Shown piece after piece: positions 1 to 64,000 of a stretch of 64,000 bases of DNA. Under the pieces are notes generated by a model, which was not told where the DNA came from, searched no databases, and saw nothing but the letters and a program-made list of their open reading frames with translations. Both the position numbers and the translations under genes were made by a program. The number at the start of each line of letters is the position of its first letter. The first letter of the stretch is position 1. This DNA is from Amphibalanus amphitrite (Eukaryota > Arthropoda > Thecostraca > Balanomorpha > Balanidae), in NCBI RefSeq assembly GCF_019059575.1, contig NW_024881599.1:930001-994000 (forward strand), written 5' to 3'.

Positions 1-635
1 TACGTTTGCGAGCGCGCGTGTTTGCGTCCCTCCGGCGGCGGCGGCGGCAATCGGGACCTGCCCACCGTCCCGCTATCTAAGAATAACTTCCTAGCTATCT
101 GGCCGGACACCCCGGGCGCGGCCTAGATGGCTTGCCATGCATGGCCCCCGGGAGTGGATGAAGGCGATAGCTCCACAAACACACATACACATTAGCGATA
201 TAACGTAACGTAATATCAAAGCAAAGGGATTTTTCCTGTGCAATTTGGCAAAAGCGCACAGGTTTTGCCCTCTAAGATAGGCACCAGGTTTTTCTAGTTA
301 GGACTTTCCTGGTGGAACTCACAACACAACAACAGCACACATTACAACACTACCACATTTCAGCATGAAGATACAGCAGCAAGACATGTAAGTACTCAAA
401 ATCCCTCTCGGCACTGCCACTCTGGCACCCTTTCTGGCTTCCCCTTGCACTTGCTTCCACCGGACGTCACATGAGCCGGTCTAACGTAAACTTTGCTCTT
501 GATATTGCCTTGGGCCGGAATACCATAGCCGGCATTAAAGTAAAGTAAAACGAAAGATCTGGCTAATTGCCAGCTAGTAACTTCCCCCTACCCCGACCAG
601 GGCCTCGGCCTGTCGGGAGCAGAATTTAAAAAAAA
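1..635. other. Unassigned sequence, possible LINE 3' tail
   Basis: No supported gene. A GC-rich start (a CGG triplet run near 37-48) passes into mixed sequence. Around 534-553 there is a short TAAAG-type tail after GC-rich sequence, which resembles the 3' microsatellite tail of a non-LTR retrotransposon. No reverse transcriptase is visible upstream because the window begins here. The LINE idea is weak inference. Confidence 0.2.
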
Positions 636-980
636 AGATGAGGAGATGCAGGTGGATTGATAACCGGCAGGCTTTTGTATTTTACGAGGGCGAAGGGTCG
701 AAGTCGGCTGCTAAGCCGTGAGCGGATTTTATCAGATGCCGGTTCACCATGACCTTTATCCTGGTCCTGGTCCGCTGCCGCACTCTTGGAGAGCCGAATC
801 ACAGCAAAACTCCATCCAAGACTGTATCTATACGGCTTACGCTTTTCTGAAAACGTCTGCGTTTGGCCTCCTACGGGCCCGGCCGGCCGGCCCCGATTGG
901 TGATCCACCAGTGACGTCACTGGTAGTGTTAAGCTGATTGGCGAATAATACATGGGGAGAACCGGGACGACATCCCCCTG
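636..980 (+). repeat. Dispersed repeat, copy 1 (345 bp)
   Basis: This stretch is closely matched, in the same orientation, at 50562-50910. Both copies start at AGATGAGGAG and end at CATCCCCCTG, with unrelated flanks, so it is a dispersed repeat and not a local duplication. It includes GGCCGGCC runs followed by a CCAAT-like ATTGG and a TGACGTCA site. No terminal inverted repeats or target duplication were found, and no conserved reading frame is convincing, so the class is unknown. Confidence 0.75.
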
Positions 981-2536
981 AAGACACCCCCTTCCTCGCA
1001 GCTTTCGAAAGCATGGCGGCAGAACGTGGAAATGTCGCTGTTGGGACGGCGGGACTCAGGGAACAGCTGCTGAAGACTGAAGTGTACATTTGTCTGCTCC
1101 TTGTCGGTGAGGTGCTGCAACCTCCGGACAAACTCTCCTGCCGTCTGCAGAGCTCGTCGCGCAGCGCATCGGAAATGATGAGCGCTGATTTCTCTTTCCA
1201 CCACGCTGCAACAGCGACACTGAATTACATAACATATGAAAGTAGAATTCAGAGCGAAGGCGCCAAGGCTATAGAACTCCAGGAAAGGACACCAGCCGTT
1301 TGACCTTGAACGCCGCCGGCCGGCCGATGACGTCATTGGAGGCAAGCCGGCTCGGCGGACACATAAGGCGAATGCATAACGGAGGGGCGTTGGAACGCTG
1401 CAGGAGCGGGGGAGATATTTTAATGTGGTTGCATACCACCGTTGGTATGTTGACTGATCTACAGACTGCATTCATTTAAACCTCGATGCATCCTAGGCCT
1501 GGATGGTGCGTACATTCGTAGAACGATCACCCCGTCCGACGTCCGTGGTCGAAGCTGTCTATGTATCTAAAGACACTAAGACGGGTGCAATAATGGCGAC
1601 CCGATCCCGTCTCTGGCGAATCTAGAGGGCGCAGGGACCCAGACCGAATTTGACTGTCTATTTTCAGGGAAACGGGGTGGGTGAATTGACTACCGATGGT
1701 TTTAGAGATGATGAGAAGGGATCCCTTCGTCGATTGTTGTTTGACAGACAACACATGTACTGGGCGTATAACCATCAGATGTAATGCCTGAACGTAGGCA
1801 AGCATAATTGGTCTGTCATATTGTTTAGGAATATAGAATCTTAATGGAGATCATTGAGGATATGATCTCTACTCTACATTACGGGAATTCACTAATTACT
1901 ACGGCCCATAGGGGCACCGCTGGAGCTGTTGTTTTACCATCGGTCCCAGGCAACTCCAGGGAGCTGCAGTACCCGGCGGCCAAAGCGGCCACCTCGTCGA
2001 CTCGCAGGTCCTGTGGGATTCCGTGATGCTTCAGTGCTTCAAACACAGAAGCACGGGTATAGCAGTAGGATGTGGGGTTAGGTGTCTGTCCACCTCTTCA
2101 TTGTAGGTACCTATGTACAATGTATACAGCGCCTGGTCCCGCCGAAGCTCGGTATCGACCGTGACTTATTCACAACTGGCGGATCCAAGAAGCGGTCTTG
2201 GACACTGCGGGGGCGATCACCCCAAAAGGGTTTCTCCGAATTAATTTAAAAAAACTCGGATTTCGATTCCTTGCGCACTGCTGTGCAGTGTGATTAACCA
2301 ACATTTCCTCAGAAAAGTTGTGAAGTTTTCTTTTATTCTCGAAAAGCGATTTCGGGCGCTGCCCCGGTTGTGGGGGAAGACATTTGCCCCAAATGCCTTC
2401 CCCTGGATCCGCCAGTGGGTTGTCCTACCCCAAGCTTGACTAAAAACGTCTTCAAACCCCACCGGAAACCGATGATAAGGTGAATTTAAATCCAATAACT
2501 CATCTCTGTCTGCCCGCCTAAATATACGACACATAG
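981..2536. other. No supported gene; possible hAT remnant
   Basis: Mostly unassignable sequence. A plus-strand open frame at 938-1303 contains a stretch reading YICLLLVGEVLQPPDKL that is loosely like the region of hAT transposases before the dimerisation domain. No second motif supports it, so I do not call a gene. From 2427 to 2535 there is a stretch diverged from, but alignable with, 3494-3600 in direct orientation; the pair brackets the MITE at 2539-3435. Confidence 0.2.
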
Positions 2537-2538
2537 TA

Positions 2539-3435
2539 GGGGAGAGTGGGGCAAAGCGGCCACCCTAACGCTTCTCACGATGCCAACGCTTGATTTTTAA
2601 ACTTGGGAAGATTCTTTCTATACCAATGTGATCCCTAGTAAGTTGCCTTTTATTTCAACTGCGTTTTATTTCCAAAAGCGTTCACATATGAAAGATATTG
2701 ACAAAACTTTAAACCTATGCATATTGGCCACTTTGCCCCATACCCTGGGGCAAAGCGGCCACCGACGTCTTCTCAAGTCCCGATATGAGAAACAAAATAG
2801 TTGCCTCGTGTACGACTAGTGTATTTGATGGTGACAAGGTTAATCGAGGATGGATGTTTATTTTATCATCTTCCACCTGTAGGTAAACAAAGAAAGGATT
2901 TTCATGAAAATAAACATTTAATTGCATTATTTGGTAACTCATGCAACTGAAAAGTGGCCAAGATGAATGCATGACGACACATTTCAATATAAATAATGTT
3001 TTTTATCCAGATGGAAGCAACTTATGGCCAATTGGGGGGTGGCCACTTTGCCCCTGCCACTTTGCCCCGCGCATACCGTCCGAGACAAAAATATTCCAGC
3101 TTAGCTATTAGTGGGGTAAAAAACATTAAAATTGGTAGAATACATGTACGATAACCATGCAATGCATGGACAAGAACGCTTATAAAAATTCCAAAACGGT
3201 TATGGAATAACATAACATTTAAAAATTGTAACCATAGTTGGTAACCTGGCAAGAAATGCTTTTCCGTGTTTCACAGAACAATGGTGATGGGCCTGAAACC
3301 CCGGTCTGGCTCATTCGAACGACCGTGAAGAGAAGTATAATTGGAAACCATAAATTGGAACTGACGCCAGCTATGAAGGGCTAAAACGATGGGTGGCCGC
3401 TTTGCCCCGGGTGGCCGCTTTGCCCCACTCTCCCC
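2539..3435. mobile_element. MITE with 26-bp perfect TIRs, TA target
   Basis: The termini at 2539-2564 and 3410-3435 are perfect 26-bp inverted repeats beginning GGGGAGAGTGGGGCAAAGCG. Both are flanked by TA (2537-2538 and 3436-3437), consistent with a TA target duplication as in the Tc1/mariner and related superfamilies. The TIR core TGGGGCAAAG recurs internally: as a hairpin at 2726-2763, as two inward copies at 3038-3069, and as a tandem copy just inside the right end at 3391-3408. This suggests nested or internally duplicated copies. No transposase is encoded, so it is non-autonomous. Confidence 0.8.
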
Positions 3436-4074
3436 TACGGCACCCGGCCCTGTCGGAGCTTTGAGCCGATCGTGACATTTTCGGATTTCCTCATCCCAAG
3501 CTCGATTAGAAACGTTGTCCTTCCCCACCCGATTGCTGATGTCAATTCAAATTCAATACCTCATCTCTGCCTGCCCGCCCATAACCCATTCATTGCACAC
3601 CGTTCAGCGCCCGGCCCCGCCAGAATTATCCTAGCGCGCTGAGCAGTTGCCTCCAGCCGCGTCATCGCGAGGCCCCGCGCGGCCCATAACTGAATACATT
3701 GCGTGAATAGCCGTGTCGCCCCCCTGGAAGGCGCCAGCTTTAGAAGTGACGACACCCGCTCTTTTACGTAAAAGAAAACCGCCGAACTGTGGCCCAGCTG
3801 CTCATCACTGGCCCGAAGATATCTGGTACTTGAGGGTTCAGTTGCATCGGTTGCATCATAGACAGTGCAATGGGCCATCTCAAGGAAAGGTTTGGCCAGG
3901 ATGGGCTAAAAAAGTGGCCATCATTGAGGGAATTCCCGTGGACCAACAGGACCAGACATCGATGTCAAAGGCGAAGAATCTGATGCACCTGCGTGGCCAC
4001 AGAACTGAAGGTAGGCGAGCCGGCGAGCCTCTTTCGCAGCTCTGCGTGTTTTCAATGAAGCACTCGTTCTAGAC

Positions 4075-4302
4075 GTTCAAAGAAGCGTGCAAGCATTACA
4101 GAGAGCTCAAAATGCCGGGGAGCTCCCACCTCAAACGATACTATTCCTGATCTGGCTCATGACCATGTCCGCGAATACGGCGACGGCAGAGCGCAGTTTT
4201 ATCCACTTTTTTGGTTTTAGCGCGCTCGGCCGTCTGAAAACATGGCTTCGATCAACTATGAGCCATAAACGACTGAACGCTGGCCATTTGTTACATACAT
4301 AA
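4075..4302 (+). pseudogene. hAT transposase C-terminal fragment
   Basis: The reading frame ends with the classical hAT dimerisation (hATC) signature: a hydrophobic stretch (ILFLIWLMTMSANT), then TATAERSF, then LKTWLRSTMSHKRLN, stopping at 4302. In intact hAT transposases (600-800 aa) this is the last 80 residues or so. About eight extra residues lie between ERSF and LKTW, where relatives have a short serine-rich link. No BED finger or catalytic region is found upstream, so this is a truncated relic. It lies outside the inverted duplication that starts at 4511. Confidence 0.8.
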
Positions 4303-4612
4303 AGAAACGGCCGAGTGCATCGACGTCTGCAAGCTTGCGCCCGCGAGTTCGCTTTAAAACAAAAACAGCAAACTCGTGGGCAAGGAAAGTGGGGCGAATC
4401 ATGGACAAGTTGGATCGGAGCAGTTGGTGTCGAGATCCCATATCCGATACGATAATCTAATGAAAGATCCGCTCGACCATCATGTTTGGAAATGCCACCC
4501 TAGGTGTGTGCGCCAATAACAGGTGTCCACTATTTTTTGCACAAAGTTTGGATGCTACTCAATCAGGCTCTAGGTGTCATTCAGTTCTAAAATTTTGCAT
4601 GGAGGAAGTAAC

Positions 4613-5317
4613 CAAGATTCTTACAGATAACGTTGGGACACCAGTCACGTGACCCTTTTTCCTGCTTTTCCCAACCCTCCTCGCGATTTTCATAAGCCTT
4701 GATTTATCCTTTTAAACACTTTGCGCAGAGGCGTTTGTAGTTAATTTATTGACAAAAACTAATTCAATGATATTTGAAATTAACAAACACATATTTACTC
4801 GCAATCTCAAACAAAAGTTGAATTTATTCGCGTTTCATTAGATTAATCAGCTGGCAACCATCATCCATCGTCCTCGATGTAGTCGAACTTGGCGCACTTG
4901 GATAGTGTTCGAAGTTTGTGACGCTTACTAGTTGCTATGGCGACCGGGTAGTACCTACGCTTTTCATTCGTCAACAAGTGCTCGTGGTCACGCTTTTGAA
5001 CACAGTCTTTATGCGTCAGTTTGTGTGACGCGTCATATCTGAAACATATTTCGTGAGGCTCCAAAACCATTCAATTCATCTCCTTCAAAAGAAGTGTTTT
5101 GTAACATTTTCGATATCTTTTTTGGGCTTAATTGCTAGCTCCATTCATCATTTCTTGCGTGAAGATAGTCATCACTCGGGGACCAGTCGTTGAAAGCAAG
5201 AAACAACGACGAGGAGAAGGTCTTGTAAAAAAGTCGCAGCGATTGCATTGAGCATTAAATGACGAAAATATTTCTACCCCCCACCGCCTCAGGCGATCAC
5301 GTGCTGTCACCCACCTG
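4613..5317 (-). mobile_element. Element F copy 1 (705 bp, 8-bp TSD)
   Basis: The element begins CAAGATTCTTAC and ends CACCCACCTG. It sits inside the mariner and is flanked by a perfect 8-bp duplication GAAGTAAC (4605-4612 and 5318-5325). The empty site can be read at about 14592-14615 in the other arm. Two more copies, at 10043-10760 and 45076-45777, have the same termini and their own perfect 8-bp duplications. The ends share almost no inverted repeat (CAAG versus CAGG), which is odd for a DNA transposon. The 8-bp duplication and the CAGGTG end suggest a hAT derivative. Confidence 0.85.
4861..5070 (-). CDS. Conserved small ORF inside element F (unknown)
   Basis: A 69-codon frame with recognisable, mutated counterparts in the other two F copies. 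It contains LTNEKRRYYPVA and ends CAKFDYIEDDG followed by a stop. The copies differ mainly by point changes and small indels, so this may be the relic of a coding exon carried by an ancestral, longer F element. A second frame nearer the CAGGTG end (within 5128-5300) has several cysteines. I recognise no family. It lacks hAT catalytic or dimerisation motifs and may simply be captured sequence. Confidence 0.35.
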   Translation of the reverse strand: MVLEPHEICFRYDASHKLTHKDCVQKRDHEHLLTNEKRRYYPVAIATSKRHKLRTLSKCAKFDYIEDDG

Positions 5318-5585
5318 GAAGTAACATCAATTATGTACACAGGACTACATAGTTCATACATCTTACATTTACCTGTAACATTCATTCAACATGGTGATGT
5401 TGACGAAAACACAGGTTCACGGTTTTGTGGCAAAATTTATCCAGAACCTCGCCTCTCTACCCTAACGCCAGCTTGTAGTTGTACTGAAGATAGCTGGAGT
5501 TGCCAAAAGAACCTCTTTCACATTTTGAAAAACTTCGAGCCGTAAGATTTCGGCCTGAATAAAAATTTCCAAGAAAGCTTCTGGT

Positions 5586-5723
5586 GTGGATGGCTATTTC
5601 CGAAAAGGGGTGTTCAAGCCAATCATCTGTCCTAGTCGCGCTAACGTTGGTGGCGACTTCTACCGTCGGGAATGTCTACAGAAGGGGTTTCTACCCTTCA
5701 TCCAGCAGCACTACCTTCAAGGT

Positions 5724-5777
<54 letters not shown>

Positions 5778-6080
5778 TGGCCCGACTTCGCTGCCGCCCA
5801 TTACGTACGACAAACGACAGCTCTGCTGGAAGAGTCCGACGTGCCTCATATAGGTCGCGAGGAAAACCCGCCCTGCGTACCGCAACTACGTCCTATCGAA
5901 GACCTGTGGCAGGGAGTGTACGTGGGTGGCTGGACAGCACGGTCTGAGAAGCAGCTGAGGCTTCGCACTCATCGCGTGATGCGATCACTCGACAAGAAAG
6001 TGCTGCACAAGATGATCGGGACACCCCCAGCGCGCGTGCGCAGTGCTGCCAGGCTTGGCGTGAACAGCACCGTGCACTGA
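5586..6080 (+). pseudogene. DD37E mariner-type transposase, C-terminal half
   Basis: The frame carries the second and third catalytic residues of a Tc1/mariner DDE transposase: FWPDFAAAHY with the Asp, then NPPCVPQLRPIEDLW with the Glu. There are 37 residues between them, the spacing of the DD37E group. The first catalytic Asp and the DNA-binding domain are not found intact. A (TA)n tract of about 50 bp at 5726-5775 is inserted just before FWPD and is read through in frame as repeated Ile-Tyr. The element therefore cannot encode a working enzyme. The other copy (13595-14358, minus) lacks this expansion. Confidence 0.85.
5726..5775. repeat. (TA)n microsatellite in transposase frame
   Basis: About 25 TA units lie inside the mariner transposase frame. 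The matching site in the second mariner copy (near 13900-13912) has only a few units. The expansion keeps the downstream frame open. Confidence 0.95.
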
Positions 6081-6398
6081 TGTCAGACGGACAGAAAAAG
6101 CATTGGTCTAGTACCATGAAAAGTTCGGTGAAGGAGAAATGCAATAGATGTGAGTTTCATTGTGCTAAAGTTTGTGCAAAAAACTAGTAGACGCCTGTTA
6201 TATATATTTTTTTGTTATCCTATAAAATGTGCGCCGTGCCGTACCGTGTCACGTCATCTTTCTATTTTATACAAAAAAAAAAATCGCTCGACGCATGCCA
6301 TTTTATACTGAGGTTTCGATTTTGAATGTCGGAAACATAGCATCAACAAGCAATCACGGTCAGAGTAGACTTCATCGTAGGCATCTCAGTCGTCGACA

Positions 6399-6686
6399 AT
6401 GGTCAAGAACAAAAAGCAAAAGAAGGTCTATAAGCTGCCCGATAAGGAAGAGGAGTTGATGATCACCTTCTTGGAGGTGAATGAAATGCTGTGGAACAAG
6501 AAAGCCACGCACTACAGAAGACTTGACCTAAAGGAGGTTGCTTGGAAGAAGCAGGCAGAAGGCATGCCGAAAGAAGTCTCGCAACTGCAAGGGTGGTTCA
6601 AGGGTGTTAAAGACAATTTCACGCGCCTGGACAAACTGCCCAAGTCCGGGTCCGGACAACAGGCTTTCACAGAGAGGGAGATGTGA
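6399..6686 (+). pseudogene. MADF / Myb-SANT-like protein, copy 1
   Basis: A 95-codon frame starting with a lysine-rich basic stretch (KNKKQKKVYKLP), then a helical region like the MADF/Myb-SANT-like DNA-binding domain: EEELMITFLEVNEMLWNKKA, an acidic-basic middle with AWKKQAE, and a W-x-K-x-x-x-x-N segment (GWFKGVKDNFTRLDKLPKSG). Such proteins are frequent second ORFs of PIF/Harbinger elements. Copy 2 reads REIWTLQKF where copy 1 has REM and a TGA stop, so the stop at 6684-6686 is a nonsense change and the original protein was longer. The assignment rests on pattern resemblance only. Confidence 0.55.
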
Positions 6687-6796
6687 ACTCTCCAGAAGTG
6701 CCCATTCCTCCAAAGATCACTCACCACAGGTTACAACCAGTTAACGGGGTAAGTGGCTACAAAACTACAAGTATATTTTGTAAGACTATTTTTTAA

Positions 6797-8836
6797 CCCT
6801 CGCCGGCACAGTATATGCAATAGAGTTCTGCACGGCTGCAATTTTCCACAGCCTAGCCGCCCCGCAGCCGTGGCTCCACAGCCACAGCCGCCCACAGCCG
6901 TGGTAAACTGTGGGCAGCCAGCCGTCAGCCGGCCGTGGATACTTTCAATGAAATGCAACCAAATAGTATAAAATAAGTTGTTTTTAGTTGAAACATATAG
7001 CCAAAAGCACATTGCAATGGGCTATAGATTCTCAAGCTCATGAAGCATCATAGGTTAAGTGGTTGTGTATCTGGCTTTAGGCGGAAGGCCTGAAGCCTGA
7101 TGCGCATCGCATGCCTACACAAGCCCTTGCAAGGGGTTAAGAAAGATGGGTAGGTAGGTACCTACATCAACAGAAAACATAAACAACGAACCAGAATAGA
7201 AGCACTAGCAGTGTAGACATCTAATGCCAAATCCTGAAGCATGGTTGTGGGACAGAACAACAGACCCTGATGCTTTTCATTATCAATGTTAGGTATGGAA
7301 AATGAAACTGAAGTTGATGGACTGTCAAAAAGTGATTGCCTAATCAAAACTCTTGCTTCTTTCTTACCTTGCATATTTTCTGGGGTGTGATATGCCAGGC
7401 TTGAAGCAGCCTTCTGAGCAAGTCTCAAACTATTTTGATATGCAAGGCATCAAAACACTAGTGAGCATCCAAGAAAGAAAAACATTCATCTATTTTGATT
7501 TTTCCAAATAATGATCTTCGCTCAAATCCCCAAGGACGTGCGAGCCACAATTGCCTCTTTCAATCAAAAATTTTACTTGAGTTTTTAATGACGTCAATAG
7601 CAAAGAAGTGGCAATAAATTGTTTTGTGTCACTATAAACAGCCATAAAATTATAATCAATAAATAATAATGCTAAACAGTAGAAAACTTGCTCTCAAACA
7701 AAGATTAATTATCAAATTTTTTACGTTTACAGAAGAAGACGTCATTTTATCAGTAAAGTCAACAGCTCGCGTAAGAAATATTGTGTTCAGGGTTTTCACC
7801 GTCATGTGAATTACGTGTTCAGGGTTTTCACCATCATGTGAATTAACCGTAAGTAATGTTCATGCTCACTTATAATATAATTCCATTGGCTTCGTTGATC
7901 AGCATTTCCTGTTAGCGGTCACTCACACACCAGTTAGAACATAAAGCGCCAGTTTTATATTATGTAATTGGACTTGCCGAAAATCCAGAAATACATCCAA
8001 GAGTTATTTTAGATAATATTTTATGAAGCCTTTACCTGCCTTTACCTAGACGTGATTTCTTTTTCTATTACCTGAAAGAATTATTGAACGCTCGTCTTCA
8101 ATAGCTGTAAGGTGCTCTCCTAATGACCAGGTGAGATTGATTTGAGAGGGATGTGACAATGCAACATATTGCATTTTCTGAAACTGTCAAGCTCTTGATG
8201 ATGAAGGAACAATCGGTACCTATAATTAGTATTATGTACCAGAGTGCAAACTCCCCTACAGCAAATGGTAAAACCATTACAGGTTTTCAAAGGCTTCACC
8301 ACTTTCAATGTTGCTGGGCATCCTTTGCATGATTTTTACAGGCTAGACTGCTTATCAGAATGTAAGATTGAGGATTTAAAATTTTATATTTGAGTACTTT
8401 AGATTGACCTTGAAATCTCACAGCCGTGGCCACAGCCGTAGCCGTGTTCTTGGAGATATTTGCAGCCGCCCCGGCCCACAGCCGTGGGGCTGCAGCCAGC
8501 CGCGGCTGCAGCCGGCCGGTGCAGACCTCTAATATGCAACCCCCTAAGGTTTTTCGCAAAGAACTCGCGTAAAAAGCGCCAAGCGGCCGATCGCGACGAA
8601 ACGTTCAGCAACCTCGCGTTTATCAATTTTACACCTACCCTTAAAATTTCCGGTGCGTTACCCAAATGACCTTTGACCTACTTTTCAAGACCATGTTTGG
8701 CCGGAATCGCGATTCGGCGTATGTCGGCTCGCATTAGCCGCGCTTTTGCAGTCTTTTCGTGGTTTCAAGCGTTCGAACATGTGATCTGATGTTGCTCCCA
8801 TGCATTAGAATGTATGTCAAGGTCAAAGTGACTCGG
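6797..8836 (-). mobile_element. E1 element in left arm, interrupted and truncated
   Basis: Begins right after TTAA (6793-6796) with CCCTCGCCGGCAC, the right-end terminus of the E1 family read in reverse. It is split by element G (6821-8531) and continues at 8540 with the GTTTTTCGC motif. It stops at 8836, so the left end is missing. Complete relatives are at 9302-11029 and 38447-39376. It is non-coding and carries the AGGTCA/TGACCT half-sites typical of the family. Confidence 0.8.
6821..8531 (+). mobile_element. Element G copy 1, hAT-like (1.7 kb)
   Basis: Terminal inverted repeats TAGAGTTCTGCACGG and (at the other end, inverted) TAGAGGTCTGCACCGG, with a perfect 8-bp target duplication ATATGCAA (6813-6820, 8532-8539), all typical of hAT. 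Both subterminal regions are packed with CAGCCGTGG-type repeats, which could be transposase-binding sites. The interior is AT-rich. Two short frames are conserved in copy 2 (minus strand, 7162-7428 and 8120-8308). The first contains a CAAG/GTAAGA donor-like site, suggesting exon remnants. No catalytic domain is seen, so it is probably an internal-deletion derivative. Confidence 0.85.
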
Positions 8837-9297
8837 CAAACGCAATATTTTCCGTATTAGGCAGGGGCTCGGGATTTATTTTCAAGTTGAGTGAGGCAAA
8901 GTCGCCGCCACCAGAAAATTGCCTATCCAGCTTCGTGTTTTTCCTCGGATTTCGGGCATTAAAAAAATGTCAACGCCCAAAATATATTTAATTACATTTT
9001 TCGTCAAACTTGAGGGGGCGCCGCCCCTCGGGCTCAATGTTGGAGGGCAACTGCCCCGCTGCCCTTCCCCCCACCCCCGTTCCCGGGCCCATGATGTTAC
9101 GACACGAAAACATTCCAAACATTATTTCTATGCCAATTAACACAGTCTCTTGTCTAATTAATATGTACATACATAATAAAAAATAGGCAGAGACCAAATT
9201 GAATTCAACAGATTATCTTGAAATATTGCAGCCAGTGACAGCAACGACAGGCTCACACAAAAAATATAAATAGTCCTAAGTATTTTGTTAATGGACT
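8837..9297. other. Spacer between the inverted arms, no gene
   Basis: AT-rich sequence separating the truncated E1 of the left arm from the full E1 of the right arm. It contains a G/C-run stem, GGGGGCGCCGCCCC, at about 9015-9030, reminiscent of the hairpins in E1-type elements. Nothing coding is supported. Confidence 0.4.
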
Positions 9298-9301
9298 TTA
9301 A

Positions 9302-11029
9302 CCCTCGCCGGCTCCGGTCATTTTGCGTCCTTCGGTCCTTCGACGGTACAGGGGGGGGGGGGTCACGGTCTCTAGTCACGACCCCCCTCACGTTTGGTAC
9401 CTAATCGAGCTAGGGCTTCGAGGAATTTTACGGTCCTAGGTCATCGGTTGACCTGGAAAGTCGGGACCTGTTAGCACGTCGTGAAGTGTGGCTTCTTTGG
9501 GGGTTTTCGGGGTGGCGTGGCCAGTTTTATCAACAGAAATATAGCCGCCTGCCGGAATTTTTTGCCTAAAGACCGCTTCACTTACGGAGCGTAAACGCGA
9601 TGGGCACGTGAGCGGATAGGGCTTTACCGTTTACGCTCCGTAATCCGTACCTATGTGAAGCGGTCTTTAGGCAAACAATTCCGGCAGGGGGCTATTTTTC
9701 TGCTGGTAAAACTGGCCTCAGATCACGGATATCATGTTAGTTTTGATCACAGATGATGTCTTTATGCATTTAGGCCAGGTCGGGTCAGGTCAACCAGTAG
9801 GGGTCCTGCCGGGTATTCGCAGTACCATCAACCGCCTCTGACAGCTTCTTAACATGTTGCAAAGGCATCAAAACTACTTCGTAAGTATTCAAATGGTTGC
9901 TAAATTTGAGTTTAGCTCTAAAAACTAGCTTAGAAACATGTAAAACTCGAAAAAGTGAACCGAGGTCATCAAAGGTCAGTAACCTGACCTGACCTTCAAT
10001 TGACCTTGACATACATTCTAATGCATGGGAGCAACATCAAATCAAGATTCTTACAAATAAGGTTGGGACGCTAGTCACGTGATTCTTTTCCCTGCTTTTC
10101 CTAACCCTATTCACGAGTCACGATTTCCATAAGCCTTGGTTTATTCTTGAAACACTTTGCACAGAGGCGTTTGTAGTTAATTTATTTACAAAAACTATTT
10201 CATTGATATTTGAAATTAACAAACACATTTTTACTCGTAATCTCAAACAAAAGTTGAATTTATTCGCGTTTCATTAATTTAATCAGCGGGCAACCATCAC
10301 CCATCGTCCTCGATGTAGTCGAACTTGGCGCACTCGGATAGTGTTCGAAATTTGTGACGCTAAGTTGTTGCTACGGCGACCGGGCAGTACCTACGCTTTT
10401 CATTCGTCAACAAGTGCTTGCGGATCTGCCGCTCACACTTTCGAACACAGTCTTTATGCGTCAGTTTGCGTGACGCGCTATATCTGAAACATGTTTCGTG
10501 AGGCTCCAAAACCATTCAATTAATCTCCTTCAAAAGAAGTGTTTTGTAACATTTTCGTTAGTTTTTTTGGGCTTACTTGCTAGCTCCATTCATCCTATCT
10601 TGCGTTAGGATAGTCATCACTCGGGGACCAGTCGTTGCAAGCAAGAAACAACGACGAGGAGAGGGTCTTGTAAAAAGTCGCAGCTATTGCATTGAGCATT
10701 ACTTGACGAAAATATTTTTACCCCCACCACCTCAGGCGATCACGTGCCGTCACCCACCTGCATCAAATCACATGTTTGAACGCTTGAAACCACGAAAAGA
10801 CTGCAAACGCGCGGCTACTGCGAGCCGATATACGCCCAATCGCGATTCCGGCCAAACATGGTCTTGAAAAGTAGGTCAAAGGTCATTTGGGTCACGCACC
10901 GGAAATTTTTAGGATAGGTGTAAAATTGATCAACGCGAGGGTGCTGAAAGTTTCGTCGCGATCGGCCACTTTTTACGCGGGTTCTTTGCGAAAAACCTTA
11001 GGGGGTTGCATATACTGTGCCGGCGAGGG
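9302..11029 (+). mobile_element. E1 element, complete, with F inserted
   Basis: Starts CCCTCGCCGGC after TTAA (9298-9301) and ends GCCGGCGAGGG before TTAA (11030-11033): TTAA targeting with CCC termini, as in piggyBac-type transposons. Near the left end a G-run (from 9350) pairs with CCCCCC near 9383-9388. The right end has TTTGCGAAAAACC then GGGGG. The interior carries many AGGTCA half-sites, including a DR1-like AGGTCAAAGGTCA at about 10871-10883. Element F (10043-10760) interrupts it. No ORF is conserved between copies, so it is non-autonomous. Confidence 0.85.
10043..10760 (-). mobile_element. Element F copy 2 (718 bp, 8-bp TSD)
   Basis: Same termini as copy 1 (CAAGATTCTTAC to CACCCACCTG), inserted in E1 with a perfect duplication CATCAAAT (10035-10042, 10761-10768). 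The uninterrupted site is visible in the E1 copy near 39076-39090. The internal ORF remnant (LTNEKRRY region) is recognisable at about 10310-10500 on the minus strand. Confidence 0.9.
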
Positions 11030-11198
11030 TTAAAAAAATGTACTTGTAGCCACTTACCTCCTTAACTGGCTGTAACCTGTTGTGGGTGATTCTTTGGAGG
11101 AATTGGAACTTCTGGAGAGTCCATATCTCCCTCTCTCTGAAAGCCTGTTGTCCGGACCCGGACTTGGGCAGTTTGTCCAGGCGCGTGAAATTGTCTAA

Positions 11199-13029
11199 CA
11201 CGCGCACCGACGGGGGTCTGCGCCAACTTAGTACCGACGGGGGGGGGGGCGGATGACCGCCCCCCCCCCCCTGAGATCTCGAGAACGAAGCAAGATAGCG
11301 ACAAGCGGTAAACGGCATCGGATACGCACCAAGGCCCTATATAGAAGGTATGCTCATTAGGCCGAAGCAGCGATTTCCGTGACGTCACTGGTACGAAGGG
11401 TCGGACGGCTGTAATGCAATCCTATGGAAAATGACCCAACTTTAGGGCTCTCCCACATAGCTGCCAACCTCGACACTAAGGTAAAAGTTATATCACATAA
11501 AAGCTCAAATCAAGACGAACAAGAAACCTATCTGACGTTTTTACGTATTACTAACGGCTTAGGCTCTATTCAAGTATATTCAGAGCTCTGCATTACCTCA
11601 CTTTTTTTGCCGTCAATGCGACTACAAATGTCTAGTCGGCGCACGTGCGCTTGTCGAGCGGAGACCACCAGTCGGGCGATTCAGAGCTGCCGCCCAATCA
11701 GAACGCCGCAATGCCGTGACGTCATTGGTCGCACACGACACGTTACGGAGATAGGGATGAGACAGCCCTGGATACGCACGGACAAGGTCTACAATTTTTA
11801 CAAAGGTCATTTTCAGGTCAGGTCAAAGATGACGTCACAGGGGTCAAAAAAGTCAAAATGGCGGCGCTAGATATGGAGAGTTTTCTCGAATAACTTTCGA
11901 ACTAGTCAAGATAGGAACAAACTAAGGGCATCATCGTGATCCTATTGTCAATCCGCATCGAATGATATATGTTGACCTCGCAAGGTCAAGGTCAAAGGTT
12001 GACCTCAGGTCACGTGACCTCGAGGTCATCATGTATATCATTCGATGCGTCTTGACGAGCTGAACACCATGAGACCATCCGCGCGGCTGTATCTTGTTCC
12101 TGTACGGAGTTATTGGCAAAAAAACCTTTGGTGACCTTTGATGACGTCACATGTAGTGGTGTCAATCGGAACTTGAATCTTCGGAATTCCGATTTTGTCC
12201 AATGTCCAATTCGGAATTCGGTTGGACAATGACAGCAGGCTTTGGACAACTTTGGACAATCGCTTGCTACACCTCAACGTTTTTAAAAAGTAGTCGTGTT
12301 TAACATTGATTGGCTATTAGAAAGCTCAGCTTTCGATATGATTAACACTTTTGAGCTTGTAACGGTACATGAAAAGCAAATTAGCAAGTGTTGAGTGTAA
12401 ACTATTGCGTAGGTGTCGGACATCTTTGGACAAATGGCTGGCTTGGACATTTTTTGGACGGACAATCAACGTAAGCATTGGGCATTGGACGGACTTTGGA
12501 CATAAGTTTTCTGAAATTGACACCACTAGTCACATGACCTTACAGCTGCCCAACAGCAAAACAGATCTCAAGGTAGTGAAGGTTGATCGTATATGAAGTC
12601 ATGTATGGTATATGGGGTCATTCCGACCCGTTTTAGTGGTAAAAACAGGGAGTTGATTTTTCCCCTATTGACTTATAATGGGGAGGTCGAGAAATTGACC
12701 TGCCCTTAGGTCACCGATATCAAAATTCAGAGACATACAAATTGTAGCTACTAATGACCTTATAACATCATGCGACTTTGAAAGGCCTCCGACATCTACT
12801 GTAGCTCTGGCACGGTGACAAAGTTCCAAAAAAGTGACTTGAGGTTGGGTCATTCAAAGTGACCTGGTGACCTGACCTTAAAAGTTAGGAAGTTCAAACT
12901 TGCACACCATGTGTAAAATTGATGAGAGAATAGTCGTACCAAACTTCGGGCGCGTAGGTTTTCCCGCTATTTGCGAAAAACCCCAGGGGGGGGGGGCGGA
13001 TATCCGCCCCCCCCCCGTCGGTGCGCGTG
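11199..13029 (+). mobile_element. Element P, AGGTCA-rich hairpin element (1.8 kb)
   Basis: TIRs begin CACGCGCACCGACGGGGG at both ends. The right end abuts TTAA (13030-13033); the left flank is CTAA, a one-base decay. The left end repeats the terminal motif (ACCGACGGGGG again at about 11233) before a hairpin of 11 G, CGGATGACCG and 11 C. The right end has TTGCGAAAAACC, 11 G, the palindrome CGGATATCCG and 10 C (12986-13016). The interior has many AGGTCA, TGACCT and TGACGTCA sites and shares a core with element Q (11780-12700 versus 19080-19640). Non-coding. It is inserted in MADF copy 2. Confidence 0.85.
12154..12528. mobile_element. hAT MITE R (375 bp) inside element P
   Basis: TIRs TAGTGGTGTCAAT and ATTGACACCACTA, with a perfect 8-bp duplication GTCACATG (12146-12153, 12529-12536). 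The empty site can be read in element Q at about 19437-19450. The interior repeats TTGGACAA-type motifs. Non-coding. Confidence 0.9.
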
Positions 13030-13429
13030 TTAACATCCTTGAACAACCCTTGCAGTTGCGAGACTTCTTTCGGCATGCCTTCTGCCTGCTTCTTCCAAAC
13101 AACCTCCTTTAGGTCAAGTCTTCTGTAGTGCGTGGCTTTCTTATTCGACAGCATTTCGTTCACCTCCAAGAAGGCGACCATCAACTCCTCTTCCGCATCG
13201 GGCAGCTTATAGACCTTCTTTTGCTTTTTGTTCTTGACCATTGTCGGCGACTGAGATGCCTACGATGAAGTCTACTCTGACCGTGATTGCTTGTTGATGC
13301 TGTTTCCGACATTCAAAATCGAAACCTCAGTATAAAATGGCATGCGTCAAGCGATTTTTCTTTTTTTTGTATAAAATAGAAAGATGACGTGACAGGGTAC
13401 GGCACGGCGCACATTTTATAGGATAACAA

Positions 13430-13430
13430 A

Positions 13431-13468
<38 letters not shown>
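13430..13468. repeat. (TA)n microsatellite beside mariner copy 2
   Basis: A run of TA units abuts the TA target site of the mariner at 13475. The matching position in the left arm (6199-6207) has only a few units. Confidence 0.9.
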
Positions 13469-13472
<4 letters not shown>

Positions 13473-13594
13473 TAACGGGCGTCTACTAGTTTTTTTTTTG
13501 CACAAACTTCAGCACAATGAAACACATCTATTGCATTTCTCCTTCACCAAACTTTTCATGGTACTAGACCAATGCTTTTTCTGTCCGTCTGACA

Positions 13595-14358
13595 TCAGTG
13601 CACGGTGCTGTTCACGCCAAGCCTGGCAGCACTGCGCACGCGCGCTGGGGGTGTCCCGATCATCTTGTGCAGCACTTTCTTGTCGAGTGATCGCATCACG
13701 CGATGAGTGCGAAGCCTCAGCTGCTTCTCAGACCGTGCTGTCCAGCCACCCACGTACACTCCCTGCCACAGGTCTTCGATAGGACGTAGTTGCGGTACGC
13801 AGGGCGGGTTTTCCTCGCGACCTATATGAGGCACGTCGGCCTATTCCAGCAGAGCTGTCGTTTGTCGTACGTAATGGGCGGCAGCGAAGTCGGGCCAGAA
13901 TATATATCCACCTTGAGGGTAGTGCTGCTCAGGGGCGGAGCTTCCTATATAGTTGGTGGGGCGGCTGCCCCACCAACTTGGTATTTTGCCCCACCAATAA
14001 GCGTTTTGCCCCACCAACTTTAGCTGATTTCTAAGACTTTGTTGCTTTGCAAATTTATCTTTTTCGCATTGAAGAGCTTTGGAATGTCTGTTTAATTTGC
14101 AAAATAATATGTCTGTAATGATAGGAATTGATTCAGTGTGGCATTTTATTCAACTTTATAATCGGACATTGTGGGTTTGACGACTTTTTGCCCCACCAAC
14201 TTCCCTGGAAAAGCTCCACCTATGGTGCTGCTCGATGAAGGGTAGAAACCCGGACCGCTTCTGTAGACACTCCCGACGGTAGAAGTCGCCACCAACGTTA
14301 GCGCGACTGGGACAGATGATTGGCTGGGCACCCCTTTTGCGGAGATAGCCATCCACAC
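13595..14358 (-). pseudogene. DD37E mariner-type transposase, copy 2
   Basis: Two frames on the minus strand flank MITE S. The upstream part (14358 to about 14230) carries the segment before the second catalytic Asp. The downstream part (13834-13595) carries the NPPCVPQLRPIED motif with the Glu and the C-terminus. The region with the second Asp (near 13850-13905) is shifted out of frame. Compared with copy 1 it lacks the (TA)n expansion. The N-terminal DNA-binding region is not recognisable. It is non-functional. Confidence 0.8.
13930..14224. mobile_element. hAT MITE S (295 bp)
   Basis: Begins CAGGGGCGGAGCTT and ends AAGCTCCACCTATG, with a perfect 8-bp duplication GTGCTGCT (13922-13929, 14225-14232). 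The interior repeats TTTTGCCCCACCAA several times. A related right-end fragment (GTCCCACCAA to AAGCTCCACCCATG) occurs at 60646-60682. Confidence 0.9.
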
Positions 14359-14704
14359 CAGAAGCTTTCTTGGAAATTTTTATTCAGGCCGAAATCTTAC
14401 GGCTCGAAGTTTTTCAAAATGTGATAAGAGGTTCTTTCGGCAACTCCAGCTATCTTCAGTACAAGCTGGCGTTAGGGTAGAGAGGCGAGGTTCTGGATAA
14501 ATTTTGCCACAAAACCGTGAACCTGTGTTTTCGTCAACGTCACCATGTTGAATGAACGTTACAGGTAAATGTAAGATGTATATAGTCTTGTGTACATAAT
14601 TGATGTTACTTCCTCCATGAATTTTTTTTTTAGAACTGAATGACACCTAGAGCCTGATTGAGTAGCATCCATACTTTGTGCAAAAAAATAATGGACACCC
14701 GTTA

Positions 14705-15417
14705 TTGGCGCACAACGAAACCCCCAACCCGCATGCGAGGTCCGGTGTGGGGGCCGGGGCGACCTTTAGATGCGAGGTGTCATTCAACTGTTCAAGTTAA
14801 CATTAAATACATTCAGCTTACCACTAGCGAAGCAGCAGAACTTCATCCACCAGCCGGTTCCTCCGACCAGTGCACACTGGGCCGGTCGCCAGGTCTAGCA
14901 CGACATGGGTAAAAAAATCGAACTTTGTGGATGTGCAATGAAACCTATACCAATTTCTTCAAAAATGATCATACTACATTGCTGTGGTCTTTGTTTTCCA
15001 ACACAATTGCTATTTCATGGCGAAACTCAGCTTAAACACGAACTTCGGAATCGTTTGGACCGAACTCGTCCCCCGCACTCTTCGACAACGTATCTTTGAT
15101 CCACGAAAACAATCACAATTTGAGGAGGAATTCCACATTTATATACATCAAACGATAGCTCCGGGTCTGCAGAACACACATAACCACATGAAAATGGCGA
15201 ACTCTTACTTGGTTATGATGTATTGGCACCGCAAAGATTTAAAGACGAAAATAGAATTTCACATAATTGATGTCACACACAAATAGACTTTTAAAAAAAG
15301 TACCGCAGAGTACCGCTTCGAAAATCTCGCTACATGTCAATGATTCATTGCACTACAAGATCCAACAGTCATTTTTTGCGACTTTTTGCGACTTTGGATG
15401 TAGCAGCCAAACATCAA
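14705..15417. other. No supported gene
   Basis: Unique-looking sequence with only short overlapping frames and no recognisable motif. It lies between the outer end of the right arm and the N element. Near 15373-15395 there is a small direct repeat, TTTTTGCGACTT. Confidence 0.4.
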
Positions 15418-15747
15418 CCCGCGCCGGACCGGTGCTCGGCGTCAAACGCGCCGGGCCGGGAGGTGTTGATTGAACACTCCCCTTCTAACTCGGCTCTTGG
15501 GCCACATAGCGACACGTAGTAAGTGGCATTCGAAAGAGCGCCCGAAATTCCAGATGGAGTAATTAGTCATTTCTAGGTCAGGTCAAAGGTCACGTCACCA
15601 GAGGTCATCAAAGGTAAAATGTTGCATATATCAACATTTCTCGAAAACCGGCCCTTACCTCGGGGACCAATAGAGCTACATCGTCGCGGAAAAGTGCATT
15701 CAACTGCTCTTTTAGCGGTCTTTCTGAAATGAGCCCTCAGATTTGGC
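15418..15747 (+). mobile_element. Element N copy 1, left end only
   Basis: Starts CCCGCGCCGGACCGG after TCAA (a decayed TTAA). The terminal motif is repeated about 30 bp later (ACGCGCCGGGCCGGG), followed by a hairpin of GGGAGGTGTT and AACACTCCCC. AGGTCAGGTCAAAGGTCA follows at about 15577. It is cut at 15747 where an E1 element begins at a TTAA. It aligns with the left part of the fuller copy at 25805-26979. Confidence 0.75.
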
Positions 15748-15751
15748 TTAA

Positions 15752-16589
15752 CCCTCGCCCCTAGTGGTGTTTTTCCAGCCGCGAACGTATAGAAGGGGTC
15801 CGTTGGCCCCCCCCCGTCGTTTCGCCCCTGATCGAGCTAGAGCTTCGCGGAAAAGACGAGCGTGTTGCCCGTGACAAGAGGAAGCTGATAATGCCCAATT
15901 GTAAGGTCCTAGGTCATCGGTTGACCTTCCAGGTCAGGTCAATGACCCAAAAGTCGGGAAAATTGGGACCTGTTAGAACGTCGTAAAAGGTGGCTGCTAT
16001 GGGTTTTTTGGGTGCTGATCACGAATATAATGTTATATACGATCATAGATGATGTCTTCATACATTTAGGCCAGGTCGGGTCAGGTCAGGTCAGGTCAAC
16101 CAGTAAGGGGTTTGCCGGGTATTTGCAGTAGGTGGCAACCGCCTCTGACAGCTTTGTAACATGTTACGAAGGCACCAAAGCTACATAGTAAATGTTCAAA
16201 TGGTTGCTAGATTCGAATTCAGCTCCAAAAACTAGCCTGGAAACATGTTAAACTCGAAAAAGTGAACCAAGGTCATCAAAGGTCAATGACCTTACCTGAC
16301 CTTCTGGTGACCTTGACACCCACCCTAATGCATGGGAGCAACATAATATCCCATGTTTGAACGCTTTAAACCAAGAAAAGACTGCAAACCCGCGGCTAAT
16401 GTGAGCCGACATACGCTGAATTGCGATTCCGGCCAAACATGGTCTCGAAAGAAGGTCACAGGTCAAAGATCATTTAAGTCAGGGTCATGAAATTTTCAGG
16501 TTAGCTGTAAAAGTAGTTATCGCGAGGGTACTGAAAGTTTCGTTGCGATCGGCCGCTTTTTACGCGAATTTCTCGCGAAAAACCAAGGG
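15752..16589 (+). mobile_element. E1 element, right end truncated
   Basis: Starts CCCTCGCCCCT after TTAA (15748-15751), with a hairpin GGGGTCCGTTGGCCCC near 15796-15813, and follows the E1 interior to the GCGAAAAACC motif at about 16573-16583. It then stops abruptly without hairpin or TIR where Harbinger-related sequence begins. It contains a tandem AGGTCAGGTCAGGTCA at about 16082-16098. Confidence 0.8.
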
Positions 16590-16618
16590 TTCCGTTCGAA
16601 GATTCAGGCCCTGTCGCG

Positions 16619-17000
16619 CTAGAATGGCATATCGGCCCACTGTGCAGTGGCCGCCTCAGCAGTGGCCGCCTCGGCGTCAGCATCGGCATTTGGTGCTGCT
16701 TCGGCTGCCATCACATCACCATCAGGGAGTTGACCGTCGTCCACCCAGTCATCGTCGTCTGCCATGTAGAGGTTGTGTAGCACACATCCAGCAAATGTGA
16801 TGTCTATCGCCTTCTTCACACACTTTGTTTGTAGATATGTGAGGCGACGGAATCTTCCCTTCAGCAAACCAAATGCATGCTCGACTACAGCACGAACCGA
16901 GCTCAACTTCACTTCTTGTTGAAGAATCTCTTCTGCGCAGCATTATGAACTCCCTGTCCCATTTGGTTCTGACGGAATGGTGTGTTAAGAATCCGTTCGT
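16619..17000 (-). pseudogene. PIF/Harbinger transposase, C-terminal part
   Basis: Reads SSVRAVVEHAFGLLKGRFRRL, the hallmark region of PIF/Harbinger DDE transposases containing the third catalytic acid (Glu of VVEHAFG). Then come a hydrophobic CVLHNLYM segment and an acidic tail, stopping at 16619. Just upstream, in another frame, QKRFFNKK is the usual sequence before the motif, so a frameshift separates them near 16910. The other parts of the protein are at 20787-20987 and 21127-21366; a 3-kb element (17768-20757) lies between. Confidence 0.85.
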
Positions 17001-17476
17001 TCTTTGCGCCGGTATAAACAGAACAGAAATAGAATCGACCTCAGTGCTGTATTGGGGTACAACAGCTTCGTCACCAACAGGTTGAGAGGTAGTCACCGTA
17101 TCATTTAACGACCAGGCACAGTACTGATAAGGCACACATCAAGTACAGCTCATTGCTTCCTCTCGTACATTCAAGGAGGGGCTTACGGACAGACCCTCTA
17201 AATTCGCCGTGAAACGTGTACTGTAACGACAGGCACGATTACATTATGCTTGTATCAGGTAAAGGGTGCATTAATGATACATCGTGAACGGTATCAAAGA
17301 CACACGTCTGATCTGTATCATATACTGTCCCGTCAGGATTTGGGTGCCAAAGAGGGTTAGGCGTTAATTTTGTCCGAGCGAAACTCAGGAAAGGACCGCC
17401 AAGTCCGTTTCCTACACTCGGCGGCCACAAGCGCTACAGCCAGGAGAGCCGTGCAGTGCCACTCCAGAGGCTAGCG
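17001..17476. other. Remnant Harbinger-flanking sequence, no gene
   Basis: The first few tens of bases continue the Harbinger frame upstream (RILNTPFRQNQMGQG, minus strand, to about 17000-17030). Beyond that the sequence has no recognisable coding motif up to the perfect palindrome at 17477. Confidence 0.35.
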
Positions 17477-17550
17477 CTGCCGTCCAAAGGCAAAAACGCA
17501 TATGTCGGGTCATATGACCCGACATATGCGTTTTTGCCTTTGGACGGCAG
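17477..17550. repeat. Perfect 74-bp palindrome
   Basis: Two 37-bp arms (each starting CTGCCGTCCAAAGGCAAAAA from its outer end) are exact reverse complements with no spacer; the centre is TCATATGA. It would form a spacerless hairpin or cruciform. It is followed to about 17767 by GC-rich sequence with no assigned role. It may be a minimal foldback MITE or a rearrangement junction. Confidence 0.95.
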
Positions 17551-18500
17551 AGCGCGCATTGAGACCGACCAGGTCCAGACGAATGCCGAGTCACGAGTGG
17601 CTACGAGAGAGACGGACAGACTGGAGGTCACCGCGGGTCACGTGACATTCGAGCGACCGCCAATTACCGCGCGCCAGAGCACTGCGCCGGCCGCGCGCCC
17701 GCAAACATACTGTGCCGCAAACATACGCGGCCGGGCGGCTACACACACGCGGCGAACAGTTGCGATATCCCGCGCCCCGCTGGGCTATTCAGCCATACGC
17801 GCCCTGCTGGGGGTTGGGGGCAGATTCTGCCCCACCTGTCTAACTTCCGCGGATCTTAAGATCCCAATTTTTTTGCTTAAGTAGGTCAGAGATCAGGTCA
17901 AGGGTACAAAATGCAAGTTTCTACAGTATCGGCCTTGCACCGTAGTTGCCGAAGAATGGACTGAGACTGATTGCCCAAAACGTGTTCTTAGACTACCAAG
18001 ACAATATTCGTTGCATACAATGTCATTCAAAGGTCAGGTAAGGTCAGGTCAGGTCACCAAAAACAAAATATAGAAAAGGTCATGTGCCACACATGTTTCA
18101 TGGGTCATTTTACTCATAGAATTCAAAAAGCACACTCAATAAGTGATATGGACCACCTCTGGATGAATTTCAGGTCGAGGTCAGGTCAAGGTCAGGTCAA
18201 GCGAGGTCAAATTTTGAAGTTGGTTGTTAAGGCCTAAAAAGGTATCTATCTGATGCAGTTTTTTCACGGCGAATCGAATGGTGCTATTTTTGTTTCCGTA
18301 CGAGGACTAGAACTTCCAAAAAAAAAACATTTATAAAAATGTTTGTGTGTCGTGACGTCATAAAATTTTGAATAACTCCCACATTTCTGAACAGATTCTT
18401 CTAAAAATTGGTATGTAGGTGCACATAGACCACTTCTCTGACATATATTCCGGTTTTTTCGATACTCAAAATTTTGGATTTTATAATGATTTTCCCTAAA

Positions 18501-18976
18501 GAGGCATTCCACGATAGATCGACCAGAAAATCTTAAAATTTACACCCGCATATTTTATTTTTTGCTTAAAATTGGTCTAATGGGTTGTGATGGGCGGGGA
18601 ACCCAGCTGTGGCAAGGATTTTTTTCTTCGAACAACGGTCTCCGAGATATAGCCTCGGGCAGTTCCTGGAGATCACGCTGCAACCCTATGTTTGGCGGCT
18701 TATAACTCAGAAACTATTGGTTTTCTATGGTAAAAACTTCATATGGTTCAACTCGCAATCAACCAACAAACGTTTTGGCTATCTCGGATTTTCGATTTTT
18801 GAAAATTTTGATCACGTGACATCTTGACCTTTTTTTCGAAGAGTGACCTTGACATTTTCCCAACTGAAAGTCGCAATTTTGTCTGATGACGATTAAAGCC
18901 TTATCAATTGTCATTCATATGCGATAATAAAAAAGTGGCTTTCGGCCTGCGTTGACCTCAGGTCAGGTCATTTTTA
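18501..18976 (+). repeat. Internal inverted-repeat arm of Q, left
   Basis: Aligns over its whole length with the reverse complement of 19915-20385. Shared landmarks are GGCATTCCACGATAGATCGA at the outer end and GGCTTTCGGCCTG near the inner end. The arms enclose the P-like core. Confidence 0.9.
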
Positions 18977-19914
18977 TGGCCTTCCCATTATTACGAGCGG
19001 GAGCGACAGCGAGATCTCGAGAACAAAGCAAGATAGCGACAAGCGGTAAACGGCACAGGTTACACATGGATAAGGTCTACAATTTTTACTCAGGTCATAT
19101 TCAGGTCAGGTCAAAGGTGACGTCACAGGGGTAAAAAGAAAGTCTAAATGGTGGCACTACATATATATGAAGTTTTCTCGAATAACTTTCGAAGTATCCC
19201 AACTAGGAACAAACTAATAGCACCATCGTGATCCTCTCGTCGATCCGCATCGAAACATGTGCATGTTGACCTCGAAAGGTCAAGGTCAAAAGTTGACCTT
19301 AGGTCACGTGACCTTAAGGTCATCATATATATCATTCGATGGGCCTTGACGAGCTGAACACAATGAGCCTATCTGCGCGGCTGTATCTCAAACCTGTAAG
19401 GAGTTATTAGCAAAAAACATTTGGTGACCTTTAATGACGTCACATGACCCAAGAGCAACGTCACAGTTGATCAAGAGCAATAAAGGTCTCAAGGTAGCCA
19501 AAGTTAGTCGCATATGGAGTCACTCATGGTATATTAGGCAATTCCGACGCGTTTTAGTGTAATAATAAGGGAGCTGATTTTTCCCCAATTGACTTATAAT
19601 GGAGTGGTCAAGAAATTGACCTGACCTCAGGTCATCGGTATCGAAATTCAAAACGAACTGGCGCTAGGCGAAAGCAAACGGATTGGTGCCTATTCTACGT
19701 CTCTTTGTTAGATCAAAAGGTACAGCCAAAAACGGAAAATTATTGTGTGTTCAACGCGTGACCTCGGATGACCTTTCTTTCAGCGGGTCACTGATACAAA
19801 GCTGCACCAAAGCCATCAATAATAGCCTAACTCAACATGATTCAAAAGTATTTGAACCGGTCAGATGCGTTTCGGTGATAGCCGATATTTCTGCCACTGA
19901 CTTATAAAGGACAG

Positions 19915-20385
19915 GTAAAAAAATGACCTGATCCCAGGTCATTGCAGGCCGAAAGCCACTTTTTTATTGTCGCATATGAATGACAATCGATAAGGCTTTA
20001 ATCGTCATCAGACAAAATTGCGACTTTCAGTTGGGAAAATATCAGGGTCACTCTTCGAAAAAAAAAGATCAAGATGTCACGTGATCAAAATTTTCAAAAA
20101 TAGAAAATCCGAGATAGCCAAAACGTTTGCTGGTTGATTGCGAGTTGAACCATATAACGTTTTTACCATAGAAAACCAATAGTTTCTGAGTTATAAGCCG
20201 CCAAACATAGGGTTGCAGCGTGACCTCCAGGAATTGCCTGAGGCTATATCTCGGAAACCGTTGTTCGAAGAAAAAAATCCTTGGCACAGCTGGCTTCCCC
20301 GCCCATAACAACCCTAAGACCAATTTTAAGCAAAAAATAAAATATGAGGGTGTACGGCTTTGGTCGATCTATCGTGGAATGCCCC
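19915..20385 (-). repeat. Internal inverted-repeat arm of Q, right
   Basis: Reverse-complement partner of 18501-18976, with scattered substitutions and small indels. Together with its partner and the enclosed 940 bp it could fold into a very large stem. Confidence 0.9.
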
Positions 20386-20786
20386 AAAAGTCAGTTTTTT
20401 TGAAGAAAAAAAATGGGCCAAAATCCAAAATTTTCAAAAAACCGAGATAGCCATTTGATAGACAAAGTAGAATCACGTATAACCTTTTTTTGTTACGTCT
20501 TGATTCCTTTAAAAATGAAGATGTTAGCGGCATTTGAAATTTTGGCGTTTTGGAGGCGAAAATGGCGAACATGACGTCACTAACACGTCAAGCTCTCAAA
20601 AAATTCCGACGGATTTCGCTGAAATTTTCAGGGAACGTGTCAAATTGATGTATGATAAGGTACTAAAAGTTTGACGTCGCTGGCGTAACGCGTTTAGAAG
20701 TTATTGGCGAAAAACGGGAGGGGGCAGATTCTGCCCCCCCCCCAGCGGGGCGCGGGACATGAATAATGAATGCGAAAACATGAAAC

Positions 20787-20987
20787 TTAACATGGTGTGA
20801 TCAGCCAGGGCTTCAGCTGAAATGCCGAATCGCCAACGATGAAGCTGTCCGGCGGAAGCGTGTGCCGTCGGAAATTTTCGTCTTCGAGCAGCTTTCCAAA
20901 AGACGAGTTCTTCCAAACCCTGGCATCGTGAACGGAACCAGGCCATCCGATACAGACATCCAAGAACTTGCTCTGGGCATCACACAC
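20787..20987 (-). pseudogene. PIF/Harbinger transposase, middle part
   Basis: Reads SKFLDVCIGWPGSVHDARVW, the classic Harbinger block, then GDSAFQLKPWLITPC with the second catalytic Asp in GDSAF. The frame stops soon after LITPC, close to where element Q starts. It lies between the N-terminal catalytic part (21127-21366) and the C-terminal part (16619-17000) on the same strand, in the right order. Confidence 0.85.
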
Positions 20988-21126
20988 ATAGAGATGTTAT
21001 ATACACACTATATACGCTCGCTTCGCTCGCTCCGTGATGATTTCTTCAGACTAACAATGCCTCCATATTGGCACGCTACTGGCTGAAAATAAGTTGCTTA
21101 AAAAGACCCACTGAATCGCCACGATT

Positions 21127-21366
21127 TTAAGTGCATGTCATCTCTATGTATATAAGATCTCTATGATCACACACAGCCATCAGGTTGATAGAATATCCTT
21201 TGCGATTGACATAGGCATGCTCTTGCTCACTCGGACGTTCAATCGGAATGTGGCATCCATCCACTACGCCGATGATGCCGTCACGGATCACATAACGGAT
21301 CGGCAACTCCCCCCCGCGACCTGTCTCCCCTGCCACCTGGTGGGCATTTAGGTGAACTATCTTCAC
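21127..21366 (-). pseudogene. PIF/Harbinger transposase, first catalytic part
   Basis: Reads [20 protein letters not shown] and then [15 protein letters not shown], the region with the first catalytic Asp (VDGCHI). The frame ends at 21127. About 140 bp of non-coding sequence separates it from the middle part and includes CGCTCGCTTCGCTCGCTCCG (21013-21032), the terminal motif of element M, so a small insertion or intron lies there. The helix-turn-helix N-terminus expected upstream is not seen before about 21420. Confidence 0.85.
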
Positions 21367-21694
21367 TAAGGACGCGGCCGGCCTCGTGCGTGTTGAGGAT
21401 GTCGTGTCGGAGCTAATTAAGTGATTTTTCTGCGGAACATGGTTTCTCAGCTAGCTCAGAAGATATCTATGGTATAAATGAGAATGGCAAGAATCGTTAG
21501 ACACAGGTTAAGTATTTGAGATTGTATACTTCGTCGTGAAAATCGTTGTTTTCATACCCACGTGGGCGACCTAACGTCCATCGCGAAATTGGTAATTTTC
21601 CGATCGTTGTCATCTCTTACATATATTTCATGAGTATAGTTTTGATAAATATTCATCTGCCGATTAAATTAAACCTGTAACTTTCACAAATATT
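21367..21694. other. No supported gene
   Basis: AT-leaning sequence between the Harbinger relic and the gypsy element. No motif, repeat or frame supports a feature. Confidence 0.4.
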
Positions 21695-21698
21695 AAAT

Positions 21699-21855
21699 GG
21701 ACCTCAGTCATTTGCTTCGGATTGTATTTGACAGCAATGACCAACACATCTGAAAGCACAAGGAAGGAAGCATCAGGACAGAGGTGTACCTAGCTGGGAG
21801 TGATGCAGGCAAGGATAAAACAGTTACAAACGATACATGGGTACCACAGTCCTCT
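21699..21855 (-). repeat. 3' LTR (157 bp)
   Basis: Downstream LTR in element orientation. Its outer flank is AAAT. It is unusually short for gypsy elements, and no TATA box or polyadenylation signal is obvious. Confidence 0.85.
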
Positions 21856-21866
21856 ATCCCCCCTCG
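21856..21866 (-). promoter_or_regulatory. Polypurine tract
   Basis: On the minus strand CGAGGGGGGAT directly precedes the 3' LTR, the expected place for the plus-strand DNA primer of an LTR retrotransposon. Confidence 0.65.
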
Positions 21867-21982
21867 AGACTTTAGGTACCGTATGGTGCCAAAGTCTGAA
21901 GACAAATGGGCGAACGCAAAGAACTCTGTTGACAAGGAAATAGAACGACATCGTAAGTCGTAACGCACAACCGAAGGACACG

Positions 21983-24900
21983 TCACTCGCAAACATAGTC
22001 ATCGAGGTACTGCGGTCGGTGGCGTTCCCGGACGCCATGACGAGTACATCGCGGGAGAGCAGGGGGCGAAGCGGCGGGTTCCCTCTCGTGCTCGACCGGA
22101 GCAGGAGGACACGCGCGCGCGCTCTTCCCGGGCGAGCGGTTGGGTGTCGCGGATGGGGCGAAGTGGTGGGAAGGTGACGCGCTGCTTGGCTGGCTGGCCG
22201 GTCCAGGTGCAGGCTCACGGGGGATGAGAGAGCGGGGAGACGAGGCCATGTCGCTGTGAGGCGGCGTGGGTGGACTGGGGCGGTTGGCGAGTGTGCGCGA
22301 ACAGTCGCCGGCGCTGTGGGGCAGTGGCAATCCGCACGATGGATCCTGCGTGTCCCTCTTCACAGAACTCTCGTCTCGGGACTGCGTCCGTGGGATCTGT
22401 GGTAGTCTCACCTCTCGTGCCAGTGGCGGGCGAGGAATGAACGGGGTGTAGGAGCGTAGATGCTTGCGGTTGCGGATGGTAACACGTCCAGATCCGTCAA
22501 CCTTCACCACGTACTGGTCAAACTGACGTACTTCGATAACGATCCCCGTCTTGTCCCACTTCATGGGGTGCGGACCTATGAGGTTTTGAAGGCGCACTGT
22601 GTCACCGACGACGAGTGGGGGCAACATCCGAGTGTGTTCGGAGAGCCGCTCGTGCGTCCTCATGTGACGGTTGCGAAGTGCCTCTTCGCGGTGGGCGAGG
22701 GTCTCCCGCCATGTGCTGTGGGGCTGGTATTTTCCGGGATGGATTGGGATAAAATCCCTGATCGGCCGTCCGAAGATAACTTGGGCGGGCGACATGCGAG
22801 TGTCGCGGTCCGGCGTGTTGCGGTATTGTAGTACGGCACGCTGAAAACGATCTGTGTCCAGACTACCATCTGGCAGTGAACTGTCTGATATCAGTCGCTT
22901 GACGGTTTTGACTGCTATCTCCGCTCGACTGTTACTGTGGGGAAATCCTACAGAGGATAGGCGATGCCGTACTCCCCAATCACGGAGGAACTGCTGAGTG
23001 GCAGTTGCTGTGAACTCCGGGCCACCGTCGGATGATAGCTCGTCACTGATGCCAAACGTGACAAAGATGCGCCGCAGTGCAGCGATGAGGCCCTTGGAGC
23101 CGTCCGCAGACTCCTCCACGATAGGCCAGTTACTGTAACGGTCCACAGCCACCAGATAGTGGTGGCCGTTGTGAGAAAAGTAGTCGGCACAGATAGCTTG
23201 GAATGGGTACGCTGGGAGGAGCGGAGGCGTGGGTGGGGACGATGGCTGAGACGGGGCGTTGCGGTTACATGCCTCGCACCGTGAACGCGTGTTCCCAATA
23301 GCCATAGACATGCCAGGCCAAAAGAACGAGCTCCCGGCCCGTGCATCCATCATTGTCACTCCTTGATGGGCGGCGTGAAGTGCTTGAAGAGTGCGATCAC
23401 GTAGGGAAGTCGGTATAACGACCCTGTCGTCGTAGAGGAGCACGCCATCGTAGTCGCTCAGTTTCTCTCGGTATCGATAGTAAGGGCGAACAGCCGGCGG
23501 CATCTCAGCTGCGGTGGCTGGAAAACCGTCGTGGATGAAGTCGGATAGGGTTCTCATATCTGGATCGCTGGCAGTGGCGGCCCGTACGTCATCCCATGTG
23601 ATAGACCGTATAAGTTCGAGTGTGGATGAAGCGCACAGGATAGAGCACTGCTCATCATCAGTGTCGTTCACGTGACACCGAGAGTCCGGGAGGATCTCGC
23701 AGATGGGAGCCGGGCGTGCGCCCGGAAGACCGGCAGAGATCGTGGATGCAGCTACGTCATCGGGTAGGTCTGGAGGCTCCGCAGCACCGACTGGGTGCCG
23801 GGACAGGGCGTCGGCTGCGGTGTTGCGCACTCCAGGGATGTGGACGACGCTGAATCGGAAACGGAGGCTCTTTTCTTTTAGATTGCGCAGTCGGGGGTTG
23901 GGAATGTCTTCCAGGGAACGGTCCCCTAGGATCTTCAGAAGGGGCCGGTGGTCGACGGCGACGATGAGATCGGAGCAGCCCAGGGTGAAGTGACGGGCCT
24001 TGTTCAGGGCGTCGACAACAGCTAGGGCTTCACCCTCCACTGGTGCGTAGCGGGCCTCAGCACCGTGGGTGAAGCGGCTACCCACCAGTACCACACGCCA
24101 TCCGAGGCGGCAGCAGAAGGGACGGCGTCCGCTGCAGCCACAGTGTTTTTGGAACAGCCAGTATCCGATGCCGTCTTTTGACCAGTCGGTCACAAGGCAG
24201 GTGGGGAGTGATGTGTCAAAGATTTCCACGCCAGTTTCGATCTGTTTCAGGATCTCCGTCTTTGATCGGCGGAAGATTTCGTCGATCTCTGCAGTCCAAC
24301 TGAATGGACGGCCGGGTTTCAGGAGGTCTCGGTATGGCTTCATGTAGTCGGCTGATGCGAAAGCGTACGCTACCTGGTTGATGAGACCGAACCAGCTGCG
24401 GACATCCGTTAGGTTGCGCGGAGTGGGGAACGCCTCGATGGCTTGCAGCATCTTTGGACATGGTCGGACGGTCGTCGGTGTGATCTCGAAGCCTGCGAAG
24501 TTGACGACGTCTTGAGCGAAGCAGAACTTCGATGGATTCTGGACGATACCGTGACGGCCACATGTGTCGAGCCACTGTACGGTCTGGTGGAAGGCTTCCT
24601 CCACGCTCGAAGCCCAGAGGAGTGTGTCGTCCACGCATTTCGTTTTGTTAGGTATGTCCGCAACGATGGCGTCGAACCGTCTCGTGTAGCCATCGCCCGA
24701 CGCTACATAACCCTGTGGAGCCACACGGTATCGGTACCGACCCCAGGGTGTGATGAAGGTCGTCAGGTGTCTATCGTCCGGATGGAGTGGAACGGCGTGA
24801 TATCCGTTCCAGGCGTCGCATACGGTCTTCTTGGTTCCACGAGGTACGGCACGAGCTTGTTGAAAGGGGGATTGGGTGTGATGAGTCTCTCGTGTTGCGT

Positions 24901-25603
24901 GGGCGTTGAGGTCCTGGAGGTCGACGGTACGGCGGGGCTTGCCGTTTTTCTTCGGGCTGATGACCATTCGATGGCACCAGGTGACTGGCGTGCTCGGCGG
25001 TACCTCTTCGATGACGCCAAGCCTGCAGTCCTGGTCGAGACCAGCCTTCACGTCGTCTTGCCAGTGTATTGGTACCGGTATGGGTTTGTGATGCGCAACT
25101 GGCTGCGCATCTGGGTCCACCATCAATCGAAGTGGTGGGCCCTCCATGGTGGGGAGGGGCTGGTGGCTGCACACATTGAAGGTGCTTGAGGAGTAGTACC
25201 TGAGAAGCCAGTCCTCGATCTTCTCCCTGTTTTCGTCCGTTGGAGGATACGGTGGGGCTTGTGGGAGAGGTGGCGGTAGCTGGCGTCGAGGGCAGTCACA
25301 TGCCGCGGTCAAGCAGGATTCCGACGAGGTGGAATCACATGATGCGGCTGTAGTTCCTGACTTCACATCGTCGGGGAGCCCCGTCCGCGGGAAGTCGGCT
25401 CCGATGACGCCCAGCGCTTCGCATGCTCCTCTGGACAGGAAGAACTTGTCCGTTGCGTCCGTGAAGTATACCATCTGCCTGGTCTCCACGGCGCCTGGTT
25501 CCCGCGTGTCAGATATCCGCATGGCCAGCGCGCCTCGGATAGTGATGGGGGCGTTGTTGGCGGCAGTCATCTGCAGCTTGACGGGGGTGAAAGCATCATA
25601 CAT
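21983..25603 (-). CDS. pol: Gypsy-type pol polyprotein (partial protease, RT, RNase H, integrase)
   Basis: 1206 codons without a stop. Residues 1-75 resemble only the C-terminal half of a retropepsin-like protease; the D-T/S-G active site is absent. Reverse transcriptase spans about 165-345, with the first catalytic Asp at 263 (VCDAWNGYHAV) and CVDD at 323-326. RNase H follows with Asp473, Glu524, Asp551 and Asp598. Integrase has an HHCC zinc site (His743, His746, Cys776, Cys779) and a DD35E core (Asp807, Asp859, Glu895). A proline- and arginine-rich tail follows. All RT, RNase H and integrase catalytic residues seem intact. It is a retrotransposon protein and not a host gene. Confidence 0.95.
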   Translation of the reverse strand: MYDAFTPVKLQMTAANNAPITIRGALAMRISDTREPGAVETRQMVYFTDATDKFFLSRGACEALGVIGADFPRTGLPDDVKSGTTAASCDSTSSESCLTAACDCPRRQLPPPLPQAPPYPPTDENREKIEDWLLRYYSSSTFNVCSHQPLPTMEGPPLRLMVDPDAQPVAHHKPIPVPIHWQDDVKAGLDQDCRLGVIEEVPPSTPVTWCHRMVISPKKNGKPRRTVDLQDLNAHATRETHHTQSPFQQARAVPRGTKKTVCDAWNGYHAVPLHPDDRHLTTFITPWGRYRYRVAPQGYVASGDGYTRRFDAIVADIPNKTKCVDDTLLWASSVEEAFHQTVQWLDTCGRHGIVQNPSKFCFAQDVVNFAGFEITPTTVRPCPKMLQAIEAFPTPRNLTDVRSWFGLINQVAYAFASADYMKPYRDLLKPGRPFSWTAEIDEIFRRSKTEILKQIETGVEIFDTSLPTCLVTDWSKDGIGYWLFQKHCGCSGRRPFCCRLGWRVVLVGSRFTHGAEARYAPVEGEALAVVDALNKARHFTLGCSDLIVAVDHRPLLKILGDRSLEDIPNPRLRNLKEKSLRFRFSVVHIPGVRNTAADALSRHPVGAAEPPDLPDDVAASTISAGLPGARPAPICEILPDSRCHVNDTDDEQCSILCASSTLELIRSITWDDVRAATASDPDMRTLSDFIHDGFPATAAEMPPAVRPYYRYREKLSDYDGVLLYDDRVVIPTSLRDRTLQALHAAHQGVTMMDARAGSSFFWPGMSMAIGNTRSRCEACNRNAPSQPSSPPTPPLLPAYPFQAICADYFSHNGHHYLVAVDRYSNWPIVEESADGSKGLIAALRRIFVTFGISDELSSDGGPEFTATATQQFLRDWGVRHRLSSVGFPHSNSRAEIAVKTVKRLISDSSLPDGSLDTDRFQRAVLQYRNTPDRDTRMSPAQVIFGRPIRDFIPIHPGKYQPHSTWRETLAHREEALRNRHMRTHERLSEHTRMLPPLVVGDTVRLQNLIGPHPMKWDKTGIVIEVRQFDQYVVKVDGSGRVTIRNRKHLRSYTPFIPRPPLAREVRLPQIPRTQSRDESSVKRDTQDPSCGLPLPHSAGDCSRTLANRPSPPTPPHSDMASSPRSLIPREPAPGPASQPSSASPSHHFAPSATPNRSPGKSARACPPAPVEHEREPAASPPALPRCTRHGVRERHRPQYLDDYVCE

Positions 25604-25606
25604 ACT

Positions 25607-25619
25607 ATGTGTTGGTCAT
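25607..25619 (-). promoter_or_regulatory. Candidate primer-binding site, complementary to own LTR
   Basis: In element orientation ATGACCAACACAT lies 4 nt after the 5' LTR. It is an exact 13-nt complement of LTR positions 25662-25674. I do not recognise a tRNA 3' end here. The arrangement resembles self-priming as described for Tf1-like elements, in which the 5' end of the RNA pairs with the primer-binding site. Inferred. Confidence 0.45.
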
Positions 25620-25623
25620 AAAT

Positions 25624-25780
25624 AGACCTCAGTCATTTGCTTCGGATTGTATTTGACAGCAATGACCAACACATCTGAAAGCACAAGGAAGGAAGCATCA
25701 GGACAGAGGTGTACCTAGCTGGGAGTGATGCAGGCAAGGATAAAACAGTTACAAACGATACATGGGTACCACAGTCCTCT
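25624..25780 (-). repeat. 5' LTR (157 bp)
   Basis: Upstream LTR in element orientation, matching 21699-21855 except at the first base. It contains the 13-nt segment complementary to the candidate primer-binding site, about 40 nt before its end. Confidence 0.85.
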
Positions 25781-25804
25781 AAATATACTTGCATAAAGTA
25801 TAAA

Positions 25805-26979
25805 CCCACGCCGGGCCGGTACATGGTACCAACCGCGCCGGGCCGAGGGTGTATGAAACCCCCGCCCCCTCCCCCTAACTCGGCTTCTGGGCCACGTAGC
25901 CACACGGGGTAAGCGGCATTCCAAAGAGCGTAAGAAATAATGGCGGATATACATGGTCATTTTTTAGGTCAGGTCAAAGGTCAAGTCACCATAGGTCATT
26001 AAAGGCAAATTTTGTCTATTTCAACAATTTTCGAAACGCCCGACGCATAACTTGGGAACCAACAGAACTACAGCGCCGCGGAAAAGTGCATTCGATAGCT
26101 CTTTTACAGGTCTTACCGAGTTGTATACGTCGATTTGACCTCAGGTCAACCGTTTAGCCTCCAGAGGGCAAAAACTAAAAAAAATAGCCGTGTTTAGGAA
26201 AAACGTTTTTTTCGGTAATAACTTTTGACTCAAAAGAGCCATGACATTACTTTTGCCAGCATCGTGTTCCTCTCGTCAAGACGCTTCGAATGAACTATAA
26301 TTTGACCTTGAAAGGTCAACTTGAAAACTTAACCTCAGGTCAAGGTCATGACCTGACCGGAAAATGTTGCATATCAGTCGATCCGCAACGTCGAGCCGAA
26401 CACATCTGAGGCGTTTTCAGCGCTCTAGCACGCCTCTATCAGAAGTTTTTAGCGAAAAACTGTTAGATTCTGTTCGTGACCTGAGATGACCTCGGGGACG
26501 TAACGAGGGGTTACAGTTGCCATTTTCCGGTTCAGTGTGTCAATTTTACCTACATTTCGATTTTTGAGAGTGTCTAGAATAGCGTTCGTGCAAAACAGAC
26601 GCTTTTCAATTTTCTCCCATTGACTTTCATATACCTAATGGAGAGAACGCAAAATTGACCTGACCTTAGGTCACCGATATCAAAATGCCGAGATATACAT
26701 TTTGTAGATAATGCTGCTCTTATCAATCGCTGAAAGTTTCAAGGCAATCGATCATTCGGTGTAGCTATGACGAGCATTCTTATTTTTTCTGAGGTAAGGT
26801 CACTTGGCGTGACCTGGTGACCTGACCTAAGGCGACCTGGGTCTGAAATTTTCACAACATGTGCGGAAAAGATGCACGAACAGGTATGCCAAAAACGGCG
26901 GCGCTCCGCGACGCCGTTTTTGAGATATCTGCGAAAAAACGCAGGGGGGGTGTTCAAACACCCCCCGGCCCGGCGCGGG
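25805..26979 (+). mobile_element. Element N copy 2, AGGTCA-rich hairpin element (1.2 kb)
   Basis: Left end CCCACGCCGGGCCGG preceded by TAAA; right end CCGGCCCGGCGCGGG followed by TTAA (26980-26983). The left end repeats the terminal motif (CCGCGCCGGGCCGAGGG) before a weak C/G stem. The right end has TCTGCGAAAAAACGC, then GGGGGG-TGTT-CA-AACA-CCCCCC (26945-26966). A second stem-loop (AAAAACGGCG with CGCCGTTTTT) lies at 26891-26921. There are many AGGTCA sites, including AGGTCAGGTCAAAGGTCA at about 25966. Non-coding. Confidence 0.85.
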
Positions 26980-26983
26980 TTAA

Positions 26984-28026
26984 GAGACCATTGCAGAGCC
27001 GGAAGGATTATAGGAATTGGGAGAAACGTTGGTCTGGACAGGCACCCTAGAGAGTCAGCGGGGCTGAGCCCGTCCGAATGGACAGGCCGACCAGCCCCCC
27101 AAGCACTCTCTGCACCCGGCTACGGGTGTGCTCCCTTGGGAGCAGTGGTGCGCTTCAAGGGAGCAGCCCGCATGAGATAAAGTTGCCTGTCCAGCCCGGA
27201 TCGAGAGCTGCTGCGTGGAGGAGAAGGATTTGAACTTGATCTGAACATCCTGAGGATAAAAACGACGGACGGGTGTTGCGTTCACACCCGTTTCCCCGTG
27301 CCTTTTAACACTGGTTGCGGCGGGCGGCCGGCTCCCCTCCTTAGTGAAGATATCCGCGCCGCTAGATGGCAGCCCGCTCCGCGGGTACACCGATAACAAT
27401 GGGAAGCGGGGAGAGTTGCCGATCCGTTAGGTGATCCGTGATGCCGTGAATGCCACTGCGCTGGTGAAAACCGTCTATCGACGCTTGAAGGATGGGTGGT
27501 GAGGCGAAACGCACAAAGCGTGCGTAAAGACTTGACAGCATGGTCACAATGTTGTGCACAAATCGCCATGCAGTGGACACATACATAGATGCCGAAGAGT
27601 ACGCAGACCTTCCGAAAACTGATGATGCTGCCAGCTTAGTACAGGAAAAACAGTAGCTGGAACTCCAGCTTCTGCTTTTCGGCTTCCTTCTCTTCTTCAG
27701 GCGTCTGCTCAACCAAAACATCAACAACTCTGGCGACTGTAGTGCACTGCATACGAGTTATCTTTGTACTGCAGATCAGTCATGGCAGGTACTGTTCTTT
27801 CAACAAAGCCATGGACTGTACTTCTTAATCTCTGTTGATCTGGCAGGTCCCTGAAACCAGGTGGCCTGTGAACAATCATGCAAATTAAGGTATATGCTGC
27901 AGTTAGGATGCGAAATATGTTTGTTTAGAGCGTTACGTTACAACTAATTACGTTGCAAATCACCTGCTCTGCCCAGCCAGTAGGTTTGCAAACTAGATAG
28001 TTCCGTTGGAAGTTAACTAGTCAGTC
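26984..28026. other. Sparse region with a Harbinger scrap and an exon-like frame
   Basis: At about 27401-27430 the plus strand reads GAGTTGCCGATCCGTTA and GTGATCCGTGA, nearly the same DNA as the transposase segment at 21269-21310, but only over some 30 bp. On the minus strand, about 27775-27645 has a coding-like stretch ending with an acidic-basic region (EEEKEAEKQKLEFQLLFFLY, then stop), preceded by a CAG boundary. I recognise no family. Nothing else is supported. Confidence 0.25.
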
Positions 28027-28030
28027 TTAA

Positions 28031-28507
28031 AGGGACCCTCCCACCTTCAAAAAAGTTAATGAATTGGCATGAAAGTGATCTCGCTCGGTTCAGAAAGAGC
28101 AAAAAAGAGCATCTACCAAATATCACCGAAAAATCTTCACCGGTTTTCAAGATATTAGACATTTACTTTTGCTTACTTTTTTGGGATCTCCGCTGTTTCT
28201 AGCGACTTCATTTTGGAAGTGCGGCGTTTGCGGCAGATGTTGCGCGCAAATCGCATATACCACCACTGCTTCACAAAGATGTTATTATAAGGTTTTAAAA
28301 TCGTTAGATCACCGCTGACGTCACAAATTCTAAGGGGGCATCCCAATGCATTAGCCCCTTAGAATCCGAAAACTGCAAGTTTGAAATTCCATATCTCCGA
28401 ATTAAAGCATTTTTCGGTGTTGTGAGTGCCCAAACCGGTATTTGCAGGCCATGGCCACCAATTTGGCTATCTCAACTCAAAACTAATGTTCAGGTGGGAT
28501 GGTCATT
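28031..28507. mobile_element. MITE with TTAA target (477 bp)
   Basis: The ends AGGGACCCTCCCACCTTCAA and, inverted, AATGACCATCCCACCTGAAC are imperfect TIRs. Each is bounded by TTAA (28027-28030, 28508-28511). An internal stem ATTCTAAGGGG with CCCCTTAGAAT lies at about 28326-28366. TTAA targets suggest piggyBac or Kolobok. It lacks the AGGTCA motifs and G/C hairpins of the E1-type elements. Confidence 0.65.
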
Positions 28508-28511
28508 TTAA

Positions 28512-30173
28512 TTTGAAAACTTACTAGGCATGATGCAAACTAACTGGGTGGGATGCAAACTGCCTAGACATGCTGCAAAGGAAAGGTTATAATGCGAAGT
28601 AGGCGAGTAGTGGCTACCTTTGAGCTTCAATAGGGTTGGGACCTATCTGCATGCTCTGTATGTTTTGGTAAAATAAGAAAGCTCAGCATTTTTAATGATT
28701 TAATTTAAAATCACTTTGTTAAAAAAATGCCTAGTTAGCTCAGAAATTAATTATTTGTGACTGAAAACAACTTGCTTCTGATTGGTCGGGCTAATCATGA
28801 CGTCACATGTAGGTATATAACTGTCTGTATATTTGGCGCAGTTGAGACATACATTTTCTATGTATTTTCCTATGGTAAATCGGAGTGATTGGTCGTGTTT
28901 TCAGTGTCTCTTTATTTTGCGCTGGTATTGCGTGGCTAAGAGGTTTTATCAAGAATGACATATACTAAAATGTTCCTTTAATAATGGAGCTTCAATATCT
29001 GTGAGTTTTATTGGCAAGCGAAAACTGATTTCGCTGTTATTTTATCTGGAAATTACTCATTTTTTAGGTCAATATTCAAAATATTTTACGGGAACAATTT
29101 GGCACTTCTCTTGATTTTTGCACTCAAATCGCGTGCGATTCAACTGTATTGGAACTTGCAAAGAAGCTTGGTGATTAATTAACTGTGTTGTTATGGCACT
29201 GTTTGCAAAGCATGGATAATGAAACTGTGCCAAAGACTTAGCTACATAGCAATGCCTCTAGTAACACGCAGGAGGGACAGAATTCAGAGTCCGATCGAGA
29301 AGAATCGGTGCAAATGCTACGAGGACCAGGCAGCTCTGATACGATAGCTAGTCATCTCACTCCCGATTAGACCAGCTGATTCCTGACAGCACCGACTCGG
29401 ATGCAAAGATGGAGCTCATCTTCCAAGCCAGAAACCAGTTCTTTGATGGAAGATGTGATGCTGCCTCTGTCTCTGCTTTGTTGGCCACTTTGGACGGGGC
29501 GGAGCTCCGCTCCTTGCGTGAGCGGTTATTCGCCTGTCATCCAGAAATAGTTCCTTCGTTTGCTGGCCGTTTCCTGATTAGGTGCAATACGGGGATCTGT
29601 AATCAGGGAAGTAACTTTCCATATGAAAGGGGTGCAGGTGTACCCCCGTCCCCCATCTACTAGAAGTGCACCCCCATAGGCTAAGCGGCGCCCCACACGC
29701 CGCCCCACACGATTAGCTCTAGAGCAGATGGCGAGGGTGAGGGTGATTTCCCGGCTACATTCCATCTCGGCGTCGTGATGCTTGTGGGCTTGGAAAGCGT
29801 CCAGTCTTATGTAGGGTAGTGTAGGGGATGATAGGGGTGATAGGGGATTGAGTTCAATAAGGTCCTTACATTTGAAAGGTTTGAACAACCTTTCAATCAG
29901 CACAACATACCACAAATTAAAATAAAAAACTACCAAACTCCGCCCAACTAATATTAATAAACATTACAGCCAAACTAATGGCCTAAATAAAAATATATCT
30001 CAAACCCGAACAGTTATCGCGGGTGATGGCGCCATGAGTTATTATCCAAAACAGATGCAAATAAACATGTTTGTATGTCCGATGTATGTTTGTTTTAAAA
30101 ACGTTGCAGCGGCGCTGGGAACTGCAGTCTTAGATCTGGGTATGTTTGGCATCTGCAACTCTTCATATACACA
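28512..30173. other. AT-rich region, one unassigned ORF
   Basis: Mostly unique-looking AT-rich sequence. A plus-strand frame at 29409-29663 (84 codons, beginning MELIFQARNQFFDGRCDAAS) has a balanced, protein-like composition up to about residue 56. It resembles no family I know and has no conserved partner here. A TAGGGG repeat occurs near 29812-29850. I make no functional claim. Confidence 0.3.
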
Positions 30174-30177
30174 TTAA

Positions 30178-30659
30178 CCCTATTTCGGACGGGGAGGCCT
30201 TTCAGGATTTTCTTGTACAATTGTCAAACGCCGCGAGACATTCAGCTCATATTTGGTAACTTTTCCTAAATGCTCATTGCGCACATCTCAGCAAAAAAAA
30301 AAAAAAAAAAAAATGCCGGGTCAGGTCAGGTCAGGTAACCAGAGCGGGTTTGTTGACCCCACCTCAGAAAAGTTTGCAATCACGTCAGAGCTTGAGTTTT
30401 TCACGAAGTTATTTCCTCTCATCAAGTCTTCAAAACAGTACCTGCAGTATGTGTCGTTTGTATATCTCAGAATTTTTTATCTGTGACCTGAGGTTAGGTC
30501 AGAGTCGCGACCTTTACATTGCAAGCCTATGGAAAAATATTGAAATGCGACCTGCCTCGAGTAAACGAGTCAAAACCACCCAATTCTATAAGAATTATGA
30601 CAAATTATCTTATCTGTAATGATCCAGGTGCCATTTACTGACAGGGACACCGGAGAGGG
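30178..30659 (+). mobile_element. Small TTAACCC-bounded AGGTCA element
   Basis: Starts CCCTATTTCGG after TTAA (30174-30177) and ends CCGGAGAGGG before TTAT, so the ends are loosely inverted and the right target site has decayed. It includes an A-run at 30296-30312 and AGGTCAGGTCAGGT at about 30320. Probably a degenerate, shortened relative of E1. Confidence 0.5.
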
Positions 30660-30661
30660 TT

Positions 30662-33600
30662 ATCTGGGGGCGAGCTCATGTGAGGTGATATCTACCATAC
30701 ATCAATGCTCACAATGCTTACAATATTGACAATGCTTACAATACTGTTACAATACTTACGATGAGACCAGCAAGCACTCTGCCGTTACAGTTCTAACTTC
30801 TGTTCGAAAACCGACGTTACACACATTCGCTGCCAGCATAACATGTATTGTTTGACAGTAACAAAATACAATTGACATCTGAACCCCAAACGGACCGCAT
30901 CCACTCAAATTTAATAACCCTGACCGGTCAGGGGGCGAATGGAGGTCATCTCCTGGGCATTACACTCAGCCCTTGCACAAAATATCTCACCTCACAGTGA
31001 TCATTACAACAATATCACCGACTTGATAGTGGATTTCAAAGTACTTGCATCAGCTCTTCTTGCTATTGCAGACGATCATCTCCTCAGGGTATTGGGTAAT
31101 GTTGTTCGGGACATGAACGAAGATCGTTTTCGGAGTTCCATAAGTGCTACTGCAACAGCCTGGCACAAAACAGGACTTGTATGCTTTTCTCTGCACTTTG
31201 CCCTTCAGTATATCACAAAAGAATTGTTTAGAATCCATCTTACGCTTCTTTCACAGTCTCCCTTGCCACCGTAGGGCGTAGATAGATTGCCGTTGCTGGT
31301 AAGTTAAGGCACGGTAGATAGAAATTACCTCGGTTCTCAACGCCTTAAGTTATTTTTATGAAAAAGAACAAAGAAATTATTAATAAGATTAGAGAAATGT
31401 TGAAATTTTAATTGTAAATTAGGCCAAATGCGTATTGGAAAGGCTTTTGCCCTTCAGCATCTTCCGATTCATCATGTTTTTCATTTGAAAATTCGAGGTT
31501 CACAAAATGTTTACCACGCGCTCAATGTTAAATGGGAACAGTACACGGCAGACGCATCAATTTTTGACACTGAACCTTTCATTCGTGAATGCTTTAGCAT
31601 AATTTAAAGCTAAAAACAGCGCGAATGGCAGAGTGAAACAAACGACCTCTTTCACACATAGAAATAACATGTAATCGGTGGTGCGCCAGCTGCGCCGTTA
31701 TTTGTCAACCGCAGAAGGTGACATGTGACGTAACAGCATCAAGAACGTCTTTTTCAAGAACTTTAAGAAATATGTTTTCTGTCTGTCTTCCCCCATTTCT
31801 CTCAGCATAATGATTTTATGAGGAAATTGTATGCACCATAAATTCTGCGAAAATAGTTTGATCATTTCTATACATTCTTAAAAAATCGAGTTCCCAACCC
31901 CATTTCACTGTTCAATCAAATTTTAGCAATGGTTGTTAAGAGATAAGTTCTGTGGCACAAAGGTCGCTCTCAATGTTTGTCAATGCCGTTCTCTTCACAT
32001 TTATGGGCCTCCTGACAGGTATAGGTATGGTTGCGGTTGGTGGCAGACCGTACTCGTAGCCAGGCGAAGTCAGTGAGGGTACCAGACATGCGCGGCTATG
32101 TGCGCACGTTTACCTTTGGACTCTAAAATCTGCTATAGAACTGGAACTGCGCGATCGGAGACGGGAGAGTAGAGGGCAGGGTCACCACAAGCTTCGCTTA
32201 GCGGTAGCTCTGTCCTTGTGAATCCTTCCTATCGAAAGGTTCGCACTAAATTTAGCAAGGGGCGGTAGGGGTGCACTTTCAGCCCAGACTGATTTGGCAC
32301 AAACTGCAGAGTTAGACATGCATAGGGGTGGATGAAGGAGCCACTGCATGTCTATACACAGTTGACTGTTATATGGTTGTTTATGTCGGTGATAAATGAG
32401 CAGATTCATCGAATAGATTGATATACAACATGACCTCATTCCAACAACTTTGTGAACTAAATGGCCAGTAGCTCTGGCCTAACCTTGACACAAGGTCAAC
32501 ACCAGAGTATATAGAACACCGGGTACAGTCAGAGTTTGGGATATGGTAGCAGTCAAATGTCGACAGAAATGGCGAACAAGTTACAAATAGAGGTAGGTTT
32601 ATTCCACTGTTATACTTCCTCTTGAAAACTGTTGACACACATGACGTCATAGATTAAAAAGTCCCCATCTAAGGTCGTTAAGACGAATTTTTGACATTAT
32701 TAAATAACAAAATTATATTGTGTTACCTGTTTTTTTCTTATATTGTTCCAAAAAACATTTTTTATGATCTCTATTGGCAAATTATTTGTTGATTACGTCA
32801 TCTGGGGCCGCGAGTCGGCGAATGCAGTCAGTCGGAAAAAAACTCGTGTTTTCGGCGGCCGAGGTAAACAAAATACAGTATAGGTAGCTTTGGGTGATAT
32901 GTTATTTCTATTATTGAAATCGCGTCTCCTGCCGTCAGTACTTTTTCGTCGCAGTGATTTTCACTTTTAGAATTTTCTTCAATAATTGTGCTATTCAGTT
33001 CTGCCTCTGATTTGCAATAGCAATTATCATTTGAAGTGAAGAAGGCCTTGTTATGGCCCTGCACAACCTCGCTGAAAAGTGAAACTGAAACGGCTGGAAT
33101 AACAGTATTGCAACCGGTTTCAAATTATTCTTCAAATTTCCTCGAAGTCAGGCTTAGACCTATGGATAACATCAGATTTGCAAGCATGTTCAAACTGCTC
33201 CGTTAATCTCCAGAGCATCAGGCTCTCTTCTGATGCTTACAATCATGCCTGCGGCTGCAACATTATACATATTGCTCAGAATGGCAGTTCAGCAAGACGT
33301 ATGTGCAGAGGCACTTAGCCAATGCACAATGTAGTGCAGATTTATTGTGGTGTGAATTTTGTGTGGATCAGTGCACAATGCGTGCCTTGATGTGGTAAAT
33401 GCCATGCCGAACGGCTGTGCTGCATGATATGAGCTGGCACTGTTGATGCAATGCTATCTAAGAAATTTTCAGAAGGCAAATGAGACATCATTGAATATTG
33501 CTGTAGTTTCCATATAAGTGCAGAGTTCCCAAGCTTGCAGCCTTTTTTCGTGTGATTGTGCACATTTTCAGCCTATGTGCGTGCTAGTGTGGAATACTTC

Positions 33601-34213
33601 GTTGATAGATTGGCTGGCACAGCTTGTCAAGTGTCAACTCTGTGGTAAATGTGAAGATGAAGTCCAGTGAAGATTTTGAACATCTAAAAGCTTTCAACCT
33701 ACCAATATACTACCTACGAACCCGCCAGCCTAAAACCTACAACCTAACTCCTACAACCTACCAAACTAAAGTCTACAATCTGGACTTCATCTACACATAT
33801 ATCAACTCTATTGCCTGATAATCTTTTCTTGTTTCACACAATCTTATGGCCTGATATGTCTTTCTGAAGCAATAGTCAAAGAATGTGATAAGTTAAGTAA
33901 TTTTGCACAAATGGAGATAAATAAATTTATATGAGTGTTTTTGAGCTAAGTTGTGTTTCAGTGGTGTTAAATGGAATGGAATGCTGTCATCATCACATTG
34001 CATTGCCACCATGATCAAAGGCTGATGGAGACAGTGAGTATTGACTATTGAGATGAGCCATCCATTTGTGTTTTTACCAATGCATTACCTTAGGCCTTTA
34101 GGGAAAAGTGATCAAAAGTTGTTGAGTGAAGGGTAATATGGAGAAGAGCATTTATTGTTTGTTTTTGGGAAGAAGAAAATCAATAAAACTTATGAACAAG
34201 AAGTGATCATGCA
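30662..34213. other. AT-rich low-repeat region
   Basis: The least repetitive part of the window. Apart from the THAP-like exon at 31100-31238 I see a minus-strand frame at 32828-33064 with a cysteine-containing acidic segment (NCYCKSEAELNSTIIEENSK), which I cannot assign. Degenerate CCTACAAC units occur at about 33725-33775. No host gene structure could be assembled. Confidence 0.3.
31100..31238 (-). pseudogene. THAP-type zinc-finger exon fragment
   Basis: The frame reads YKSCFVPGCCSSTYGTPKTI followed by FVHVPNN. This matches the start of THAP domains (C-x4-C then a K-x-x-F-x-x-V-P segment; the family consensus is a C2CH zinc module binding DNA). The downstream Trp, Cys and His are not in the same frame, so the domain either continues in another exon or is broken. 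THAP domains occur in P-element transposases and in host proteins; neither can be chosen here. Confidence 0.5.
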
Positions 34214-34980
34214 TTGTATGCACCGGTGACCTCTGAGGTCAGGTCAAGTGGCTGAAGGTACGGGTTCGGTTTTGAAAATGATTGCAGGGCCGCGATTTTG
34301 ACAGCATCGTATTCGCCCTGCTCAGGCGCGTCGAATGGTATTCTTTTTTATTTGGGTGAGGCCAACTTTGGGTGTTGACCTCGGGTCACGGTGAGGTCAG
34401 AGATCCCAAGGGCACGAACTTGGTCGAAGGAGGTCATGTCACATATCATTCGATTTGGCAGGTCTTCCCGAGTCTATTGGTGGCTTTCCCGACTCGCTAG
34501 CTCAATTTGATCAGAAGTTATTGTCGAAAAACTTATGACACTAGTGACGTCATCAATGACGTCACGCAAGCTCTTGGTGCAAAAAATGAAGCATCGAACC
34601 TTGTAAAGAGTGCATGAAATAATCACGGTTGCGTGTGCTACAGCTAGTCTGAGATCGTTCTGGGCTCCAAAATAGCTGTTTATAAGTTTCCCCCATTGGC
34701 TTATAATGGTGAGGTCATATGACCGGCCTGACCTCATGTGCCCTTGAATAAAAAAGCGAGATATACACGTTGTGAGACTTCTGGAGGATACTAGGTCCTG
34801 CAAGTTTCATCTCCCTGTGAAATCTGCTCTGACACTGAGGGCGTTGCGAAGTTGCGGTATCTGAGGACCGTGCAGAGGTTCACTTATGACGTCAAAGGTC
34901 AGTGACCTGACCTGACCTGAAAAAGCTGCTGGTATTGCAAGATCCGGCTTGAATCAGAGGTCAGGTTCATCACTACTCGG
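34214..34980 (+). mobile_element. Element J copy 1, AGGTCA-rich, ends decayed
   Basis: Aligns throughout with the reverse complements of 40990-41490, 58521-59212 and 61540-62165. It contains the family phrases CTTCCCGAGTCTATTGGTGG, CTCAATTTGATCAGAAGTTA and TTGTCGAAAAACTTATG, a pair of TGACGTCA-like sites, and AGGTCA repeats near both ends. No clear TIR or target duplication remains. Non-coding. Confidence 0.75.
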
Positions 34981-35280
34981 TACGTTCCGAGCATTCGAGA
35001 AAGCAACCATCAAGATGTAATTGAATGATACCGTTTAGGATGGCATCTTCCCGCTTATCGCCATATTTCAGCGTTTTATGTATGTACCATCGCCAAAGTG
35101 GATGCGGGTATCGATAGAAGAAAGATCAGGCAGTCGTGTGGTACACTAGATTTTTACGTATCTCGACTAATAAGTTCATAAATCGACTTAAAGTTTTGCC
35201 CTCGAAATCGGTTTCTCCCATAGGTTTAGCACTAGTGAAGGGAAAATAAAAAAACCTTCACGCTCTGCTTACGTCACCAG

Positions 35281-35998
35281 AGCTGAAGCTGCCAATGCCA
35301 TTGACCGGGGGCCGGTCAACACCCTATCCGCGGATCCCTAGAGATGCTGCTGCGACTGGAGGATGGGCCTGGGGACAGTCTAGTCATCGTCTGTGCCGAT
35401 TCACAGGTGGCGCTGGCCACGCTGACGAGTGGGGCTGGGGGCCAGGCGACAGCACTCGGCGCCGCCGTATGGGGACTGCTCCTGGCGCTCAGGGACGGAG
35501 GACGCCGAGTTCTCGTGCAATGGATCCCGGCTCACTGCGGAATACCCGGCGAAAGAGGCATCCAGCACGTCGCAAGACACCGTCCCGACGGACGTCCGCT
35601 CCATCGTGAAGGCCGTTGGCCGCTCCGCCACCAAGGCATGGTGTCGCAGCTGGCCAGGCGGTCTTTTCAAGAGGATTATGGGGGACCAGATGCCGATGCC
35701 GGTGCTCCTGGAGTCTCGCAACGAGGCGGTCAACGTCCACCAGCTGCGGGCGGGACACTGGAGCCGCTCGCAGAGCTACCTACACAGAATCGGGCGCCGC
35801 CTCGAGCGCGACTGCCCACTGTGCAGCGACCTGGCCTGCCCGGCGGCGCGCTGCCTGGTGTGTCGCGAAGGCCCGAACACGCCAGAGCACGTGCTGCTGA
35901 GGTGCCCGTGCTTGGCTGGCGCGAGGCTTCGCCTTTTCGGCAATATTAGACCGGACTCTACGCAGCTTCGGGACGGCGGGGCCGTGGCGGCCGGGTGA
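35281..35998 (+). pseudogene. LINE RNase H and zinc-knuckle fragment
   Basis: One frame gives the RNase H block VIVCADSQVAL (catalytic Asp) and VLVQWIPAHCGIPG. After a deletion with frameshift near 35555 a second frame gives KEASSTSQD and onward to CPLCSDLACPAARCLVC, EHVLLRCPCL and the stop at 35998. The deletion removes the NERAD segment that carries the last catalytic Asp. No reverse transcriptase is present upstream, as expected for a 5'-truncated LINE. A related copy lies at 54795-56169 (minus). Its end is overrun by element L, which starts at 35993. Confidence 0.8.
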
Positions 35999-36181
35999 GA
36001 CTAAATGCGGCTTACATACTTCGAAATCTAAGCTGCGTTGCGGCATTGGCGGTTATGTGCGGCGTGTATGCCGCATGATTAGTAAGCGGCGACCAGTGAC
36101 CACTAAATTAAAGACTCAGTCACGCTCCGACCGGTTTTCAATGAATAACACTGCATACCAAAAATGCAAATCGCTCTCGTC

Positions 36182-36864
36182 ATTACGGAGCGAGCGAAGC
36201 GAGCGTAGTCTTTCCTTAGATTAACGGAAATTTCTGAGTATGAGCGGCCGGCCGGCCGGCCGTGCGGACGCTTTTGCGAGGCTTATATCTCAGCAACCAC
36301 TTGACCGATTTACACGCGGTAATTTTTGTAGGGTAGCTTCATTCCTTCTACCAAGTATTGGACTATTCCCGATGCATGTGGGTGACCCCTTATGCACGTG
36401 CCACGTGCAAAACGAAGAGGTGTCAGTTTTGTAATTGTTGCAATATCTCGGTAACTACTTGGCCGATTGCGCTGAAAGTTGGCATGTAGGTAGGCACCCA
36501 CTAGGCACTGCATATCCATGTGCCAGAGTTGGGGTGCTGCTGCACGTGCGCACGTGCAGGGGGCGTTTCCAGATCTCGAGAACGGCTGGACCGATGGCGC
36601 TCAAATTTGGTACACGGTTAGAGACCAGTTAGTAGGGTGCCGTGCACAAGTCAGTTGGGACCCATTTTGCACGTGCGCACGTGCAGGGTGCCGCTTCCAG
36701 ATCTCGAGAACGGCTGGGCCGATTGTGCTCAAATTTGGCACATCGCTAGAGACCGGTTAGTAAGGTGCCGTGCATAAGTCAGTTGGAGGTACCCCCTCGA
36801 AATTTCGCACGTGGAAGGCCCACCCTCTCGCTCGCTCCGTTAGTCGCCCCAAAAGGCGTTATAC
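36182..36864 (+). mobile_element. Element M copy 1 (GAGCGAGCG ends)
   Basis: Closely matches 59347-60035. Both start TTACGGAGCGAGCGAAGCGA and end CTCGCTCCGTTAGTCGCCCC, so the ends carry inverted TAACGGAGCGAGCG motifs. Inside are four diverged copies, 125-160 bp apart, of a phrase like ATCTCGAGAACGGCTGGACC followed by AAATTTGGTA (about 36285, 36443, 36572 and 36699), and perfect GCACGTGCGCACGTGC palindromes at about 36540 and 36669. Non-coding; class unknown. Confidence 0.8.
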
Positions 36865-36865
36865 G

Positions 36866-37940
36866 GGGCCCTGTTCATGAACCCTGCGGCCGCTGCGGCC
36901 GGCCGCAGGCTCTAAGCTCCGCCCATTTTTGAAACGTCATCACCCACTCGACCGCAATCAGCGTTCCATGAACACGTCTGCTGCCGAAATAGTTTCCGAT
37001 AATTGCGCGCTTGAGACGATTACTAATCAATAGTTTCCACGCGCTTCTTTTATCTGTGTATTCCATTCCTGTGATGAAAAGGGCGTTTCTCAAGGCCGTC
37101 TGGTGTTTCTGTATTTTTGTAAGTGGGTCACATAAATGATTTGGCATTCTTTTCATTAAATCGTAGCACAAATAACTTAAGTCTAAAATTAAATCTCATA
37201 TTAAAGCATTAATCTAATTTTTAGGTATCATGGCATGCAACACCGGACGGAATGAATTTGTTTACAACATCGTCTCCATGGCAACACAGCCTACACTTTG
37301 ACTTCAGGGCCCTGTTCATGAACCCCGGCGGTCGCTGCGGCCGCTGCGGTCGCTGCGGCCAGCCGGGTTGTTACGTCACAAAAAGGGGCGGGGCTCATGT
37401 AGTATGACGAATGTATGACGTCATCTTGCTGCGGCCGCTGCGATCTCTGCGGCCGCAATCCAGCGACCGCCGAGCCTCAAGAAAACTAATTGCACTGAAC
37501 TTGGCGCACTGAAGTCAAATAGGCGCAGGCCGTGTTGTCATGGAGACGATTTTGTAAACAAATTATCTACCGGTGTGCTTCAGTTGTAAACAATTGTCGG
37601 AAACTATTTCGGCAGCAGACGCTGTTCATGGAACGCTGCTGCGGCCGAGTGAGTGATGACGTTTCAAAAATGGGCGGAGCTTAGAGCCTGCGGCCGGCCG
37701 CAGCGGCCGCAGGGTTCATGAACAGGGCCCAGAGTTCAGTGCGCCAAGTTCAGTGCAATTACTTTTTTGCGGCTCGGCGGTCGCTGGATTGCGGCCGCAG
37801 AGATCGCAGCGGCCGCAGCAAGGTGACGTCATACATTCGTCATACTACATGAGCCCCGCCCCTTTTTGTGACGTAACAACCCGGCTGGCCGCAGCGACCG
37901 CAGCGGCCGCAGCGACCGCCGGGGTTCATGAACAGGGCCC
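36866..37940. mobile_element. hAT-like MITE T1, split by T2
   Basis: Ends GGGCCCTGTTCATGAACC on both sides, inverted. Its middle is interrupted at 37307-37730 by another copy of the same family in opposite orientation. Subterminal regions are rich in GCGGCCGC and GGTCGCTGCGG repeats. No target duplication is evident for T1 itself. Confidence 0.8.
37307..37730. mobile_element. hAT-like MITE T2 inside T1 (424 bp)
   Basis: Complete copy with TIR GGGCCCTGTTCATGAACC at both ends. Flanked by TGACTTCA and AGAGTTCA (37299-37306, 37731-37738), an 8-bp duplication with two mismatches. Orientation is opposite to the host copy, so together they form a block of interleaved inverted repeats from 36866 to 37940. 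The TCTCCATGACAAC stretch resembles RFX X-box half-sites. Confidence 0.85.
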
Positions 37941-38289
37941 TGGTAAGATATTTAGATTTAAATAATTAAGTTATCTACATCATCATTTTGAACCAAATTA
38001 ATACTTTCAACTTACTCACTCATTCCTTCCTTTGTTGGCTCCAAACAGTCTTTCGATTGTCTGGAAATCGTATGCTAAATTCCGTACCTGTATGCGACTG
38101 GTGCATATAAAGGCCGATGTAAGAATTTGAATAGGCTCTCGCATGCGATTTCCTGGCTACCCAAAAAAGTATGTTTCAGTCATGCTATCAAAACATGGTA
38201 TGTCAGCCCGGTCACCGGCTTATGGTGCTCTGCTTGTAGTGCCCCTGACCGTCACTGACTCTCTTCCCTCCTGAACCCTCACCCGTATC

Positions 38290-38442
38290 AGTATTGGTGT
38301 TTTTCCAGCCGCGAACGTATAAGGAGGGGGGGGGGGGTCCGTTGGACCCCTCCTTACCGTTCGGCCCCTGATCGAGCTAGAGCTTCGCAGAAAAAAAACG
38401 AGCGTGTTGCCCGTGACGAAAGGAAGCTGATGATACCCAATT
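38290..38442 (+). mobile_element. E1 left-end fragment
   Basis: Shows GGTGTTTTTCCAGCCGCGAA as in the copy at 15752, a G-run hairpin GGGGTCCGTTGGACCCC (38334-38350) and GATCGAGCTAGAGCTTCG. It then stops at the TTAA where the next E1 begins: an E1 inserted beside or into another E1. Confidence 0.7.
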
Positions 38443-38446
38443 TTAA

Positions 38447-39376
38447 CCCTCGCCGGCACAGGCCATTTTGCGTCCTTGGACGGCACAAGGGGGGGGGGAC
38501 GCAAGGGGACGATCCCCCCTCGCATTTGGTACGATCCCCCCTCGCATTTGGCCCCTGATCGAGCTAGAGCTTCGCGGAAAAAACGAGCGTGTTGCCCGTA
38601 ACGAGAGAAAGCCGATGATATCCAATTTTAAGGTCCTAGGTCATCGGGTGACCTTCCAGGTCAGGTCAATGACCCGAAAATCGGGAAAATCGGGACCTGT
38701 TACTTGTGAGAAAGTCGTAAAGTGTGGCTGCCATGGGGTTTTCCGGGGTGCTGATAACGAATATCGTGTTAGTTTTGATCAGAGATGATGTCTTTAAGCA
38801 TTTAAACCAGGTCGGGTCAGGTCAGGTCAGGTCAACCGGTAGGGGTCGTGACGGGTATTCGTAGTACGTGTCAACCACTTCTGCAGCTTCGTAACATGTT
38901 ACGAATGCACCAAAACTACTTCTTAAATGTTCAAGTGGTTGCTAAATTCGAAATCAGCTCTAAAAACTAGCCTAGAAATATGTAAAACTCGAAAAAGTGA
39001 ACCGAGGTCACCAAAGGTCAATGACCTGACTTGACCTTCAGGTGACCTTGACATCCACCCTAATGCATGGGAGCAACATCAAATCACATGTTTGAACGTT
39101 TGAAACCACGAAAAGCTTGCAAACGCGCGGCTAATGCGAGCCGACATACGCCGAATCGCGATTCCGGCCAAAACATGGTCTCGGAAAGTAGGTCATAGGT
39201 CAAAGGCCATTTGGGTCAGGGTCATGAAAATTTTCAGGGTGGGTGTAAAATTGATCAATGCGAGGGTAATGAAAGTTTCGTCGCGATCGGCCGCTTTTTA
39301 CGCGAGTTATTCGCGAAAAACCTTAGGGGGGTTGCATCAACCGGCGACTTTCAACTTAACCCTGTACCGGCGAGGG
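38447..39376 (+). mobile_element. E1 element, complete and uninterrupted (930 bp)
   Basis: The best reference copy. TTAA lies on both sides (38443-38446, 39377-39380). Starts CCCTCGCCGGCAC and ends TACCGGCGAGGG. The left end holds a G-run (38491-38499) that can pair with CCCCCC at 38513-38518 or 38527-38532. The right end has TTCGCGAAAAACC, GGGGGG and a GGTTGCATCAACC palindrome. AGGTCAGGTCAGGTCAGGTC is at about 38816. No frame is conserved among copies, so it is non-autonomous. Confidence 0.85.
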
Positions 39377-39623
39377 TTAAGTTGAAAATATTAATTTGGT
39401 TCAAAATGATGATGTAGATAACCTAGTTATTTAAAGCTAAATATCTTATGACGAGAGCGGTTGGCATTTTTGGTATGCAGTGTTATTCATTGAAAACCGG
39501 TCGGAGCGTTTGAGTCTTTAATTTAGTGATCGCCGCTTACTAATCATGCGGCATACACGCCTCACATAACCGCCAATGCCGCAACGCAGCTTAGATTTCG
39601 AAGTAAGCATTTAGTCTCACCCC

Positions 39624-40029
39624 CAAAATGAAATGAAAATGAATTAAACTGGCATTTTGTCTTATCTTTACAAGAAAACACAACATACAGACGAAATGAA
39701 TACAAAGTGGCGCAATGTGGCGCAAAGGCAACCAAGGATTGACTTTTAAGATCCTCTGTCCCCTAAAGAAAGGATGTAAGCTGATGACGTAATATTTATT
39801 CATATGCCCTTTTGGTTGAATCACTCAAGAGAAATCAATTTTCTTGTAGTGAATAACACTCACAGTGTTGATTTCATTGGAATTCAATATCGTGTTGGAT
39901 GATTTTTATCAATAAAGTCATTCACGAGGCGGAAGTTTGCAGTCCTAAAACCTTTTTTTGCGGTTTTTTAATCAGCTGGTTAAAAACTGTGTTATGGCGC
40001 AGCTGTTTCGAAAATAACGAAATCCTTGT
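39624..40029. other. No supported gene
   Basis: AT-rich sequence to the right of element L. If L inserted in a LINE tail, this may be the continuation of that LINE 3' end (AAAATGAAATGAAAATG), but no polyadenylation or tail signal confirms it. Confidence 0.3.
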
Positions 40030-40250
40030 TCGGCGGCCGGCTAGCGCGCTAGCCCGCGCACACATACGTGCACGTTGCCCCGGCAACGGGCTATTGACCA
40101 ATGAGAAGCGCGCTACAGGGGGGCACAGGTATATGAAAAATCGCAGTGACGTTGCACTTTCCTCGCTTCTCATTGGTCAATAGCCCGTTGCCGTTGCCGG
40201 GGCAACCAGCACGTATGTGAGCGCCGGCAAGGGTACTAGCCGGCCGCCGA
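40030..40250. mobile_element. Foldback MITE U with X-box-like stems
   Basis: Arms 40030-40115 and 40164-40250 are inverted repeats of about 86 bp beginning TCGGCGGCCGGCTAG, around a 48-bp loop. Each arm contains GTTGCCCCGGCAAC, which fits the palindromic RFX X-box (GTTGCC, 2 nt, GGCAAC), plus CTATTGACCAATGAG with a CCAAT box. No target duplication was identified. Confidence 0.75.
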
Positions 40251-40989
40251 TCAGGCTTGATAACCTTGTGTTTGTTTCCGCGTTTGAGATTGGGGAGGAT
40301 ATTATATCGTTTTTATACATATTATTTGGTCATTGGTGACTTCTCAGGACAAGTGAGTTATTAACACATATTTTTACATGATTCGTAATTCGTATCTTAC
40401 GAGCCAGCAATCCATGGCGGATAGGGTGGCCTTGGCGGATAGGACAAAGCTGATGTTGATCTCGCTTCCTCAGTTAGGAACATGGCCGAATCTGTAGTTT
40501 TTATATTGTGATTTGTGACTATCTATAGTTCATTATTTGGTTGGTACCTGCAACATTTTAGGAGAATGTGGAAAAAAAGAACGCTTGTGGTAACTATGAT
40601 TGCTGCTCACTGTGCAGTCTTCAGAAACACATTTCAGTAATTCAAGTTCTTTTTGTCCTTGCTTTTTTGATGAATGTGTTAATGCTTTTTGTAGGCTATA
40701 CCTTTTTGATTACAGGTGATATTTTAACAGCTGTAGACTGGAATTAAGTTTCAAAATTGTGGTATTTGTGGGGCGAACTCAGCCAACATCAGACTGCTGG
40801 TAGTTTTGGTTGGACAATGGGTGGCTGCTGGGTGGGGCGGTTACTGAAATTGCCAAAATGTGGCATCTCATGTAGGGGTAAGCCAGAATCAAGAATGCAG
40901 GTTTTTTGGTATGCCGGTAATTTGGCGGTTTTTTTGCTTGGGGCGTGGTAGCATGCCGGTATCCCAGAATTTTTTTGTGGGGCGGGGCG
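40251..40989. other. No supported gene
   Basis: AT-rich up to about 40740, then a short tract where GGGGCGG and TGCCGGTA motifs repeat (40765-40995). Nothing coding. Confidence 0.35.
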
Positions 40990-41490
40990 GTGCCGGTAGC
41001 AGCCCATTGGGAAAACTTTGCAACTCTTATCTGAAACTATCTCAAGCATATAAAATCATGATTTCATGCACTCTTTGCAAGGTTCTATGCTTCCATTGTT
41101 GCTCTTGCGTGACGTCATTTGTGACGTCACAAGGGTCATAATTTTTCTTCAATAACTCCCGATCAAATTGAGCTAGCGAGTCGGGAAAGCCACCAATGGA
41201 CTCAGGAAGACCTGCCGAATCGAATGATTTGCGACATGACCTCTTTCGACCAACTTCGTGACCTGGGGGTGCTGACCTGACCTTGACCTGAGGTCAACAC
41301 CCTAAGTTGACCTGACCCGAACAAAAAGTATATCACTCGATGCGCCTGAGCTAGCCGAACACGATGATGCCAAAATCGCGGCTCTACGGCCATTTTTGGC
41401 GAAGTTATTTACCAAAAACCGAACCCGTGCCTTAGATCACTTGACCTGACCTCAGAGGTCACCTGTTGACCTGAGACCCTTACAGCGGGT
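40990..41490 (-). mobile_element. Element J copy 2, fragment
   Basis: Reverse-complement relative of 34214-34980, with TGACGTCATTTGTGACGTCA at 41109-41128, the GAGCTAGCGAGTCGGGAAAG phrase and several TGACCTGACCT runs. Terminal hairpins are not preserved. Confidence 0.75.
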
Positions 41491-41858
41491 TCCTGCCAGT
41501 CACTCTGCATTATACTTTGCCGCATACGACCACTTTACCGCTTAATTCTAGTTTAATTAGCGGTGCATTAGCGAGGTGGGTTCAATCAACCCCCTCGGCC
41601 GGGGCAAATGTAGGTCCGGCGAGTGAATTTGAGGAATTCTGAAGATACGATCGTGTTCCCAACTCAATTCTGCGTAAGATGCCGGGTTCCGTATCTACGT
41701 AACTTGAACGTAACGGATACGGCGGCCGCAAACGTAAATCGAGGTCCCGAATTCCCTATTCCTCAACACAGGCGGCAGCCGGTTTCTGGTCTGCGCAATA
41801 TGGCCGCCACCGTTAGACACTACGGCCAATAGGGTTGAAGCGGCAGTGCTCCCCTGTG

Positions 41859-42642
41859 GTCCTTGGCCACGCCCTAGCAACGCATTTGTCTGAAGTGCGC
41901 AATATGTGTCACATCTGGAAAATTTAATAGCTACTTGATTATTCAACTAGAGTTGGACTATATAAGCTGAGCAAGAGGGGCTATCAACCAGCGCTGCATA
42001 TGGCTCAAATACAGTACAACGACGGAGCTGTCCCGGGTCAAAGTGTTCTGTCCCGAGCACCAGAAATAGTTCATGACAAGGCGTTCATGAGAAAGCCCAT
42101 GGAAACTGCTTGTGAGAAAATACTTAAGTTTCTATTGCCATATTTCTGTGATAAAGTGAAGGAGAACATTTAAGCGTTCCATGTTTTTTCATGAATCTGG
42201 AAGTCCCATTTACTTCTATCATCTGATCTATCTATCGAGTCAATCTATCATCCGAGACTAAGAGCCATTATTTTTTTTTCAAATATTGACCGAGATATCG
42301 CTCGCCGAAAACAGGCCATTTAACATGTTAACCCAAGGCCCTAAAACATAAGGTTGGACGAAGTTTTCTACCAAAAATGTACTAGAATAGCGCACGAGTC
42401 AAAGCTATTTCCGTTGTTTCTTTACAAATATGTCGCAAACAAGCTTTTTCTGTAATAAATCATTATTTCGAAGTTAAGCAACCAGTAGCTATAAATACGA
42501 TAAGCAAACACTTATTTTTTATATAAAAGCCTAGCTTATATAGCCCAACTCTAGTTGAATAATCAAGTAGCTACTAAATTTTCCAGATGTGACACATATT
42601 GCGCACTTCAGACAAATGCGTTGCTAGGGCGTTGCTAAGGAC
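41859..42642. mobile_element. Foldback MITE V with about 112-bp arms
   Basis: Arms 41859-41971 and 42530-42642 are near-identical inverted repeats (GTCCTTGGCCACGCCCTAGC versus GTCCTTAGCAACGCCCTAGC), separated by about 560 bp of AT-rich unique sequence. Each arm has CCTAGCAAC, an X-box half-site. No ORF or clear target duplication. Confidence 0.85.
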
Positions 42643-43379
42643 TCTTTCGCATGTTTTGCTGCCTGGTTTTTGTTATGAAGTGAGGGAAGTGAGATGGACA
42701 GGCTTTTAGATTTTTTTCCTGGTTTTCTAGGACCGTCTCAATTATTTAACTTGACATACTTTTCTTGCTTTTTTATCCGAAGGTTTTCAATAATTGGGAG
42801 ATTCTAGCGTGGAAATAAAAGGGCGAGCAGGCCACAGGGGTAAATGCAAGTCGACTGATAGTGAAATAAAAGGTAGAAAAATGTTATGTGATGTGATGGA
42901 ACATGAAGCAACAGCATCAGACGCAAGAACCACTAATTAAGAACCCAGAACCAGCAAGCGCCATGTAATCAAGAGCAGCCATGGTAACGTTTGATCAGCT
43001 TTCAGAAAACCTTGGAAGACGCCAGATCGGTGAGCAATCAAGAGATCTTACAAGACCAGTAGACTTACTTGAAAACGAGAGCCGCCAGGAAAATCAGTAG
43101 ATTCTTCAATGGCAACACATTTCAACATCTATCTAGCAATTATTTGCACCAGCGAGGTGCTAGCATTGTTTTTTGTGTCTGTATCCCTAACTGCTCAAAA
43201 AATATTTGTCAATAAATAAACCAACAAATAATGCGTCTTTTTCTACTGAAATTAAGTCCTCCAAGAGGCAGGGGATGAATAAAAGAAGGTACCTACCTAA
43301 TTAATTGTCATCTATTCATTCAATTCATAGGCAATTCAGGGCATCGATCGGCAGCGCCCTTACTGCATGGTACTGCGGA
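42643..43379. other. No supported gene
   Basis: AT-rich sequence with no recognisable feature. Confidence 0.4.
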
Positions 43380-43757
43380 TCGTCGATGGGTTTCTTGATG
43401 ACTCCGACTCTGACTCAGACTTTCAAAAATCAACTCTGACTTTGATTTCAAATGTCGGCTCTGACCGACTCCGACTGCACAGCCCTAGCAGGTCTGCGGA
43501 GGCAATGGATTTTTGGTGACTCCGACTCCGACTCTGGCTTTCAAATTCGACTCTGACTCTGACTCTGGGCAGAACTGTCAACTCCAACCGACTACAACTC
43601 CGACTACGGAACCCTGAAAGGTCTGCGGAGGGGATCGAATTTCAGTGACTGACTCAGACTCCAGCTTTTAAAATCGACTCTGACTCTGACTCGACGACTC
43701 AGGTCAGAACTGTCAACTCCGACCGACTTCATGACTCCGACTCCGGAGCCCTACTGG
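43380..43757. repeat. GACTCC/GACTCT-rich tandem repeat
   Basis: About three diverged units of 120-135 bp. Each starts near GGTCTGCGGAGG and is filled with GACTCCGACTCTGACTC hexamers; each unit ends like CACAGCCCTAG, CGGAACCCTGA or CGGAGCCCTAC. Read in reverse, this looks like the CAGGGCTNNGGAGTCGGAGT ends of some hAT elements, so the tract may be tandemly arranged hAT termini. Confidence 0.7.
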
Positions 43758-44125
43758 CAGCTATAACGCCAGGGAGCTGCAAATCATATGTCCCGTGGCG
43801 GTTTATGACATTAAAGTCGATAATGCGGCTGAATCGCACAATGAAACACCCTTATTGGTTGCAAGAACCACGAAAGTTAGCGCATCACCACTGGAAAGCG
43901 TGACAAGTTATCGATTAATTGGCCCTGGATTTGGATAAATAACATGTTGATGATCATATTAGCACACATTTACATTATCATCTATCTCAAGGTTGCCCTT
44001 CAGGCGGCTCTAAACTATGGCATTTTCCCTATCTTCAACATGTAAATGCCCTCGGGCGTCCTCGTGGTGACGTAGGCATGGGAGTGCCAGGTTGGTAGGA
44101 ACTAGACTTCGACGCCCCCTGTGTT
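43758..44125. other. No supported gene
   Basis: Unique-looking sequence between two tandem-repeat tracts; no coding or repeat feature was seen. Confidence 0.35.
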
Positions 44126-44273
44126 AACCCTATGGGCTGGTAGGAAATGTACGCCGTGGAGCAGCAGTGCTACCAACTAACGAACACGGTTAAATGGCCG
44201 AAAACAGGCCATTTAACATGTAAACCCTATGGGCTGGTAGGAAATGCACGCCGTGGAGCAGCAGTGCTACCAA
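44126..44273 (+). repeat. Direct duplication, unit about 97 bp
   Basis: A 52-bp block starting AACCCTATGGGCTGGTAGG recurs at 44223 with two or three changes. The linker CGAAAACAGGCCATTTAACA also occurs near 42307-42327. A CTCACCACCGGTGGTGAG perfect palindrome lies just downstream at about 44307-44324. Confidence 0.8.
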
Positions 44274-44329
44274 GTACCAACTAACTTCGGCGAGGGTCGG
44301 CGCTCACCACCGGTGGTGAGTCCGACCCC

Positions 44330-44971
44330 CACCGGACACGATTTGGTAGCCGAGGTCTGTGACGTCAGCCGGGCGTGAAGTTTTCCCTTCACCATAGGCT
44401 TAACACACAAACTGGCTGAAGTTCATGCCAGGATAGCCCGGCCTGAAAGTGCAAAAATGATTAAATTTTGCCCTCATTAGCTTCATTGCTTCATTTCATA
44501 ACTAAAAACGTCCGTTATTAGGCCTCAATGAAGGTACAAAGTACTCAAAATCGAAGTTCAAGAAGATGCTGTCCGAGCACAATTTGGTAACATCACGTGA
44601 CCTCTTTTCAACAGATTGTATGTATTTTAGGAATATAATTACACGATTGCTGCCTGAAACATTATAAATAATACACGTGTAACATTAATTTCTTCTGTTT
44701 TAGTCATAACATTGCAAAACGCAAAGTTTATCATGGCAGTCACGTGACCAAAGGTATAGCAGGGGGTTGGGACAAACACTCACAGGATTTCAAGTTTTGT
44801 AATTAAATTATATAAGTTTCATAATGAAATTGAAAGATTGTATTTTTTCCTAATAAAATACAAATTTTCGTTTGTAAAATATTTTCCTTATAGGCGAAAT
44901 TCTACATATAAGAAACGTCTGTGACGTCACCAGGGCTTTACTCAAAACATCGGACCTACCTGTTTCTTATA
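44330..44971. other. No supported gene
   Basis: AT-rich sequence that ends with a pyrimidine-rich tract and TTCTTATAG (to 44971), a plausible 3' splice acceptor for the hAT exon that follows. Confidence 0.3.
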
Positions 44972-46030
44972 GGTATCTTGGGTGAGTCCGCCGTGGTTGA
45001 GTGCGCGGAGCTGTACGGGCTTGACCAAGATCGCCTGCAGCTCCATGTGAGCATGATGACTGACGTGGCCAGGGCCAGGTGGGTGACGGCACGTAATCGC
45101 CTGAGGCGGTGGGGGGAAAATATTTTTGTCATTTAATGCTCAATGCAATCGCTGCGACTTTTTACAAGACCTTTTCCTCGTCGTTGTTTCTTGCTTTCAA
45201 CGACTGGTCCCCGAGTGATGACTATCCTCACGCAAGAAAGGATGAATGGGGCTAGCAATTAAGCCAAAAAAGATATCGAACATGTTACAAAACATTTCTT
45301 TTGAAGGAGATGAATTGGAGGGTTTTGGAGCCTCACGAAATAGTTATGTTTCAGATATGACGCGTCACACAAACTGACGCATAAAGACTGTTCAAAGGTG
45401 CGACCGCAAGCACTTGTTGACGAATGAAAAGCGTAGGTACTGCCCGGTCGCCATAGCAACAAGGAAGCGTCACAAATTTCGAGCACTGTCCGAGTGCGCC
45501 AAGTTCGACTACATCGAGGACGATGGGTGATGGTTGCCAGCTGATTAATTTAATGAAACGCGAATAAATTCAACTTTTGTTTGAGATTGCGAGTAAAACT
45601 GAGTTTGTCAATTTCAAATATCATTGAATTAGTTTTTGTAGACAAATTAACTACAAACGCATCTGTGCAAAGTGTTTCAAGAATAAATCAAGGCTTATGA
45701 AAATCGTGAGGAGGGTTGGGAAAAGCAGGAAGAAGGATCACGTGACTAGTGTCCCAACCTTATCTGTAAGAATCTAAGCCAGGGCCAAGGCCGCCAGGGC
45801 CAATGGGACACCCTAAATACCGTAAGTGACGTCGTCGCTCTTATGCGTAATAAGTCGCTCTGCATCGCACCCCTAGTCCCAGAGGCGGGCAAGCTTCTGC
45901 GCTTGGCTCTGGTGGTCCCAGCCACGACTTACACTGCTGAACGTAGCTTCAGCATGTTGAGGCGTCTAAGTCGTGGCTGAGGACCACCATGACGCAGGAG
46001 CGCCTCGAGTCGGACGACGACGGTGGTGAT
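44972..46030 (+). pseudogene. hAT transposase C-terminal exon, interrupted by F
   Basis: Before the insertion the frame reads GESAVVECAELYGLDQDRLQ to DVARA. After F (45076-45777) it resumes, with frameshifts, as MRNKSLCIAPLVPEAGKLLR and then PATTYTAERSFSMLRRL (hATC core). One more frameshift precedes KSWLRTTMTQERLES. This is the dimerisation domain of a hAT transposase, distinct from the one at 4075-4302. A splice-acceptor-like TTCTTATAG precedes it. At least two frameshifts plus the insertion make it a pseudogene. Confidence 0.8.
45076..45777 (+). mobile_element. Element F copy 3 (702 bp, 8-bp TSD)
   Basis: Opposite orientation to copies 1 and 2: starts CAGGTGGGTG and ends GTAAGAATCTAA. Perfect duplication GCCAGGGC (45068-45075, 45778-45785), inserted in a hAT transposase exon. 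The small-ORF region with GHLLTNEK-like and CAKFDYIEDDG-like sequences lies at about 45350-45530; the frame is broken in its first part. Confidence 0.9.
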
Positions 46031-46419
46031 CAAGGCCGTATAAGAGAGGTAGAATCATCCCGCAATTTCCAATGGACCGGTCGCTAAGCATTGGCGTGAC
46101 GTCACTGGTGGAGACCGCGCGGCGCCCGGCTCCAAGCCGTATGTCGGGTACATTTGGCACTTTATCGTTGTTATTATTGAATGTAACGACAACTAATGAC
46201 TCTTAATAACTTTTCTACCCACCTAAAGCTGATTTCCTTGCCGATACATTGCCGACCCGAGCTCCAGGGTTGACAATCTTGGGATATGGGTCGGATGGGC
46301 GACCTCGCGACGGGAGGGGAGGAGGAACGATTGCAATTGTTGTGTCCCGCACCGCCGATTGCATTCTCTATCTGCACCCGGAGGGGGGGGGGCAGGGGGC
46401 ACGTGCCCCCATCGGATCA
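46031..46419. other. No supported gene; G-run palindrome
   Basis: The sequence before the minisatellite includes a G-run (46382-46392) followed by GGGGGCACGTGCCCCC (about 46395-46410), a perfect palindrome reminiscent of the G/C hairpins of E1-type elements, but without AGGTCA motifs or TIR. Confidence 0.4.
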
Positions 46420-46654
46420 GGGGGCCTCTCGGGCCCGAGGGGCCCTGCGACGCCAATTGGCGGCTGAGGGTCCACGCTGGCATTTCCGACTCAAAAGGGC
46501 CCCACAGGGCTCGAAAGAACACCTTATGTGCTCCGAATAGCCACACTTCTCTCCATAAGAGTCACACACCGGCTTTTTATTGTCCCTTGTCGGCATTTGA
46601 GGGCCCCTTGCCGGCCTCCCAGGGCCCATTGGCGACCTCTGAGGGCCCTTACCG
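46420..46654. repeat. Minisatellite, left part
   Basis: Degenerate units of about 30 bp built on GAGGGCCC and CCGGC (for example near 46570-46645). The array continues at 49505-50290 beyond the LINE, so the LINE inserted within it. Short frames here are by-products of the repeat. Confidence 0.75.
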
Positions 46655-49495
46655 GCCTATACATACATACACATACACATTTATTTTCAACATTACAAAT
46701 GAGCAAAACATACACAAAAATATTATAAGATTGGTGCAAAAGAATAAAAATTCTTAAATTAAAGCACCTCTCTTAATCAATCAGTATAAAATAAACATGA
46801 GTATTACATAAAAAACACAACATAATATGAAAACAAGTCTGTTTGACCACCGCCAAGCCGCGCCACACCCACCGCTCGCTGGTTGAAATTAAAGTTGCTA
46901 CCCCCAGGCGACACGACGAACCGTCCGGCCCGCCGTCCGCCGCTGGATGCTATTGGTTCTGGAATCTTTTAGTTTTGATAATATAATTTTGGAATAATTT
47001 CGCTACTTTAATCTGATCGTTTTTGTTCAGGCCTCTACCATACAGCAATAAGTTAAGTTTAGATACGCTGTTACAGTTGTTAAATATGGGTATAATTGTT
47101 GAAACTTGTCCGAAAAGTTCAGAGCGTAGCACTTGGAAACGGGGACAATTTAGAACGAAATGTGCTACAGTCTCTTTTGGGCTCCCACACTCACAGCAGG
47201 GAGAAGAAGATTTTTGGATTTGGTAGAGATGAGCTTTTAGGACAGTTGCGTTCAACCTAAGTCTTGCATGCTGAATGTTTCCAAACTTTGATCCAGTATT
47301 ATTATATGGTGGGACGGTCCCTGCACAAAGTCTGGTCTCTATCGCTCGTTGGAAGGATTTGAGGCTGGGATCGGTTCTGATGGATTCTGGTAAAATGTTC
47401 CAATCTCTGGTCGTTTTAGGAATAAAAGATTGTTTAAAAAGTGATGTTCTGTTGTTTGGGAGTGTGAGATTGGTGGCATTGCGAAGAGCACGACCCGTGT
47501 TGTCTTGTCTGGTTTGTGGTAGTATGTCCCTTATGTATTGCGGCAAGTCAGCGAAATGATTTATCAGCTTGTTGTAAAATATCAGTCGGTGTTTTTTTCG
47601 TCGTGTTTCTTAAGTGTCCCAGCCTAGGTCTAAAAGGAGCTTGTTATGAGATGTGTTAAATAACGCACCCGTCACTAGACGTGCTGCCCTTGCGTGTAGT
47701 CGTTCTAGTCGTAGTTTGTCTTTGGTCGTTATTAGTCCGTCGTATACAATGTCACTGTAGTCAAATATTGGAAGTATGTAGGTGCTGTATATCTGGTTTA
47801 GGATGTCACGTGGTAAATATTTAGCGATTGGATATAGGGGACTTAGCGCAGTATTAACCTTTTTAATTATAATATTGATGTGGTTGTGAAATCTCAGATC
47901 CGTCGATAGTGTAAGACCGAGGTGAGTGTGACTACTTGACAGAGGTATGCAACTGTCATCGAATGACAACGATGGTGAGTGGGAAGACGTCACGTGACTA
48001 AAAATTACCTGTTTGGTTTTAGCCGCACTAAATCTGATGAGCCAATCTGTACCAAAGTTAGAAATTATATTAAGGTCAGTTTGTAAGGATTTAAAAACTT
48101 CGTCTCGGTTTGAGTCGGCTACGGGTCGCTGCCCGGGAAGCGCAATGAGCTGTGAGGGTTTTCGTGAGTATGATGCGTATAGTGATGTGTCATCTGCGTA
48201 AAATAGAGATTCGTTATGAGTGATGTCAGCGAGGTCATTAAGATAAATGAGGGCAAGTAATGGACCCAGGACGCTACCTTGCGGGCATCCGGTATTAATA
48301 AGACGGGGCTGAGAAAAATTGTCGTTAACACACACTCGGATACTTCGGTCAGCTAAATAAGACTTAAGCCATGCATGAAGTGTACCTGTAATTCCGAATA
48401 GTGTCTTGCATTTATATAAAAGACCTGCGTGCCAAATTTTGTCAAAATATTTACTTATATCTAAAAATATTGTTGTAAAATCGTTGCCAGTATCGAGTGC
48501 GCTGTACAGTTTGTGTGTGAGGTAAACAAGTTGAAGGTGAGTACTATGATGTGGCCTGTAGCCGCTTTGTTTGTCGGTAAGAAGATTATTTTCGGTTATG
48601 TGACTGTAAATGCGGTTAAAAATGATTTTTTCAAAGATTTTAGAAATGCAGGGTAAAAGACTGATGGGTCGGTAGTTTGATGGATCTGATGCTGAACCTT
48701 TTCTCTTAAAAATAGCGTGAACCTTTGCTTCTTTCCAAATTGACGGAAAAAGACCTTGATTTATCGATTGATTAAAAAGTTTAGTCAGTGGTGTCACTAT
48801 TAAAAGTGCTACTAGTTTTAGAATTTTTGGTGGGAGATTATCGGGACCACATGATTTATTTACGTCAAGTGAGTTTAAAAGATTAAGTACTTCTCTCTCC
48901 GTAATAGTTATTGTATTTAAGATCGGAACCGGGGATTCTGGCGTTAAAACTGGTATTTGTTTGTCACTGGTCTCTAATATTGACTGATAAGCAAAGTAAT
49001 TACAAAGTAAATTGGCTTTATCGTTATCATCAGTTGCTGTCTCACCGTCTGGTTTGATGAGTGGTGGTAATGCGTGCGCTTTGGATCTTCCGGTCATTTG
49101 CCTTAAAATATTATGGTATTTGTGCGGATTGTTTTTCGTAGATAAAAGTTGCTGTACTTGATTTATCCTATACGCTTCTTTTAATTTTTTATTTAGTTCA
49201 GTAGCTACGTTTCTCTGCCGTCTCCATCTAGCCCAGCACTCGTCTGTCTGTAGTTTGAGCGCCTTTCTGAATAGTCTGTCTCGTTTTCGGGCTTCCCGTT
49301 TTAGTTCATTATTGTACCATGGCTTGCTATTTGGTCTAGTGCGTATTATTCTAGTCGGTATTGCTTTGTCTGCTGCGCTCAAAATTGCATGTGTAAACTC
49401 CACGGTGGCCTGGTCAGTGTTTTGATTAATAATATTATCCCAGTCAGTTTGTAAAAGTTCGTTTGTGAGCATATCTGCGTCGAGTAGGTGGAAAT
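46655..49495 (-). mobile_element. Non-LTR retrotransposon (LINE), 5'-truncated
   Basis: The element runs on the minus strand from about 49495 (truncated before the RT) to a 3' tail of TATG/TGTG repeats at about 46655-46680. Minisatellite sequence lies directly on both sides. The apurinic endonuclease domain expected upstream is missing, which fits 5' truncation during target-primed reverse transcription. A 400-bp 3' UTR-like region separates the stop codon from the tail. Confidence 0.85.
46950..49472 (-). pseudogene. LINE reverse transcriptase with one internal stop
   Basis: Two frames on the minus strand, 49472-47610 (620 codons) and 47546-46950, are the same reading frame interrupted by a single TAA at 47607-47609 (just after GWDT). 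RT motifs in order: GPDNLPPKIL (209-218), NYRPISLLP (266-274), FLDISKYFDKIWH (336-348), GCPQGSVLGPLL (395-406) and FYADD (424-428, catalytic pair intact). A C-terminal C-x2-C...H...C knuckle (CCECGSPKETVAHFVLNC) follows in the second part. The N-terminal endonuclease is absent. This resembles jockey/CR1-like LINEs. Confidence 0.9.
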
Positions 49496-49504
49496 CTCGT
49501 ACCG

Positions 49505-50290
49505 TCTTTGTAGTGCTCTCTGTAATCAGGGACCAGCAGCTCTAAGGGTTCCACACACGCCTGTGATGACCCCATAAACCAATGGTTGAAGGCAAGGCCC
49601 CCACAACGGCGCCTGCGAGGGCCCTCACCGGCGGCTGTGAAAGCCCCAAACCGGTGCCCAGCTGAGGGCCCCACACTGCCACCTCTGAGTTCAACCGGCA
49701 CCCCTGAATGAAGTCCCAAAAGGCCCAAACCAGTGCTTCTTAAGGCCATATATCGGCGGCTCTGAGGGCTCAACTCCGGAGCCTCTGACGGCCCCAGACG
49801 GGACCTTCGCATCGGACGGCCAGTGGCCACTCACCGGTGACTTTTGAGGGCCCCACACCGACGACTCTGAGGGCCTCCACCGGCGTCTGAGAGTACCTTG
49901 CTGGTCTCTGAGGACTCCACAGGGCTCCTAAAGACACAGCAGACCTCTTGAGAGCCCCTTGTCGGTCTCTGAGAGCCCCTGTCGGCTTATAAAGGGTTCC
50001 AGCAAGCAGCTCTAAGGGTCCCACGCCCGATTGTAATAACCCCACACTGCAGTGTCTCTGAGGGCCCACAATGGCAACTGTGAGGACCCTCACCGGCGCC
50101 TCTGAGGGCCACACACTAGCACCTCAGAGGGCCTACAGCGGCACCTCGGGGGCCCCGCACCAATGCCTCTGAGGGCCTCACACCGGTACCTCAACCTGTG
50201 AGTGCCCACACCAGTGCCTCCAAAGGCTTCATAACCGGCGGCCCTGAGGGCACTACACCGGTGATTTTGGGGGTCTACCGAAGGCACAAC
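49505..50290. repeat. Minisatellite, right part
   Basis: Some 25 degenerate units of about 30 bp, typified by CTGAGGGCCCCACACCGGC. Unit length drifts from about 25 to 35 bp and the copies vary widely, so the array is old. Confidence 0.85.
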
Positions 50291-50561
50291 ACAATCCCTT
50301 AGTCTCGCTGAGTTGCTATCCCAATCCCATACCGGCTTCTATCCCAATTCCGGCTCAACTAATTAGCAGCCCCCCCCCCCCTCATGGGTCAGCGGCGCCG
50401 CGCCGGTGTCGGTGCCGGGGGCCAGCGCCATCGGGGCGGCAGTCGGCCACGCGCGCTCAATGGTTAGCGCTTAGCACCGGCGGCTAGCGCACGCCCGGCG
50501 TGTTATCGGCCGTGAGCCGCTCCAAAACGGCTGCAGTAACTGGTCGATATAGGCAGTAAGC
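50291..50561. other. GC-rich sequence, no gene
   Basis: A C-run (50371-50381) and GC-rich sequence without recognisable features. Confidence 0.35.
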
Positions 50562-50910
50562 AGATGAGGAGGTGCAGGTGGATTGATGACCGGCAAGCCT
50601 TTGTGCTTTACGAGGGCGAAGGGTCGAAGTCGGCTGCTAAGCCGTGAGCGGGTTTTATCAGATGCCGGTTCACTATGACCTTTATCCGGGTCCTGGTACC
50701 CTGACGCACTCTTGGATAGCCGAATTACAGCAAAACTCCATCCACGACTGTATCTATACGGCTTACGCTTTTCTGAAAACTTCTGCGTTTGGCCTTCCAC
50801 GGGCCCGGCCGGCCGGCCGGCCCCGATTGGCAGTCCACCAGTGACGTCACTAGTAGTGTTAAGCTGATTGGCGAAGAATACAATGGGATAACCGGGACGA
50901 CATCCCCCTG
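50562..50910 (+). repeat. Dispersed repeat, copy 2 (349 bp)
   Basis: Same-orientation match to 636-980, with scattered substitutions and one extra GGCC unit. Confidence 0.75.
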
Positions 50911-51210
50911 GGTGGTGATCAGTGAGAGCAGACCGTATGGGGGGGGGGGGGCATAATTTCGTTCCTTCGTGAGTCCATGGGGCTGGTCTCGTAGACGTTG
51001 GCGCCCTCTGTAGAATCTGAAAGCTGCCAGAGCCCAGATGCATTTGTGGAGGCTGGTAACGGGATGACGCTTAATTCGTGTTGAATACCTACATGATTTT
51101 TTTATCCGATGCTGTCGGTGAAACACTTGAGACACTTATTCCAACCGGATTATTTGAACAGCTACTTTCCTAACTGGCACAAGAATGGGGACATTGTTAA
51201 AACTACTTTT

Positions 51211-52022
51211 GGGTCATTCCACGTCAAATCGATCACGAATGTACCCGACCCCCTTCGATTTGGATGAAATTTGGTAGGCTCTTAGCACCTGTGAAAACAA
51301 ATACATCCTACAAGTTTTAGACCTGGGTGACCTCTAGGGTCAAAGTTATAGGTCATGAAAGGTCAACGATTTTTGCCGACATTGCAGGTTTGAAATGCCC
51401 ATTGCTCTGTAATTAAGAGTGCGGGGAAGCTGCGATAAGCCCCATTAGAGAGGCAATTGATCCAGGTTCTATAAATAATTTTGTATTCGTCGATGACATT
51501 TCAACGACCTTTGACCTGACTAGGTCAAACTGAGTGTTTTTTCACCATGTTCTGTACCTCGGGTGCTGACGAAAATTTAGCAGAGGATGTATCATAGTAT
51601 CGACAATAAGTGGCGTAAAACATATTTTTAGGGAAATTGTTGTTTCAAAAGAAATAAATCATTATGTAAAGTTATGCGCCGTATACGAAATTTGCCCTGA
51701 GGCGATTTGACGAATCGCGGCTAGTTTCGTGCTTCTTGTTAGCCCGATTGGGTTAAAACTTGGTATGCGGAATACCCTGTTGGTATGCAGCACATCAGTG
51801 TATTAAAAAATGTTTGACGTTATAGGTCAAAGGTCAGAAATCATCACCAATTTACGTCATACCATCTAAATTTTCTGCATACGAGATTTATCCAGTGTCT
51901 ATCGAAAGGAAATTCATCTGATGTTGTTGGTCCATAAAACTGATGAAATACTACCATCCGTCTATCGGGACTACTTGAATTTCACCTGAGGTCATTCTAT
52001 ATATATATATTTTTTTTAATTT
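51211..52022 (+). repeat. Element K, left arm
   Basis: Starts GGGTCATTCCACGTCAAATC and aligns with the reverse complement of 59213-60505 (minus the M insertion). Landmarks: TTTGGATGAAATTTGGTAGG, GAGTGCGGGGAAGCTGCG and CGAATCGCGGCTAGTTTC. It also carries AGGTCA motifs. The arm ends at the TTAA where element J begins. The region 50911-51210 before it has no supported feature apart from a G-run at 50939-50950. Confidence 0.8.
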
Positions 52023-54429
52023 TTAACCCTCCCCGGCCGAGGGGGGGGGGCGGATGCCGCCCCCCATAGGTTTTTCACGATAGCTCCGAACACGCCGGCG
52101 ATAGAGAGCTGACACTTGGCATACCTGACCTTTGATTCAAGCCGGATCTTTTGAAACCAACCGCATTTTCGGGTCAGGTCAAGTCACTGACCTATGACGT
52201 CATAAGTGAACCTCTGCACGGTAGAGTTCTGCACGGCTGCAATTTTCCACAGCCTAGCCGCCCCGCAGCCGTGGCTCCACAGCCACAGCCGCCCACAGCC
52301 GTGGCAAACTGTGGGCAGCCAGCCGTCAGCCGGCCGTGGATACTTTCAATGAAATGCAACCAAATAGTATATAATAAGTTGTTTTTAGTTGAAACATATA
52401 GCCAAAAGCACATTGCAATGGGCTATAGATTCTCAAGCTCATGAAGCATCATAGGTTAAGTGGTTGTGTATCTGGCTTTAGGCCAAAGGCCTGAAGCCTG
52501 ATGCGCAACGCATGCCTACACAAGCCCTTGCAAGGGGGGTAGGTACCTACATCAACAGAAAACAAACAACGAACCAGAATAGAAGCACTAGCAGTGTAGA
52601 TATCTAATGCCAAATCCTGAAGCATGGTTGTGGGACAGAACAACAGACCCTGATGCTTTTCATTATCAATGTTAGGTATGGAAAATGAAACTGAAGTTGA
52701 TGGACTGTCAAACAGTGATTGTCTAGTCAAAACTCTTGCTTCTTTCTTACCTTGCATATTTTCTGGGGTGTGATATGCCAGGCTTGAAGCAGCCTTCTGA
52801 GCAAGTCTCAAACTAATTTGATATGCAAGGCATCAAAACACTAGTGAGCATCCAAGAAAGAAAAACATTAATCTATTTTGATTTTTCCAAATAATGATGG
52901 CTCTCTCTATCGTCTGGACGTTTTGAAAGATGCTCTCCAGAGATGGCGCTAGTAAGTTTGGCTGCCATGACGTCATGCTTAAAAGTGATGGGTTTTGTGA
53001 GAGCAAATGTAATAATAGTTTAAAATTTGGTACCTTTGCTTTATTCAGAAAAAGCAATATTCAATTATTCAAAGAAACGTTTTCCTCATTCATCCTTCAT
53101 TGTTTTAAGAGGAATATAGACAGTTTTAATATTTTTTCTTGACCTCAATTCGCACACGCACTAAATTAAAAGCTGGAGTTTTGTGCGTTCGTAAATTGTG
53201 ATTTAAGAAAATAATTTGACAATAATCTTTTACACTTTTGCTTTACAATCATTTTTCAATGCACATAAATGCATGAATGATTCGAGAATAGGCATATCTT
53301 TGAAGTATTATGATTTTCCACAAGCAACTTTTTCCAGAAACTTGAACTACTCACAGCTGACGAACGCATCCAATAATCTGGATGTCTTAGGATGAGTTCG
53401 TCATTTTTTTCTTAAGGAAATACGATACAGTTTTAGCTACTTTACCTATTTATTAGGGTACTTTTGCCAATGAATTATCAAATCAATGACAACAATTAAT
53501 CTCATTATCAACCATACTCGAAAGAATTTTCTTCGTATAAGCGCGAACACATCCGCGCTTTCATGAAAAGTAACGCCTGTAGATGTCAGGACTGCTGCTT
53601 TATGTTTCGCAAGGTGGCGCAGCGCGCAGGGTAGCGAGGCTGAGGTCTCCAGACTCTCCACCACGATTTAGCTTGGAAATGGCATGGGGAAGGTCTCATC
53701 CAAAAAAAAACGGACGCCCCTTTACACAGCTGCATAACAAGAATGAATTATTGGCATAGCTGACCATACGTCACCTCCCCCTTGCCGCCCCAACTCAGAA
53801 TATCGCCTATTTTCCTTAGTGGCAGTTATATTCTGACTAATTTCTCACTCTTCCCAGTAAACCTTAACATGCATGATGCAGATGTCCACTGCGTAAGTCG
53901 TGTGCTTGCGTAAGTGTGCCAACTAGTGCTGCCTACAGTGCCTATAGTGCCTACTGCTTCCACCATTGTCGTTATAATTGGTGGTTCTCAGGTCAAAAGC
54001 TACACAGTGGTCTCAGAGAACAATCGTTTCAACAAATTCACGATTCAAACCGTTGCATTCTACTTATATTCCGGTCAGTTCTGCTACTAAACGATTCCGG
54101 CAAAACACTATTTAGGTTATGTATTAGCGAACCACCACACAAAATTCGCCCAATCAATGGTCAGTTATTACTGCTGGGGTCAATATTTTTAAAACGATAC
54201 CGACTGACGAAACACAACATATTCGCAGATTCGCACATACGTTGGCACCCAGGTGGCCTGTCAGCAGCCGCACAAATTGAGATGGTACACCGTAAAGCAT
54301 GCCTTTCCACACAGGCACAAGCACAGACACACAAAATTCTCAAAATCCAAACTTATTCCAATACTGGTCAAATACTAATAGGCATAAAGTTTTGAGGTTT
54401 TCTCATGTTCATTCTTCTTTCAACACACG

Positions 54430-54720
54430 CGGCAGACTGCAGCAGAACATCTCACAGAGCTGCGCTGGATGCAATCATGAGCTGGGACACGGTTTGTGAC
54501 CGATGACCGATCGGGGGTGCCAGCCTCCTCCCGGCACGCGATGCACTGGCAGCCGCACAGTCGATGTCGGGGCACCGCCGGCATTCGCCGACAGGGTTCC
54601 ATCCGATTCGGTGTATTGGTGGCAGCCCGAACAGTGACCCACGCAAAGCTGGTGGACGTCGAATATGGCCGATGAGCGATGCCCTTCCGCGACCGGCGGT
54701 GGCAGTCGGTCCCACATCAA
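54430..54720 (-). pseudogene. LINE C-terminal fragment, second partial copy
   Basis: On the minus strand the frame reads DRLPPPVAEGHRSSAIFDVH and, after a frameshift, GECRRCPDIDCAAASASRAG. It parallels DRLPPAVAGGDRSAAVDVHQ and the C-x2-C knuckle of the neighbouring LINE at 54795-56169. It is a separate short duplicate of the same region, broken and without RNase H. Confidence 0.65.
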
Positions 54721-54794
54721 GAACAGATACCAGTCATGCGGTAGGTCGGCGACGGCGCGGTCGCGAGCCGATCTGATGGTTGTTGTTGTTGTTG

Positions 54795-56169
54795 GTCCCT
54801 CCGTCTCACAGCTGAGACGTAGCCGTCAGGCTCTGTAGGGACCTGTGGGCGGCCCCCAGGGCCGCCACGATGGCGCCGCTCCGCACCTCTTCCAGGTCGG
54901 GGTTGATGGATCCCAGCAGTCGGTGTCGGGTGGCCATCAGGGCCGGGCAGCGCAGGAGGACATGCTGGGGGTGCCCACCTCCTCCCGGCAGACGGGGCAG
55001 AGCGCAGCCCTGCAGTGTTGATCGTCACACTGCTCGCACCCCGCCAGCCGGGAGGGCGCCAGCCCGACTCTGTGGCGCCACTGCGTAGAGCTGGTCCAGT
55101 GGCCGGCGCGGAGCTGGTGTACGTCCACCGCCGCCGACCGGTCTCCGCCGGCCACGGCCGGCGGGAGGCGGTCCCCGGTTCGTCGGCGGAACCAGCCGGC
55201 CGGCCAGGTTCGGATGGTCCGGGCCCTCGCCACTCTGGCGGCGGCCCGGTGGGCCGTCTGGACGTCGATGGGGGCTTGGTCCTGGGCGAGATTGCTGGCC
55301 TCCTTGGCGATCGAGTCCGCTCTCTCATTCCGCTCCAGTCCGCAGTGCGAGGGCACCCATTGCAGGTGGACCTGCCGGTCTCCCGCCGTCAGGCCCCGGA
55401 GGGCTCTCCAGATGGCCCCTCCCAGCGGGGAGTGCTGGGCGGCCGGGCCCTCTCGGAGTGCGGCGAGGGCGGACTGTTAGTCCGTGCAGATTACTACGGG
55501 GTCATCGGCGTGAAGAGGGTTCTCCAGTAGGAACGAGAGAGCGGTCTGGAGGGCGACCATTTCAGCCCGGAAGCTTGAACACAGGCGGCCCGCCGGGGCG
55601 CGGACCGAGCGTTCCTCTCCGTCCGGCCACACGATCAGGGCTCCGGCGCCACCGTTCAGGACGCCGTCGGTGGCCGAGCCGTCGGTCCACACCCAGGTGG
55701 CGCACTGCGGTAGCGCCGCCAGGTGCTGGGATGCCGCATTCCTCTTCCAGGTGTCGCTAGCCGCGGTTGGGATGACGGCTCCGATGTCTAAACCGAAGGA
55801 AACCGTTGGTGACGGTTCCCACGGTGGATCCGGCAGGGGGAGGATGGGCTCGATCGGAGGGCAGATGCCCGCCGCTCTCCATGTCTCCTCGCCCACTCGG
55901 ATGGGTCCGCCTTCACGCGGTGGGAGGTGTGGGCCTCGAGCCCGCCCCCGCTGGGGCGACCAGCGGAGGAAACCAAACGGACCCAAACTGCCCTCTACGA
56001 GAGGGTCCTGCTGGCGGCTCCCCGTCGCCTGGCGCCGCTTCGCGCCCCTTCTTATCCGATCTGATGGTCGCGCGGTGGGCGTTGCCGACGTCCACCGGGA
56101 CCGTCGACTGGGGGAGCGCGGCCGCCGCCTCTGGTCGGCGCGCTCGTTGCGCTGTGGGACGGCATCCAC
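54795..56169 (-). pseudogene. LINE RNase H and zinc-knuckle fragment
   Basis: Minus strand. RNase HI motifs in order: WVWTDGSATDG (Asp), SFRAEMVALQ (Glu), VVICTD then a TAA stop where relatives have Ser (near 55477), QWVPSHCGLERNERADSIAK (last Asp), then the knuckle CEQCDDQHCRAALCPVC. A frameshift just after GTP shifts the final HVLLRCPAL block. The 3' end is a short (CAA)n tail (plus strand GTTGTTGTTGTTGTTGG, 54779-54795). Reverse transcriptase is absent. Related to 35281-35998. Confidence 0.85.
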
Positions 56170-56199
56170 TGCAAGTCGTTCACTGTGAAGCGGTCGTTT

Positions 56200-57467
56200 G
56201 ACCGGGCCTGGCAGGCGGGGAAAGGGGGCCTCAGATGAGGTAAAACCATCCCTCAGACCAGCTGCCTCTCCACCTCACCATGGCAGATAAGCGGACACCC
56301 TCGTGATCATCGCAGCGATGATTGCCAATTGGTGTGTCATTATGGGAGAGGATGCCAGCCTCCTTTGCAAGATAGTCTGCCTTTAATATAGTGCAGCCCG
56401 ACCCATTGCCTGTGGCAGCAGACTGGGCTTGATAATGCGGTGCAGGACACACCAAATGTAAGCGGCCATCTGTACCCCCTGTGCAGTAGGGCTGACTCAA
56501 GAGCCCATAGTTGCCCTCGCCCACCATTCTGCGCACGTGATAACTGGATGGGACAGGCCATGGCCAGCATCTGTTCAAAAGCTGCCCTAAGCATGTGAAG
56601 CTCCACTGGCATGCTCCAGCATGGCCACAGTCAGTTCTCACTTCTCAGTTGAACCTCCAATGGAAACCCATCACGAAGTAGAGATCAGGGCGCCTCTCAC
56701 ACTGCAGCACACTCAACGACTAAGGCGCCATCTCATCACTTGCAGGTGGTTCTTGCCAGGAGCAATGCCAGCCACTCACATCAGGTGATAACAGCAGTAC
56801 GTACAACTGCAATCTTTAAGCATCTGTGCTCTTTCTGGTTTTCTCCTGTTGAGATCCACTGCCATGATGGGCTTTTGTTGCGCTCCTCCCATGTGCAGAC
56901 AGGTTTCCACTGAAACAAAGTAAAGCAAATGTGATTAATAATGGCCCTGCCCCTGTTTCACCACCCAGACACTGTGTGCGCTGGTTGCTACGGCATACCA
57001 TAGCGTCACTCAAATGACGTTGCATGTTATCTCTTAGTTTATGATGAATCGCGTCTGGAACAGAGTGAGAGAGGTCCTGAAAAACTAAGTACCTACCAAG
57101 AACAGAGGTTTGAGTTCAAATACTGCTAGCATGCTGCTGGCACTGGCGCCGCAGCGTGCTAGCATTCTGGGATGCTGTCATAGCTTAGCATCAGAGTGAA
57201 GTTTGTTGACACTACCATGGAAATCCAATGCTCTGACACACGCAGCGCACTGCAGTGCTCTGCCGTGAAACACCACCCATGAACATTAATTGCATGACCA
57301 GGATTGGAGCAGTGTGGCAGACAGTGATTGAATAACTGTAATATTTTGCAACCGCTGCACCATTACTGTCACGTACGCTATCCCTAGATTGGTTGCTGGT
57401 AAGTAAGTGGTTGTCGTCATCAACTCGTCATGCAGCAGCTGATTGGGATGGGCGGGGCCTATTTTTA
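56200..57467. other. Interior of element H, no gene found
   Basis: Unique-looking sequence with short overlapping frames in both directions and no family motif. The P, hAT and Merlin catalytic signatures are not seen. Confidence 0.35.
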
Positions 57468-59212
57468 TCCAGACGATAGAGAGAGCCATAATGATCTTCG
57501 CTCAAATCCCCAAGGACGTGCGAGCCACAATTGCCTCTTTCAATCAAAAATTTTACTTTAGTTTTTAATGACGTCAATAGCAAAGAAGTGGTAATTAATT
57601 GTCTTGTGTCAATATAAACAGCCAAAAAAATATAATTAATAAATAATAATGCTAAACAGTTAAAAACTTGCTCTCAAACAAAGAATAAGTATCAAATTTT
57701 TTACATTTTCAGAAGAAGACGTCATTTTATTAGTAAAGTCAACAGCTCGCGTAAGAAATATTGTGTTCAGGGTTTTCACCGTCATGTGAATTACGTGTTC
57801 AGGGTTTTCACCATCATGTGAATTAACCGTAAGTAAGGTTCATGCTCACTTATAATCTAATTCCATTGGCTTCGTTGATCAGCATTTTCTGTTAGCGGTC
57901 ACTCACACACCAGTTAGAACATAAAGCGCCAGTTTTATATTATGTAATTGGACTTGCCGAAAATCCAGAAATACATCTAAGAGTTATTTTAGATAATATT
58001 TTATGAAGCCTTTACCTGCCTTTACCTAGGCGTGATTTCTTTTTCTATTACCTGAAAGAATTATTGAACACTCGTCTTCAATAGCTGTAAGGTGCTCTCC
58101 TAATGACCAGGTGAGATTGGTTTGAGAGGGATGTGACAATGCAACATGTTGCATTTTCTGAAACTGTCAAGCTCTTGATGATGAAGGAACAATTGGTACC
58201 TATAATTAGTATTCTGTACCAGAGTGCTAACTCCCCTACAGCAAATGGTAAAACCATTACAGGTTTTCAAAGGCTTCACCACTTTCAATGCTGCTGGGCA
58301 TCCTTTGCATGATTTTTACAGGGTAGACTGCTTATCAGAATGTAAGATTTAAGGATTTAAAATTTTATATTTGAGTACTTAAGATTGAGCTTGAAATCTC
58401 ACAGCCGTGGCCACAGCCGTAGCCGTGTTCTTGGAGATATTTGCAGCCGCCCCGGCCCACAGCCGTGGGGCTGCAGCCAGCCGCGGCTGCAGCCGGCCGG
58501 TGCAGACCTCTACTGCACGGTCTTCAGATGTCGCAACTTCGCAACGCCCTCACTGCCAGAGGAGCTTTCACAGGGAAATGAAACTTGCAGGACTTAGTAT
58601 CCATTAGGAGTGTCACAACTTGTATGTCTCGGATTTTTCCTAAAGGTCATATGAGGTCAGGTCATTTTCGTGGCCTCACCATTATAAGTCATGGGGTTCA
58701 AATAAAAACTGCTATTCTGGCGCCGGGAACGATCTCCAACTATCTCAAGCACACAGAATCGTGATTTCATACACTCCTTGCAAGGTTAGATGCGTCACTT
58801 TTGCAATGTTGCCACCTTGCGTGACGTCATTTATGACGTCGTCAAGGCCATATTAGTTTTTCGTCAATAACTCCCGATCAAATTGAGCTAACGAGTTGGG
58901 AAAGCCAGCAATGGACTCAGGAAGACCAGCCGAATCGAATGATATGCGATATGACCTCCTTCGACCATCTTCGTGACCTGGGGGCGCTGACCTGACCGTG
59001 ACCCGAGGCCAACACTCTAAGTTGACCTCACCCAAACAAAAAGTATATCATTCGACGCGCCTGAGCAAGGCGAACACGATGCTGCCAAAATCGCGGCTCT
59101 GCGGCCGTTTTTTGCGAAGTTATTCACCCAAAACCGAAACGTGCCTTGGGGCACTTGACCTGACCTCAGGTCACCGGTTGACCTAGGACCTTAAAATCGG
59201 GTATCAACCTCG

Positions 59213-60505
59213 GGTCGGGTATCGGTGTATTGTGCATACCAAATTGTAGCCCAATCGGGCCAACGAGAGGCGGGAAACTAGCCGGGATTCGTCAAATAGC
59301 CTCAGGGCATATTTCGTATATCGCGTTTGGCTTGATTGATGATTTATTACGGAGCGAGCGAAGCGAGCGGAGTCTTTCCTTAGATTAACGGAAATTTCTG
59401 AGTATGAGCGGCCGGCCGGCCGGCCGGCCGGCCGTGGTCACGGTTTTGTGACGCTTATATCTCAGCAACCACTTGACCGATTTACACGCGGTAATTTTTG
59501 TAGGGTAGCTTCATTCCTTCTACCAAGTATTGGACTATTCACGATGCATGTAGGTGACCCCTTATGCACGTGCCACGTGCAAAACGAAGAGGTGTCACTT
59601 TTGTAATTGTTGCAATATCTCGGTAACTACTTAGCCGATTGCGCTGAAAGTTGGCATGTAGGTAGGCACCTACTAGGCAATGCATATCCATGTGCCAGAG
59701 TTGGGGTGCTGCTGCACGTGCGCACGTGCAGGGGTCGATTCCAGATCTCGAGAACGGCTGGACCGATTGCGCTCAAATTTGGTACACGGTTACGGAGCAG
59801 TTAGTAGGGTGCCGTGCACAAGTCAGTTGGGACCCATTTTGCACGTGCGCACGTGCAGGGTGCCGCTTCCAGATCTCGAGAACGGCTGGGCCGATTGTGC
59901 TCAAATTCGGCACATCGCTAGAGACCGGTTAGTAGGGTGCCGTGCACAAGTCAGTTGGAGGTACCCCCTCGCAATTTCGCACGTGCAAGGCCCACCCTCT
60001 CGCTCGCTCCGTTAGTCGCCCCATAAGGCGCTATACTGGTTTCTTTACAAGTTAGAATTTCCCCAGAAACCAGAAATATTTTTTGCCTTACTTACTGTCA
60101 ATACTATGATGCATCTTCTGCTAATTTTTCGTAAACATCTGAGGTACAGAACATGGTCAAATTTCAAAATACCCAGTTTGACCTAGTCAGGTCAAAGGTC
60201 ATTGAAAGGTCATCGACATATATAATTTTTTTTTTATAAAACCTACATCCATTGCCTCTCTAATAGCGCTTACCGCAGCTTCCCCGCACTCTTACTTACA
60301 GAGCAATGGGCATTTAAATCCCGCAATGTCGGCAAAAACCGTTGACCTTTCATGACCCATAACTCTGACCTCAGAGGTCATCCAGGACTAAAACTTGCTG
60401 AAGATTACCTTCCATGGGCACTCCGAGCATACCAAATTTCATCGAAATCGAAAGGGGTAGGGGTCGAAAGTACCAAATTCTGATCGATTTGACGTTGAAT
60501 GACCC
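59213..60505 (-). repeat. Element K, right arm, with M inserted
   Basis: Reverse-complement partner of 51211-52022, interrupted by element M copy 2 (59347-60035) within the GATTTATTA region. The outer end reads ATCGATTTGACGTTGAATGA. Confidence 0.8.
59347..60035 (+). mobile_element. Element M copy 2
   Basis: Close match to 36182-36864, with an extended GGCCGGCC run. The same four phrase repeats and GCACGTGCGCACGTGC palindromes are present. It interrupts the K right arm between TTTATTA and TATACTGGTT; no long target duplication is visible, at most a TA-like dinucleotide. Confidence 0.8.
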
Positions 60506-61539
60506 TTTTGTTAAAACTAACACCTTTTACCGAGTTTCTGGGAAACGTCACGGAACTGATTACACTGCAGAAAATGTCTCATATGTATACCTACAGTATA
60601 TACTATATATGCAATATACATTATATACTGTTCATTTTTCATTTTTGTCCCACCAATTTGAATTGAAAAGCTCCACCCATGCAGGCGGGTATCGGAGTGA
60701 GAAGGAAATGGGTGCCCATCGGCTGCGACGGGCAGCCCTGCCTTACGGCATGATTTCGAAACTTTTCGAAGATAAGCTGGTTTGCCTAAGTTGTAATACG
60801 ATTTTATCATTATCTTAATGCAATGTGACATGTCAATAAACCCGTGCTTCAGGCATGTTTATAATAACCAATTTCGCTCTCATCGGCTATTATTATCTAA
60901 CCATTTATACATTTCTTACATTTGCAGGTGACGTCGACGCTCGTTCTCGTCTGCTGACAGCAAGGACATGCGTTGCTGTTATGGATGTGACCCTGCACCC
61001 GTCGTCCACCTCCGAAAGCCCCGCAGTTTTCGAACACAGATTGGCTGAATTGTTTGCTCTTTGATGTCAGGGCCGTGATGGTGAAGTAATGTATCACTAT
61101 CCGATCATGTGTTTTATTTAGTAACACAAAGGCGTCGCGGACTGGGGGATGTTGGGTATTCATAGCACGCTGCATCAAGGGGGAATAAACCATAGATATA
61201 CAGACTAGATAGGACACGCCCATTGGCTCCCCATACTAGCGAACATGTAGGTCAGGCGGCCATGTTGGGGCAGCCGTCTACATAGACTCGCATTTGCTAC
61301 AACACGTAAAGTGAATGGGGGTGGAGCGGTTTCGAGCCCGTTTTCCAAACCGATTTTTGAGTTATTGGGAGGCTGCAGATGGCCAGTATGGTTATGAAAT
61401 GATTAGTTAGAGCCTATAGCCTCACCAAATGTATTTGAAATCAATTTTTTATCATCGTACCGTATCGCAGCGAGGGATTAGTCACCCCTTGTTCCCAGAC
61501 GGTTTACTCGTGCTTGTTCGGTACACGCTGGCCTCAGAG
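60506..61539. other. No supported gene; hAT MITE end fragment
   Basis: Contains the right-end fragment of a MITE S relative (60646-60682: TCCCACCAA, then AAGCTCCACCCATG). Otherwise unassigned sequence. Confidence 0.4.
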
Positions 61540-62165
61540 AGCTGAAAGTTGGTACAATTGACCTTTCATTAAATCCGGATCTTATGACACTAATCACTCT
61601 TTCAGGTCATGCCCGGTCACTGACCTATGACGTCATATTAGAGCCACCGCGCGGTCATGACATGCCGTAACTTCGCAATGCCTTCAGTGCCAGAGGAGCT
61701 TTCATAGGGAGATCAAACTAACAGAACCTTGTACCCTCCAGAGGCCTTATAGCTTGTATATCTAATATTTTTCCTGATGGTCACCTAAGGTCAGGTCAGT
61801 CACGTCACATCGCCATCACAAGTCAATGGGGAAAGGTGGTAACTGCTATTTTGGTGCCGAAAATGATTGAAGATTATGCAAACGCACGAAACCATGAGAT
61901 AATACACATCTTGTAAACCAATTTTTAACTTTTGCACCGTTTACTTTAGCGACATAGATTACGTCACAAAGCCAGAGTCGGAGTTTTAGGTAAATCATTC
62001 GATTAAATTGAGCTGGCGAGTCGGGACAGTCACCAATGGACTGAAGGCCGTCAAAATCGAAATAAGTTATACGGCCCTCTTAGATCAACGTGACGTAAGG
62101 TCAGAATTCTAGGTTGAACTTATCCTAGCACAAGCATATCATCGACGCGCCTGAGCATGGTGACT
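61540..62165 (-). mobile_element. Element J copy 4, diverged fragment
   Basis: Matches other J copies over GAGCTGAAAGTTGGTAC, CACTGACCTATGACGTCATA, GTGCCAGAGGAGCTTTCATA and GAGCTGGCGAGTCGGGACAG. More diverged than copies 1-3, with no terminal hairpin. Confidence 0.7.
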
Positions 62166-62228
62166 AGGATAATGCCTATATCGCTAACGTCTATCAGCAA
62201 ACTAGACGCTACTACATCAGCAACGCCC

Positions 62229-62560
62229 GTCCTGCCGTCGATGCCGCCACAGACGGGTGCCGCTGCTCCCTGGGAGCCGCCTCGGTGTCCGACCTGCCGT
62301 CGGGGCCACCATAACCGGGTGCCGCTATTCCCTGTAGACTGCCTCTGTTGCCCGGTCTGCCGTCGGGGCCACCCCACACATAAACGTGTGCCACTGCTCC
62401 CAAGGTGCCGCCCGGCCTGCTGTCGGGGCCGCTACAGACGGATGCAGCTGCTGCCGGAGTGCCGCCCGGCCTGCCCATCGGGGCAGCCACAGACGGGTGA
62501 CGCTGCTCCCTGGGCACCGCCCGGCCTGCCCGTCGAGACCACCTCTGACGAGTGACGCTC
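62229..62560 (+). repeat. Minisatellite, unit about 65-70 bp
   Basis: Five to six diverged units built on GCCCGGCCTGCCGTCGGGGC followed by CACAGACGGGTG and GCTGCTCCC. Frames that cross it are repeat by-products. Confidence 0.85.
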
Positions 62561-64000
62561 CCTGGGGCGTGCTGTCCGGATCGACATTTTGCCGTTCTTG
62601 TGTGCGTTTCGAGACTGCTTGGAACAGGCCAACGTCCTAGTCGCAGCTTTCTCTAGCCTTTGCTTCAGCCCCCGCTGCTCTGGCAGCTATCGAAATGGTC
62701 CTGAGGAAAATAAAAACAACCAATCATGCCTACTTCTTAGTTCTCCTATAGGGATATAGCGATGAGCGGACTCGACACTGACATGCACACACTGCCATGT
62801 TCACACACATTCACACATGAGACGATCAATCGTGGTCCATGGAATACAAATATTTATGAGCGAGAAAGAAATGAGATTGATTATCGAAAAATATTGATAT
62901 AACTTCAAAAAATATCGGGTTAAATGAGTATGAACTGTCAAACTTGGTATCAAACATTCTAGAGAGGCCCATATATTTGCAGCCATACATGCTGTTTAGC
63001 AAACAGTTATCATGTTGTGTAGATTATCCATTCTTCCTTGAAATTACGCATTGTTGAAGCATTTGGGGAGTCAACTCGGCACGTTCCACCAGGCACTTAC
63101 TAAATCATCGGTGCCAAATCTGTTCTGTTTGCAATAACTCCTATTTAATGCCTGGACACATTTTGATGAAACTTTGTGTGTTGTTGGGCACCCACTTCCC
63201 TTGGCAATGCAATGAGAAATGTGGTTTGGGTGCAAGCACGTGCTGGGTATTTTCATGACTCCAGAATGGCAGGATGCATTGCATACAAAATTGGGACACT
63301 GGTTGGAGACCAATCTGATGAGTGGCTTATAATTAAGCAATCACTTGAGGCATACTATTGTATGTGTACAATTGTACATGTGCAGAGCACATATCTATTT
63401 CTCACAAACATCTGGAATGATTGTGCTCAAAGTTGGTATGGCATGTTGTAACAGTATAAACAGATCATAGGCTGCTTTCACATGTTAGCAATGACACAGC
63501 AGTGGACTCTGCTCACCTTGCACAACATGCCACTCACCTGCAGGTGAGCAGGGAAGAAAGACCTGATGGGACTGCACCATAGCACAGCCAAACTGGTCTG
63601 TGCAATCGAAGGAGCCCTCATCATGAAGTGTGCCGCATGACCAAGCTTGCCCCCTTCCGACACATGTTGCCACCAGTCCATCTTCACCTGAATGCGCCAG
63701 TCCTTTTGCTGTACACACCTGGGTCTTGAGGAAACCTAGAAAGTGAAAAATGACAGGCATCTGTTAATGTGTTGAATAACTAGTAACAAGGGGCTTGGTG
63801 GAGGTTAGTTCAAATGAAATACCCTTTGTAACTATACATTTATATTCACTGCATCTTGATGCTACTGAGCTCTTAACAGACCATTGTATAATCAATTGTC
63901 CTTATGGCCAACTGTTGTTATGGATTGTGATGTATCCACATTAAAACATGAACAGAGACTATCTCACAAAACACATAAAAACAATACTAACTGCAATTTA
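62561..64000. other. No supported gene
   Basis: AT-rich. A stretch at about 63130-63450 has phrases like those in element M (AATAACTCC...GATGAAACTTTG; ATCTGGAATGATTGTGCTCA then AAGTTGGTATG), so it may be an ancient M relative. Nothing coding is supported. Confidence 0.35.

Follow-up and report, generated by a model that had tools for sequence, protein, structure and literature searches.

What kind of DNA element carries a palindrome just inside its tips, and what could this palindrome be for? The question is raised by a stretch of 64,000 nucleotides of Amphibalanus amphitrite (contig NW_024881599.1, positions 930,001 to 994,000), called the window here, with positions counted from its first letter. 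A preliminary description had proposed that right ends in five families (E1, N, P, Q and J) share one plan, that is, a motif, a G-run, a self-complementary core, a C-run and a terminal inverted repeat (TIR). All five right ends were found at 39311-39376, 12971-13029, 26930-26979, 20706-20757 and, reversed, 52027-52083, and TTAA adjoins four of the five, the exception being Q. The common plan is borne out in the window, and also genome-wide.

Elements of the window

The elements, their ends and one empty site are listed below (strand in brackets).

11199..13029 (+): family P element of 1831 bp; target duplication (TSD) TTAA at 13030-13033 on the 3' side, relic of the 5' TSD (..CTAA) ending at 11198
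11237..11272 (+): palindrome of the P long end (RE-like), G11-CGGATGACCG-C12; preceded by an internal TIR copy, CCGAC
12985..13018 (+): palindrome of the P short end (LE-like), G11-CGGATATCCG-C10
6527..6682 (-): empty site for P; joined P flanks match at 96% over 156 aligned positions with one gap; single TTAA; reads ..TTGTCTTTAACACC..
25805..26979 (+): family N element with TTAA on the 3' side (26980-26983), TAAA on the 5' side and a decayed palindrome at the left
26945..26966 (+): N short-end palindrome, core TGTTCAAACA
15418..15480 (+): long end of a second family N copy, TIR CCCGCGCCGGACC, core TGTTGATTGAACA
17768..20757 (+): family Q pair of ends, 2990 bp between tips; no TTAA in flanks
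17816..17833 (+): Q long-end palindrome, GGGGG-CAGATTCTG-CCCC
20716..20742 (+): Q short-end palindrome, core CAGATTCTG
38447..39376 (+): family E1 element; TTAA at 38443-38446 and 39377-39380; fold-back of the flank disturbs the short end
9302..11029 (+): family E1 element interrupted by another repeat at 10045-10760, with a decayed core at the short end
15752..16584 (+): T-like element with core TCCGTTGG and its long-end tip at 15752; right boundary from a repeat match only
52027..52083 (-): family J short end; tip 52027, TTAA 52023-52026, palindrome 52042-52065, motif GTGAAAAAC

The palindrome had been described for right ends, where it is indeed present, and left ends carry it too, as in P (11237-11272), Q (17816-17833) and, in decayed form, behind the N tip at 25805. 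In the window the tips of P (CAC..) and Q deviate from their consensus forms, CCCGCGCACCGAC and CCCGCGCCCCGCT, and the Q ends in L001, L029, L042 and L051 do have TTAA, unlike the Q copy of the window. In E1, the C-run of the short end at 39326-39342 is reduced to CC, followed by the flank fold-back, and the palindrome is lost in the copies at 10988 and 8557. The element at 15752 is of a different family, T. Uninterrupted elements are about 0.9-1.2 kb long.

TTAA insertion and the terminal plan genome-wide

When one strand of the genome (807 Mb) is scanned with the pattern GCGAAAAAC-N0-8-GGGGG, 9,579 sites match, whereas the reversed pattern matches at 8, so that the motif is commoner than chance would give. 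In loci L005-L062, which were chosen by the motif alone, 65 distinct motif ends were scored, including those with a lost or rearranged core (e.g. L006, L013, L047 and L052). The G-run/7-13 bp/C-run arrangement is present in 55 of them and cannot be parsed in the other 10; at least two of the three outer core pairs are complementary in 50, and in 50 the G-run/core/C-run form is followed by TTAA no more than 24 bp away. Thousands of short parasitic DNA elements with a piggyBac-type end plan are present in this genome. In a single scan of the viral_contigs collection the motif occurred in two records, with the plan in neither. As far as the open-licence literature, mostly its titles and abstract openings, goes, no description of piggyBac ends with G/C-run palindromes was found.

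Precise insertion with TTAA target duplication is seen in 39 TTAA-flanked TIR pairs as well as in the above 50 of 65 motif ends. It should be noted that the ends of the 39 pairs (64 ends) were preselected by a G4/core/C4/TTAA expression and are biased to intact, TTAA-flanked ends, so that the 65-end count is the less selected one. In addition, at least 5 of 44 joined-flank queries (L031-, L038, L040, L055 and L008) have a gapless 160-base match, at 94-99%, to a site with a single TTAA, where the joined flanks of L038 and L040 match one and the same repeat. A few copies have demonstrable empty sites. Helitrons have neither TIRs nor target duplication, and end in a 3' hairpin and CTRR; membership in this group was considered and rejected, since TIRs and TTAA were found at both ends.

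Unequal ends and symmetric cores

In one of the 39 pairs, L031+, the script had joined two right ends, and this pair was left out. Among the remaining 38 parsed elements, 36 have palindromes at both ends, while the left palindrome could not be parsed in two. In these 36 elements the tip-side edge of the palindrome is nearly fixed: at the short end it follows 13 bp in 28 elements and 14 bp in 8, and at the long end 39-43 bp (40 bp in 29). The long-end palindrome is located about 27 bp further inward than the short-end one, and TIR bp 7-13 are repeated in front of it. In a hand-picked set of 15 family representatives, this internal copy lies at an offset of 27 in 10, 26 in 3 and 28 in 2, and on average 5.8 of its 7 bases are identical to the TIR of the same family, compared with 3.5 across families (210 comparisons).

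The TIRs themselves begin with CC[C/T], apart from a few off-consensus tips (CAC in the window P copy and in L017). They had been called unrelated, which does not hold, as bp 1-6 agree in 5 or 6 of 6 among eight representatives, and the divergence lies in bp 7-13.

The asymmetry of the two ends is the one published for the Trichoplusia ni piggyBac, which also combines TTAA, an internal palindrome at both ends and one end made longer by an insertion and a duplicated segment. In the portion of the account compared here, its ends are LE35 and RE63, the latter longer by a 17-bp insertion and a duplication; RE bp 34-63 are almost identical to LE bp 7-35, and a palindromic 19-bp repeat is bound by a dimer of the cysteine-rich domain, CRD (PMC7351741). 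In this piggyBac-type arrangement one end exceeds the other by about 28 bp and carries a repeated TIR half along with a like palindrome, and the two sets above (36 elements; 15 family representatives) conform to it. The differences are that a 9-10 bp core is placed here between G and C runs, that the run lengths vary between copies, and that the cores differ among many families. As the runs vary, the centre of the short-end palindrome lies 24-33 bp from the tip, unlike a rigid spacing.

Cores are alike at the two ends of one element and different between families. One core was hand-picked from each of 16 families, from the short end except in A, Z and K, for which a long-end core was used as no short end was in hand; N, L049 and L008 (cores equal to N2 or R), the J-like long end of L068 and L071 were excluded as repeats or second copies, and ends with a lost or rearranged core are outside this set. 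The outer core pairs are complementary in 40 of 48 cases, against a mean of 13.3 for shuffled cores, none of 20,000 shuffles reaching 40, and against 247 of 720 (34%) when the 5' half of one family is paired with the 3' half of another. The family K core has 0/3 pairs, and the uncounted second copy of family Y (L071) has 1/3 as parsed. Core changes between families are, then, compensatory. Within families, no compensatory change was seen among the 65 motif ends, where aberrant cores show broken symmetry or indels.

Could such palindromes be a functionless by-product of GC-rich, slippage-prone ends? The wide range of the G- and C-run lengths (5-17 in the 36 elements) and the persistence of some copies that have lost the core would suit this idea. 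However, it is contradicted by a core symmetry far above that of shuffles and cross-family pairing, by cores that agree within an element and differ between families, and by the nearly fixed tip-side edge, which makes it extremely improbable.

Selection for a hairpin and not for sequence had been proposed for the palindromes, and of this the second half stands, as symmetry is kept rather than sequence, and the first is not supported as stated. Palindromes so placed, with the offset of about 27 bp between the ends and the extra copy of TIR bp 7-13 ahead of the long-end one, serve in piggyBac as a CRD-dimer site on duplex DNA (PMC7351741). A single-stranded or cruciform hairpin needed for movement, as in Helitron- or foldback-like elements, would agree with the long GC-rich stems in the right place and with the symmetry preserved across families. 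Matched stem arms, however, predict a positive correlation of G- and C-run lengths, and the lengths do not rise together (36 elements; rho -0.18, P 0.29 at the long end; rho -0.47, P 0.0035 at the short end). TIRs and TTAA mark both ends, some copies have single-TTAA empty sites, and the long end shares with piggyBac the duplicated TIR half and a palindrome displaced by 26-28 bp. Moreover, an autonomous piggyBac locus, L064, has at the same place a palindrome that is A/T-rich, centred at bp 24. We regard the hairpin as unlikely.

Transposase loci and the probable role of the palindrome

The transposase domain PF13843 (DDE_Tnp_1_7) has 116 matches in the genome, some of them fragments. For 25 transposase loci (9 whole, and 16 by a 551-bp C-side stretch only) the tips were inspected: 10 have other tips, 2 (C527 and C1173) have a G-run palindrome judged their own, and 13 have none assignable. 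The C527 locus contains a PF13843 frame of 674 aa with no stops, and its element, known from the C side alone, ends in CCCTCGCACGACCAGG-spacer-CGACCAGG-G-run-TTGTTACGA-C8, then TTAA. The C-side flank of C1173 matches it at 540 of 545 positions, in a stretch that ends before the TTAA tip. Aligned with E1, M, T, Q and P long ends, the C527 end shows about 62-69% identity across roughly 125-230 bp, the best match being an E1 long end in L047 (E 5e-25), with weaker matches to Q (1.5e-9) and, weakest of all, P (8e-5). The exact C527 long end occurs 1,654 times in the genome. A short end with the exact TIR of C527 gave 0 matches genome-wide in the forms searched; allowing 3 mismatches, 365 sites were obtained, and 12 of the 13 listed with sequence belong to another family, CCCTCGCCCGACGA.

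As autonomous partner of these elements there is a candidate, a transposase-bearing locus with one such end, and among the 25 loci, to the extent inspected, none was found with the tips that mark N, N2, P and Q, the CCCGCGCC families. Other candidates were rejected, namely L071 and L079, whose G-run palindromes were judged by orientation to be part of neighbouring elements, and L063, in which a piggyBac is nested inside such an element. Coding remnants were searched by tblastn of six piggyBac proteins against L001-L068 and the window, which returned only the six transposase loci. The L064 protein matches the solved piggyBat (1.4e-23) and piggyBac (8.2e-10), and is the one of six transposases scanned with a zf-Tnp_2 match, which at 23.5 bits falls short of the cut-off (24). 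An A/T-rich palindrome centred at bp 24 is likewise present in the TTAA tip that precedes the L066 frame, if this tip belongs to the L066 element.

TTAA duplication is common to the Kolobok and Sola3 groups, and the piggyBac likeness could have arisen in one of them by convergence. The lack of a transposase with CCCGCGCC tips among the loci would be in keeping with such an origin, which the end asymmetry, agreeing with piggyBac, and the PF13843 locus, with its long-end plan homologous to E1, M and T and more weakly to Q and P, render very unlikely.

Since the C527 locus ends in the same plan, with homology up to about 220 bp, the elements are read as non-autonomous transposons of the piggyBac superfamily, moved by transposases encoded elsewhere, with palindromes serving as CRD sites on duplex DNA; we assign this reading a probability of roughly 0.8. 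Counting against it are the C527 short end that the exact searches failed to find, the varying centre of the short-end palindrome, the ten motif ends that do not parse, the unpaired K core and the failure to find a transposase locus with CCCGCGCC tips. For the palindrome, the likeliest role is that of a two-fold-symmetric CRD site and not of a folded hairpin, and a C527-type transposase or its kin probably moves the families of the window. The short end would be equivalent to the piggyBac left end, with a TIR and a palindromic site starting 13-14 bp in, and the long end to the right end, with a TIR, a spacer, a second TIR bp 7-13 and a palindrome of the same type that starts after about 40 bp. 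The tips would be held by one transposase dimer, and the duplicated TIR half by a second, inner one. By analogy with piggyBac, a symmetric CRD pair would bind every palindrome, made up of a G-run, a core of usually 9-10 bp and a C-run, as duplex. A change of CRD specificity would force symmetric core changes, because the same protein meets both half-sites, and the three copies of TIR bp 7-13, which do change in concert, would do so because this stretch is read three times per element.

In the Myotis lucifugus piggyBat, whose plan of TIR-half repeat and palindrome is similar, paired CRDs bind the repeated TIR-half motif and an imperfect palindrome, which according to the part of the account compared has no sequence relation to that of piggyBac; its LE has three motif-palindrome units with no corresponding RE palindrome (PMC11707139), and that part mentions no G/C-run arms. 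In an engineered system of two proteins, linked piggyBac CRDs together with a piggyBac palindrome can take the place of the native pair (PMC13405395, in part). The CMITE families of the coral Acropora are also non-autonomous TTAA elements tied to piggyBac, with tandem arrays and interiors better conserved between families than the TIRs; they are about 100 bp long, A. millepora is estimated to have about 1,600 copies, and the compared part of their description is without subterminal palindromes or a concerted change of three TIR copies (PMC2872659).

In the sections of the literature compared here, the piggyBac palindrome is described in detail for two lineages only. piggyBac is one of the main tools of genome engineering. 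With sixteen or so natural core variants, their matching TIR halves and many stop-free transposase frames, the DNA code of the CRD might be readable from sequence. Tentatively, one conserved backbone may have followed different piggyBac transposases by repeatedly switching all its recognition sites together, namely both TIR halves, the internal copy and the two palindromes, with the G/C runs as joints for the exchange of end modules by template switching or gene conversion; if so, the genome would be a natural library of matched CRD/palindrome specificities. Families M and E1 make it testable how non-autonomous elements follow or switch transposases. They are a clear case in which the recognition sites have changed jointly and about 95% identity is kept in the remainder of the element: their interiors are 94-95% identical, and in TIR bp 7-13 only 2/7 bases on the left and 2-3/7 on the right are common.

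Motif ends in the genome and in the window

The elements are ordinary in kind, namely non-autonomous elements of the piggyBac type; their form is unusual, with G/C-run arms, many symmetric cores and a three-copy recognition set. The right ends of the five families E1, N, P, Q and J were all found in the window as the preliminary description gave them. The DNA has a eukaryotic character, with repeat nests and Ty3-like and non-LTR reverse transcriptase frames (named by eye from translations). On the forward strand of the 807-Mb genome (2,644 contigs), the motif with a G-run occurs at 9,579 sites, compared with 8 for the reversed control pattern, while the reverse-strand count of 29,421 (control 4) was left out of the total, since several end points were listed per site. 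Such ends would number roughly 19,000 genome-wide if the strands are equal.

The sampled loci surround the listed matches on contig C1. Loci L005-L062 yielded 65 distinct motif ends: in 50, two or all of the three outer core pairs are complementary, 50 show the G-run, core and C-run followed by TTAA within 24 bp, and 10 were unparsed. The commonest family of the sample, N2 (28 of 64 ends that fitted a G-run, core, C-run and TTAA pattern), is absent from the window:

N2: core TGTTTGAACA, read from the tip inward; TIR CCCGCGCCCTGCT

Other features were seen in the window:

39349-39363: TTTCAACTTAACCCT at the E1 right end, repeated inverted as AGGGTTAAGTTGAAA (39373-39387), spanning tip and flank, such as a fold-back might leave by copying neighbouring DNA into the element
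17474-17553: near-perfect, loopless 80-bp palindrome with 40-bp arms, a short way left of the Q element
21694-25781: Ty3-like frame (21983-25603, minus strand) between 163-bp repeats, whose 99.4% identity indicates a probably recent insertion

Core symmetry and end anatomy

In 16 differing family cores, which are not all independent (M and T are related, as are P and J), complementarity holds at 40 of 48 outer pairs, while 20,000 shuffles averaged 13.3 and never exceeded 29. Combining 5' and 3' halves from different families left 247 of 720 (34%) paired. The complementary types are C-G and T-A at core position 1, C-G, G-C, A-T and T-A at position 2, and G-C, T-A and A-T at position 3. With several types per position and 40 paired, the core changes between families are compensatory. 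Inside families no such change was seen among the ends listed: the core hardly varies, and copies that depart from it have broken symmetry or indels (e.g., L034 and L035), as expected of inert copies whether the palindrome is a hairpin or a dimer site.

The palindrome is present at both ends in 36 of 38 parsed pairs (39 TTAA-flanked TIR pairs in all), starting after 13-14 bp at the short end and after 39-43 bp at the long end (36 elements). At the long end, all 15 family representatives repeat TIR bp 7-13 internally, offset by 26-28 bp, with 4-7 of 7 bases identical to their own TIR (mean 5.8), compared with a mean of 3.5 in 210 cross-family comparisons. The same arrangement, a TIR-half duplication at the long end and a palindrome at both, is found in Trichoplusia ni piggyBac, according to PMC7351741: LE35 is combined with RE63, RE bp 34-63 are nearly identical to LE bp 7-35, and a dimer of the cysteine-rich domain (CRD) binds the palindromic repeat. 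piggyBat, as described in PMC11707139, also combines a TIR-half motif with an imperfect palindrome, whose sequence is unrelated, and in an engineered transposase pair the partner with linked piggyBac CRDs functions when the end has the piggyBac palindrome (PMC13405395). We infer that the palindrome is more likely a dimer site than the hairpin first suggested; of that suggestion, the symmetric core stands.

Some tens of bases interior to the long-end palindrome lies GCGGAAAAAAC (L076; interiors of M and E1), which resembles the GCGAAAAAC motif adjoining the short-end palindrome; both ends may hold a further protein site.

The G- and C-runs range from 5 to 17 in length (36 elements). Their lengths show no positive correlation at the long end (rho -0.18, P 0.29) and a negative one at the short end (rho -0.47, P 0.0035), and two adjacent copies with the same flank in L043 have C-runs of 11 and 9. 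We read this variation as slippage after insertion, although homopolymer assembly error may lie behind it.

Candidate transposase partner and concerted change

The piggyBac transposase domain PF13843 is matched 116 times in the genome; many of the matches are free of stops, and some are fragments. Of 25 loci inspected (9 whole, 16 as a 551-bp C-side stretch), 10 have tips of other kinds, 7 of them starting CCCATTAG, and 13 have no assignable tip. L064 has an A/T-rich palindrome with its centre at bp 24, as does the tip upstream of the L066 frame, if that tip belongs to it. The search proposed for an autonomous partner yielded one transposase locus with a matching end, a 674-aa open frame on contig C527, seen at its C-side end, which follows the plan of the window's families:

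C527 end: TTAA, CCCTCGCACGACCAGG, spacer, CGACCAGG, G-run, TTGTTACGA, C-run

The C-side flank of a second transposase locus, on contig C1173, is identical to that of C527 at 540 of 545 positions, palindrome included, and the sequence stops short of the C1173 tip. The C527 end shares about 62-69% identity over about 125-230 bp with the long ends of E1, M, T, Q and P (best, E1 in L047, 5e-25), and matches the window at 15748-15962 and 38526-38669. Exact copies of its long end number 1,654 in the genome (785 + 869; control 0), so that, with 116 PF13843 matches of all kinds, most copies must lack the transposase. No G-run short end with the same TIR was found genome-wide in the pattern forms searched.

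In at least one family pair the three-copy recognition set changes together. The interiors of M and E1 (4 x 2 copies, 761-783 aligned bases) share 94-95% identity and TIR bp 1-6 are identical, but bp 7-13 have only 2 of 7 bases in common at the left end and 2-3 at the right; so few left-end matches at the interior identity have a probability of about 1e-5, with sites taken as independent. T shows the same trend weakly against M or E1 (3-5 of 7; P 0.006-0.05), and the trend is absent in other pairs, e.g., N2 and Q, with 6 of 7 in common and interiors only 73-78% identical. Families A and U agree at 17 of 19 spacer positions, but at only 3 of 7 in the TIR and 2 of 7 in the internal copy, a mosaic for which a single end swap is insufficient. 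Stepwise co-evolution with gene conversion between copies is a possible origin, as is repeated swapping of end modules at C-runs. A precedent for a conserved interior with differing TIRs is found in the coral CMITEs, as described in PMC2872659.

Insertion sites and neighbours

For 44 elements, the two flanks were joined and searched against the sampled loci; 19 had some match spanning the junction and, among the matches listed, at least 5 ran the full 160 bases without a gap, at 94-99% identity and containing a single TTAA. The joined flanks of P match window positions 6527-6682 (96%, one gap), where TTTAA stands against TAA in P's left flank, so the left duplicate seems two bases short. Elements of different families directly adjoin with one TTAA in common in L035 (2464-4365), L027 and L039; the tips may thus be favoured as insertion targets, or used again. 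L063 holds a piggyBac (613-4431; 604-aa frame, TIR CCCATTAGTGCCC) nested in a non-coding family R element with core CCATTTTGG, and 11 PF13843 matches have this frame length and a nearly equal score.
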